Positions 1 to 64,000 of a stretch of 64,000 bases of DNA are shown one piece after another. Both the position numbers and the translations under genes were made by a program. Each line of letters starts with the position of its first letter. The first letter of the stretch is position 1. The DNA is taken from positions 44,359,682-44,423,681 of the forward strand of contig OX344749.2 in the NCBI GenBank assembly GCA_947034885.2, given 5' to 3'. Under the pieces are notes generated by a model. The model did not search any database. It was not told where the DNA came from and saw nothing but the letters and a program-made list of their open reading frames with translations. This DNA is from Thuidium tamariscinum. Lineage: Eukaryota > Streptophyta > Bryopsida > Hypnales > Thuidiaceae.

Positions 1-594
1 CTTATCGTATATACAAGAGCAATTATGAGTTCATTGAATGAGATCTTTAATTTCAAAGAAATTTTTAGAAGACAATGTCTGATGCCAATTGTTTCAATGA
101 AGAATGGCTTACCTGTATTTTAGGTTTACTCTTTGTAATCCCATGTTTTATTGGAATGTTATTACCATTTTTGGAAGTTGCAGATAGATTTCCAACATTA
201 TCTTATTAAGTTCGTTTTTGTTTAATGTTTTAGGTTTTATTCTTTACATTGTTGGAATCATTTTCATAATTCATATATTGCATAAGCAACCTTCACATAT
301 TATTGCATCGATATCCTTCAAATCCACGGCGGCATTCAAGGGTTAAGAAGCAATAATTGTGAAAAATAAAAGCAAATGTTCATTCCATCTTTCATTTTTG
401 CTAATGCACCTTGTGCCATTGCCATAACCAAAATGAAAGTACAAATGATTTTTAATTTTTTTATTCATTAAAACCTTGAAATTCAATACCTCTTACATTG
501 TAGTGTGAGAGGTTGCATTTTTGGTACAAATAAAAAGCTCTATATACAAAGGAGTGCAAGAATTTTATTTTATTAATATGTTTGGACATTGCAA

Positions 595-645
<51 letters not shown>

Positions 646-2580
646 CCTCAAAAATCAATCACTTTCACACCAAAGGTCCAAATGCCATGGAAACAAAGTC
701 CATACACCTCTTTTTGCCAAGAGCTTTTGAGCGCTATTAAAAACACTCCTTTGACACTTCACAATTTATTACTTCCCAACATATCCAACAAGACAAAACA
801 AAACAAACTATATCAACCCCTAAAAGACCAAGATCTTTTTTTGCAAAAAAATGCTCAAAAAATGGCAATAAAAATTGTCATTTCTATTGCAAAGTGTAAA
901 AAAACTAAAAAAAAATTGTGCACATTTAATGATTGGATCTTACACCTAACTAGTATGAAAATGTATGAAATAATTTTGAGAAATTTTGACCAAAAAAATT
1001 GAAAGATATTTGGATTTAAAATGAAAAAGATGAAAGAAGGTCATATTTGTTATATTGAGACTTTTTGCAGATTTTGAGACAAAATGATAATTATTAGAAA
1101 CTTCATTTAAGAAAATATTATGTGAAACCAAATATAAATAATGCTCAAATAGTGATTCTATAATGAAATTCTAAGAGTTGGTGTTTTTAACTATTTACAA
1201 AAAAATAATAATGAAGAGATAAAGAGGTTTATCCTCGAGTCAAAGATAAAAATGAGATTGCGAAAAGTCTCAATACAACAAATATTAGTAAAAATTTCAA
1301 GCTATGGGACTAGATTATTTGACTTTGAACCTTTTTAACTCAACTATTTTGCACTATCGAGTTTTGAGGTTTAAATCTTATATAGTGAGGAATTTGGTAG
1401 AAAGTCTATGGAAAAAAATCCAAGAGAAAAAACTTAATTTTTTATAGATTGAGGTTTTATTCCAATTTCAAAAAGTAACCCAATAGTATAATAATTCGTT
1501 CTAGGGAAAATCCTATTAGGACTTAGAAAATTCACCGGTTTAATCCCAATCCCAAGCAACAGTGCAGCACAATTTAAAGCCTTGAATCTCAAATTTTACC
1601 AAATAGACTTAATATTTAAATTATATATTTTCAATTGGCTATCAAAATTTGTGACATTATCTTTATTTTGACTTGCTCCTGAATTGGAATAATAGTCTTT
1701 TGCTCTCAATCAATCGATTTCAACTTCCAACTAGTTTACAGGATGTCTTCCAAATTGGAAGCATCTAGGTACACAACAACTTGCCACTCTTCTTATTTAT
1801 ATATGTGTATGTGTATGTATGTATTTATGTATTTATTTATTTATATATTCATTTATTTATATGTTTATTTGTTTATTTGTTTAGTATTTTATTTTTATAT
1901 TTATATTTCTCAAACTCTCATCCACTCGACAGTTTCTATTCTCAGGCTTCTACTGAAATATACCCTCCAATTTGGATTTAAGTCACAAAATTTACATTCA
2001 CAAACTTCACATCGTTACACTCCAATTCGGTTGTTAGTATTTATGCTTCCAATTTGGTTTACTACACTCATCTAATTCAACACTCATAACTCACGATATA
2101 ACTTTTTTTATTTGGAATTCCTTTCCTACAAGTTGATCTTCATATTTCACATACACTCTCTATTTGGCACTTCAATCATTCAATTGTTTAAACAATAAAA
2201 TTCCTCATCAGACACATTTAATAAATTAGAATTCCTCTCTGGATTCTCAAATTCTATCTTTCATTCACACAATCCATTCACATAACCAGGCAACAAATTC
2301 AATTAAGCAAAATTAACATACTCACTAAAAACAGTCCAATTCATTCAACTACAACAACATCCAACTCAGTAATGCAAATTCAACAATTATACAACATAAT
2401 TTCCAATTCAATGAATAATTCTATACAATATAACACTCAAACTTGATCCACAAATCTACACATGCATATCTTCCAACTTCAATTAACATTTACACATTAC
2501 TTGCAATCCAATTTGGTACAACATAATTCACATTCAACTCCAAAATTCATAATACCATTTCAACACACATACCACACATA
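1..2580. other. AT-rich intergenic sequence
   Basis: No gene seen. Contains the TA microsatellite and a TATTTAT/TGTATG-rich stretch (1800-1890) that opens spurious Tyr/Ile/Phe frames. From about 1900 to 3300 the plus strand is rich in CAATTTGG, ATTCAA and CACATT words. Confidence 0.6.
597..642. repeat. (TA)n microsatellite
   Basis: Uninterrupted alternating TA run. It accounts for the Tyr-Ile-repeat open frames on both strands, which are not genes. Confidence 0.95.
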
Positions 2581-2889
2581 TGGGGAATTTCGTTAAAATG
2601 GCGGTATTCCACATGCCATTTTCACACCTTGACATCTAGGATAAGTATACATTTCTAATATCTAGGACACTTTTAGATTTCTGAAATCTATGACAAGCAT
2701 AGATATCAGACCAAACAATCTAAAAAATCTAGGATTGGTATAGATTTCAGAAATCTAGGAGAGTTGTAGATTTCCAAAATCTAGTACAGGTGTAGATCCT
2801 AGGATAGAAAAAACGGTTCAGACCGCGCAGTCTAAACTGCTCAAAAGCGCCAATTTAACGAAATGGCGCCATTTTAACGAAATTTCCCA
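2581..2889. mobile_element. MITE, 309 bp, TA-flanked
   Basis: Ends TGGGGAATTTCGTTAAAATG and the inverse of TGGGAAATTTCGTTAAAATG, flanked by TA (2579-2580, 2890-2891) as in Tc1/mariner-type elements. The interior carries many AGATTTC.GAAATCTA palindromes and ATCTAGGA repeats (2630-2800). Next to the right end the motif AACGAAATGGCGCCATTTTAACG occurs as a palindromic doublet. Non-coding. Confidence 0.75.
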
Positions 2890-2891
2890 TA

Positions 2892-4704
2892 CATCTAATT
2901 TGACATTTAGATATAATATAGTAACTCAACATCAACACAATACACATACTCAACTTTCACAATTTGGCAATTCAACTCTGATATATTTATTATAAAACAA
3001 AAAATACAATAAACAACCAATTCGGTGGCTGGACTTGCACTTGCTTATCTCTGGTAGTGGATAAAAAGAAACAAAACCAACTTTGCTGCCTAATACCAAC
3101 AAACATCACTTCAACTCCGATTTGAAAACCCATTGCACCACTTCCGATTTGCTTTCAACTTATTTTCAAAATATTGCCCATTGAAATTCACAACAACACC
3201 CCAATTGGAATCTAAAGCAAGCCAGCTATTCCTCCAACTAGACAAATTTAACTCTTCCAATTTAGAACCACAAAAACTAACCCATTTGCTTACATCTTGT
3301 CTTCACACTAGCCAAATTTGAATTTTTGACAAATCAACTTGGAATTATGCAATATCCAAAATTTAAGTCTAAAAATCATCATGTCTACATTTTCATTTTC
3401 CAAAAAAAATTTCAATAGAAAATAGATATAAGATATATGGAAAATTTAAATTATTAATATCCAAATTAATCATACTTATTCCAATTAGGAGATTGTTGTA
3501 GAAAAAAAAAATTAATTATGTAGAATTTTTTTTTTTAAAGTTGCAGAAATTGCATTTAGAATTGAATCATATAAGTTATTTTTCAAGAAGATGTTGAGAT
3601 TGCTTGAAAAACAAGATTGTCTATAATTTTCACATCACTTATTCAAATGAAATGAATCAAAGATTTCCATATAGATAAAAATCTAGTCTCCTAGAAAAAA
3701 TTCTCAGAAAAATAATTAGATTTTTGAAATTTTTTTTGTTGCTGAGTCTTCCAATTTCAAGCACAACTTTTATTCCTAGATATCAACTAAAAAATTATTA
3801 TATTATCACATAGCTAATCAATTTTTCTATCTTCAAAAAAATTTCAAGAAAAGCATGACAAAAATTAAAGCTATAGCATAATAGCATTAGAAGGGAATTG
3901 AAGGCAATGGAAGATTGTTTCAAGGTTGTTCCCTAGTTTGTTCCTTGTACTATCTAGAAAGTGCAAATTAGCCCTATTGGCTGAATTTTTTGTATTTTTG
4001 AGAAAAAAAATTATTTTTTTTTTCAAAAATTCTTAAAAGTGTTAAGAAACCTAAAATTCAATTAAAAAATTATTATTTTTTAAATAATTTAAAATTTAAA
4101 AAAATTTAAAAATTCTGATGTGGCACTCTCTCAGCTACGTCAAAATGTTGATGTGGCACATTCCCACAATTTGGAAACTCAAAATAACTCGTGGGCTTCC
4201 AATGCCCTCAAAGCTCTCCTTATATTACCTAGTGCAAATCCAAGTTTTCCCACAAGGGGACAAATGGTCCTTTAAGGGTTAACCGTTAACCCCTCAAGGA
4301 CCAAAAAGACACAATGTAACAATGTGTCTTCTTGAAATTTCCAATGGCAAATTCTTGGTAGGATCAAACAAATATTAATATTTTATAAATTAGGATATTG
4401 TAGAGTATATATATATATATATATATATTTATTTATTTATTTTAAATTTTTAAATTTTTTTTTTTTTTTAGATTCAAAATTTGAATAAGAGAACAAAGAT
4501 CCACACAAACTGTTGGTAGTAGATACATGCCCGAAGGTACATTGAAAGAGATGCACCCTTTCACCATACCATTGAAAAGATTATGATAGTCAAACAAGGG
4601 CATCTTTCATAATTGGGAGGCCATATTTGAGCTTTTGGGGCACTCACAAGTTAATAAGGAATCTAAACATATAAATAGATATATAAAATGAATATTCTTT
4701 GAGG
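2892..4704. other. AT-rich intergenic sequence with one decayed repeat
   Basis: No gene. The stretch about 3885-4215 (GATTGTTTCAAGGTTGTTCCC ... GATGTGGCACTCTCTC) resembles 23350-23640 in layout: a GTTCCC-containing left part, a poly-A/T centre, then GATGTGGCA. A TA run lies at about 4407-4428. Confidence 0.45.
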
Positions 4705-4880
4705 AGGTGATTGCAAAAAATACTTATACAATTTGTTGTGTGTGCATGATTTTGTTGAGAGTACTTTAAAGTTTTAATTTAAATTTTAAATTTGTTTTTA
4801 AGTATGTCCCATATACACATATTTAAGATGAAGAAAACCATCAAAGAAAATTAATTTTGTTAATAAAATCTCTAAAAAGG

Positions 4881-5066
4881 CACTAGAAGAAAACTGCGTT
4901 AGAAACCTGTGAAACGTGTGGGCTGAAATTTGTTGAGCTCCACGTTTTTAGTGCACAAATATGCGTTTGAATGCATTCCAACGCAGATTTTTGGGCTAGA
5001 AACGTGGAAATCAATAAATTTCAGCCCACGCATTTCGCAGATTTCTAACGCAGTTTTCTTCTAGTG
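4881..5066. mobile_element. CACTA-type MITE, 186 bp (TSD AGG)
   Basis: Perfectly bounded by CACTAGAAGAAAACTGCGTT and its inverse, with target duplication AGG on both sides (4878-4880, 5067-5069). CACTA...TAGTG ends with a 3-bp duplication are the signature of the CACTA (En/Spm) superfamily. Most of its length folds back on itself. Non-autonomous. It sits inside copy 1 of the 730-bp family, so it is younger than that insertion. Confidence 0.9.
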
Positions 5067-5305
5067 AGGAGAATTAGAAAATTCCCAAACCTTAAGAAAA
5101 TACATACTTTGACGTTTTAGTTAGAATTAAATAGGTTCAAATTTTCTTTAAAATAATATAAAAATTGTCCATTATATAAAACTTTATGGAGATGGTCATT
5201 CACCAAAAAACTTACAAAAATCTTTTTTTACATATTTCAAGATGTATGTAGAAGGAGGCTTACTTTGTAGAATTCTACACCGTACAAAAATTATTATTTT
5301 GAACC

Positions 5306-6587
5306 ATGAGAGAAAATTTGGAGCCAGTATAAGGCCGCTCCAGAGTGACAAACACATGTATTAAGACAATGGTAGGGGGGTTATGGAATATGTTAGAATT
5401 GGGAGGTCAGATCATGTGAACTTCGTAAAATGCAGTTGCAGTTGGCTTTGAGTCTTTGACACGTCTTGAATAATAACGGCAATGTATAAATAGATTTGGT
5501 TTGTTTAATCAAAGTCTTTGTTTTAATATACTTATTTATGAATTGGCAATATACTTATTAATTCTAAAGAAAAAAAGTAGAAAGGTAAATACTATAGGAG
5601 TGTGGGATATATATTGTGGGTTCCATTTCGCATTTTTATTTGGTGATGACTATTACAATGTTTTCAAATATTGTACAAATTTTTGGACTAGAATATGTGA
5701 AATGGCAGATGTACTAGTTCTCAAATTTAGAAGATATGAATTTTCTAAATGATGGATGATTAAGATTGCAATGAAAAGCACAAAGCAAACAAGGGCTAGC
5801 TTATATTGATAAAAAAATAATTGTCAAAGTTCTATATGAGAGAGAAGGTGATAGCATTTCCTAACAAAATTAGGTTGAACACAAAATAGACAAAATTAAT
5901 ATAACTTTTGTGTATAGTGTGGAAACCTCAAACCGATTTGCGAAGATAAAAGTTAGTTTGTTTTTCCAACTTTTTGCAGTTCTAAGTTTTTCCAAAAAAG
6001 TTGATCTACTATGCCTAAATGAAGTTTGAAATTGTTTTTTAGGGACATTTTCTGCATTTTCACATAACTATGATCAACCAAGCTTTTAACTTGAAAATAT
6101 CCCATATTCTTTGAGATTCATGATGGACAATGGCTTTCTATATAAAAATAGCATCTTCACCTTTCTTCCTCACAAATTACCCATGAAGAAAGTCTTCCAC
6201 ATATATTCTCATCAACAACTCTTGAGGGCAATATGGAAAACATACTTCATTCTCATCAAAGTTTTCCACATTCTTATCAACAATTCTTGATGGCAATATG
6301 AGAAATATACTTCATTGACATCTACTTCATATTCCACTATTTGGATGAACCTTAAATAGCATTCAAGCTTAAAGTTTCCAAAAGCCTAAAAAATTGCATC
6401 AGGGTACTATAATTTTGATTATCTAACACTCAAACTTAGATTTAGAGCCTCTGACAATCATCTAACAACCCGACAGAAGGTGAGCGAGAATTGGGGAAAA
6501 AGAATTTGTTGAGCCAAAAAAAATTGAAGTCTGAGGTCCTCTAAGGGCTGTGGAGTGGCCCATGAGAGGCCTCACATTTTCTCTCAT
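5306..6587. mobile_element. 1.28-kb insertion with short inverted ends
   Basis: Interrupts copy 1 of the 730-bp family. Left end ATGAGAGAAAATTTGGAGCC, right end the near inverse of ATGAGAGAAAATGTGAGGCC. No clear target duplication. Inside are a TATA-like TCTATATAAAAATAG (about 6135-6150) and two about 69-bp direct repeats beginning at 6195 and 6264. An 83-codon frame at 5501-5752 has no recognised product. The superfamily is not determined. Confidence 0.5.
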
Positions 6588-7409
6588 ACATTCCTTCATC
6601 CATTAGCTACAAATCTACTAGAAGATCACCTCTTCAAAATTTCAACTCAAAATTTAGTTTTTTAGGTGCTAAATAGTATTAAAAACCTTCAAATTGGCAA
6701 GTGTGATACTATGACATTCAATCAAGGGCTATTTTTAAGTAGTTGAATATTTTTGAAAATTATAAGAAAACTGAGCAAGGTTTATAATAGTTTTAAATAC
6801 CTTGCCTAAAAATCATGAGTCATTTAGAGTCAAAACACAAAAGTTATGATTAAAAAACAAATCAACACATGTTGTATGATGCAAAATAGTATAAGTGTTT
6901 CTTGCAATCATCCAAGGACAATAATAACATTAAAAATTTAATTGTATCAATTCTTTTAATACATGTATTATGGGCCAAGCCACCCAAGTTTTGGGGCTTT
7001 TAAATAAAAATTTAATTTTCATTGGAGGAAACTTCTTGTTTGGATTTTTAGATATTACGTATAGGTGTATCAATTCTTCATGTATATTGTGAATTTTTTC
7101 CTAAAATGTATGCAAATGCAACATTTTTTATATATAATTTTCTTTTAATTTGTCCTTGACCAAATTTTTGGATCTTTTTTTAAATTTGATATGATTTTAA
7201 CAAATGCCATTGAATAAATCATTTTAATGCCAATGACTCTTGCATATATATTCAAGAGTTGTGTACCTGAGATAATATCCTTGAATGTTTAACAACCGAT
7301 GTAAGATAATTGCTACTTCTAAAATCTATCTAATATTTTAGATGGAAACAACATTGAAATGTAAAATGTGCCAAGGTGTAGAAAAGTCTTCCAATTTGGA
7401 TTGCATATA

Positions 7410-8140
7410 GGGTGAATGCGAGAAACACTTGTACTATTTTCCGTCACAATCTAAGTGCTGATCTATTTTTTGGCCATAACTTTTGCATTTTTTCTTGAAA
7501 TGACTTAAATTTTTTAGAAAAGGTACTCATGACTATCATACATGTTACACAATTTTTTTTTAATTTTCAAAAAAAATTTAATACTAAAATAGTACAAGTG
7601 ATTAAATGTCACAAATGACAATTTAGAGGTTTTTAGTGCTAAGGAGTACCTTTTTTAAATGATTTTGAGATGAAATTTGGATGAGATGGTCTTCTAGTAG
7701 ACTTACATCTCTATACCTGAGGTATTTTGAAAAAAGTTATTTTTATGTGGTGTGGAAGTCTACAAAGTGAGCTTCTTTCTACTTGATTTTTGAAACATAT
7801 AAAATATTATTTAGGTGATTTTTTTGGTGAATGACCATCTCCATAGAGTTTTTGCCATTTCTACTTTTTATTTTTAGTATTTACTTATTTTTACTATTTT
7901 TCTCGAATTAAAACATGAAGGTATGCATTTTCTTAGGTTTGGCGCTTCTTAAGTACTCCTACTTAGAGAATTTTTCTATCAATTTCCTTCAGTGAAAACC
8001 TTCATCTTAGAGGTGTATACATTATTCATATTTTTCAATTTTTTTTCAAATTAATTTTTTAATTTTAAAGTACTCAAGAAAAAATCATGAGTACTGTAGT
8101 AAAATGCAACATATAGTACAGGTGTTTCTTGTATTCACCC
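7410..8140. mobile_element. 730-bp non-coding DNA transposon, copy 2 (TSD TATA)
   Basis: Left end GGGTGAATGCGAGAAACACT, right end the inverse, TGTTTCTTGTATTCACCC. Flanked on both sides by TATA (7406-7409 and 8141-8144). 731 bp, no coding frame. The interior shares the order of landmarks with the other four copies: AGTACT-containing left arm, a GGAGATGGTCATTC-like block in inverse, and CTACTAGAAGACC-like block. Confidence 0.8.
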
Positions 8141-8329
8141 TATAGGAGATTTGGGAAGAAATTACGAAAATCCCTGCAAAGAAAACCCACAACTTTCTTC
8201 TCTACAAGAATTCTTTGAAGATGCCATCATGTAACATTAGAACATAGGGAAATATAGAAACTAGCACAATCTAGCAGGGAAAACTACATTCTCTTCAAAA
8301 GTCCTCTGTGTTAATTTGAATTCAAACCA

Positions 8330-9064
8330 ATTCCAATTTTCCAACTGTAATTGTGAGGCTCCACTGAACATCACCCAGCTAAGTTAGAGAGGTTCTTGCC
8401 ATGTCGATCCTTCCTCCGATCCACATCGTGACAGGACGACGACTCACCACGTCACTACAGCTCCATGGCTTAGAATTCAGCCTTCGATCAGCCAGTGTGA
8501 GGATCAGTAACAACTAACAACGCGGCTGGACGTGCATGGTACGTCCGTGGACATGATCGATACGGGAGAGCGCAGATAGTGTCACTCGTTTCACGTCACA
8601 AGCATGCAGCCAGCCATTGACAAAAATTCACAAGTTTCTCGCTCATCTAGATATATAGTACGTAGTTCGCATTTACTTAGTTGTAACAATATATCCGCTA
8701 TAGCAACCCACCGAGAGCTCCCTCGGAGCATGTTCGCCTGCAAGCAATTGAATGAATCGAACTCAGGACTGGTCTCCCAACGAAATATCAAATATCCCAA
8801 CAAGCTAGTCAACAAGGACAGCATCTTCGATGATCGATCACTTGGGATCCAGTCACGATTCGTGCACGTACAGTACGTTCAAGCTCACCAGGTACATGGC
8901 CGGCCCGGTACATGGAGGAAGTTTCACCTGTAAGTCAATCTCAATGACCTAGTTTTCAACAATCAGTGACCGTTTTAATTCCCAGTGCTTCGCTCGATCA
9001 GACCATGCTGGTGGCGACTCGGGGATTCATCATTTGTGTTCTGAATTCGATCATCTGCTTGCTT
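8330..9064. other. GC-richer patch without recognised gene
   Basis: Base composition rises abruptly at about 8330. Two open frames overlap on opposite strands (8604-8933 plus, 8824-8591 minus), neither with a known domain. It may be a relic of a gene, an RNA gene or a transposon fragment. Confidence 0.35.
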
Positions 9065-9405
9065 GTAAGGTAGAAGCTCTTAAATGGAGCGGGTTCTAAA
9101 ATGGTGCCCTACCTTAAATGTACAATATTTGTACATGTTGCTTTTTCATAGCTTTCAGTAATGTACTGCTAGTGTACATTTTAGCTAGGGCACTATTTTA
9201 GAGCCCTATGTCCTTTCAACTTCAAAATTTGATAACTAATTCCATAAAGCTCCAAAAAATATGAAACAACTTGGGTTACAAGTCAATTCCACTTGTCTCT
9301 CAAGGAAATATACTGAAAAATATTTCAAGATGTTTCACCTCCCCAAAATTCAGTTTCAGCGCTTAGATGGGCGATTAATGAGCCTTCTACCAACTCAGAC
9401 AAATC
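9065..9405. repeat. Dispersed repeat, best copy, with internal palindrome
   Basis: Related to 25605-25885 and, partially, 27745-27865; all share AAGCTCC.AAAAATATGAAA and AATATTTCAAGATGTTT-like blocks. This copy holds a 116-bp inverted repeat (9091-9206) with arms GGGTTCTAAAATGGTGCCCT and its near inverse, absent as such from the other copies. Confidence 0.6.
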
Positions 9406-10048
9406 ATTTCAAAGAGAGGGATTTGCGTATCCAGTACAGGTAAAATAAGATGAAAACAAAATAATACGGATGAAATCGAATGTAGCCATCGTTGATCATA
9501 TCAATCATCTGGTTTAGCTCATGCCTACTAATACACAGTACGGCCAACTGTGGTGTTAGTGCCGTTCAACTTCAACATTTGTTGCAAACATTTATTCAGA
9601 AAGTCCAAATCAGTTGAAGGACATGCAATCGTGAAAGAGGTTGCAACTTGCAACTTCAAACTGATTCATAGCAACATGCCGTGGTGAGTTCGTACCAACC
9701 GTACGCAAGTTTGAGAACTTTCTCGTTCTAGAAATGTTATACCAGTCGAATTCGATAATTATCATGAGCTGGTTGCGTAATTATCCAAAGCAAATGATTA
9801 CCTCTTCATTTTGAAGATAATTACAGTATGCTGAAACAAGATAACATGATTGAATGTCAATGAAAATGAATGTAAAAAATTAATACAATTTTAATAACAA
9901 TGAGGATTATATGCACAATTCCAATTTTTTTGGTCTTGTAGCAATTTCTTTGGAACGTGTGATTCTCTCTCTTTTTCCACTTGTGTTGAAAATAAGACAT
10001 GTGTTCACGAGTTTCTTTCACCCATTCATCCTCAAAGCCTCGAGACAT

Positions 10049-10741
10049 GATTTCAAGCTATTTTCAGCAATTGGGGGCAAGTTTTTCCTAGTAGCCATAT
10101 TTGTTGAATTCTTGTGAAATCTTTATCAAAGTTGTGTTTCACAACTAGCTTGATGTTTTGGAAAATTTCAAACCAATCTAAGTTGTGGTTAAAAAGTTAT
10201 AACACTTCAAAAGGACGTTTTGTCACTTTTGTGTAGTTTACTTAAAGTTCTAGGCAACCATGATTGATTGGTCCGATTGGGCTGAAATTTTTTTTACATA
10301 CTTTCAACAAGACTTTTTGCATGACCGCCAAAGTTGAAAGGCATGTGAGCATATGATTTTGACTTAAGTCAAGCCTTTGAAAATGGACTTTGTAAGATTT
10401 GAATACTGCTCAAAGAAAGAAAGTTCAATTTTAGACACTCATATGCCAAAATGATCTGCTTGTGTGCTATTCAACTTCTAGGAGTATGTTAAAAGTCTTG
10501 TAAAAAGTATATATAAAAAATTTCAGCCCAATTGAATCAATCAATCATGGTTGCAGGCCTAAAACTATCAATAACTACACAAAACATCCTTTTTAACCAC
10601 AACTTCGATTGATTTTATGTTTTCTAGACATCAAGTTAGTAGTGAAATACACCTTTGGTAAAGATTTCACAATATTTCAACAAGTATTGCAACACAAAAA
10701 CTCAAAAAGGATTGCCTTCAAATAGAAAATAGTTTGAAATC
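10049..10741. repeat. About 690-bp imperfect inverted repeat (foldback)
   Basis: The left half (10049 to about 10395) reads against the complement of the right half in the same order. Matches include ATTTCAAGCTATTTTC, TTGTGAAATCTTTA, GTTGTGGTTAAAAAG, CAACCATGATTGATTG, TTGGGCTGAAATTTTTT and CAAGACTTTT. There is almost no loop. A transcript would fold into a hairpin of about 340 bp. It may be a foldback transposon or a hairpin small-RNA locus; no target duplication was seen. Confidence 0.75.
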
Positions 10742-11554
10742 TGCCATTGGGCTCTTAACCCCCAAGTACCCACCTCATGTTCACAAACAAACAAATTCAA
10801 GGCTATTAATAACACTCCCTAGTTTAAAATTCAAGGCTGGGATTCCCCAACTAGAGGCACGTACCGGCTAAACAATTGTCTGGACGATTCCTGCCACGAC
10901 CTCACCGAAGCATGTACCAACATATTGTACTCAACACGATCAGTTATTCAACCATTTTCAATCATGAATTATTTCCTGCAAAAGTATACACCGGAGCAAT
11001 GACCTACAACAAGTACAAATGAACGTAACAGTAACATCTTCTATCACTGCAAAGGCTCTCTAGTGTACAACATGCACGCATTCGAAGTGCATCAACCTAT
11101 CCGTGGCATGTTTGCCATATCGTACACATCTGCTTTAAAATCATTTGGGAATCAGTGTCAGCCGGTTGGGCGTTTCCTGCTTCACGACTTCCACGACTCC
11201 ACGCATTCCAGGCTTGCTACAGAAGCACTTGGACACGACGTCTTTTTTCTCCTTACCAAAGGTTTGTTCCCGAAGTACAAACTTGGCTCCTTCTTCGATT
11301 TTTAATTGGAACACCAGCTGAGATTTCCTCCTCCTGCAAGCCAGCCATCTCTGACACCCCTATCATACAAATCTCTCTGCAAACAAGCAGCTACGCTATG
11401 AGAGACGCGGTCCCTCTACAAGTGGCTCGATCGCTATTCGAGGAAGAATTATAGCAATTCAAACTTCCACACCCACAGAGTTAGTTTCTATCGATGCACA
11501 GCCTCCTCCCCTTCGAGCCAGAGACAATAAATCCTTCTTGAAAACCCGCGCAAC

Positions 11555-14500
11555 CTATTCAGGACTCGGGGCTGGAGTCAAGCTGGATCCCGTCAAGAAA
11601 GAGTCCGGTTTCAAGGCCCCCGACGTGTCCTGCGACGACCTCACCGACGGCGTCAACCCAGTCTCCATCAAAATCTCCAAAGTCTCGACCACTTTCGTCA
11701 TGTGAGGTCGGTCATTCGGGTTCAACGACACGCAATGACAAGCCACTTCCAGCAACAAATCAAGCTCCACACCAGGCACCGTATCCATCAGATGCTTCTC
11801 CACGATTTGCATGGCGTTGCCTTCGCTGTGGAGGCTACGGGCCCAAGCAGCAAGGTTGGTGTAATCATCCGGCATGGACTCGTCCACTGCTCTCCTTCCG
11901 CTCAGCAGCTCAAGCAGGATGACGCCATAGCTGTAGACATCCACTTTCTCAGTGGCTTTCCCCGACTTGGCGAACTCGGGAGCGACGTAGCCGAAGGTGC
12001 CACCAACCGTGACGGTGACGTGGGTGTCATTCGCGGAGACGAGCTTGGCCAGGCCAAAGTCGGAGAGGTAAGGCTCGAAGTCGGTGTCGAGGAGGATGTT
12101 GGTGGCGGAGACATCGCCGTGGACGATACGAGGGTCGCAGTCGCGGTGCAGGTAGGCGAGGCCGCGGGAAACGCCCAGGGCGATACGGTAACGAATCAGC
12201 CAGTCGACGACCACATTCTCCTTCTCACCTAGGGAAGACAGAAAATGAAAGGGGGGTTAGGATTTGAGTGTAATTGAGAAAAAAAGTACGAGGATGTTAG
12301 CTTTCCAATGCGGTTTGGTTCATTTGGAGGTGTGGTGCAAAAATTTGTGTGTTCAGATACAGGTAGTGTGAAAAAGATTTCCCCTCCCCGATGTTCCAAT
12401 TCTTCAAATTAGACCTTTGACAAAACGAATGGAAGAAGAATTTGTTTGTTCGGGTGCAATAGAAAAGGATGCACTCTGAAATTAGCTTTCCACTGCACTT
12501 TGTTTAATTGGATATGGAGATGAGGTGCAAAAGATATGGTTGTTAAAAGATACAAGTGATCTAAGGAAGATTTAACCCCCCAGTGCTCCAGAACCCCCAA
12601 CAAGATCTTTGACAAACCAATTGGAGGCAGAATTTGTTTGTTCCGGTGCAAGAGGAAAGAATGCACTTTCAAATTAGCTTTCCAGGGCACATCGTTTTAC
12701 TGAATTCGATATTGCATAGCAAAAGATAACGCTACTTTATAAAAGATACCACAGGCAGTTTAAAGAAGTTAATTCCTTATAAATTCACCAATATCAAAAT
12801 AACCATATGTTGATTCTCTTAAAAATTCATACTTCTATTTATGCAAATGGAAGTTCTCCCGTTGCTTTCGTAGTTAGATCATTTGAGTAATGTGACGAAC
12901 AATAAATTCAGGGTTCAATATCTTATGTAATATGGTCTCATATCAAAAAGAGAGAATCGAAGATGCAAAAAAATCCTCGGATCCAAACGAGTATAAGTTG
13001 AGAAGGAATCCAGGGCGCTTCTCACCGTGAAGGAGCTGATCGAGGTTGCCGCCTGGAAGGAAGTCGTATATCAAGAGCTTCACATTCGGAGCGGAGCAGA
13101 AGCCCTGGAGCTTCACCAGGTTCCGGTGCTTCACGGTTCCAAGAGTCCCAATTTCATTCTCAAAGCTTCGTTCAGACTCCAAGCACGTCTTGAGTTTCTT
13201 CACTGCCAAGGTCGAGTGTTCATTCACTTGTAGCTTGTACACAACACCATAGCCACCCTCTCCAATGATGTGCTTCTTGCGAATCTGTCGTAAAGCAGTC
13301 AGCATCTCCTTCGACGTAGGAACGCTCTTGGCTCCTTGAAACATGACGATCTTCCCGCCTGGAAAAATAATCAGAAAATCAGAAAACCCTAAAGCGTTGC
13401 ACTGACCCAAGTGCTCAAACTAAAATAGCAAGATCAAATCTAAAGAATCATAAAAAGAAACAGGAACTCCTGTGTGTTATTGATTCATGTAGAGTATTTA
13501 TTTTTTTCTTTCCATTGTATTGATAGGTTACATTGAAGCGTCCTCGATGAATATCAAATGTAGAAACCGGAGTTCTGTAAAATGTCAGCATCCATCGGAA
13601 GGGACAGACGAAAATCTTGAATTCGTGCTGTTAAAAACTTCAAAACGAAACCTCTACGTCCGATGAATACAAACCTGCTCCAAGATTGATTTCGTTGTGA
13701 TTCTCCTTTCTCACCCAATGCATGATGGCAATCACGGCAATGACAAACTTGATTCCAAGAAACAAGCCAACAGCCAGAAGCACGATCTGCACTACACTCA
13801 AGGGCGGCTTACGCTTCTTGCTCACTGCGTCCGGCAATTAAAAGGCATTATCAGATACACGGTAGGCAAGTAAACCAAAGCAAGGTCAAATCTTCATCCT
13901 AGAGGGAGTCTAATCATCTTTGAAAAAAATGTTCCACGTACTCAGAGATCTAACCGAAATAGAACTTAGAGAAGACCGAGCCGCCGTGTTGGTCTAAAGA
14001 AACAAAGAAGTTCCATCTTTCACATGGAATCATGCTTCATTCTTGCCAATAAATGCTACTGAAATCATGCTACAGAGAGCAAGCTCGGATGCAAGAACAT
14101 ACCTAGAGGAAGAGACGGTCCAACACTCGGTGCAAGGACAGGCGCGAGGACAGGAGCAAGAACAGGAGGGAGGGCAGGAGCGAGGACAGGCTCGAGGGTC
14201 GGGCAAGAGGTCAGCCCCAAAGATGCTCGTCCACATAAATTTTCATTGCCTAAATATCTGTCGCACCACAACATCATCGTCCATCAAGTTGACAGAGAAC
14301 TCTCCTCACAGAACCAGAACCGCCGAGAGGCAGGTACTTCAAACCTTTGAGAAGTGTAAACAATCGAGACAACAAAAACTGGTAAGGAATATCTACATGC
14401 TAGGGGTCTTCCGGAAGAACGAGGTCTAAGCAACCACTTACGAGTTAATGTTGAAGCGCAGTAGAGCTCCCTCTGGCACCTTTCCGGAGAGCGCATTGTA

Positions 14501-15601
14501 GGACACATCGCTGCAAAAGGAAAACACATTCTTTCAGCACATGACTAACGTAATCAGTCCATAAACTGAACAAAAGCCTCCCGTTCTGTAGCATCTCTCT
14601 CAGAAGTCACGCTGTCATCCTAACAGCGGCCATAGCCAAAGCTCAGAGTGCGAAGAGCTTACAAGAAATATAATCCCGTCAGATTGCTGAAGCTTTCGGG
14701 GATTGTGCCATACAGCATGTTACTCGCCAAGTCCAGGAACTGAAGTTTCTCCAAATCGCCAATCTCGAAGGGAATTTTTCCAGTAAGGGAGTTGTTACGC
14801 AAATTCCTGAGTCGGAGGAATCATACAAGCACCATAAAATTCAGTAAAACGGCGGACGTCCCTTACAGAAGCAGATAATTCAAAAGAAACCCTAGAAAAG
14901 ACCACATTTCTGAAAACCTGGTGCTACAAACACTTACAAGACCACTAAGTTTGTGAGGTTGCCGAACGACGCCGGAATGCTGCCAACAATGTTATTCTGA
15001 TTCAGCGACCTGCAAACGGTTGCCCGGAATTCGTGAGAACTAAACAAAACACGATATGTTTCCTTTCTTCAAGTGAAACAATCAAAAACAGTAAGCACTG
15101 GGTGGGAGTGGAGCTTACAATCTTTCCAGGTGCTTCAACAACGCTAATTGAGGCGCAATAGTACCGGTAAGATTCAGGGACGGAAGGTTGCTGCCGTCAG
15201 GAACAGGAAAACACACTTGCAAGTTATGAATTGCAGCATTGCCGTTACCAAAACTATAAAGTACTCTTCGGATTTCACAGTAGTCACTTCCACCATTGGA
15301 GATTCACATCTTTAAACAAGTTGCCATTAAAATACTTTGAAAGAGTCTCAGGAGTTGTTGCATTTGCTTACATGATGGTAACGAAGTTCGTTTCGTTGTC
15401 GCAAACGATACCATTCCATTTGCACGGCGTCTTGTCTGAGTCATTCCAGTTGCGCAGGGTGCCCGTAGGATCGTCCAAGCGCCGCTGAAAGGCTCCTAAC
15501 GCTTTGCCTTCAGCATTCACAGCCTCGGACACTCCGCAACTAAATGCGAGAATAACAAAGGTAAGGAGCCCCAGCCGAACCCCCAACGACGCCATTGCCA
15601 T
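11555..15601 (-). CDS. LRR receptor-like kinase A (FEI-like), 9 exons, non-RD (HGD) kinase
   Basis: Exons (minus strand): 15601-15372, 15190-15119, 15009-14938, 14806-14663, 14510-14442, 14257-14103, 13824-13675, 13358-13026, 12228-11555. All joins are GT-AG and in frame, giving 1899 bp and 632 aa. Layout: signal peptide about 1-27, LRR cap with paired Cys 60 and 67, about five 24-residue LRRs (77-190), a Pro-Val-Leu-Ala-rich stretch (about 217-246), one membrane span (about 257-283), kinase from about 325. P-loop GEGGYGVVY 330-338, Lys351, helix-C Glu366, DFG 465-467 and APE 491-493 are intact, but the catalytic loop reads HGD (445-447), so the HRD arginine is missing. The juxtamembrane GGKIVMF motif and kinase resemble FEI1/FEI2 (LRR-XIII), which act in cell-wall signalling; that role here is inference. 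A second in-frame ATG lies at 15595. Confidence 0.9.
12297..12720. repeat. Tandem duplication inside RLK-A last intron
   Basis: The block beginning TTAGCTTTCCA starts at 12297, 12482 and 12674, giving periods of 185 and 192 bp; the third copy is partial. Units share GAATTTGTTTGTTC.GGTGCAA and the interval to TTTGACAAA. It lies wholly in the 797-bp intron between the P-loop and catalytic exons. Confidence 0.75.
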
Positions 15602-16153
15602 TCTGGACTGAAACTCTAACCTTGCACAAGGTTTTGATACAAACCTAAGGTTTCACCGCCAGTTTTCTTAACAAACAAGAACATGGAAGCGCCCACACAA
15701 CACCAGCTTCTTCACCGATACTCTCGCCATTCAAATAACGCTCGAAAGTAACACCCTGAAATCACGCTCTAAAAACTTGCCAAAACCTCCCCAGCGCTTT
15801 CAAATATCTGTCTGGGAAATTTCAACATAGCTTCGATGTGTCAATGCGAGCACTCCACTTGTCCACAACCAATTCCAAGCTGCTCACGGAGCCTTCATTC
15901 CCAACCCTCCCGAAATCACAACGAAACAAAGCGAAAATCGAATCAGAACCGATATCTACGACACCAGAAACTGTTCCAAAACCTCGAATTCCCTTTTCGA
16001 AGAACAACCTTAGTCAGTGTCTCTGTGTCCATGAATGCTGTTGATCTGTGCATTCAAGTGAAAACGGAGAATCACAAGCATTGGACTCCCGGTACCAGAC
16101 AAGTGTGACAACCGAAGGCTGCGAAAGTACGAATAAGTTACCTAGCCCAACAT

Positions 16154-16176
16154 AATTCTCTGTCGATGACGTCAAG
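16154..16176. promoter_or_regulatory. Repeated TGACGTCA (bZIP-type) site, distal copy 1
   Basis: Contains TCTCTGTCGATGACGTCAAG, identical over 23 bp to 16348-16370. The palindromic core TGACGTCA is the classical CRE/bZIP C-box. It lies about 555 bp upstream of the RLK-A start. Confidence 0.45.
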
Positions 16177-16347
16177 AGACCCCCCACTGGTTTGGAGAAA
16201 AGGCAAAAGCAGTCCATGGTGGCCGCTACAGTCATGTCCCACGATATGTGAGCTCGCATCAGGATTGTCAACGAAAGAGGCCTCGAGACTGGAATACCGG
16301 AACAAGAATCGGGATATTTGCGCTATAAAAAGGACGGGGATGTCCAG

Positions 16348-16370
16348 AATTCTCTGTCGATGACGTCAAG
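16348..16370. promoter_or_regulatory. Repeated TGACGTCA (bZIP-type) site, distal copy 2
   Basis: Second exact copy of the 23-bp block with the TGACGTCA core, about 750 bp upstream of the RLK-A start. A CTATAAAAAGG TATA-like box on the plus strand precedes it (16323-16333), which could mark a divergent transcript, although no plus-strand gene follows. Confidence 0.45.
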
Positions 16371-17935
16371 TGGCGCCAAGCAGTCGATCGAAGAACTGAA
16401 GCAGGCGTGGTTTTTCATCTGTTTGTGAGAGTTATGACTGCCTGGAGGTTCCGAGGTTCCGAGGTTTCGGTACTTCGACGTGCAACCACTGACGCCACCG
16501 CATTCAGTTACACTTTTATAAGTTACTCCGTATTAAGTATTAGCGCTCGTCCTCCATCTGCAAGCCGCAACAATAGAGGAATTTTTTCGAGTCCCGGGAT
16601 CCCGAAAAACTTTCCGAGGCTATTGAAGCTCCTAAGCATTTCCTGAAATATATATATATATATAAACTCCGGTCTACTTTGCAAAAAAGCAGTCCGGCGT
16701 GAATAAAGTGTCTGTTCGTCATGACAATGAGCCAATGTCCACAGGATCAAGGGCATTTCCTGAAACATGGGGTTGATGATGAGAACCCGTATGCAAGCAC
16801 AGAAGTTAACCATACTCACTGATTTGTCCTAAATTTTGTGAGTGTGACACTAAAGCTTTCCGAAGTCGCATTGTTTGGATTAGTGCAGGTCGAAAACAGT
16901 ACTTTTTTTGCAGTAATTTCCACTGAAACGAAATTTTGTACAATACTGACACTAACTTTCCAGGTGACCCGAATTTTCTTCCCTCACGAATCCCTCATCG
17001 CTACCAGTACAAAACGAAGTTAGACAGCGAGGTTGTAGTTAGTTGACTGTCGAACGTCTATTGATAGAAGAAAAACTATGGCTGCACACCCCACAACAAG
17101 GCCCGAGGTGACAAAAGATTGATTCCATATTTAACGCTGTGAGAATCACGTGTTCTCTCGTGGGCACTGTAGCTGATATTTCGGTAAGGCCAATGGGCGA
17201 ACTCTTAAATCAGATTCCATGGCTGCAAACTTGCAGTTCCTTCGCCTGATCGAGTTTCGGCACTGCAGGAAAAGTAAGTCCTGCATGTCCTTCAATTCGG
17301 TGGTAGGAAAGGAGTTCAGCATCAGTACTTTCAATTCGGTTCAGACGGAAGAATATGTAGCAGATGATTAACACTCCGTAATATTTTGTCAGTAACTTCC
17401 TGTCAGATTTGCAGTACAGTACTGTTGTTTTGGCTCAAATCATTTGAAACGATGATATCTGTTTCAACTGCAAGAAGAAAGTACCCAAACTCAGCCGTAG
17501 TATAAGTTCGTAGCATTTGTAGTTCCAATATTAGAAACTGTGATTAGCTGAAACCCGGCACTAAGTAAAGTTTTTCATAACGTTTGGAAATAGTGTCGCC
17601 GTATGGGGCCCCGTCTTTCGATGAGGCTCATCAAGGCAGAGCGAGAAATTTCCATCGATACAAAACGGTTACATATATTTTCAGATTGTCTACTGGCTCA
17701 GCATGCTTTCCACACCCACTCTAATTATCGTATGAACTATTATTGGGTGCAAGTGGCAGGGCCTTTGCCTGCTAAAAAGATACCACCCAGTGAATGTTCC
17801 TGCTTCACCAGTTATGGCACCCGGCTTCTCGCATTCAATGCTGGGGCGGTGCTGGGTCAATTTCTTTGTTTTTTAACGCTGGGTCAAAATTTTCACCTTG
17901 GGACTTAAGTAACTGACGTTCAGATACTGGACGTG

Positions 17936-18935
17936 GGGCAGGGAGAACTGACCCCCTCGCTCGGCCACTTGGGTAAAACACTGTAATTTTTTATTTTTCA
18001 CACTTATTTTTTTTTGCAAATTTTGAATTCATATTTGCGATCAGAGACCACAAATTAGCTAGGGGGTGAGGAAAGTAGGGGTGATCACGGCCCAAACTAG
18101 GGGGCTTTTTGTTTTGATTGCACCTCTAGTAAAACATGGTAAGGCCGAGCGAGGGGGCCAATCCACCCAGATCCTGGACACGCAGGTCAGTTTTGGCAGG
18201 TTCATGCCGAAATATTTTACTTTATGCAATGCAACATTTCAGCAAACACACAAGAATTTTCTAATTTTCAGCACTTTATGAGGATATTCCTAATTTTGGA
18301 TTGATTATTTCTTTTCATGCACAAATGTGTTTCTTTTTCGAATTTTCTTAAAGAATTTTTTTTTCAAATTTTTAAAAATAGTTGTAAGTAATTTTCTAAA
18401 TTTCAACAACTCCAAATTTTATGGGCAGGAAAAACTGACCCCCTTGCTCGGCCACTTGGGTAAAACACTGTAATTTTTTATTTTTCACACAAATTTTTTT
18501 TGCAAATTTTGAATTCATATTTGCGATCAGAGACCGCAAATTAGCTAGGGGGTGAAGAAAGTAGGGTGATCACGGCCCAAACTAGGGGGCTTTTTGTTTT
18601 AATTGCACATCTAGTAGAATATGGTAAGGCCGAGCAAGGGCCAATCCACCCTAATCAAATTTTTTGGAGTTTTTTACAAAATCCACCTACATATACAATA
18701 TTTTTCCTATGTGTAGATTAGTTTTGAAAATAATAGAGGATGTTGAATTCTACCATTGAAAGTAGGACCAACAAGGTGGATTTACCTCAAGGGAAAATGC
18801 AAGAATTTTTATTTTTTTTAATTATTATTTTTTGCAAGTTTTGAATTCATACTTACAATCAAAGACCTCAAATTAGCCAAATGAGGTCTAGATTATATCC
18901 TAGACATGGCACAAAATAGGAGGCTTTTTCTACTT
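17936..18935. repeat. Direct repeat, two full copies and one decayed copy
   Basis: Copy 1 17936-18168 and copy 2 18422-18651 share long runs such as CTCGGCCACTTGGGTAAAAC, AATTCATATTTGCGATCAGA and ATCACGGCCCAAACTAGGGG. A third, AT-enriched copy at about 18828-18935 keeps GCAAGTTTTGAATTCATACT and AGGAGGCTTTTT. It marks the upstream edge of the RLK-A island. Confidence 0.8.
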
Positions 18936-21900
18936 TTATCCTAGAGAATCCAAAATTTATCCTATTGGGCCCATCTTCAATAGAAAGATTTAATGTTATG
19001 GTAATCCTAGTTTGTTTCTTTATAATCCTCATTTGTTTCTTCATTGAATTTGATGGCTTGTAAGGTAACTTTCTTAGAGTAAGGCGATTTGATTCTTGAA
19101 TTAACTTCATCTCACTATATACAATATACAATGCTTTATGACTTTTAGAAAAATCCTAGTTCATTTCTTCATAAACTAATTTATTATTTTCAAAGTGTAC
19201 AAGTAAAAAGATATTTAGAACCTATATATTTGGCATTTTGTCTCTTAGTCCTCAAGAAGAGAAGCAAGCTATATAGTGTAGTCTAATAAGATTGTCCCTA
19301 GATATACTAGAATACATATGACAAATTATACTCTATCAATGCATCTAACCTCAAACTATAATGAAAGAAAAATCTTTGGGAACATTCAACTATTAATATA
19401 ATCTTGTTCATCATTGTTAGGTTAGTTTACTTTCCCATTTTTGAAAACTTGCGTAATATAGATTCTAAAATATCTTCAATCAAAGTCTAATATTTGAAAG
19501 AAAAAAAAAATCCTTAGCAATATGATTTCAATGATCCACATCTTAAATTTTACATTAAAAAAATTTGCCAATTTTGACTCTATCAATCCAACTATAAAAA
19601 GTTGTAAACACACATATTAATTTTTACAAGGATTAGAGCAATGGAAGATTGTTTTTAGAGCCTTAGAATTAAATGAAGTACTAAGGGAAAACAATTTCAT
19701 TTGACCAAGTTATTCACTAAATGCCCCAACCAGTAAGTGCCTTATCCACCTATACTAGCATCCAAATATTTTTTTCTTCAAATTTTCTTTCATTGTTGAG
19801 TATTTTCTCCATAGGCAATTCATTAGGAATATATGTTTTGTAGAACGTCTCTTTTAAAAAATCATCCGAAGTGGAATTTTTCTCCAAATCAAAAGTATTC
19901 TTCATCTATAGAAAAAGATAACTTAATAAACTAGACAAGAATAACATGATTTTTTTTTTCATTTTTAGAGAACCAAGAGCCCCTAAAGTTGAGAAATGAC
20001 CATAAAATGGTCTATTGGGCATTTAGCTCTTGAAAGCATCTCTAATTTCTATTCAATAAGATTTGTAACAATATCATAAATAGATGTACATTCAAATTTC
20101 AAAAAATTAGCTAAACATGTATTCAAGTATCCTATCCCTCTCTAAATTAGTATCAACTCTTAGAAGTGCACTACATGGACACAAGTAATCCATATAGGAC
20201 TAAGTTACATTTTAGTCAAAAAATTTCAAAAACTACTATTGTAAGGGCATTGGAAAGAAAATGATTTAAAAAAAATTCAACTACATAAAGTTGTTCAAAA
20301 ATATTATAGTGATGTGTATAAAAAAATTTAAAGTTTAGATTGCACACATTGAAAGATTATAACATTTATTAGAGGGGAAAAAAATTCTCCAACCTTATTT
20401 GAATAGTCTAATATATAGAGCTAATAGACCTCAATTCTTCCTAGATGAATTTTCAAATATTGTGCATGGTTATTGTTTTTGAAAATTACATAAAACATCA
20501 TATTAATTACATACCTACCAAAATTCAAAATAAAAGGAGGAATTTTGTGCATGCTAATTATCTAAAGTTGCTCAAAGTTGCCTAAGCTACTCTAAGAGTT
20601 TAAGGCAGCATAACATTTGATCCATGCCTTTAATTTGTAAAAACATACATTTATACAAAGTTAAGAGTTAAAGGCTTAGATCTTGAGTCTAATTTTTATA
20701 AACATCCAACAAAAATGGACTTTGAGTGCAACAATTGAGATTTCTTACTATATATGTGAATGATCACTTGGTCCTTCAAGGATTAAACTAAACAAGTATA
20801 TTAAAGTGAATCAACTATACAGAAGATAGATGGTGAATGCCTTCAATTACACTTCATTCAAACAAAGGAAAGTCATAAAATGAATGTTTCTTATTAAATC
20901 AAATTAACTAATGAATGATATTTGTATTTTTGATAAGTGATTTTTATTTATTATGAATTTTTAAAATCAATATTATTATTTTTAGTTTCAATATTTAGTG
21001 GACATTTACACCAAAGGGGAATGAAATTATGAAAACAAAATAATTATAGGTTAAGGGTTCAAATTCTTATGAAGTATTTTCAATAATGGAACAAATGTTT
21101 TTCTTGATCCAATTTAGTGCATACATAGCTATTGGATTATATCTTAAATTCTCAAAGGTTTTAATTTATAATCATGGCATGAGCTTCTTCAAAAAATTAC
21201 ATATTAAAAGTGAACAATGAAGTATATTTTGTCCATTAATTCTTTAAAGATCACACATTTAAATATGAACAAAAGAGGAATGCAAACATGTTTCAATAAA
21301 TCAAAATAATGTATTTTTCATCCATTAAAATTGTTTGTAGGTTCTTGGATCAATTTTTTAACATTAGGATTGTAAGAATCTTTGAGATCTTTTTCGAAAT
21401 TTTTTTATAGTTTTAAATTTACAAATGTTCACCTGAAAATGTAAAATTGTTCAAAAAATAACTCTTCAAAATAAATTCAATAAAAAACAAGAAAAACATA
21501 ATCTTCAAGTAATCACCACTATTAGAACTTAATAGTTAAACTGAAAAGATCTTTAAAAAAATTGAAAACCTTCAATCCAAAATCAATTTTGGAAAAAATG
21601 TATAATTTCAATATAAAGTTTTATAGATGACCATTGAATATTGGTAGTTAACTCCTTAATGCCCAAGCCATTTTAAGTCTGTTTTGACTATGAAAAAAGT
21701 GCGTGGGTTTATAGTCATCCCTAATGAAGCAAGTTGATTTTTTCCAAAATCTTACCATATAGATGTTTAATGATCTTTTTTATTAGTAAGTACACAGATT
21801 TTGAGCACAAAATTGCATAAGAGTTGTGAGATTATAACGAGAGAAGAGTACATTTTCTATATTTAGTATGTTGCCTTTTTCCACAATGTTTCTCAAATTT

Positions 21901-24900
21901 ACATATAAATTTTGGGGGGGATTAGAGGTGACATGAACAACTACAAAGTGTTAGCACACTAAAATGCACTTAAAAACTTAATTTTACATGAAAAGCTATT
22001 AAATTCATTACACAATCCACCTTGCAATTGTTGAAATGCAACTATTTTTTTATAAATAGAAATTACAAATAACACCAAATCAATATTTGTATGTTTAAAT
22101 TTTCAATGGTGAATATCATGAAAACACTTTACACTTTCCATTGGAACCTTTCTCAAAGCAAATGGATATGTACAATTTTTTAGATCTCAAATCAAGTGAA
22201 ATTGCATAAAGGTAGGAAATGAAGTTAAATTGGCAAGCTTTACAATTCACTTATGGTACATGTATGCCTTTGAAGACCTCTTAATAATCAAATATGTATT
22301 TTTTTCAATAAAAAGTGAAAGTTTTCAATAATTAACCCTTAAACTACTGTACTTGGATTTTTTTAAAACAATCACAAGAATTTAATAGCCCCCTCTGAAA
22401 TGGGCCTGAAATTTTAGATTGACCACATATGGTCGATTGGGCAATTAAGGGTTAAGCAATGTATTCAATTGTATTTACTGAATAATCTATAAATTTTATA
22501 ACATGTCTTAGAATGTGGAAATTTAGACCTTTGGTCTTTGAGAAGTTAACCTTTAAAAGACTAGAGGTATTTGAAGATACCATTCGTCATTTCTACTATC
22601 TGTTATAATAAGCATGATTATATATTTATGTGGAATAATTTTGATGATCACCACCATTGAAATGAATGAAGGTGTATTTTTCTTTCCAATAAAAAAATTT
22701 CAATAAAATTGCACAATTTTGAGAAATGCCACCATTAATAAGATGAATGAAAGATGTTTGGTAAGGCAATACTTTGCACATATGCAAAAATGTAAATGTT
22801 GAAATCAAATTGTTCAAAAGATAGTGTTCCAGAAACTTTGATTTTTTTTCCCACAAGTCAATATCATCATGATATTGATGTGTAATTTCTTTTCAAATAA
22901 TTTTGAGGTAAAGGGAAAAAGGTACAAAGATGTGAAGTGATGGCCTAGTGGACTTTTTCCAAAAAATCATCCAAAATTGCACACTTGATCATTTATTGAT
23001 TGGATTGCACTAATAGATTTAGTGAAAAGGATAATCGAGGCTCTCTTTGATGTTCAAAGATTGTTAATGAAGTAAACATTTCAAATTTTCTACAAATGTA
23101 GTTGCAAAAGCTATGTGATGGCTTTATAATCCTTTAGAGGTAAAATCCTATAAAAAGGTTGGGTTTTTATTGTGGTAATGTTAATACCAAAGGTCATTTA
23201 AAATATATTACTCATTTTTTTTCAAAATATGATTGGTCTTTCATTTGTACTTTACAAAGGAAATATTGGTCTTATTTTGAGACAAAGGGAGTATTTTATT
23301 TACTCAAAAATTATGCAAATAGGGTTCATTAGAGGTTTTTTGGGGGTGTTGAGAGACTGTTTCAGCCTCGTTCCCCATTTCTGTAAACCAGCCCTGCTGA
23401 TCAGAATAAAAAAATATTAAAAAAATATTAAAAAAATAAAAAAATAAAAAATAAATAAATAAATAAAATTTAATAAAAAAATATTTTTTTAATTTAATAA
23501 AATATTATTATTTGATGTGGCAGTCTCTGTGCCACATCAGATCACTATAGATCAGCTGCTGATCAGCTGCTGCAGCGAGTTCCCATAGTCCGGGAACTCG
23601 CAGTCTTTCAACTATGGAAGAAAACCTCCAATGCTTTGACACACTCACTTTTGAACATTGAAGATGGGCTTGAAGCTAAATCTTTAGATGAAATTTCTTC
23701 ACCATAAAATCCTTCTAACTCACCAATTTTTAGTTTCTATGAAGAAAAATTCTCTATATTTCACAAAATGAAACATTGAAGTACATATTTTCTTCAAAAA
23801 TGTGTGACTCTGTTTTGAGAATAATTTTTTATCTACATTCTTTTTAGGTATGAGATTTTGTTCATAAGTTACTTTTAGAGGAATATTAACTATCATTTCT
23901 GTAAATTTAAATATTTTTATTTAAAGACATCATAGCATAGTGAATTCTAGTCCAAATGATGCAAAATTGACAAGTCATTGCAATCACCTAAGTATATGAA
24001 TCTTTTTTTTAATGCATTATTGCTTACATCTTTATACGAAACTAATAGTTACTTCGATTTCATCAAATAAGTGGTAAAGAAAGCCCATCTAAAATCCACC
24101 ATATAAAGTTCCTTCAAGCATGTTCCGATGATATCAATATTTGATGATTTTTATAAAACCTTTAGCTAGGATAGAATAACAAACTAGTTTTATAAGAATA
24201 TAAATTTCATTGCTTTTTAAATGTCTCACTTGTCAAGGATGCAAGATCCTATATTTGGATATGCAAAAATCAAAGTCTTGAAGGTTTTAGATTTTGCAAG
24301 AGAAATAAGAGCTTGGAGTGGTGTTAGCTAAAAAAATACCTTGCAGGATTTCAAGGGTGAAAAGACTTAAGTGTTAGTTAGGATGGATAAGAATGTAACT
24401 TGAATAAAATGTTAATTTGAAACCCCTAAGGGTGCACTCCCCATTTCTTTGATGTCAACATACAAACTAATAAAGGGTAATTTAATTGGATTTGATCTAA
24501 ATTTTATAAAATTATTCAAAGTAAACTAGCATCCATATATTGGGCTTTTAGACTTTAAAAATAATGAAGGGTATACAAAAATACAAAATTTTATCAATTT
24601 TTTTCCTAAAGTAGCCCCACCAAAAATCAGAACTTTCTATAGTATACTTAGTATAGTATAAATCTATGAGCTATACACTGAATTCAAAAAGGTGTAAGTA
24701 TTTATGGTTTAGAAAGGGTTAACTAGAATCCAATATGCATGTTGTATATACAAATTTAAATCTAGATGAATGAATTCATGAATGAATGATATTCTCACTG
24801 GCTAAACACTTTTGTTACTTCAATTAGTGACTAAGTGGCGAGGTGAGTGGGCGACTAGGATACAACGAAGTTTTTTTAACATTAGGGTTTTCGTTTATAG

Positions 24901-25604
24901 TAGTAATTTTGGAAATTTTCTTGAGATATTTCAAATTTGTGTTTGTATTTACTTGAAAGTATGTTGTAATTGTTTGTATGACTTTCTACTATGATATATT
25001 TATAATGAACATAGGATATAGAAAAATTAGTATCCAAAAAAATTTCAACTAAAATATAGGGTATATGAAATAAGCACCCTTTAGAAATTTAGATAAAGTA
25101 AGCCCCCCATAAATTCCAAAAAATCACCTACATAGCCCTTGAATAATAGGGGCTTATCCACATGTGATCAATGAACTTTGCGAATAGTGCACCCCTGGGC
25201 TTAAAACACTCTATAATCATCATACAAAATATGGACATTGACATGCTTAGGAGCTAAAAATTTATTATAAAATATACACTCCAATTTTTCATACTGTAGT
25301 CTTGTGAAATCAAAATTCCATTATTTTCGTCTTAACTTCATTCCACTATTTTCTTCCAAGCTTCATTTTCAAATGATTTGGTTTGATATGACTATTTCAT
25401 TCCATCATTCTGGCCATGGCTGTGATTTAAAAGATGGCTTCAAATGCACCATGTGGTTGCAAAGTAGATCCTATAGAAATTTGAAAGGTCATTCTTAAAA
25501 TCAACATAATTAGATTTAGCCTAAAGGTCATTGGTCAAACAAAATTTAAATTCACTTAAACAAATACAAAAATTCTAATTCCAATTCTAAATTCTAAAAG
25601 CAAG
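18936..25604. other. AT-rich intergenic desert
   Basis: No gene or intact element recognised. An inverted pair TTAACCCTTAA / TTAAGGGTTAA spans 22338-22455. The GATGTGGCA-type repeat at about 23350-23640 contains GATCAGCTGCTGATCAGCTG and a palindromic GAGTTCCC...GGGAACTC. Confidence 0.45.
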
Positions 25605-25885
25605 CAAGCTAATAAATGGAGCACTTTTTTAAATGCATGTTGATTATACATGTTGCTTTTTAATAGCCTTCAACAATATACAAATTGTATTCCAAGATTG
25701 TGCTACTTCCACTTATAATTTTATAGCTGATTCCACAAAGCTCCCAAAAATATGAAATGATTTAGGTAGAATGTCAATTCCAATTGTCTTTTAAAGAAAA
25801 TTTATTGAAAAATATTTCAAGATGTTTTACTTCTCCAAAATTGGATTTGAGCCCTTAGATGCTCCACTTATGGACCTCTTATCTT
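25605..25885. repeat. Dispersed repeat, second copy
   Basis: Same order of blocks as 9065-9405: AAATGGAGC, TACATGTTGCTTTTT, GATTCCACAAAGCTCC, AATATTTCAAGATGTTTTAC. More AT-rich than the copy at 9065, which looks like C-to-T decay. No coding frame. Confidence 0.55.
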
Positions 25886-26588
25886 GGTACCTTAGTAGCC
25901 TTTGGTAATCTTTGGGATGTAGTTTACCAAATTTATCTAGACTTTGTAAACATTCACGAGAACTTTTCAAAAGTATAGTAGGTGGCTCAAAAGCAACCCT
26001 CTTCTTCAAACAAGCATGTAGGGAGCTTTGTAATGGACACTCAATGGTCCTAAAATAGACTCTGGAAGATCACTTAGAGTGTCCATTATAGACTATGTGT
26101 CTTAAGATTTTGAACCTCCTATTTTATGTCCTAAAATTCAATTTAAAAAAAAGAAAAAAACATAGAAATTTTTTCCTACTTTGAAAGTTTATGTTTTGAA
26201 TTATTGATATTTTATATATTAATTATAATTAGCTCAAAAAATTTTAAGTAAAAAAATACACTACAAAGCTGAAAATAACTTTCACACCACTAATCCACTA
26301 TTTTGTATAAGAAAAAATTGTTTAAAAAATTGAACCAAAAATTGTTAAAAAATGACTTTCTATTAAAATTTTATCGTTCTTGAATATTGATGCCATGGTC
26401 ATCTAAATGCATTGTCTATAAATATTTGAGTTGAAAAACATGCCATTTTAATTCATTCTTCAACCTAATCTAGAAATCATTTCATATGTTTTTTGAGTTG
26501 AGAATTAGTGGCAATAGAAACCTATAGTCATTGTTAAATAAAGCTCAAAGTTATACTTTGAAATCATAGTTTATAAAAAAGCATATAG

Positions 26589-27322
26589 GGGTGATTGCAA
26601 GAAAGGCCTCCCATTTTTTGTCTCGTTTTGAATAGTACTCACAATTTTTTCAGGAGTACTATTTAATTAGAAAAACAATTTTTAAAAATTGTGAAAAATA
26701 ATTTTCATGAATATACCTGTAAGAAGAAGGTACCCTAAGAAGGAAAAGTTCAAGAAAATTCTCTAACTAGGAGAACTAGAAAAGTGCAAAATCTCATGAA
26801 AATGAGTACTTTCACATTTTAATTTGTAAAAAATAGGAAAATCAATTTTAAAAAAAACTAAAAATTGGAAATTTGGGAAGGATTGATGATGATGAGATTT
26901 CACCAAAAGAATTATTTTGAAACCATTTTTTATGTTCAGAATTGTATGCGCAAGGGGCCCCTGTTTGCATCAATGTAGAGGACATAAAATAATGTTTTTA
27001 AGAAAAAAAATTTCGTCAACTTATAAATCTTTAGTGTATAAATATACCATACAAATTTCAAGTCTATATCATTAATTTGGGATACTCCACAGTACTAAAA
27101 ACCCCTAAATTGCAAAGTGTGACAAATTAGGTAAATTAAAATTTAATTAGAAAATGTTTTTTGGAAATTTATGAAAAATAAGGAATTTCTTTATTATCAA
27201 GTTGGCCATCTTCAATAAAAATTTCAAGTACATTGGATTAATACCCCAAAAGTTATAACCAATGGCACAAATGTCACTTCCATTGTGACGCCAAAAAGGA
27301 CAGCCCTTTCTTGCAATCACCC
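26589..27322. mobile_element. 730-bp non-coding DNA transposon, copy 3 (TSD ATAG)
   Basis: Starts GGGTGATTGCAAGAAAGGCC and ends CTTTCTTGCAATCACCC, flanked by exact 4-bp repeats ATAG (26585-26588, 27323-27326). 734 bp and AT-rich, with no coding frame. Same family as the copies at 7410, 36744 and 39898. Confidence 0.82.
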
Positions 27323-28032
27323 ATAGGAGGTCAAAAAATCACTTTAACACATGTGATTTGTCTTAAATAAACTAGGTGATCTCCTTGTGAAAATGGACTA
27401 CCAACAATGTGAGAGCATAATTAAGACTTGTCATATATTGCTTCATACTTTGCCAATAGATGAAATAAAAGCCAAGGACTATCCATTTCATAGCGAGGGT
27501 GTATTCACTTAATTTTCTTGAATAAGAATTGATTGCCCAATTGCCTTCTTACAAATATTAAAATAATGTAAAGTCCTTCTAAGTTTAATAAAGGTTGTAT
27601 TTAGGAACCTTGTTTATTACTTTTTGAATGCATCAATGCTTATTTTTGGTCAAGCCGTATCTTTTTTCAAAGAGTGCCCAAGTGGGTTTTGTAAGACCTA
27701 TGGTCAAAAATAGGTGCCTACTACAAAATGTTTTGAAAATTCATGGGTAATTCATAAATGCTCCATAAAATATGAAACCACTTGTGTTGGATTCCGCATC
27801 AATCTTTCAGTAAAAATGAGTGAAAATATTTTGGGGCATCTGAAAGTCGCTTTTTGAGCACCTTACCTCGCAACAAGTGGACCAGATAACTGAAGTTCGT
27901 TGAGCCAGGCACTGCCAGTCAGTAACTTAAGGTCCAAAAGCTGCACCCCGACTGCCAATCTGCAACGACCGCCACAACGTGAAATCAATTCATGCAAGTG
28001 GCTGGAGTGGGGAGGACGGAGTTCTCAATTTC

Positions 28033-28749
28033 TCATGCGGAGCTGCCGACTTCCATGCTCATCACTCGCTCACCAGCACACTGACACCCCACACAATAAA
28101 AATAGAATGAAGAGTGGGTGCAGCTGAGCGAGCTTCTCGAAGAACGGAATCCGTTCCGCCACTTTCCACAAAAGTTACGGCGGTGAATTCCATACTTGGT
28201 TGGAGCCCAAGCTGATCTTTCCATGCCGGCTTTCGCGAGCATGGCCTGCCCCACTTTCGCCTCACTGGACTCCGAGAAATCGGTACTGTAGATAGAATGA
28301 ATGAGACTGATCAATGAGATTCCAGACAGGCAATACGCACTACAGTACCGTAACTTAAGCCTGTTTATTAGAAGAACATTAGCAAAGTGGTTCATGCAAA
28401 AACGTACTCGGAGTATTCCGCAATTAGCATCTGCAAGGGAAGAGTGGCCTGGAGGGTTTCTCGAAAGTTTTGATGGAAAAGCCAACGCCGTCAAATTCGC
28501 AGGTAGAATTGCGTCACAGACCCTTCTCCGTTCACTGTGTTCGACATTTGCTACGGACAGTTTTACGTAATTCCGTCTGTAATCAGTGAGTGGAGTGGAG
28601 TGACATAAATTTATCTTATTATTAGTGAAGGTTTCAGCACTTCCCACATGACGTATACTGAAATCTGAAAGTTGTGGGCAAACAAGAGTCTGGATTTCAC
28701 TACCCATGCCAAGGGGTTCCGGGGGAATTGAAGCAAGCTCCTCCAGCAT
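28033..28749 (-). other. Unassigned 238-codon open frame downstream of RLK-B
   Basis: Longest unassigned open frame in the window, in a GC-richer block 0.5 kb beyond the RLK-B stop. It has no recognisable domain, signal peptide or repeat, and its cysteine- and serine-rich composition looks like a translated non-coding strand. A second overlapping frame (28062-28265) is also open, which argues for chance openness. It could be the 3' flank of RLK-B, a decayed gene or a lineage-specific gene. I do not assign a function. Confidence 0.2.
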
Positions 28750-29284
28750 GTCACAACTTAACAGTAATAGCTCAAGCCTTGAGACCAGGTGTACAGCCAG
28801 TAGGTGAGGGGTTCGGTGAATAGAGCCAACAGCGGTACTGCAGTACAGTACAATGAGTACACATAGCTGTAGCTTTCCATCTGCAAAATATTTTCAAAAG
28901 TCTCAAAATATTTTCAGATGCTTCGGATAACAACATTGCACAACAGATAACAAGTGGCTTCAGAAGTAATTGGGAGCACAGAGTTTCACAATAATGCGTA
29001 TGTTCTGTTCACAGCCGAGAACGCAAAATGGTTGACTGAGGAACTCTGACGACGAGAGTGAGAAAAACTTCAATCCTGCCGTTCAAAGCAGGTCAAGTTA
29101 CACGACTCCCTGACTCCAGTTCCATGGCCCCAGCTGATCTCATTGTATTGTACAGTACACAAAATAATACACAATTCTGCTTGACTTCGTCAGAGCCAAA
29201 GCTGGACACACCCACCGGGCCACATGGCTATGAGCGTAAAAAAAGATCCAAAAATAGACTACGTGATTCACTGCAAGCTTTTGC

Positions 29285-32200
29285 TCAAACTACGTCGCAA
29301 GGATAAACTAGTCCCGTCTCTAGCCTGGAGGTTTTGACGCTGTTTTGGTTTCCAGGGATCCCCACGCTTTGAAACGAAGACCGCTGGCTGGAATTTACGG
29401 AACTGCTGATTACCAAATCGTCTTCTCCACAAAGCTTCTGCAAGAGCTTCACAACGTGCTGCATGCTGGGTCGGGCTTTCGGCACTTCGTTGGTACAACT
29501 CATGGCTACACTTAGAGCGGTGAGAAGAACGTCATCCGGGGCTGCGCCCAATATGCTCTCATCAAAAATTTCCTCCGGCTGGTCCTCTGCTAACAACGCA
29601 TTGGCCTGCAACCAGCCACGATTAAGGTCAGTCACAGAACTTGGAGTCAATAAATGTACCAAGCAGTGAGAAACTCGCAAGCATTTGAGTGTGTCAGTCA
29701 CGACTAGAGTTTCGTGTAACGTCAAATAAACTTGTTGTAGAAATACTGAGATGTATTGATCACAGAAATTAAAATTAGAAGGATGCTATGCTTGCAAGTT
29801 GGAGAGAGTGCCGCGGATGCTCACCCATTGGACTATGCTAAAATCGTGATCTCGAAAAATATCATCCTGAGGCCGCTTTCCAGTCAGAAGCTCAAGCAGC
29901 ACAACTCCGAAGCTGTACACGTCCCCTTTCTCGGTGATCTTCCCAGTTTCCATATACTCTGCACATCCAATTGCAAGTTTGCAACCCATAATGAGAGACA
30001 GCAAGAGAGAAGCACGATTATATGATAACAGCCTAAAAGGCCAAAACTTGCTACTTCCATACAGGAGTTGAAATAAATTGCTTACAAAGTTTCCAGGAAG
30101 GTAGTAAATCAAACCAATAAAAAGGAGAAATTATGCCCTACAATTTATAATAATAAAATTACGTTTCGAAAGGTCCAAAGTAGACAGACTATTGATTTTG
30201 AGCTTGAAAGATGATACTGAGTTTCAAGTGTAAAATTGACTATTGAGAGACCATACCCGGAGGTAAATATCCAAGGGTTCCTGCAGCTATGGTGGTCACG
30301 TGAGTCTCCTGAGGCCGAATACACTTGGCAAGCCCAAAATCTGCAACACGAGCCTCCATGTTCTCATCGAGAAGAATGTTGCTGCACTTGATATCCCGGT
30401 GAATAATGTGAGGAATGCAGTCGTGATGCAAGTAACTCAATCCTCGAGCAACGCCCAAGCCGATCTTGAGACGCAAATCCCAGTCGATAGGATCCACGTT
30501 CCGTTTTGCATAATCTGCTTGCAACACCAACGCAATCAATGAATATATGTCCATCCCCAGACGAAGAGGAAAGCACAAAGGATTTAAGTAAAATAAAGAA
30601 ATTCTTTCCATGAACTAATAGAATCATACTAAGAATCTTCAATATGATGTTACTGTGGTGATTCGTGCTAAAGACCAAGTCCATTCTGTTTATTTTTCAA
30701 TCAAGTGTTTTTCAACTCTTCGAGTTCACTTCTTTTGTTAGGTCTCGAGTTCTTTGCTATGATATTCTCAGTGGTTTATGTAGGCGGTATTGCCCTCTGT
30801 TTTCATTCGTGGTTAAGATGTCTAAAAGCTCTTGACACACTGAAACTTTACTGGAAAAACTGTGAAACCGAGATTTCACGCATTTGGAATTGCAAGTGAA
30901 AAGAGTTGAACGCTGTGTGGAAGTGGTGAACCAGGAATTTGTTACCATGCAAGACGGATTCCAAGTTGCCATTTGGCATCAAGTCGTAAACTAAAAGATT
31001 GATGTGGGGTGCGCTGTAATAGCCACGCAACGCCAACACGTTTCTGTGTTTCACGTCGGCCATGGTTTGAAGCTCCCGTTCAAAGCCTCGATCCCGTTCA
31101 CCGGCTTCCCTGATCAGTTTCTTCACGGCGAATGTGGACATGTCGTCCAAAACAAGTTTGTACACCGTGCCGTAGCCTCCACTGCCGATGATGTCTTGGG
31201 GTTTAAGCTTCTCGACTTTGTGAAGCACTGCCGCTGCCAATGGAGTCACATGCCCTGTTTGCTGAAACATTATCATCCTCCCACCTGCACAAACGAAGCA
31301 AAGTAACGTAATCTGCATTATTAGATCTATTCCAGAGAAACCAACTGAAATACACCCGTCCCGTGCAGCACTTAGTAGCTGCATACCATGTAACGAAACA
31401 AAACACAAACAAGAACTGCATTGTGTTGCAAGCAGATGGATTCCTAAAATGCCACCTGACAGTTTGACTTCACAGTTGCTCCGCATCTTCTTCCGTCGGT
31501 AGTACCAAATCAAGAACAAGAAAATCTTGCTGACTGCAAATGCAGAGATGCATATAGCAACAATCTCTCCCACGCTCAGTTTCTTTCCACCACCCCCTTT
31601 CGGCTTTGCATCTGCGGCGACATCCGAACATTCCACAACCTCAAAACCCTAAACTTCCACAATGACACTAGTGCAGGTGATCTGATTTTTTGAGTCAAAA
31701 AGTCAAGTACGCCAATCGTGGAAGGCTGGGTACCTGGTGAGATTTCATTTAAAGAACGGATATTGCTTGCACACGTTTTGTTGGTTGGATATCCACATAG
31801 TTTGTCATTCCCCGAAAATCTGCGAAGTAAATCATTTGGACTTAGCTTGGATCAAGTAACCTAAAACTGAATCAATGAAATTCGAATCAAAGTCATCTCA
31901 TTCTGTGTGAATACTTGAGGCCCACCAAACCCTAAGATGGAGCAAGAACGGCGTTTGCATACCGTAAAGTCTACAAATCACCTTCCTCGCTGAAATCATG
32001 GCAAACGTTTGACAAATATGTGCCAGCCCTGGTTTCCAAAGCTCGGTGCACTTGAATGTCACAAGTTTGGCGCTCTAAACACTAAAATTTAACGAATATT
32101 ACCATACAGATTCAACACGAATGTGCTGTAGGGTGCATAGCGGTACTTACGAGGTGGCATTGAAAGAATCTCGTACTCTTCCACAGGGCAGACTGCCTTC

Positions 32201-33244
32201 CAGATCATTGTTAGACAGATTTCTGCATGATTTCAAAGAATACAATTCAGCAATTGGAATGAAGCCCTAACCTCACTAAAAAATAAGCTTCACATCCGAA
32301 AAGACAAAGTTGGAATAAACTTCAATGACTGAAAGTGATACCGGAGCAAGCAAGCAATTCGGGGATTTCGATTCTTACAGAAATGCGAGACTCACAAGTC
32401 CGTTCAACTCTTCGGGTATCTCCCCACTCAAGTCGTTATTTGATAAATCCCTGAAAATGGTGAAGAAGCAAACAGTTCATACAGTGGCCCAAGCGCATAT
32501 CTGTAGAAGCTGAAGCCCATCCAAAGACGAATTTCTTGACCTAAGAAAAACTGCAAGACTAGTAACAAACCCGACTTACAAGATTCTCAAGCTTACGGTG
32601 CTCCCCAACCACTCGGGAATAGCGCCGCGAAACCCATTCGACGACAAATTCAAAACTCGGAGCTGAGTCAAACGCGTCACGTCCAAAGTCAAATTCCCTT
32701 CCAGCTGTTTTCCGGACAAGTTTCTGAACACAGACACATTCCTTCAGAACCAGAAAAACAAAACCTTCCAACAAACTCTTAAAAACACACTTATAACTAA
32801 ACGTAATCCACAAGTGTAAGCTCCATCCCGCACAACCCATCAATCAAAACGACTCACACTAACACCCTAAACACTTACATCGACACGACGTGCACATCAT
32901 CAACGCTGCAAGCAACCCCAGTCCACTGACACGGAGTCGCCTGAAAATCGTCCCAACTCAACAACGCACCACCCGTGTCGTTCAACCGGCTACGAAACTC
33001 TTGCAAAGCATGACCTGCTCCAAACCCAACAGTGTCAAACGCGAACCAAACCTCAATCCAACGTCCTTGTTCCCAGAATCTGAAAATCTCTTTGCAAAGT
33101 TCTCAAATTGTAGACAATCTCTAGCTATCTCGTACCTTCGTCATTCAAAGCCGAGATGGAGTTGCGCAAAACGAGAGTCCAGAGAACAAACAACCACACG
33201 GAGCACGGAAACTCGTGGCGAAGCCTCATCTGTGAAACCGCCAT
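29285..33244 (-). CDS. LRR receptor-like kinase B (FEI-like), 11 exons, RD kinase
   Basis: Exons (minus strand): 33244-33136, 33014-32879, 32723-32580, 32450-32379, 32222-32151, 31819-31734, 31611-31456, 31284-30946, 30514-30257, 29958-29825, 29605-29285. Every junction is GT-AG and keeps frame; total 1827 bp, 608 aa. Start chosen because this ATG opens a hydrophobic signal peptide ending ISALNDE, which joins GHALQEF in exon 2. Layout: signal 1-32, LRR cap with CQWTGVAC, about four LRRs (83-177), cysteine pair after the LRRs, membrane span about 219-241 followed by RRKK, kinase from about 286. P-loop GSGGYGTVY 292-300, Lys313, HRD 410-412, DFG 430-432 and PPE 456-458 are all present, so it should be an active Ser/Thr kinase. 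Paralogue of RLK-A, same strand, about 14 kb away. Ligand and pathway cannot be read from sequence. Confidence 0.9.
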
Positions 33245-35320
33245 CTCGAGACTACAGATTCCGAACGTTTCCCCTGTTGCAGCATCTCTCTCTTCGATAA
33301 ATTCAATCTCACCTCAGCACTGCTAATGCTTCACAACTGACAACAAGTCCCTTGAACTGGCCAAGTCTCTTCTAATCCAGTCACCCCCATACACTCATTC
33401 CAAGTTTCCAACTCTAAAGTTGACAGCAAAACTTGTCAACGCTAGCATAAGTGTGATCCGGTGCTAGAGAAACTCAGTAAAGTTAATGAGAGATGAGGGA
33501 GCCCGGGCAGCGCATGGTGTGCGAGGCGTAAGTACCGGCCCCCTTGGAGCGAAATGGGGGCCACAGTGGCAGTGGGCCCTCCCAGGCTGCCCAGCCCAGC
33601 CCAGACTCCAGGCGCGACATTTCCCGTCCCCGTCCCTCCCGTCCTCGTCCTTATCACCAAATAAAATTCAGATTAAGTTCTGCGAGACGGATCCCCGTCT
33701 ATTCCGCAAGATCTTCAAAAGGTCAACTTAGCTAAAGACTACACCTCTTCTTCGAAGATTACTCCTCTATGAACAAGCGAGAGGGCTCGTGTTGGTAAGT
33801 ATCCAAGTACAGTACTAGAAAGTTAACAATTAAACTGATTGCATTTGGCGCTAGCTGAGTGTAAGGAACAAACCAATATTGGATCTCAACCCAGGCCGCA
33901 GTGAAGCTTGATATTGCTTGAACTGTTCATCACATCAGTCAAAGTGCTCGATATCTGTCTACGTTGTCTCACTTCCTCAAATGGCTCTAAACTGAGTGAC
34001 CCGTGGTGTTTTGCAATGGAATTCCAATAATTCTCTCTTCTATTTCTCGTTTCCAGTGCTCTAACGCGCGTGCTCTGTCAACAACAATACAAAATACAGG
34101 TCCTTTAAGCTGTGTTACTGATGAACTGATTAATATGTCTGAACAGCTTGATAATAGTGAGGATATGAGTTTGGTGATCGTTCCAAGCCATCGTAGGACC
34201 CCTTTTTCGGACAAAAATGTTGTTCAGTGATCGATTATGGCAGCCTGGGCCCGTAGATTGAAGGCCCGATTGAAGGGCAGAACTTTTGCGAGGTACAGCA
34301 TATATTATATGCGACATGCTGGATGAAATGAAAGCAACTTCAACTTGTGTCATCTAGATCGAACCAGTTGCCTACATTGCTATTACTGATGTGTGCATTG
34401 CCGCTGAATCTCCTGGACGTGAGTCATCACACCTGTAGGTGTTGCTCTAATTTGTCATCACACCGACGGTGTAAGTTAGATTGAGTCCAGTTGGCCTGGA
34501 CAACGATTAGCGAAGCGGTCCATCACTTGCGAACTAATAGTGCCGAAGTTACATTTCGCTCCATCGGCACTCGATCCACCACTCATTGATGAGCACAGGA
34601 CGTACTAAAGGAACTGAAGTTGAAGTCTGATCGGGAATGTTCACGGCATTCTAGGGGAATAAGTTACAGTAGTGTCAGTCATGAGGCCCAGTCCGGCCGA
34701 GAATGGTAAGTTACAATTTGTTCACCCTGTGGAGTGTGGACCTGGCTTGAGTGATTGGAGCAGTGTTCAGAAACTTTAAGGCTCTTAAACTTAGGACCTG
34801 GAAGGCGGGCTTTTCCCGAGTAAATGCGGGCCTCGAGCCAGGCGAGGTGCACGTTGACAACAGAGAAGCGACGGAGGTGGAGAGTTGGAGACACTCATGC
34901 CGGAGTTCTGGGAAGGACTGACGGATCGGAGGGCCCAGCCCGAATGCGGCCGGCTGCAGCGGCAACTGAAGGGTAACTGAAGCCAGGTTCCGTCCGTGTG
35001 ATCTCATCAGTCACTGGCAATTTTTCATTTTTTTTCATTTTTTTTTTCATTTTTTATGAAGTGCCACTCAAAGTCGGTGGCGATGTGAAATATTGCAGTG
35101 GTGCTCCTAATTTCATCGTTCATCCTCATATTGGATATAAAAGATCACATTATCACATATCTATGATTCCATTTTTGGCCATAATTTGGCAATTTCATCG
35201 AAGATATTTTTTAATTTTTAATTTTTTTGAAAAACTCATCCAAGATTTAACTATTTAGGATCCAAGGGCTTGGTTCAAAGCCTAGAACTTTGGTGCAACT
35301 TGACAACAAACTGCATAAAA
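33245..35320. other. Upstream region of RLK-B
   Basis: Moderate to high GC. The stretch 33525-33660 is C/G-rich with several GGGCCC and AGCCCAGCCCAG words, plausible promoter sequence about 300-400 bp upstream of the start. Open frames there are short and overlap in opposite directions. No gene recognised. Confidence 0.4.
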
Positions 35321-35430
35321 AAATACTACACTATAATGTTGGCAATAGTAATTTGTTGAGATAACACTAATTGTGATTAGCAAAGTTAGTGTTAGAAGAT
35401 TATTTACCCATTCTAACACTATTTAAGCTC

Positions 35431-35665
35431 TACAGTTTTTTAGGAAAGGGACAGATTTTTGTGGCGGGAGGCAAAAACTACAGTTTTGCAGGGAAGGGAC
35501 AAATTTTCGCGGTGCAAGGCAAAAATTACAGTTTTTTTTTAAAAGGATAGATTTTCACAGTGGGAGGCAAAAATTACAATTTTGCAGAGAAGGGACAGAT
35601 TTTTACAATGGGAGGCAAAAATTACACTTTTGTAAGGAAGGGACAAATTTTTATGATAGCAATTA
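35431..35665. repeat. 48-bp tandem array, about five units
   Basis: Units begin TACAG/TACA at 35431, 35479, 35527, 35575 and 35623, exactly 48 bp apart. Core: GTTTTGCAGGGAAGGGACA, then AATTTT, then GGAGGCAAAAA. Because 48 is a multiple of three, the minus strand stays open and shows a 16-residue repeat (KNLSL...VIFASHC). Flanked by CTACACTA (about 35328) and TAGTGTAG (to about 35770), possible outer inverted ends of a host element. Confidence 0.75.
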
Positions 35666-36743
35666 AGTGCCCCAACACTATTTACACATAAATTGAAAAA
35701 TAGTATTGGGGGTAAAAAAACAAAAAACAACATTAATTATCATCCAACACTATTTATCAATTTTAGTGTAGTCCTTGGCTCACTATAAGCAAGTAGGCAT
35801 GTAAGTAGCTTTAGGGGGCTTGCCTTGGTCAGTCAAACCACTTGTATTATCACTTACCTTATATTACATTATTAACCCCTAAAGGACCAACATGCCTTTT
35901 TTGGCAACATAACTATTTCGGGCAGGTACGTGTGACTAGAAATTTCTATATTTTGGAACCAAATTTTAAAAGGTGTGGACAAGGAATATCTTTAAAGTCC
36001 AACAATTTTTGTGACTTTTGATTGCATGGTTAAAAAGTTATTGCATGATATGTTGTTTATTTCTTAACTTAGGCAGTTTGGGTACATTAGAAAAAATCAT
36101 TTTTTTTAGAAAGTAAAAATTCAAAATTGGTTTAATAGATTTATATATATGTGGAAAGCTTTGAATCATTCCATTTGAACTAATGAATCTAAAGTTTTGA
36201 AGAGTTTTAGTTTGTGGGTAGTTATAGATTCCCTACTCTAAAATAAACTTTGAAGTCCTTTATTTTATTCAATTTTCAATATTTTAAGAAAAAAAATAAA
36301 AACATTGGGTATAGGTTGTTTATTACAACATTTGAACCATTGGAATTGGCAAGTTTCAATTTCACAAATAAATTTTTAACAATTTAGTATTTTGAATCAT
36401 TCTCTACTTCTTTTTACTTACTATTTTTTTTCTATATGTTGTCTAATTCCAAATGATTTGAAATTTTTTGAGCATGTAGCCAACTTGCCTTGGAGAATGA
36501 ATCCAAAGAAGACCTACCATTTTAGACTCTTTTTCATGCAAATGTGAGCTTGTAAAGTACAACTGCCTGAATTTTTGCAGTGATAAAAAAAGAATTTTTG
36601 TAACTTCAAATACTAATATCTTGTTATCCATACAATAAAAATTTCTACATTTTTTTCCTCGTCTTCTCAAATCTGAATACTACAAGATCCTACAGTTATA
36701 TGTGACTAAAAACAATATTTTTCGAATATTTGGTACTTGTATT

Positions 36744-37476
36744 GGGTCATTGCAAGAAACACTTGTCCTATTCGTTGCGTTTTGCAACAGTACTCATGAA
36801 TTTTTCAGGAGTACTATAAAATTAGAAAACTAATTTTAAAAAAAATTTAAAAATAGGAATAATGTATATACCTCTGAAATGAAGGTTTTCACCAAAGGAA
36901 ATTGATAGAAAAATTCTCTAAGTAGGAGAATTTGAAAAGTGCCAAATCTCAAGAAAATAGGTACTTTGATTCAAAAATTAGGGAAAAATAGTAAAAATAA
37001 GTATTTTCAAAAAATAAAAAGTGGCCATTTGCAAAAACTTTATGGAGATGGTCATTCACAAAAATCCCCTCCAAAATAATATTTTATATGTTTCAAAATA
37101 CAAGCAAAAGGGAGCTCACTTTGTAGACCTCCACACCTCACAAAATTAACTTTTTTTTAAAATCCTTCCCTGGTGAGCTAGAACTCTACTAGAAGACCAT
37201 CTCATCCAAATTTCATCTCAAAATCATTAAAAAAAGGTATAGCTCAGGTACTAAAAACCCCTAAACTGCCAAATGTGACATCCAATTGGGGTCTATTTTT
37301 GGATAGTAAACTATTTTTGAAAATTATGAAAAAATCAAGTAAGGTGTATAATAGTTATGAGTACCTTTCCTATAAATCTTGAGTCATTTGGAGTTAAAAC
37401 ACAAAAAGTTATGGCCAAAAAACTGATCAGCATGCAACGTGTGACACAAAATAGTACAGGTGTTTCTTGCAATGAC
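36744..37476. mobile_element. 730-bp non-coding DNA transposon, copy 4 (imperfect TSD)
   Basis: Starts GGGTCATTGCAAGAAACACT and ends GTGTTTCTTGCAATGACCC: a long inverted terminal repeat running on through TTGTCCTATT. Flanks are TATT and TGTT, one mismatch from a 4-bp duplication. 733 bp with no coding frame. This copy has the best-preserved ends and is the best reference for the family. Confidence 0.8.
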
Positions 37477-37601
37477 CCTGTTAGAAATGGCAATTTTGGA
37501 GGGTTTTTGGTGAAAACATAGCCCGGGAAGATTACTCGCGATTTTTAGAAAACTACGTGAGTTAAAAGATAGGGTCTATTTAATTCAAAGGGGATAAATT
37601 T

Positions 37602-37603
<2 letters not shown>

Positions 37604-37639
<36 letters not shown>
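37604..37639. repeat. (TA)n(GA)n compound microsatellite
   Basis: A TA run changes directly into a GA run of about 11 units, shortly after the right end of the transposon at 36744. Confidence 0.9.
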
Positions 37640-39897
37640 ACTACTATAGGGTTCTTGAAATGTCACATATCCTATTATATATAAATTAGGCTCTGTATAA
37701 ACATCATTTAGTAGGAATTTTTATTAATAAATTAGACTTTACAAATAGGGTTCATATAAAAAGTTTGTAGTATAGTGAGTATAGATGTAAACAAATTTTT
37801 TTAATTGAATGATGAAATTTACACAATTTAGTAAATCTAAGGATGTTTTTCGGGAGATTTGTTGTTATCATCAAATAATTCTAGCCTATACATACAAATC
37901 TTTCTTTAAGTATACCAATTATGTAATAGCATGTAAAAAACTATTGTTTCAAGACAAAAGAATTGAGCTGTAAATTTACAATGAGGTTGTACTATGGAGA
38001 TTTGTGTTCACACAAAGTACCCATTAAGAAATTGGTGTAGAGTGTGCAACATTTGCATGGAATCTTTTCTATACTTTGACACTACAAACTCTAGATTTGC
38101 TTCAACTACTTGAACATATACTTGTAAATGTTTAAAATCATCTTCTTTTTACTAGTGTTTAATAAACACTCTTTTATTTTTTGATTCAAAATTCAAAACC
38201 ATTGTAAATGCATATGTAAAAATAAAATATATAGTCTCTATGTTACAATAGAGGTCATATTCTTGGGTTAATCTACAATGTTTTTAGAGTGTCAATTTCT
38301 CATGTTGTTCATGTTATATTGCTAGTATTGGTGTTTTTCTTAGTTTTAGTATCATAACTATATTTAATGTTTCTATGATGTTTATTATTCATCATATTAG
38401 ATTTTTTAGAATACATGGCATAGAATTTAGAATATTTAAATCTATTGTTGCATTTTACATTTTTATTTGTCATTTAAAATTGTACTACAATACACGTAGT
38501 GCATATATTAAAAAAATAGTGTATATGTAAGACACTACTTTTATAGTGTGTTGTAACTTGTAAATGGATATGAAAAAATTAGACATATAAATTTTGTATA
38601 TAAGATAGCCTAACTATAAAAATCAAATGATTGAATTTATATGTAAAAATACGTTCATTTTAATTAGTAAAATGAAGGTAAATAGCCCTATGTTAAATAC
38701 CCTCTTAACTCAGGTGTATGCTTAAAATTACAAGGAGTGATCTCCCTGGGAAACATAGTCAAAGAACTTCAGGGGTTAACCCATAAAAGTTTGGGACATT
38801 TTGAGGTTTAAAAACATCATTGTTTTTGAAGTGTTAAAAGTCTAAATATCACTAAAGTATGGAAATCTCAACCATATAATCTTATAGTCTATGTATTGTT
38901 GATGATGGAAATCAAATTTGGAGTCATTTGATCATATAGATTGCAAGATTATAATGTTATAGTATATAAAAAGGTTGTTGAAATTTTCCTAAAAACACAT
39001 TTGGAGGTCAAATTTGATTCTAAAACTAGTCAAGTTAAAAAACTTTAAACTATGAAGTGCTTCAATATTAGAATACAAATACATTGGTAGAAAAAAATGT
39101 AGCATACAATTGACTCATTGTGTTTGTAAAATGGATTTGAAATGTAAAAAAATAGTTGAAAGAACCACATCTATGGTTGAACCTCCTTCAACTAATATAA
39201 AGCTACCCATAATCAATCAAATGAGCAACTCCAGACATAATTTAGTATAGTGCAAGGCAAAACAAATAATTTCAAAGATGCAATTATACAGATGAGAGGG
39301 ATTGCAAAAACTTTGGTAAATTTATCGTTTAAAAATTGAAATTACTGGTGAATTTTGAAAAGCAAAGACTGCTTTGGACTCGAAGTGAAGCTCTAACTCT
39401 TCCAATTGTAATCATTTAAGACCTATTTTTCTACTCATTACTTTCTACTTTCTTGTTCACTACTTTGGAACATGAGTCTTGAACTTATTAGTACCATTGT
39501 TAAAGAAGAAAAAACGCATTCTAGTCTTGGTAACTTAGTTGGAAATAACTTAGGCTATAGGTTGGCTATGGGGCATTGGTTAATTAGGAATTGGTGGCCC
39601 AACCTTAAAATGATTCTCAATCACTCACATCGTTGGCTGGTTGCTAGCATGTGAGCATAGAAGTGTGAACTTGTGAGCCTCAAAGATGATGCATCTATTG
39701 TATAGGTGCTTATACAATAGAGATATTTTATGAAAAGAGTATATTTATACTATAGGTACCTACATTATAGGTGTTTTTACTATAAACACCTTCAAAGGTG
39801 GTAGTATATCTACTTGTATACATATTAGAAGCTCACATGCTCACATGTTCATGCTCACACACTAGCATTGTTGAATCACTCATAACTTTATGCATTG

Positions 39898-40624
39898 GGG
39901 TCGTTGCAAGAAACACTTACTGGTTTTGGCTCAAAATGGCTCAAAATCAATGAGTCCTGTGAGTCCTATGACCCTTTGAAATAATTTTTTTTAAATTGAA
40001 AAAAATATGAATAATTTGAAGAGCAATGAGAATATTATGTCTCTTGAAATTCAGACCTAAGAATTTTTTTCTCTAAATGTTATAGACAATGGAAAATACA
40101 ATGAAAATAGCTCTATTTTCACTAATTTGTTAAAAATAGTAAAAAATTCATAAAATGAAAATGAAAAATACAATTTTTTTCTTCAAGTAAAGGTCTTTCT
40201 TTTCCAACAAATTTCATCTTTGAAAAAAATAAATTCTATTCTCTACACTTGCGCAAAGTCAGCCACTTTGACGACATGTGGAGGTTGAACAGTATAGTAT
40301 TTTCAAAAAATCTCTTCATGGCCTTGTGTAACTTTAGCTGAGGTACTTGCATGCCAATTTTCAGCTCAAAATTTTCATTTTTGGGTCAAAAATAGGACTA
40401 AAATCCCCCAAATGGCCAAGGTAGACAACCAATCGGGGGCAGTTTAAAAATAGTAAAATAATTTTTAAAACATTTAAAATATTACACAACATATAAAACT
40501 TTTTTGTGCACCTTCATTCCAAATTTCAAGTTGATACAACAAACATGCAAAAGTTATGAGCAAAAAACTACCTGTTGGAGGCCAAGGGGGCAAAAAATAG
40601 GACAAGAGTTTCTTGCAATCACCC
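39898..40624. mobile_element. 730-bp non-coding DNA transposon, copy 5 (TSD ATTG)
   Basis: Starts GGGTCGTTGCAAGAAACACT and ends GTTTCTTGCAATCACCC, flanked by exact ATTG repeats (39894-39897, 40625-40628). 727 bp, non-coding. The interior is more diverged than in copy 4 but keeps the same ends and length. Confidence 0.8.
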
Positions 40625-40628
40625 ATTG

Positions 40629-43600
40629 ATATGAATTTTTAGCCACTTAGACTAAATTAGTTTGTACAACTTTCTTAATTTTTTTATATTGAAAATAGAC
40701 ATTATATGAAGAAGAAACAGTGTATTTCTAGTAAACTTTTGCTAAAAATTTCCTTAAAGGTCATTACTTAAAATTCAATGTCTAGGTATATACTTAAAAA
40801 CTCACTTAAAACACCCATTTTTCTTGTAGTGTCATTTGCACCCCCTAGCCTGTAATTGCAAAAAGTCACACCCATTGATGTAAAAATTAAAAAAACATGT
40901 CCTCCCTCTTTAGTCATCAATCTACAATATTGCCTAGGAAAAAAAAAGTCTATAATTGTTGATAGTACTAACTTCATAGACAATTTTGGCTATTGCTTTA
41001 AGATATGGGATGTGGATACAAATACAAAATACAAACATGGATGCAAAACAAATACATAATACATAGAATCTTTTAATTTATCCTTTATCAATTGCACACC
41101 AAACTTCTTAAAAAATACAAATATGTAGTGAGATATGTGTGTAAAATTAACAAGCAATGCAAACATGGGGTGAAGAGTTAATGAATTAATTAATTCAGTT
41201 TGTAACACTTTCCTTGCAATGCTTACACATTGTCAAGATAATGTGAATTGTAGACTATGTTTAGCTTGATTGTTTGTTTGCCATTTTCATTCCCATTGAG
41301 TATATATTCATTGCCTATAACTTTGCATCGGGGATGCCATATTTTCTTTTCAATGTAAACATGTTAATTTGATTAATTATTCTTACATTCCCTTCAAACA
41401 TCACTGATACAAAACTACTTTGAAATAATATCACTTAGAATATACATAAAATTATTGCTCACAAACTTTCACTTGTTATTTGGAACAACTTTAGTTTGAG
41501 AAGAATTACTCATATACTAAGGATATATTATTCAACTACAATGCTAATGAAGGCCATTTGAAGTGACTCTTTTATTACCATATATATTTAGGTAACCACT
41601 CAATTATTTTATTTTTAGACAACATGTAGACTAAATTCTATTTTGGAACTTAGCCGATTGGTAGTTTTTGATGTTATATCTGTAGTTTTAGCAATAGGTA
41701 GTATAGTTACAAGGCTTATACAAGGTTTATACGCTGTAATTACCAATAGGGTATGGACTTGTGATTTGGAGAGGTATTTTTCCAATTGTCAGTTTTGGCC
41801 GGTTGGCTAGCTACCTAGTTATGTAGGTTATTTTTCCAATTGTTTTTCAATTGACCTTGAGAGAGAAAGGGACTCCTTTCAATCGGTGGAAGTAAAAACA
41901 ATTTGATTTTGTGTTTGTTGATTATGGTTGAATGAAATGAATGTCTACAATTGTATGCGTGGTGTTGGAATTTGTGTCTAGAAAAATTAATTGTGATGTG
42001 TTTGTTGTGTTGGTATATGTGATCAATTGTAAGATTTGTGTATGTAAGAATGTGAAATGGATGTGTTCTAAATGTAGTAATTTAAAGACCAATTGGGAGT
42101 TTGCTGAGTGAATAGTACATTATTGATTGAGAAGTTGCAACATGAATAGAGTGAAGACTGGAATGAGTTGGATTATTAAAACTAATTGTTAAATAAATTG
42201 AATGAGAGAATGTAAAAGTTCAATTGGGGAAGTTGTTTAATAAAATTAATAACTAAACAATTAAAACATAAAATAAATTATGAGTGTAATAAGAGTTTAT
42301 AAAATAAATTGAGATTTAAAAAGAGTCAATTGGGAGAATTTAATTGTAGAATGGAGAGGAAAAATTAATGTAATAAAAATTAATTGAACAAGTAATTGTA
42401 AGATTGAGAGGCTGTATGGAGAATTTAAATTAGGAGAGAAGCTGATTGGATGTGTATTGAAAAGAATGAGCATGCTAGAGGGAAGAACAATTGGAAGACA
42501 ATGCTAATTTTTCAAGGTTGAATATAAGTCAACATCCACTAGAAGAAATCTATGTTCCATTCAACACAATCTACTTGACTACTTTGTTGAGGAAAACATA
42601 AAAACTGCGTTGAAAAACACAGAAAAATATAGTTTTTGCGTTTTCGTCAACAGAGTAGTCAAGTAGATTGTGTTGAATGGAACGCAGATTTCTTCTAGTG
42701 ATCAATTAGAGTGAAAGACATAAAGTTGGAGTTTAATTGGAGAAAAATAACAATCGGAGAAAGCTGGACAATTATGGCAATTTATCTTGTGATAAGTAGT
42801 TCTAAATCTATAGGTTTTGATATGCCATTGGATACATTTTTACATTTATAAACTTGCAATTGGTGATCCTAGGGTGATTTTTGCCTTCCTATTTGAAATA
42901 TCTTACCTCCTTGAGTTTGAACTCATTCACGATAGGTATTTTTAATTGATTTTAAAAAGAGTATAAAAAACTATTCACAAAACCACTCAATAATTTTACT
43001 TTTAGGGAAACATTCAATAATTAATTATTATACCACCACTAAAGCCTGGGTTTCATACTACTCTAACAAAACACTCAATAACAAGTGCAAGTAAAGCAAA
43101 TATAAGAATTAGTTGGCAAGAATAATTTTTTAGGTGCAAATGAACTAATACTTCATTCAATAGAGTAATGAAGAATTCATTCTATTTTTCCACAAAGAAT
43201 GTTCTTTCATTTGTGTCAACCACATATAGATTTATTCTCTCAACTATATTCCCTCAACTTTTGATTAACTTATTATTAAATGAGACAGTTAGGCAATAAA
43301 AAAAAGAATACAACATTTCGTAGCAAACATTGCTATGATCTAAAATAGATGGTGTGGAATATTCCACATCCAAACGTTTTTCATCATTCACTAAGTAAGC
43401 ATATGGAAACTCAATGTTATGAGTAGTTTTTATAAAAGAAAGGCTTAAAGGCATGAAGGCTACAATGTGTTATAAATCCTTGCTTCAACAACAAATGCTC
43501 ATTCTAACATTATATTCAATTCAAGCAATTTGATCTTGCATTTTTGAGTTCATATTTGTCATTAATATGGTGAAAACTTTGAAAGTTTTGAATCATCAAT

Positions 43601-44400
43601 GCATGCACGTTTATAATCTATTCAAGATGACTCCTATATGATAATAATGATCCTTTTTTTAAAAATTGATCCCTTAATAATTTTGCCTAATCTATACCTT
43701 CTCTAAATGAGAGCCTTTGCTTAGTGTGGGTAAACCTATTTCCAACACTTTGAAGATATATGGTTTACAACAACCAATGTCCAATATATGCATAAGAAGA
43801 GAATCTACAATACTCTCATGACTTCCAATAAGATCTAGAATAAGATCCAGTGAAAAAATAGGCAATTTCATTAATAAAATCAATGCTCAATAGGTTTTTG
43901 GAAGCATTTAGGAGCCCACACTGTATTGATAAATTGTCAAATATAAAATGTGTAAATGTAAGTCCAATCTCTAACAAATTCTAAGGCAACAATGAGCAGT
44001 GCAGAATGAAATTCTTGTCAATTGGTGACTACTTAAACAATACACTTGATATTTAGCATTATTCCTATTCACAAATTCATGTAACTTTGTATAACCAAAC
44101 AATGGTCCTCCCTATACAAAGAAAGTATTATCTTGCCGAAATTGACTTACACATATGGCATGCCAAAACGAACCCCTGCCTCATTGGTAAACAATGTTAT
44201 GTATAGAGTGAGGCAGTCACTGCCTCTTTTAAGCTCAGCTCATTGTCATTGTAACAAACTGTGTCACAATGAGTTCAAAAACTAAAAAGATTTAAAATTT
44301 TAATTATTTTGTACCCCCTCCCGTCTCATCAATTTGATTTAAGTATTAAATTTAAAAAATTTAGAATCTGCCCCTCCCCCACCCCGTCTTATAATTTTGA
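40629..44400. other. AT-rich intergenic sequence
   Basis: No gene recognised. Apart from the CACTA MITE at 42537 it contains AATTGGGA/CAATTGG-rich sequence (41650-42900) and short frames without known domains. Confidence 0.45.
42537..42700. mobile_element. CACTA-type MITE, 164 bp (TSD ATC)
   Basis: Ends CACTAGAAGAAATCT and its inverse, flanked by exact ATC duplications (42534-42536, 42701-42703). The arms are almost perfectly complementary for about 45 bp (GTTCCATTCAACACAATCTA against its inverse), around a centre of about 70 bp. The outer 12 bp are the same as in the element at 4881. Confidence 0.9.
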
Positions 44401-44439
44401 GAGGGTGGGCATTCTTACAATGCATATGGGATAATTCTC

Positions 44440-44600
44440 ATATCCCATACACATACTTGTATTTCGTATCTATACTCAATATTCATATCCGCATATATAT
44501 TTGTATTCCATATCAGCATTCACTATTCATACTCATATCTGTACCATGTATCCGTATCTCGTATCCTGTACTCAAAGTCGTATTCAATACGTGTATCAAT
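44440..44600. repeat. Degenerate CATAT/CGTATC minisatellite
   Basis: Short words CATATC, CGTATC, TGTATC and ATTCATA recur throughout this stretch. A related run in the other orientation (GGATACAAATACAAAATAC) lies at about 41010-41060. Such runs are seen at the ends of some plant DNA transposons; no element border was found here. Confidence 0.45.
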
Positions 44601-44736
44601 GGCTGCTGATTTTCCTTAGGGGTGGGTGGGATTTTTTTAATTTCAAATATGATGGTTCATCATTTTTCGATGAGGTAGGGGGATCCATGGAAATTGAAAA
44701 CCAGGCCTGCTGCCTCTTTTTGCCACATTGTGTGTG

Positions 44737-47700
44737 TTATGCATGTTCCGGTTTCCAGAAAGTGGAGTCTGAATCCCCATCACAGTCCTCTGGATATTTA
44801 TTAACCCAACGATAAAATTCCTTCGCCCTTTGAGCCTTCTCCCCCGGCAACAGCCTCTGCACGCACTCGGGAATGTAGCATGGCCAGCTTGTCAATTCCG
44901 CTGCAAATCCTTGCAACCTTGTGCACCGTGGTATGCGCACCTCCTCATACCTGCAAAAAAAACCCAAAACAGGATTAGATTAACTACCGAACTCATATTG
45001 CATTTACCGAAAAAGCAAGAGGCATTTGAATTGAACTTCTGAGTGTCTTCCAAAGCCTCACAAACCCAACGAAAATTGTCCATGTGTTTCAAGAAAAAAA
45101 AAGCTTCACAAACCCAATGAAAATTGTTCATTTGTTTCAAGGAAAAAAAAAAGCCTCACAAATCAATTTCATCGCTAGGTACAAATTACAGTGTAAGGTA
45201 AAGGATACTATAACTGGTAGGACTTGATCCCGTCTCATTTATTCGTAAACTCCTGTTACTCATCCATTCGTAAACTTCCTCGCAAAGTGTTGTAAGTATA
45301 ACTCGGCAAAATGTTCATAGCAACTGTCTTTTGGATGGAAATGGAGTTCTTAGTGTCGATTACTACTGCATCCTTACAAATCTCTCCAAAATCATTCTCC
45401 TACTTGTGATTAACAGGCTTACAGTAATAATGCAAATCGTATCCTCAATCTGAACTTTTGCAACTGAGTAAAACAGAATTGTCTGAAAGCACGCAGAAAG
45501 CTACAGAGATTTTGAAAACCCTCACCTCTTTATTGCATCTCGCAGTGCAGTTTGTGGGGTTTCACTGGCGAAGGCTTCCTGGAGGAGCAGCGTTAATTGA
45601 TGTGCGTCTTCAAAGGCAATCCGCGCACCCATTCCAGTGCCGGGATACATCCCATGCGCAGCTGCACTCAATTTCAAAGAACAGGTAAATACGCATCATA
45701 GTGTTCTCTTTGGCCTAAAAAACAACTGCAAATTCACTCCAGAACTTTTAAACCGGGCTACAGTTCACTGGGTGAAGAGGATTTCTCGGCAGATCTTTTT
45801 ATATTTGTAGGTTTGCTGAAATTTAGAGCTGAGTTGAAGTGATCGCCAGAATATTCTTGAAATGAGATGCGAACAGCTTAGGCCAAATTGCTAGTTCAAG
45901 GAAGTATCCAAAATATTTCAATTCTTGACCATCTTTTCATTTTCAACAAATCCTTTTACATCTTGAGTTGAAGAATGAAAGCACTGGCAACCATTGGCAA
46001 CCATTATAGACATGTGTAGTTCCTACCAACCACTATACAACTACAATAAAAAGGGTACATAGTTTGAATTACTCCAAAATACTGTGCATTACATTCTTGC
46101 TAGAAAGTCAAAGTAGGTTCTAGTATGTTTGTGATAAGAAGGTACTAGAAGATCAGAATTGGTCCAACTAAATTCGGTGCATGTCAAGTGGGCTATGGAA
46201 CGTTATGGTTTTCTTTGCCAACACTGGATCTGAAGTTACAACACAGCCACATAAAAGATAGGGAAGATGCTATTCAGTTCATACAATATTGTGCCTTTGA
46301 ATCAATTGATAAATATGTGTTGTTGAAGGGAAGTATTACCATCTCCCAAAAGCACGACACGGCCACTTGCGTCACTCCATCTGCTCACTGGCACCCGATC
46401 AAAGTTCCGATCTTCACGAATTTGAGAGCTTTCTGATCTTTCCATGGCAGTCATCAGATTCTGCAACTCCTTCGCACTCTCAATCTGCTTCAACACACGT
46501 ATCTTCCGTGCCTCTTGGCCATGGGAGTGCAAATCAGAAGGGAAGGATTTTGAAAGTTCTCCACTCTTGTCGGGAACCCGGTACTGCCAAAGAGTGACTC
46601 CAGATCCTGACCAGCCATCACACACGCTTTCTCATACGTCATCTGCACATATATGGTCTTCAATAAAATTCAACAATCTCAAAATTTTCTTGACAAAATC
46701 ATGTCGCGATCTGTGAAGAGATCTCATTGTACATAAGGAAACCTCCTTATGATCACATACAAATTACATTCTAATATTAACAGAAAAACTCCTATTTGTG
46801 CACGTTGATCCTCTCTAAACAAGCACTAAACTGGACAAAGAACTCCAGTTCGCATGAATAAGCCCCTGATCTTGAGATTGCAAGTACGAACAAGCAGGCT
46901 TTTTCAGAACATACTTTGCAAAGGAAGTTTCTGCAGGGCTCTTACCACAACAGCAAGTGATCATGCCCGTCTTAGTAGCAGTGTATTGAATAAACCTGAC
47001 CTCATCGTCATCTTGCAGATGTAAATCCCTGCCAAAGAATGCATCAAATGAAAATAAACTTACGAGTGGACGGACTGCATGCAGACAATTAATAACTTAC
47101 TTTATTAGCAATTCTGCTTTCGTACTAACCTTGGAATTCACAGACCTTCACGTTTCTTCAGTTAACCTTAACATATCTGCTTACAAGTGGTCCCTATTGT
47201 GTGCCCATAATAGTACCCTTCTTAATTACTCGTCTCTCATTTAATTAATGTGCATTGTCTTCTCATTCTTCTACTTCCACCCACTCACTCCACATGAAAG
47301 GAAACTTTTAATCAAGTACATGAGACCGTAGGGTTAGTTCACCTCTCCTTAATAAGCATCGACTCCATACTCATCTATCGTGTCGACCAAATACACGTAT
47401 GCAGAGATGATGTTAACTCACATCTCCTCAAATGGTACTTTTGCTAAATTGGAGTCGAACATTATCTTCAAAATAGTATGACCATTTCTTGGTTACTGAC
47501 CCTCTTTACTTCTTAATCCCTCCAGTGCAACCAAAGAATGTTCCAGACCTAAATGGACATTGCAAGAAGGCGGATAGGAGGCACAAGAGTGCCGACCATA
47601 ACACTTCTTCGACTACTGAGGAGATTATCATTTCGGAAGAAATCATATGTAGGGCTTACGAGAAGCATTTAGAATGATGAAGAAGATGGTGTTCCATTCA

Positions 47701-49688
47701 AGAATGTTCTGAATTGATAACAATGAAACAAAAACGAGATGGAGAAGAGCCTCACCTTATGCTATCGGAGGGCACAATAGCCAACCAAGTGACCATCCAA
47801 AGATCCCGAGGCTCATCGCCCAGCAGCAGCTTGCGCACTGGAGACCGAACACCGTCAGCTCCCACTAACAGTTTGGCCTTCACCACTTTAATTTTCGCAT
47901 CACCTCCTTGCTCAGCTTTCACTTCGAAGCGCGTCTCTACACCCTCCTTCAAAGCAAACGTTAGATATGAGCTTGCGTGACTACTGAATGGCCAGAGTTG
48001 TTAGAACGGCATGTTTTAGAGTGCCCACATTGCGACGTTCAACTGCCTAGAGCTCTCAAAACTAGGACACATAGATCTGAGGTTTCGCTGGGCCAATTTC
48101 ACTGTTTTAATGAACATGAGGTTCAAAACAGACCGCTGGATTGGGATGAAGAAAGAAACACCACAACAAGTACAGGGTTCACAGTTCTTGTTGCCACGTT
48201 GAACCCCATACTCATTGAAATGGAAAAAAAACACGAAATTGACAGGCATAGTGAAGGCTAAGTTCCTACCGAAATAGAGAGATTCGCCTCACTGAGAGAT
48301 ATCTGATTATGCCCAGTTGTACCCAGGTGAACCTCAAGTCTATCTGTATATTGTAATCCTAGATTTTAGAGCTCAAGGTTTGAGCCACTCAACTGCAAAC
48401 TAGATCCAGCTGAACCTCTCATGTCTATCTGTACAGTGTGATCCTATCTTATTTTAGAGCTCAGGATTTGAATTGATCACCGGAAAACCATTAGACAACT
48501 CGAAATTCCTAGTTATCAATGCTCTATCTACAGTTGTTCAGAGTTTTAAGCACTTCAATGTTACATTTTTGGCATTCTGAAATCTTTTCCTTGACGAACA
48601 TGACCGTGATAGTATTCTCCACGAAGACAATGAACTTAAATTGTACCCATGTGGCAGCTGGAACAACATCGGTGTAATTCTTACTGGCATATGCCAGTTC
48701 TCTAGTTGACGTAACGGATTCAGAACCTTCAAAACAGCACCGGTGCTTAACCATTATAGTATGCCTTGAAACAACCTAACACAGTAATCTAGTCTAGACA
48801 CCGTAATGAAGAATGGAAAGAGACGACTGATTTGCATTAGGACGTGTTCGAGCTGCCATCCAGAAGAAGAAGAACAAGAAGTTGATTTCACAAAACGTTT
48901 GATCACCTCTGATTAAAACTCTTCGAGGGGTCAGAACTCTGCAAGGAAAGAATCAAGTAGTGCCCAATTTGGTAATTAACCCGCAGATCCCGACGTGGAA
49001 ACCGCAAGGTCTGAATCCCTATTAAAACATACAAAAGTCGACGCAATTTCTGCACATTGCAAGGAATCAACATCCAAATCCTAATTAGGGTTCAAGACCT
49101 TCACAGCAGGAGGATACCTCGACGACCTTGTAGTCAACAAATGTGTGCTCATAATGCACCACATCCGGGTTCAATTCCTCAACTAGAAGGTCGAGAGCGG
49201 CTTTCCAAGTGATCGTGAACATTCGATCCGACTCCGTCCGCTGTGGCGCTTGCTCCATCAGCTTCTCTTCTCCACCCGGCATTCGAATTCGTTGCGAGAA
49301 TCGTGTTATGCGTTGCCCTACAGATTCCATTTGGGCACTCAATCCTGAGTTGATTCCGTCCAGCGCTCGCATGCCTGCTGACATGACCGAATTCACTGAG
49401 ATCACTAGGAATGCAGAGTCTGCATGATAATTTAGTTATCGGCAAACAAGCGATTCGGGTTGCAGAGTGTGTACTCCGCAAGCAAGCAAAACCTGGAGCT
49501 GAGTTCTGTCAATAGAATTCTACAGACGTACCGTTTTCTCCAATGCTCATGCCTGTGCCGAAGTGTTTGCGATTCAGAGCGGATTTCTCAAAGACGTGAG
49601 CTTGAATGCCCCGATATTGTAACCCAACTGCTAAGGCTAAGCCTCCCATTCCGCCTCCCACGATCGCAACGTCCACCTCCATCGCCAT
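44737..49688 (-). CDS. FAD-dependent monooxygenase (class A flavoprotein hydroxylase), 7 exons
   Basis: Exons (minus strand): 49688-49532, 49374-49118, 47946-47756, 47028-46946, 46606-46340, 45661-45526, 44950-44737; 1305 bp, 434 aa. The FAD-binding fold starts at once: VDVAIVGGGMGG (GxGxxG at 11-16) with the ribose-binding Glu34. The DG motif GADGVRS lies at 167-173 and the GD motif at 317-318, followed by AAHGMYPGTGMGARIAFEDA. These three fingerprints define the p-hydroxybenzoate-hydroxylase/zeaxanthin-epoxidase superfamily, which uses NAD(P)H and oxygen to hydroxylate or epoxidise a ring. There is no N-terminal extension, so no plastid or mitochondrial targeting is evident; cytosolic is inferred. 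The substrate is unknown; it is shorter than zeaxanthin epoxidase and lacks an FHA domain. The acceptors of exon 2 (49374, alternatives 49377 or 49420) and exon 5 (46606) were picked by frame and family fit and are the least certain borders. Confidence 0.87.
45055..45165. repeat. Short tandem repeat in monooxygenase last intron
   Basis: Units GCCTCACAAACCCAACGAAA, GCTTCACAAACCCAATGAAA and a partial third start at about 45055, 45103 and 45153 (48-50 bp period), each ending in a poly-A run. Intronic between exons 6 and 7. Confidence 0.65.
48322..48475. repeat. Two-copy tandem repeat in monooxygenase intron 2
   Basis: Blocks beginning CCAGGTGAACCTC and CCAGCTGAACCTC, about 83 bp apart, share GTCTATCTGTA and TTTTAGAGCTCA. 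Lies in the 1171-bp intron between exons 2 and 3. Confidence 0.6.
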
Positions 49689-51558
49689 TGCTCAAAACTG
49701 TTTCTACGACTAATTGCAAGTTCAGGCTCAGCTCTACCTTGGGGTCGCCAATCAACACTGATCTTGTCAATCAGCTCTCCATGCATATGTATCTACAAGT
49801 ACACTAATGGAGTATCGTGGAAGACACCCTTTTCGGAACGGTCTGGCTTAAAAAATCCAAGGGCACTCGCTGGAGGTCAAACTACATTGCAAGACCTTCT
49901 CTTTGCACACAAAATTCCAAAGACGAACATCTGCACCTCTGTCCTACATCGTAGAGTCATAGACGGATTCTCTGTCATCCATGGGACACGTGGCGTCCTT
50001 CGAGGGTTAAGATACTGAAAACATTGACTAGATTGAAGGCAATGGAAAGTACAGTAGGTTGCTGGGATGGTACGACACGCAACGAAAGTGGAGGGGAACC
50101 AACCGACTAGCGAAACCTGATTTCTAGAAACACGAGGCATATCAGTCAATGTATCAGGATTTTGAGTATCTTCCTTGATTTAGACATGATTTTTTCGCTT
50201 ACGATACCTTTTTAGTGAGGCTCTCTCATTTACCTCCTAAGTTTTTGCTCTCTTGCTGTTGAATCTTCTAAGGTGTCAACGCTTCAATTTTGTTTTTTCG
50301 TCTGTCGACAGAGAAGAGTACAGCTGCTCGAGATGGAGAAAAAAGTTTTTCGCAGACTCGATGCAGTTTCGTGCGAAGTGTACCGGTAGAAATTTGGCTT
50401 TTTCTGGAAATTCTGATATCTTGACAGTATATGAGGAGGAAAAACTTGCCATTTCATTCGGAACTGTGAGCAATATACTGAGTGGATTTGTGAATAGAGT
50501 GTCGTGTGGGACTGTCGTGTGAAAGATTGCGATGTAGTCTTGTGGAGGATAGTAGCGAAACTTATGTAGAAAATTGTGTGGAAACATTGTTCGTATGTGA
50601 AGCAATATAAAAAGCCTGAGATCTTGGTGTAATCTCCGGTCTCCTTATAGAAATGTTCGTATCTTTAAGTTGTTAGGCTTCAACATATCCGTGGTTTATT
50701 ACATACCGAAAATTCTCACATCTCAGTGTGACTAGTCAACCATGAGCATTGAACTCTAGAACCAACATCGCATTTTCCAACAATGATCCATTTCCATTTC
50801 CGTATCTTACCGTGGAAGTTGCAAGAACTCACCCTAGGCCACTGTTAATTAGCTAACCGAAGAAAGCTTCAAGAGGTGTTTTCAAAATCGTTGACCACAT
50901 GTTTTATCTTTGAGCAGGCATGGCGACATCTGATCCCCATTCGACCGGCCTTCTTCGTTTTGCTTTCAGTTTAGCTTCTGCATCTCCACATGACATATAT
51001 TGAAGGTCTTTCAAATAACTTTGAATGCTTTTCAAAAGGACTTTTACTGTTAAGGTTGCTCATGGGCAGTATTTTGAAGGTGCATATCCAGTTATCCACA
51101 AACTGAAGTATGGACTTATGGCCTTCACTGCTCAATACCTGTACTGCATCTTGCAAAGCCAGTGGTGGTGAAATACTTCTCGATCTGCGACTGTTGGATT
51201 CCTGCCCAGCGATTCTTGTTCTCCAAGGATAACAATGTGTCACTCCGGGGAAATGATAATTTAGGTGCGATTTCCGCCTTCGAGATAATAAAAATTTACT
51301 AAAGACACAGAGCAGTTAATGGGAAATAGGGAAGTTCGGGCCACACAAGCTTGATCGTATTCGATTCAAGATGTCCAGACTATTAGAATGTGGCACCATG
51401 GATTGAACCTACTGCCATCACGAGACAGTGGCTCACCACCTGAAATGATGCATTAGTGTTCCTGTAACTGACGAGAGATCAGCTCATGATGGATCAATAA
51501 CCTCTGCTTTTTGTACAGGTAAATATATATCATAACCACAGCGAAACAACTCATGAAC
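49689..51558. other. Upstream region of the monooxygenase
   Basis: Mixed composition. Open frames at 50253-50522 (plus) and 50605-50276 (minus) overlap each other, so at most one could be real; neither has a recognised domain. The monooxygenase promoter should lie directly above 49688. Confidence 0.35.
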
Positions 51559-52016
51559 CTACTCATAGAAACAACAAAAAGCCATCATACGCAACAAAAT
51601 CGTCACCACCCGAAAGAGTACTACGATCCGAAAGATGGTATTTTGATGGGATGTAATCATTGGCAACCCTAAGACAAACTCGACAAACTTAGACGAAGCG
51701 AAACCCTGGATATAGGTAGCATGGTCTGTCCCAAAGAGTAATGGCAGCGACGCTGCTCCCCAGGGCAATGGAATATGCAACCTAGCCCTCGATTGGTTTC
51801 TTGCAATCATGAGTGAATGGAAGAAGCAAACTCGAGAACCCGTCTCTCTCTGACGTTCGCAAAGGACTCTACGACCACAAGTGCATCACAAGGATGCGAT
51901 GGTCGCTCCGTAATGCTGAGGTAACACCCCGCCAAGGGCGCTGCCTCCGTCATGGTAAGACTAAAAAAGCACATTAAAAATAAGCGGTCGACGAAGGCTG
52001 TCAGTTGGTAGTGCAT
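51559..52016 (-). other. Possible minus-strand coding segment, unassigned
   Basis: Two adjoining minus-strand open frames (52016-51807 and 51810-51559) in a GC-richer block upstream of the monooxygenase. The first contains MTEAAPLAGCYLSITERPS and reads more protein-like than the other strand. No family was recognised and no clear exon chain could be built to neighbouring frames. A short or partly decayed gene is possible, but the evidence is weak. Confidence 0.2.
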
Positions 52017-53883
52017 GTTTGTTCAACACATGAGTTCAGAACAGGTCTATGTTAATTTATCTTCATACAGCCTCGCACAACACTTCCGCAACTCATTCTA
52101 CACTACGAAATGAAGCCTCAGTCGAAAGATGGTGATAAGTTAGACATCACAGAGATCAGAAGTTTTCGGATATTATCTTCATCACCGGCTTCAATAAGAC
52201 ATGGCACAACAAACTCGACTGATTATAAGGGACCTAGAAGAAAATCGCAAAGGCCCAGAAGACCAGTAACCTAAACAGATGAAAGCATAGCAGACGGGAG
52301 GGTTTAGGGTAGCACAAAACCAATTGCACGCACAGGGAGTCGGGGCAACGAGCAAATAAGTAGTGTGCGCAATGCGCCTGCCGCTGCAACGAGGAAACCC
52401 TAATTCGATGCTCGGAGACGATGACCTAATCTTGTGCCAGATTGCACCAATGATCCCCATCTGGCTTATTTTCTACTTAATTTTCTCATGCCCTTTGTAT
52501 AAAATTTAAAAAATCTTCCAAAAATGAACATTTGGCTAAAAACCCTGAATCTGTTTTGAGAGCACCAAAAAAAAAAAAAAGTTTGGCTAATAAACGGTTA
52601 CAAATTGTGAGGGGTTTTTTTTCCCTAAAAGCTATGAATTAAGAAAAAATTATGTGATGAAATTGCAAGATTATGGATGAAACAAAAATTGTAGACATAT
52701 GATATGTGCTAAAGTGATATTTTCTATCTAATACATGGATGAATGTAGAAATTTTAAGCACCAGTAAAAAAATTTATATTACCATTTTTGCATTAATAAA
52801 AAATGAAAAAATAGCTTGGATTATACCAATCCAATCTCCTGCAAAATTGAATTGATTTGACATAGAACAATTACTTTCAAATCTAACTAAGTAAAATATA
52901 AAACACATAAATTAGAAAATCTCTATAGAACAAGGCATCAAAACAAACATTCAACTATTTTATTTTTTTATGAAGAATTCAATAGTATATTATATTACAT
53001 TTAGGCAAACATTCAACCATTTTATTTTTAGGCACCTACTCAATGAATTTACATTTTGACAAACATTCAACTACTTTAATTTTGGCACCTTCTTAATGGA
53101 TTTACTTTTAGTCATTCTCAAATGATTTGATTTCAGGAATATAAAGCAAAAAATTGATGAGTTAGTGTAAGTTTAGCATTTGAATCTAAGAATTAGTTGG
53201 CAAAAAACATATCTTTTTTGGGTGCACTTGAACTAAAACTTCACTTAAAAACATACATTTATGTAATTTTAGAATCCATCTAAGATGAACAATCTACTAA
53301 TAAACTACTCCCTCTATTCCACTAAAAAGCTCCAAATTAGATAGAATCTATGTTCCACAAAAAACCTATGTTTCTTAATTTTGACCATTTAGTATCAGGT
53401 TTTTTTTCAAGTTTTTTGTGTTGAATGATCTTGTGAGGGCAACTGAAACAATGTAGGAGCAAATCTTAAGATTTGCAAGCTTAGCCTTGCTCGTTTAAAG
53501 CTCATTACATGAATTGCTCCTTCAAATACCAATATTAACAATGCATTAAGTGCCCACTTCGTTCCTATGCAAATATGATTATAACGTCAACTAACTTTTT
53601 TTTTTGATATTTAGGTTAGAGAAGAAGTTTCTAGAATCTTAGTGTTGCCACTACCCATTAAATAATTAAAAATAATAGAAGCGACAACATTTCCAAACTA
53701 TGTTCAAAAATCATACTTTGCACATAGATTTTGGATGTCTAAAGATAGCACCTAAACTAGACATTTTGCATAGATTTGGGGGATGGATTAATTGTTCTTC
53801 AATGCATGTCTTTCTAGCACTATGGCTTAAAAACCAGTTAATTTCTCAAGGAGAAGATTTTAGGAGGTTTATAGTGGAACAAA

Positions 53884-54915
53884 CATTAGAAGAAAACAAG
53901 GGGTTTTGCAACTACAGCTTGCAACTAGTTTTGTAGTTGCATCAGGCATTTGCAACTAGGTGATAATTTAGAGACTGTAGTTGCAATGGACAAGTTCCAA
54001 TAGTTGCAAGCTAGTTGCAAAATATGGCAAAATTATTTCTCATCCAATAGCCTTTGTAGAACTTCGTTGATGAACTCTTTTGACGTGGTTGTTGATGTGA
54101 AATTTGATTGCTGCGACTCGTTTGCAACTAGTTTGCAATTGGCTTGTAACTGACTTATAACTAGTTTGCAACAAACTTGTAACTAGATTATTTGTAGATT
54201 TCAAAATTTTTAATCTATCTTCTTTTTAGATTAGCAATCCAAATATTTAAATTGATAGATTTTACTACTTTAGAAAATTTTACAATTTTGTAGATTTTTA
54301 CAATTGGTAGATTTATGTAAATCATAGAAATCTACAAAATATAAAAATATTATAGATTTTCATCATTAGAATTCATTATACAAGAATGCTATAACTTATG
54401 ATTCTTATATGTTTAATCTAATGGTACTCCTAACAATCGATATGGGATAATTGATATGAGACTTAATCCTAGTTGTTTCCTACTTGTATACAAATTGTTT
54501 CTTAGTTGTAATGTAGTTGTTTACTAGTTGAATTCTAATTGCATGATAGTTGAAAACTAATTGTAGGATAGTTGAAAACTAGTTGAATGCTAGTTGCATA
54601 GTAGTTGACAACTAGTGGCATAGTTGCACTATAGTTGCATGGTAGTTGCACAATTGCAAAAAAATCATACAAATGCCTAGTAGTTGCACATTAATTGTAT
54701 AGTTGCACACATATTAGTCAACAACTGTAATAAACATTGGATGTAGAATACCTTATGAATATATATTTTTTCATTCCTTTAAACTCTAAACTTCATTTTA
54801 CAACTACTTTGCAAATACAACAATGTAAATGTCGATTTGGTACAAATATAGAGGGTTGTAGTTGCACAACAGTTGCATTGTAGTCGGTTGCAGCGAACAC
54901 ATTTTTCTTCTAATG
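53884..54915. mobile_element. CACTA-like non-autonomous element with subterminal repeats (TSD AAA)
   Basis: Starts CATTAGAAGAAAAC and ends TTTTTCTTCTAATG, with AAA on both sides (53881-53883, 54916-54918). Compared with the MITEs at 4881 and 42537, the terminal CACTA is CATTA. The two end regions are packed with the motif TTGCAACTA at the left and its inverse TAGTTGCA at the right; I count about 18 GCAAC/GTTGC cores. Such inverted subterminal motif arrays are typical of CACTA elements, where they bind the transposition protein. About 1.03 kb, no transposase frame. Confidence 0.78.
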
Positions 54916-54918
54916 AAA

Positions 54919-57900
54919 GGGAGTCTCAAATAGTTAAAAATAATTAATTCAAGTCTAAGTCAAATTTTCAACCAATTCCCAAGCAACAACAAGTGATTTG
55001 GAATGAAAATTTTGTTAGTTTCTAAGTACTTGTAGATAGACCTAAAAATTTTGATTCAATATATTTTAAGAGGAATCTAAAAAAATTATACTATCACTTC
55101 AGATTATAAATTGAATATATCATAAGCTACTAGATCATATACATGATTGCATTTATGAATCAAAAAATAATCTACAAAATAAAAATTAAATTACAACAAA
55201 GCCTATTTGATATTTTCAATAAAACAAAAAAAATTCTTAAAGTTGCAGTTTTTTTTGTATATATTTGTTTTGAATCCAACATAATTTTGTAAAAATTCAA
55301 TGTGCATATATGACAATATCTACTCATATAAAATCTAGAATTAAAGACCACATATTATTCCTATTGTCATACTTTTATATTAAGTCCAAAGATAAAGATA
55401 CAATTGGAATAATAATAAAACAAAATATTAAATAATAATTATTCAAACTAGCATGCAATTCTAGCTAAATTGACAATTGCAAAATATTCTTCTTGTATAT
55501 ACAACGACAAACAAAATTGAGTACAAATTTGAAATGTTTTCATTCAAATAACCTATTCATAAACATTAGTGAGTAAAGTCGAAAAGTAGATTTATGAAAG
55601 TTGTAGTATACGACATACTACATATTAATGGAAGTTTGAAGAAAAATTAGTTGTGATTAATTTGAAAGAAAACTAATTTCAAAGCTAGCCATTTCTAAAA
55701 CTCAAATTTTTGTAGTATAAATTGGAATTACTTTATCATTTGTCAATTTTTTCTTAACTAGAACTTCAACATTTTTTTGCACCTTGGTGTATTGGAATAC
55801 ATCATTTTATCTTTTGTTCAATTTTTGTCATGTATTCATAGCCATGTTAGGAAATATTGTAATCACTTTTGGTGATAATTTGCCCATTATGGATATACTT
55901 TTCGGTGGTTATGGAAAAGTCTAGAGATTTTTTTTGGGACCAATTGGAGAGCACACTTCAAAAATTGATAACAAAATATATTTTGTCAACAAAATAAAAT
56001 TTCAATTCTTCTCTCTATCCCTCACATTTGTAGTTGTCATGTTAGCTAGAATTGCATGTTAGTTTGAATAACTATTATCTAATACTTTGTTTTATTGTGG
56101 TCTCAATTGTATATTTATCTTTTGAATTAATATAAAAGTATAACAATAGGAACAATATATAGGCTTTGACATTTTATAGCAAATTCTATCAATAAGTAGA
56201 TATTGTGATATATGCTCATTGAATTTTTACACAACCATGTTAGATTCATAACATATATATACTACAATAGGTTGCAACTTTAAGAAATGCTTTTCTGATT
56301 TATATATCTTTATTAAGTGTTTGAAAATCTATAATTACAATATATTACAAACTTCAATATATTACAACATAAAGTAGAAATGGTAGAGCTCAATTACAAA
56401 CCTTGTGATATTTTTTGTCTACTAGACATTTATGTGAAAGTCAATGCACAATGTAATAAGCAAATAGTTTCTTGAAGTTGACACTTAATTCTTTGAATCT
56501 AAGGTTTGAAACCTCCATTTAGTTGGTTCTATGATTTTAGTCAAATGAATTAACAATTTGAAATTCTAAGCTTAAGGAATTGTTGAAACACTACAAAGTT
56601 TAAACTTTACTAGCTCAAGATTATATTTATTAAATTTTAAAATCTTTAACTATATTGGATAAAAGATATTCATTTCATTTCAAAAAGACGAAAATGAAAA
56701 TTATTCTTGATTATATGTATATACATTGAGATTGAAAGATTTATATTAATAAAGTAAGAGCTTGTTTCTCTCTATGATACCAATGACAATTGATTGAAGT
56801 TTTTGAAGTTGGAAATGTTGAAATTTCCACACATAATTATACATAATTTGGTATTTAAAAACAAAAAGTGATTTGGGATAATAAAAGTGGTTGGCAACCT
56901 AACTAACACGAAATTGATGAAAAGAATCAAAAGATTTAAAAAGGCATGCCAAACTCAAAACATGTAACTTCATAGTTATGCATCTTAAAAAGATAAGAGA
57001 CAAAATAGATGTAGTCGTCTTACTATTTGTTGGTAGTAATTTCCTTGCGGTTTTTCAAATGATCTAAACATCTTTAACAAAGACTTCCACAATTGTTCAA
57101 AAATTGACAAAAGGCTAATATCTTGTATACATTACTATATAAATTAGCTCTGATGTAAAGTTCATAAGTAGAACAAAGAACTCAAACTTGACATTAAAAA
57201 AAAATTATTACAGACAATAAACTAAATGATAAGTCTCTTATTATATATATTCTTTAGGATTTGAATTATATGATTTTAGGATTACATTGCAAACTATGAG
57301 GATTTTTTTGATATTTTACATGTACAATACTACCGACAAAAATTTAGGAGACAATTGTGTCGAGTTAACATTGTATGGTCATTAGTTGTTGTTGGTTTAA
57401 GGTTGGCCACACAACTTATTAAATTTGTTGTTTTAAATTAAAAGTAGCCTATTACTTGCCAAAAAATCTCTTAATGTTGTTTAATTTACCTCTTTGTGAA
57501 ATTAAAAGTATAGATTTGTCATTAGAATTTCTTATTTTGAAATATGATAAATGACACATAAAAAAGAAAACTACTAAGGAAAACAATCATAAAGAAAAAC
57601 AATTCTTCTTATACATACATGTCTAGAGTTCAAAATCAATTATATACACCCGATGATGTTAACACAAAACTTTTAAAGTCTTTACAAGAATTTGTCCCTC
57701 TCAAAGACTTACGTATCCGATCAAAGGGTGTGATATTAAAGAAGGTCTACTCAATGGCGGTGCTATTACAGAGGTGCGCATATGTACCCATAACGTACAT
57801 TCCCAACCTCTCACTCACTCCGTCTCAATTGTACTGGTCGTCTGTGAGACGGTGATGCCGACACTCAAATTCACGATCTCGCTGGAGCTCGCAGTTTTGT

Positions 57901-58066
57901 TGCGAGTCCGACGCCATGTGTTTGAGAATCGTCTCTTTGGATGGTGAAGATGTGGTAGCGTAGTGGAACACTCATTTTCTCAGGGTCATGCGAAGCAAAT
58001 TTGAGCTATTGGTGTTGTGAAGCAAGTTTGAACCCTTGTTAGGGTTTGTGGTGAGGGTCTGCTGCA
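54919..58066. other. AT-rich region and upstream region of OST3/6
   Basis: No gene recognised up to about 57600, where composition rises. The presumed OST3/6 promoter and 5' leader lie within about 57750-58066, with only short frames. Confidence 0.45.
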
Positions 58067-59086
58067 ATGGGGCTCTCTCCTCTCGGTTTCCTAGGGCTGT
58101 GTTTGCTGGTGTCTTCTGCGTTGGTAGGAGCCGAATCGAATGAGGATCGTGTGGCGGATCTATTGTACATGCAATCGCAGTCGAAGGACGGCGTGATTCG
58201 CTTGGACGAGAACAATTTCCGTCGCTTCATGTCCACTTTCGAGCCCCGCCCTTACGCACTTATTCTTTTCTTCGATGCCAGTCAGCTGCACACCAACACG
58301 GAGCTGAAATTGGTGGAGTTTCGGAAAGAATTCGGGTTAGTGGCCTCGGCGTACCGGAAGTATCACGAAGGGCAAGACTCCGATGCGAAGGTTTTCTTCT
58401 GCGATTTGGAGTTTAAGCAAATGCAGGGCGTGTTTCAGTTGTTCAAGGTGCAAGCGCTGCCGCATGTGAGGTTTGTGGCTGCCGGGAGCGGGGGAAGCGA
58501 GGCGAGCGTGGAGATGAGCCAGGGTGAATTCCCTCGCTCCGCCGAAGGGCTTGCCTCATTCGTGACCGCCAAGAGCAAGCAGCCGTGCGGACCGATCGAG
58601 CGGCCGCCGCCTCTCAGCAAAGCGCAAACGTGGGCTCTCGCCATCGTGGTCTTGATTGCCACGCCGTTCGCTGTGAAGATCGCCGCAGCCCCCGAGTCGC
58701 CGTTCCGCGACCCGAAGGTTTGGTGTTTCGGAGCCTTGTTAATTTACTTCTTCAGCGTATCCGGAGGGATGCACAATATCATCCGCAAGATGCCGCTCTT
58801 CATGCAGGACCGGAACAACCCGGCCAAGCTGGTGTTCTTCTACCAGGGCTCGGGGATGCAACTGGGAGCCGAGGGCTTTGTGGTGGGGTTTCTGTATACC
58901 ATCGTGGGAGTGTTGTTAGCCTTCGTGACTCAATTTGCCCCGCACATTCGGTCCAAGATTGTGCAACGGCTGGTGATGATTGTAGCGATCGTTATTAGTT
59001 TTGTGGCAGTGAGAAAGGTCATAGGTCTTGATAACTGGAAAACGGGATACTGGATCCATGCCTTCTGGCCTACTCGATGGACTTAG
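58067..59086 (+). CDS. OST3/6: Oligosaccharyltransferase subunit OST3/OST6 (plant type), intronless
   Basis: One uninterrupted 339-aa frame. Signal peptide 1-21 (LGFLGLCLLVSSALVGA), then a lumenal thioredoxin-like domain of about 145 residues (FRRFMSTFEPRPYALILFFD near 51-70, LPHVRF near 131-136), then four membrane spans at about 186-205, 218-234, 269-290 and 300-318. Order, length and topology match OST3/OST6, the homologue of animal MAGT1/TUSC3, an accessory subunit of the ER complex that N-glycosylates nascent proteins. The CxxC redox pair of fungal and animal homologues is absent: the aligned segment reads ASQLHTNTELKL, with no cysteine. I recall plant members also lacking the pair. The start is the first ATG of the frame and opens the signal peptide. 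Cell-surface receptors such as the two LRR kinases here are glycoproteins, but no regulatory link is implied. Confidence 0.93.
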   Translation: MGLSPLGFLGLCLLVSSALVGAESNEDRVADLLYMQSQSKDGVIRLDENNFRRFMSTFEPRPYALILFFDASQLHTNTELKLVEFRKEFGLVASAYRKYHEGQDSDAKVFFCDLEFKQMQGVFQLFKVQALPHVRFVAAGSGGSEASVEMSQGEFPRSAEGLASFVTAKSKQPCGPIERPPPLSKAQTWALAIVVLIATPFAVKIAAAPESPFRDPKVWCFGALLIYFFSVSGGMHNIIRKMPLFMQDRNNPAKLVFFYQGSGMQLGAEGFVVGFLYTIVGVLLAFVTQFAPHIRSKIVQRLVMIVAIVISFVAVRKVIGLDNWKTGYWIHAFWPTRWT

Positions 59087-60423
59087 AGTTTTCACACTCT
59101 CTGCACATCTTTCTAGCCCTGGGAGTGGCTGTGCAGTTCTGGCACTTGCTTTGTGCTCTTTATGTAAGTTGTGGATTCATACGCATCCCATCCCTGTTGG
59201 ACATTTTCTCATGATTCTCTGTCGCTGCTTTTTTTTGCTGATGGTAGTTGCTTGGAAAGTGTTGGACGCATTGTTCGGCAGTGAATCCTCGCGTTATTGT
59301 ATACACATCGAGACGTTTTGGATTCATGTTTAGAGTCTGGAATGGTGGCAGACGACATGTTTGTGTGCAGACATGGTCTCTCGTCAGCATGAGTGCCGTG
59401 TTGCTTGTTTTTGTGTATTACAGAGGTCATGTATCTGCAGGTTAGGTGTTGTTTTTGACCGATGATAAGCCGAGTGCTCAGTCGGGGTTGTGTGTTGCCA
59501 AACGCGCGTTGATCCCACCTGGCTGGACTTTGATGTTGCTAGTGATCACCAGCGTACCAAATGGTAAGTGTATGCCCCTGCAATGCTCGGCTCTTCTATT
59601 TTCTCAGGTAACCTCGTAAACACTGATTAGTGATTAACACTTCAACGCCCACATCCTTTCTTGAATTTTCGCATATTTATGCTTGTTTCTTTGTACAAGT
59701 ATAGAAGTGTTTTCTTTCAGTTTCATGAAATGGGTTGCAGGAAGAGGTTTTGTTTCTTAAGATTCAAGCATTTGGTTGGTCATCACCCTAATGCACTCTG
59801 TTCTTCTTCCAAAATATGGACTTCATGGGGGCTTTGTGATGGTCTTGTAATGTGCTGTCTGCCGAGTGCTCACCTGGTGCTGACGATCTTTGGTCCTGAA
59901 ACTAAATGTCCAGCTTCCAAGTTTATTCGAAAGTGGTGAAGGACGGAAGTTGCGATATTGTGCTGAGCTGAGCTGGCCGTGCTGGTCTCTCTGATGACAC
60001 TGTTATTTCACATTTTGGACCACTTCCACATGTCAAGTTGTGCACAGAAGGGCAAGGAGCCCATTTGTCCACTGAGTTGGTGTCACTACTGTAGTGAGGG
60101 TTTGGTGTACTTGGTTTTGTTCCTGAAGTCTTATTATCGATTGGTATATGATGAAAAAATTTGGAATGGTTTATAATTATAGTGCAGAAGGCGTGCAATC
60201 AGGAGTGCAATCCTACTCTGCATGCTTTTTTTGTGAGCGTGTGATGATTTTTGAGTATAGTTTCTTACATGAAATAGTCCAGAAGACATGATCACTAAAG
60301 TCCCAAATATTGTTTTGTAAGTTCTCTAGAACTGGTATTCGAAGCTTTGAGATCTGAAGCTGCTGACTTGCTCTCCTCTCTAATTGCTCAACTCTTGCGT
60401 AGAATTAATTGCTAGACATCATA
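59087..60423. other. 3' flank of OST3/6
   Basis: Moderate GC with T/G-rich plus-strand sequence typical of a plant 3' untranslated region or flank. Open frames are short and unrecognised. A GTAAGT at 59164 could be a donor for a 3'-UTR intron; not demonstrated. Confidence 0.35.
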
Positions 60424-60696
60424 AGGTGGGTACACCCAAAAGCGCCCTGTTCCTAAAAGTGCCATCTACAACGCACATACATTTCCGAAATCAGTCATGT
60501 TCACAGACTGTAGATGGCGCTTTCAGAAACAGACTTTGACTGTTAATAACTTTTGCACACAATATCCAAATCCTACGTTCTTTGGTGCGTTGGAACATGC
60601 TTTCACTTGCCAACAAGACTACATAAAAATTTGAACTAATTAATAACAGGAACTAGGCTCAGTATGAATAAGTGGTGCTTTTGGGTGTACCTACCT
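60424..60696. mobile_element. MITE, 273 bp, TA-flanked, downstream of OST3/6
   Basis: Left end AGGTGGGTACACCCAAAAGC, right end the inverse of AGGTAGGTACACCCAAAAGC, with TA outside each end (60422-60423, 60697-60698). A second internal inverted pair is GTGCCATCTACA (about 60461) against TGTAGATGGCGC (about 60510). Non-coding; about 1.3 kb beyond the OST3/6 stop. Confidence 0.75.
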
Positions 60697-60698
60697 TA

Positions 60699-63600
60699 CA
60701 TCCTATGCCTGAAATGGACAAGTGTGGAAATCAAAAGCCAGGTGTCGTACTTACTGTTGCTTAACATATTGAGTAGTGAACCAAGGTGTCCTGGCGCAGT
60801 TCTTAGGGAAATCTTGAGTTACGGTGGAAGCACCCAAAACCGTCCAAATAAGGAATTCAGATAGTTGGAGGCAGATTTTTCTAAAAACAATATTTCTAGT
60901 TTTAGCGAATGAAAATCATGAATAATTTTTTTTTTTTAAAGGATTTTTTGGATGTTGTATGTAATTTATATGATTTTTTAAAGTGTTGGCTCCCTAGACC
61001 ATTGAAATTGTTCAATAGATTAAGCATGCTAAAATCAGCAGTGAGCCAATCAGATATCGATATGTGTCCTTAATTTATGTCACTCAGTGAATTAGAGTTT
61101 AGCACTTGGCAAACACATTGACTAAAGTCTAGGGATAGTTTTGGATGAGTCTAGAGTACAATGCATTGCAAGGTACGTGTGCAATATTGGGTGTTTCTCC
61201 CTTATCAATACAATGCAGTTAGTCTTGTGACATGTATCAAATCACCATAAAATGTTTATTTAAGAGATGATGATTAATTTGGGGAGGTTTATCTTGTTGA
61301 AATATTTTTTAGTAGAGTTCTCTGAAAATGGCAACAAATTTTTTTTACAAAAATTTGAATATAATGTGGTTGTGGTCATACATAATTTTTTCTTATATAA
61401 AAAGCTTTGATTCATTCCAATTGGATAAAGGATGTGAAAGTTAAAAATCATTTTGATTTTTAGTCAATCATAACAATTTTTGAAGAGAATAATATGTTGG
61501 ATTCATTTTTTACCACAATCTTTATAGTTTTTCAAGAAAAAAGTTCCCTATGGTTTAGTTCACTTATCAAAACAATCTTACCTTTGTGATTAGTGTGTTT
61601 CAATTCCATCTTAGAGATGTCAATAATTTAGATGTCAATATCTTGTAGTCTATACAAAAAAATTTACTTAAAACATGTTCAATACATCTTTGTACTATTA
61701 TGATATGAGATCCTATGGATAGATGGGCAAAAAAATCAATTTTCTAAGTTTATTTTATTCTTGGCAATTTTGAAATGGCAGTTTCAAGTATTTCTTAAAT
61801 AAAAAAAGGTCATGGTTGTTTAAGAATTATGCCAACAAACCAATGGAGAGTGCTTCAAGTTGTCTAATAGCTACAAGAGAGTGCATGTGTGTAGAAAGTA
61901 GTTTTGATTACATTTCATTTGGCTTAATAAGAGATTATATTGAATTTAAAAAAAAATTATGAATAAAAAAATGGACTGTGGAGAGCTATTGGGCCTTTGG
62001 GCTCCAAAATTAGAAAATTTAATAATGATTTGGTAGTCTCAAGTATTTTTGTTTCATTTTCATTTTTTTCCTATAATTCAATGTTAAATATAAGTCTTAA
62101 ACTTCATACTTGTTTCATATTCTGATTTCTACATTGATACAAGTAGAGGAGAAGTAATAGTAATGAGTTTTGATAGATACCTAGGACCCAAGATGCCATT
62201 ATAAATGAATCTGTGAAAAAATAATTAATGATTCCCACTTGTTGAAAAAAATAAGGGTTTTAAACATCTAGTGGATTTTGAAGTCATTTAGCTTATTGCT
62301 TAGTGAGCTGCAAATTGCCAATGTAACTAACCTACATGAGATAGAGTTTTTGATTACCATTAAAAATTGTATAGTAAGTAGTTCAAATGTGCAATCACAA
62401 TATGGAGTCAAGAAAATGAGTCCATTTAACCTTCTCCATCACTCGCACATGAAACATGGTTATAAAGATATTAAGTTTTCACTTGAATTGGGAACCTATT
62501 GAATTTTCTATGCTAAATGTGGATTAGCTACAAGCTAAATTTTTCTTGATAATTGTGCCCATAATTGAGGTCAAGTGCTGGAATACAAAATAGTATACTA
62601 CATTACTTTGGTGGTTGTAAATTCTACTATACACAATCTATAGTTCCAACTTACCATTCAAATTTGGTGCAATTGTGTTTGAGATAATTTTATGAACTTA
62701 ATAGCTACAACTTCTAGGGAGTGATACAAAAAAAATGAATTACTCTTTATAATGTCCTACATGGAACTCGACTCATAGAAGAACTCATGTTGTAAGTTTT
62801 TTTAGTTTTGTTTGTGTATTATTTTTTCCTTGTTTTTTCCTTGTAAAAACAATAACAAGTTGTTAGTAGACTATAGACACTTTTCATTTGATATCTTTCC
62901 TCATAATCTGATGTTGGATGTTAAAAATGCAAGTGGGATCCACTACCTCATACTACACTTGTGTTTCATTTTGCAAGTTTAAGTTCTTATATACTTAAAA
63001 GGAAAAGATGGTAACATGTTTTTTGCAAATATTCAATGTATTTATTCTTGTCTCGGATGTATATAGGATACACTTATGCATAAATATTTTTGCAAGCAAT
63101 AACTTATACATGTGGTTTATCTCTTGTTTGAGCTAAAAATTGTTCTTGCTTATAGTCTTGGCTTATATATTTCTTGTGAAATCATTTATACTGTCAACTT
63201 ATAGATTATTAGATGACTTCCTATGATTTAAAATGAAATTAAATAGGTTGATGCATCCAAATGGTAGTCACGTCAAGTGAACATGCAAGTCCCCTAACAT
63301 ATATGAGTAAATGTCAAAAGCATTTTAGTAAGAAAAAAATGTTAGAAGAAGCATTCTATGCTATTGTTTATTGGAATGCATGATAACTATATTCTAACTA
63401 TTGCATTAAACAAGAGTCTTTATGTGGAAAGAATATAAACAAATTTATGCACAAAAACTCAAAAAAAAACTTTTTATGCTTTAGTATGTTGGTATACATC
63501 ACTCCAAATTGTTGATCGCAAAAATTGAAAGAAGTCTACATCATATATATTATTTAAAATATCAACAATTTGACAAACATAGAAAAGATGTTGGTTCTCA

Positions 63601-64000
63601 CAATATTTGAGTTTTTTTTTGAATTGAGAGCATGGGATTGTATTAAACATTGTATAGAGATTGTAAGTTGCAATATGGACCACTATTCCATCTTAATGCC
63701 CTTGCATATGAAATATTTGTTAAATGGGACAATGTATTCAATTTATATTTTTTAGCCACACAATTCATATTAAGGTGCAATTTTTTGGCATGAGGACTTG
63801 AGTTTGTGATGTACATATTTGCAAAAAAAAATTCCAAAAATTAAAATGATTATTGGTGATAATATAAAAACTCTTAGAGTTTGTTGAAAACTACTCTAGG
63901 GTTTTGGGTTTTGGGTTGTTGAAAACTTCATCAAATTGACAGTTCTTTTAAACCCTAAGAAAACGTACTCAAACGCACATTTTCTCAAGCATATTAGGTC
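60699..64000. other. AT-rich sequence to window end
   Basis: No gene, element border or structured repeat recognised beyond short low-complexity runs. Confidence 0.5.

Follow-up and report, generated by a model that had tools for sequence, protein, structure and literature searches.

A probable family of about 730-bp non-coding DNA transposons with inverted ends and 4-bp target-site duplications in Thuidium tamariscinum

Related stretches of about 730 bp recur within a window of 64,000 nucleotides of Thuidium tamariscinum (the whole stretch of DNA that was analysed), and the question is what kind of element they are and what could have moved them. An earlier note had described five copies of a non-coding DNA transposon, 727-734 bp long, with 4-bp target duplications. 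All five were recovered at the claimed starts by pairwise BLAST and a profile search. The first copy, c1 (4705..6913, plus strand), is interrupted by two later insertions, and its own pieces are found at 4705-4880, 5067 to about 5304 and about 6580-6913, as judged from BLAST to c2 and c4 and from profile matches at 4706-4897, 5059-5304 and 6580-6913. The other four are intact, with limits taken from BLAST, profile and flanks: c2 (7410..8140, 731 bp) lies in the opposite orientation, on the minus strand, and c3 (26589..27322, 734 bp), c4 (36744..37478, 735 bp) and c5 (39898..40624, 727 bp) lie on the plus strand. The claimed lengths were nearly right, but c4 ends at 37478, so the range becomes 727-735 bp.

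The five copies are collinear across about 730 bp, but they are more diverged than the wording of the earlier note implied, with pairwise identities of 51-80% in the alignment. Pairwise BLAST against c4 gave 80.4% over 743 columns for c2, 72.6% over 328 and 67.2% over 287 columns for c3, 73.5% over 310 and 72.3% over 235 columns for the pieces of c1, and 65.5% over 235 columns for c5, the most diverged of the intact copies (45-48% diverged from the others). Profile E values were at most 1.3e-159 for the four intact copies, from which the profile itself had been built. In addition to the five copies in 64 kb, a sixth, decayed and truncated relative was found on the minus strand at 23641..23989 (profile match E 1.3e-14 over profile positions 2-362; BLAST to c3 E 5e-13), which has kept one end only, GGTGATTGCAA.

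The first insertion in c1 is a near-palindromic, CACTA-ended MITE of 186 bp (4881..5066) with the duplication AGG; its arms are 86% complementary, with no loop. The second, of about 1.28 kb (5306..6591, limits approximate), was read by eye from the gap between profile matches and has imperfect inverted ends, ATGAGAGAAAAT, and no clear duplication. An end that we take to be Stowaway-like from its motif was also seen in the window.

The claim that the copies have in common ends close to one sequence and its inverse was borne out. The motif GGGTGATTGCAAGAAACACT gave nine matches at up to three mismatches on both strands, compared to 0.02 expected from 100 shuffles, and all nine fall on ends of these five copies. 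That leaves one of the ten ends, on the right of c3, which differs from the motif by four mismatches. The ends read GGGTGATTGC, with the outline GGGTGA...TCACCC, and are 20-30 bp long; left and right ends of one copy agree in 16-19 letters out of 20. Variant letters common to both ends were found within four of the five copies (GGGTCATT in c4, GGGTGAAT in c2, GAAAGG in c3 and CTTATAC in c1), and the two ends of c5 had none in common. The within-copy pairing of ends was among the best of 120 possible pairings, with P 0.017 for end lengths of 25 and 30 bp and 0.033 for 20 bp, in a test devised after the pattern had been noticed. Both ends of one copy tend toward common variants, which is a new but weak hint, and this weak test suggests that the insertions came from several source lineages that already existed before them. 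A 14-bp end match at 51796, with no partner end seen and with surroundings that look unrelated by eye, was taken as chance. The end pattern gave no match in viral contigs and six in bacterial and archaeal contigs (257 billion bases), which were likewise taken as chance for so short a pattern.

The flanks of the five copies confirmed three exact 4-bp duplications (TATA for c2, ATAG for c3 and ATTG for c5) and two with one mismatch (TATT/TGTT for c4 and GAGG/AAGG for c1). In total, 18 of 20 letters agree at 4 bp, and at least three exact duplications in five copies would be expected by chance with a probability of 1.5e-6 at the window composition. Length 4 was the only one to fit among flank lengths of 2-11 bp: the 3-bp flanks agree at 4 of 15 letters, the 5-bp flanks at 4 of 25 and the 8-bp flanks at 9 of 40, and the 2-bp flanks agree in a single copy of the five, there inside TATA. 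Two CACTA-ended hairpin MITEs in the same window have the expected 3-bp duplications (AGG and ATC), which indicates that the reading of flanks is sound. Two of the five insertions share an 11-bp target sequence, GCATATAGGAG, their positions in it differing by one base, a hint of real target choice.

A coding body was rejected on the short stop-free stretches (at most 68 codons for the intact copies and 82 for c1 once joined), on the lack of a 3-base rhythm in the copies, and on Pfam, which found nothing under E 0.1 in the ten searched of the 16 stretches of at least 45 codons in c2-c5. Pfam searches of 20 of the 238 stop-to-stop frames of at least 60 codons in the window (two of the 20 overlap) found no transposase; five of these longer frames were matched, four to pieces of kinases and one to OST3/OST6. 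No longer relative with the same ends was seen within the 64 kb, and at gathering scores Rfam matched nothing in the window.

Full copies fold better than their shuffles (z -3.9 to -8.4, n=5; -6.8 for c4 as DNA and -8.5 for c3 as RNA). With 40 bases removed from each end, z for the five copies ranged from -1.6 to -3.7 on one strand; the opposite strand gave +0.3 to -3.5. The background, 30 stretches with GC of at most 0.38, some of which overlap one another or contain other hairpins, had a mean z of -2.1 (sd 2.8, lowest -9.4). The inverted ends therefore account for the fold signal, and a function as RNA or DNA structure was rejected.

Ends, flanks and reading frames together support the claim that these are non-coding DNA transposons, bounded by inverted ends and flanked by 4-bp duplications. 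The copies are best explained as a family of non-autonomous TIR cut-and-paste transposons moved in trans, with a probability of roughly 0.85 for this mechanism irrespective of superfamily. A transposase from another element would bind the GGGTGATTGCAAGAAACACT ends, excise the piece and join its ends to the two target strands at points 4 nt from each other; once repaired, the gaps left by this 4-nt stagger would become the 4-bp duplications.

Several known groups were set aside in the search for a superfamily. The target of piggyBac and Kolobok is TTAA, and the targets here are TATA, ATAG, ATTG, TRTT and RAGG. Duplications of 8 bp for hAT and of a 3-bp TWA for plant PIF/Harbinger exclude both by length. 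Chapaev resembles the family in its 3-4 bp duplications. Plant MITEs (Stowaway, Tourist and CACTA hairpins) are similarly short, AT-rich and non-coding with inverted ends, but have 2- or 3-bp duplications instead of 4 bp; they are also usually below 500 bp (PMC10741241), shorter than the family described here. CAC...GTG ends, as given for Chapaev/CACTA (CMC) in PMC4079192, were not found, the ends here being GGGTGA...TCACCC. Mutator duplications of 7-12 bp and the TA duplication of Tc1/mariner (both PMC10741241) were not seen either, with no fit at the 7-11 bp tested and the single agreement at 2 bp. Ginger1 and Ginger2 make 4-bp duplications, and Ginger2 prefers RTATAY, one letter off the ATATAG in which c2 and c3 sit; the Ginger ends TGTNR (PMC2836005) were, however, not found.

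The earlier note called a 4-bp duplication unusual in plants. This is fair, but the length has precedent in Sola, one of the seven TIR superfamilies that PMC10741241 lists for plants. Sola has 4-bp duplications and very variable ends and is reported from Physcomitrella and Capsicum (PMC9033089) and from Azolla (PMC6786969). The family resembles Sola in its 4-bp duplications, inverted ends and very variable terminal sequences, a likeness judged from the layout of the ends, and Sola2 cases in PMC3627910 have AT-rich duplications like those found here. Most known Sola elements differ in being 2-9 kb long and in carrying a DDD transposase. Sola would be the best fit among the seven superfamilies, as a provisional assignment, because it is listed for plants and combines 4-bp duplications with no fixed terminal letters. 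Given a DNA transposon, a Sola-like source is therefore tentatively favoured among known groups, at somewhat less than even odds, and the remaining weight falls to some other or undescribed 4-bp group.

About an even chance is given to movement by a superfamily with 4-bp duplications that is undescribed or at least not Sola. Sola is said to be uncommon in flowering plants (PMC10741241), a kind of host that the CACTA MITEs and the Stowaway-like end of the window would suit. Six strings of end letters, looked for in the papers searched, matched three, whose titles do not point to transposons; in one of them, PMC2892489, the letters occur within a primer. Under the Repbase rule, a family match takes the first 11 bp and the same duplication length (PMC4455052). 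Against such a source, the 4-bp length is already accounted for by a superfamily known from plants, and nothing seen demands a new one.

Selection on the 730-bp interior, for its length or for repeated binding motifs, would be compatible with a non-autonomous transposon family but is doubtful compared to passive filler. The length is nearly constant despite deep divergence, a new and weak hint: the four intact copies span 8 bp although c5 is almost half diverged. Indel counts depend on gap cost, so total length alone was used in the constraint test. The simulated chance of such a range was 0.048, 0.019 and 0.009 at indel/substitution ratios of 0.05, 0.10 and 0.15, but 0.41, 0.19 and 0.10 at 0.01, 0.02 and 0.03, for four copies only. 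Few indels as a strong sign of constraint were rejected: MAFFT placed 4-14 indel events per pair, BLAST with cheaper gaps opened more, and under the BLAST gap costs the ten element pairs had 0.04-0.17 gaps per mismatch, inside the 0-0.25 spanned by 13 pairs of other repeats from the window. AGTAC occurs 31 times compared to 4.0 expected over the five copies, but the copies are related and the count is not independent; c1 has two and c5 one. Beyond the ends, no fold signal rises above background.

A PIF/Harbinger-IS5 (PHIS) type family that duplicates 4 bp instead of 3 bp, a special case of a non-Sola source, is quite unlikely. Many Harbinger ends begin with GGG, as the ends here do, but plant Harbinger makes its 3-bp TWA, a length that fits few letters here. 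PHIS members make no duplication or one of 1-4 bp (PMC10045372). Inverted repeats that arose by chance, or an ancient segmental duplication, would suit the strong divergence of the copies but are highly improbable, as the end-motif and duplication statistics are strongly against them and the 100-bp flanks of c2 and c3 are, by eye, unrelated beyond about 11 bp.

The non-autonomous TIR transposon reading leaves room for a wider and rather unlikely one, in which a long-lived, undescribed 4-bp superfamily has kept its 730-bp body within 8 bp at about half identity while both ends of a lineage vary in concert; the body would then do work within the transposition complex, through spacing or arrayed AGTAC sites, and would not be filler. 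If it held genome-wide, so constant a length in a non-coding body would offer a test case for selection inside non-autonomous elements. Among TIR transposons of plants, those with 4-bp duplications would gain in it a plausible, perhaps unnamed family.

The five copies with inverted ends and 4-bp duplications described in the earlier note were all recovered in the window. Four are intact, at 7410-8140 (c2, minus strand), 26589-27322 (c3), 36744-37478 (c4) and 39898-40624 (c5, these three on the plus strand), and the fifth (c1, 4705-6913, plus strand) is interrupted. The length range of 727-734 bp proposed for them held for c5 (727 bp), c2 (731 bp) and c3 (734 bp) and was exceeded by c4 (735 bp). 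When each copy was compared with the window by BLAST, c2 and c4 matched over their full length at 80% in opposite orientation. c3 matched c4 in two segments, of 328 columns (73%) and 287 columns (67%); the pieces of c1 matched c4 at 72-74%, and c5 did so at 65.5% over 235 columns. A MAFFT alignment of all five copies, c1 being entered without its inserts, gave pairwise identities of 51 to 80%. The 20-bp end motif, with at most three mismatches, was found nine times in the window versus 0.02 expected (100 shuffles), each time at an element end. A decayed sixth copy (23641-23989, minus strand) has a single end left, GGTGATTGCAA; near it, at about 23260-23294, is a Stowaway-like end.

Exact duplications flank c2 (TATA/TATA), c3 (ATAG/ATAG) and c5 (ATTG/ATTG), and near ones flank c4 (TATT/TGTT) and c1 (GAGG/AAGG), just as previously noted; in total, 18 of the 20 letters match. 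Across lengths of 2 to 11 bp, tried on the five copies, none but 4 bp came close to fitting. At the base composition of the window, the chance of at least three exact pairs in five was 1.5e-6. Two near-palindromic MITEs (short non-coding inverted-end elements) with ends CACTAGAAGAAA, at 4881-5066 (186 bp) and 42537-42700 (164 bp), probably form a single CACTA hairpin family. Their duplications, AGG and ATC, match the 3 bp expected for CACTA elements (PMC10741241), and they serve as a control for the duplication reading. With one duplication taken out, c2 and c3 had identical empty sites (GCATATAGGAG), the insertion points being one base apart; no further likeness between their 100-bp flanks was seen by eye, and the other three target sites (c1, c4, c5) were unlike GCATATAGGAG. 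The chance of such a shared target was about 2e-4, a rough estimate over all pairs and small offsets, computed after the likeness had been noticed.

The elements had been called non-coding, and this was borne out. The longest stop-free stretch was 68 codons in the intact copies and 82 in the joined c1, and no 3-base rhythm was seen in the conservation among c2-c5. No Pfam match below E 0.1 was found in 10 of the 16 stop-free stretches of at least 45 codons in c2-c5, the sole match listed for these stretches, Prot_inhib_II (E 0.18), scoring far under its own cut-off. No Rfam match occurred anywhere in the window, and the bodies inside the inverted ends showed no more folding signal than their surroundings. 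AGTAC, a possible binding site judged by its abundance, was counted 31 times over the five copies versus 4.0 expected (c1 2, c2 11, c3 9, c4 8, c5 1), these copies being related and not independent. Total length varied by only 8 bp, though c5 and each of c2, c3 and c4 differed at 45-48% of aligned positions. In simulations, the probability of such a spread was 0.41, 0.19, 0.10, 0.048, 0.019 and 0.009 at indel-to-substitution ratios of 0.01, 0.02, 0.03, 0.05, 0.10 and 0.15. The near-constant length is suggestive only, with four copies and ratios assumed for the host genome. BLAST gap counts did not distinguish the family from the window's other repeats.

Other features of the window were a 603-bp fold-back repeat (10091-10693) with arms about 70% alike and no clear duplication by eye, and an inverse pair of 265-277 bp (55219-55483 and 56027-56303), 81% alike and about 540 bp apart, which is either a single element's long inverted ends or a pair of copies of a different element. 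Direct repeats lie close together at 17936-18168, 18423-18651 and 18806-18929, with 93% identity and a distance of about 487 bp between the first two. Pfam placed protein kinase pieces of two genes at 11555-13410 and 30240-31636 (both minus strand), which resemble plant receptor-like kinases, and an almost end-to-end OST3/OST6 match in the frame 58067-59086 (plus strand). The receptor-kinase-like genes and the plant types of MITE suggest a plant host.

On the sequence evidence, the elements are a family of non-autonomous TIR (inverted-end) DNA transposons. A transposase supplied in trans would cut the element out at its inverted ends and join it to a target with a 4-nt stagger. The 4-bp duplication does not fit hAT (8 bp) or PIF/Harbinger (3 bp), and the target preference of the groups inserting specifically at TTAA fails for the family. 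PMC10741241 counts seven plant TIR superfamilies (hAT, PIF/Harbinger, Mutator, CACTA, Tc1/mariner, Ginger and Sola) and gives Mutator duplications as 7-12 bp, versus 4 bp here, CACTA as 3 bp with CACTA ends and Tc1/mariner as TA, both unlike the family. The CAC..GTG ends described for Chapaev (PMC4079192) are not those of the family. Neither the TG..CA ends (PMC10741241) nor the TGTNR (PMC2836005) of Ginger are present; the ATATAG of the c2 and c3 sites is one letter off the RTATAY preferred by Ginger2 (PMC2836005). Among the seven, Sola alone fits, being described with 4-bp duplications like those of the family and very variable ends (PMC10741241). It would be a candidate only, as assignment would need a transposase or matching ends. 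Sola is reported from Physcomitrella and Capsicum (PMC9033089) and Azolla (PMC6786969), and said to be uncommon in flowering plants (PMC10741241). In a literature search the end letters turned up in three papers, whose titles do not concern transposons; in the text consulted on 4-bp duplications, MITEs and Sola these ends were not met.

Two later insertions interrupt c1: the CACTA-ended MITE at 4881-5066, and an insert of about 1.28 kb (about 5306-6591) whose inverted ends (ATGAGAGAAAAT) are imperfect and which carries no evident duplication. Within the duplications, 2 of 20 letters differed; had every insertion happened when its copy parted from the closest relative in the window, the expectation would be 6.0 (P 0.03). 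Part of the divergence thus seems older than the insertions, as if from several old source lineages, the test being weak and the letters few. In four of five copies, variant letters of the left end tended to reappear at the right (c4 GGGTCATT, c2 GGGTGAAT, c3 GAAAGG, c1 CTTATAC), c5 being the exception. Of 120 possible left/right pairings, the number scoring at least as high as the true one, itself included, was two when 25 or 30 bp were compared (P 0.017) and four with 20 bp (P 0.033), in a test devised only once the pattern had been noticed. The paired variants would fit either one transposase recognising the ends as a pair or one end having been copied onto the other.
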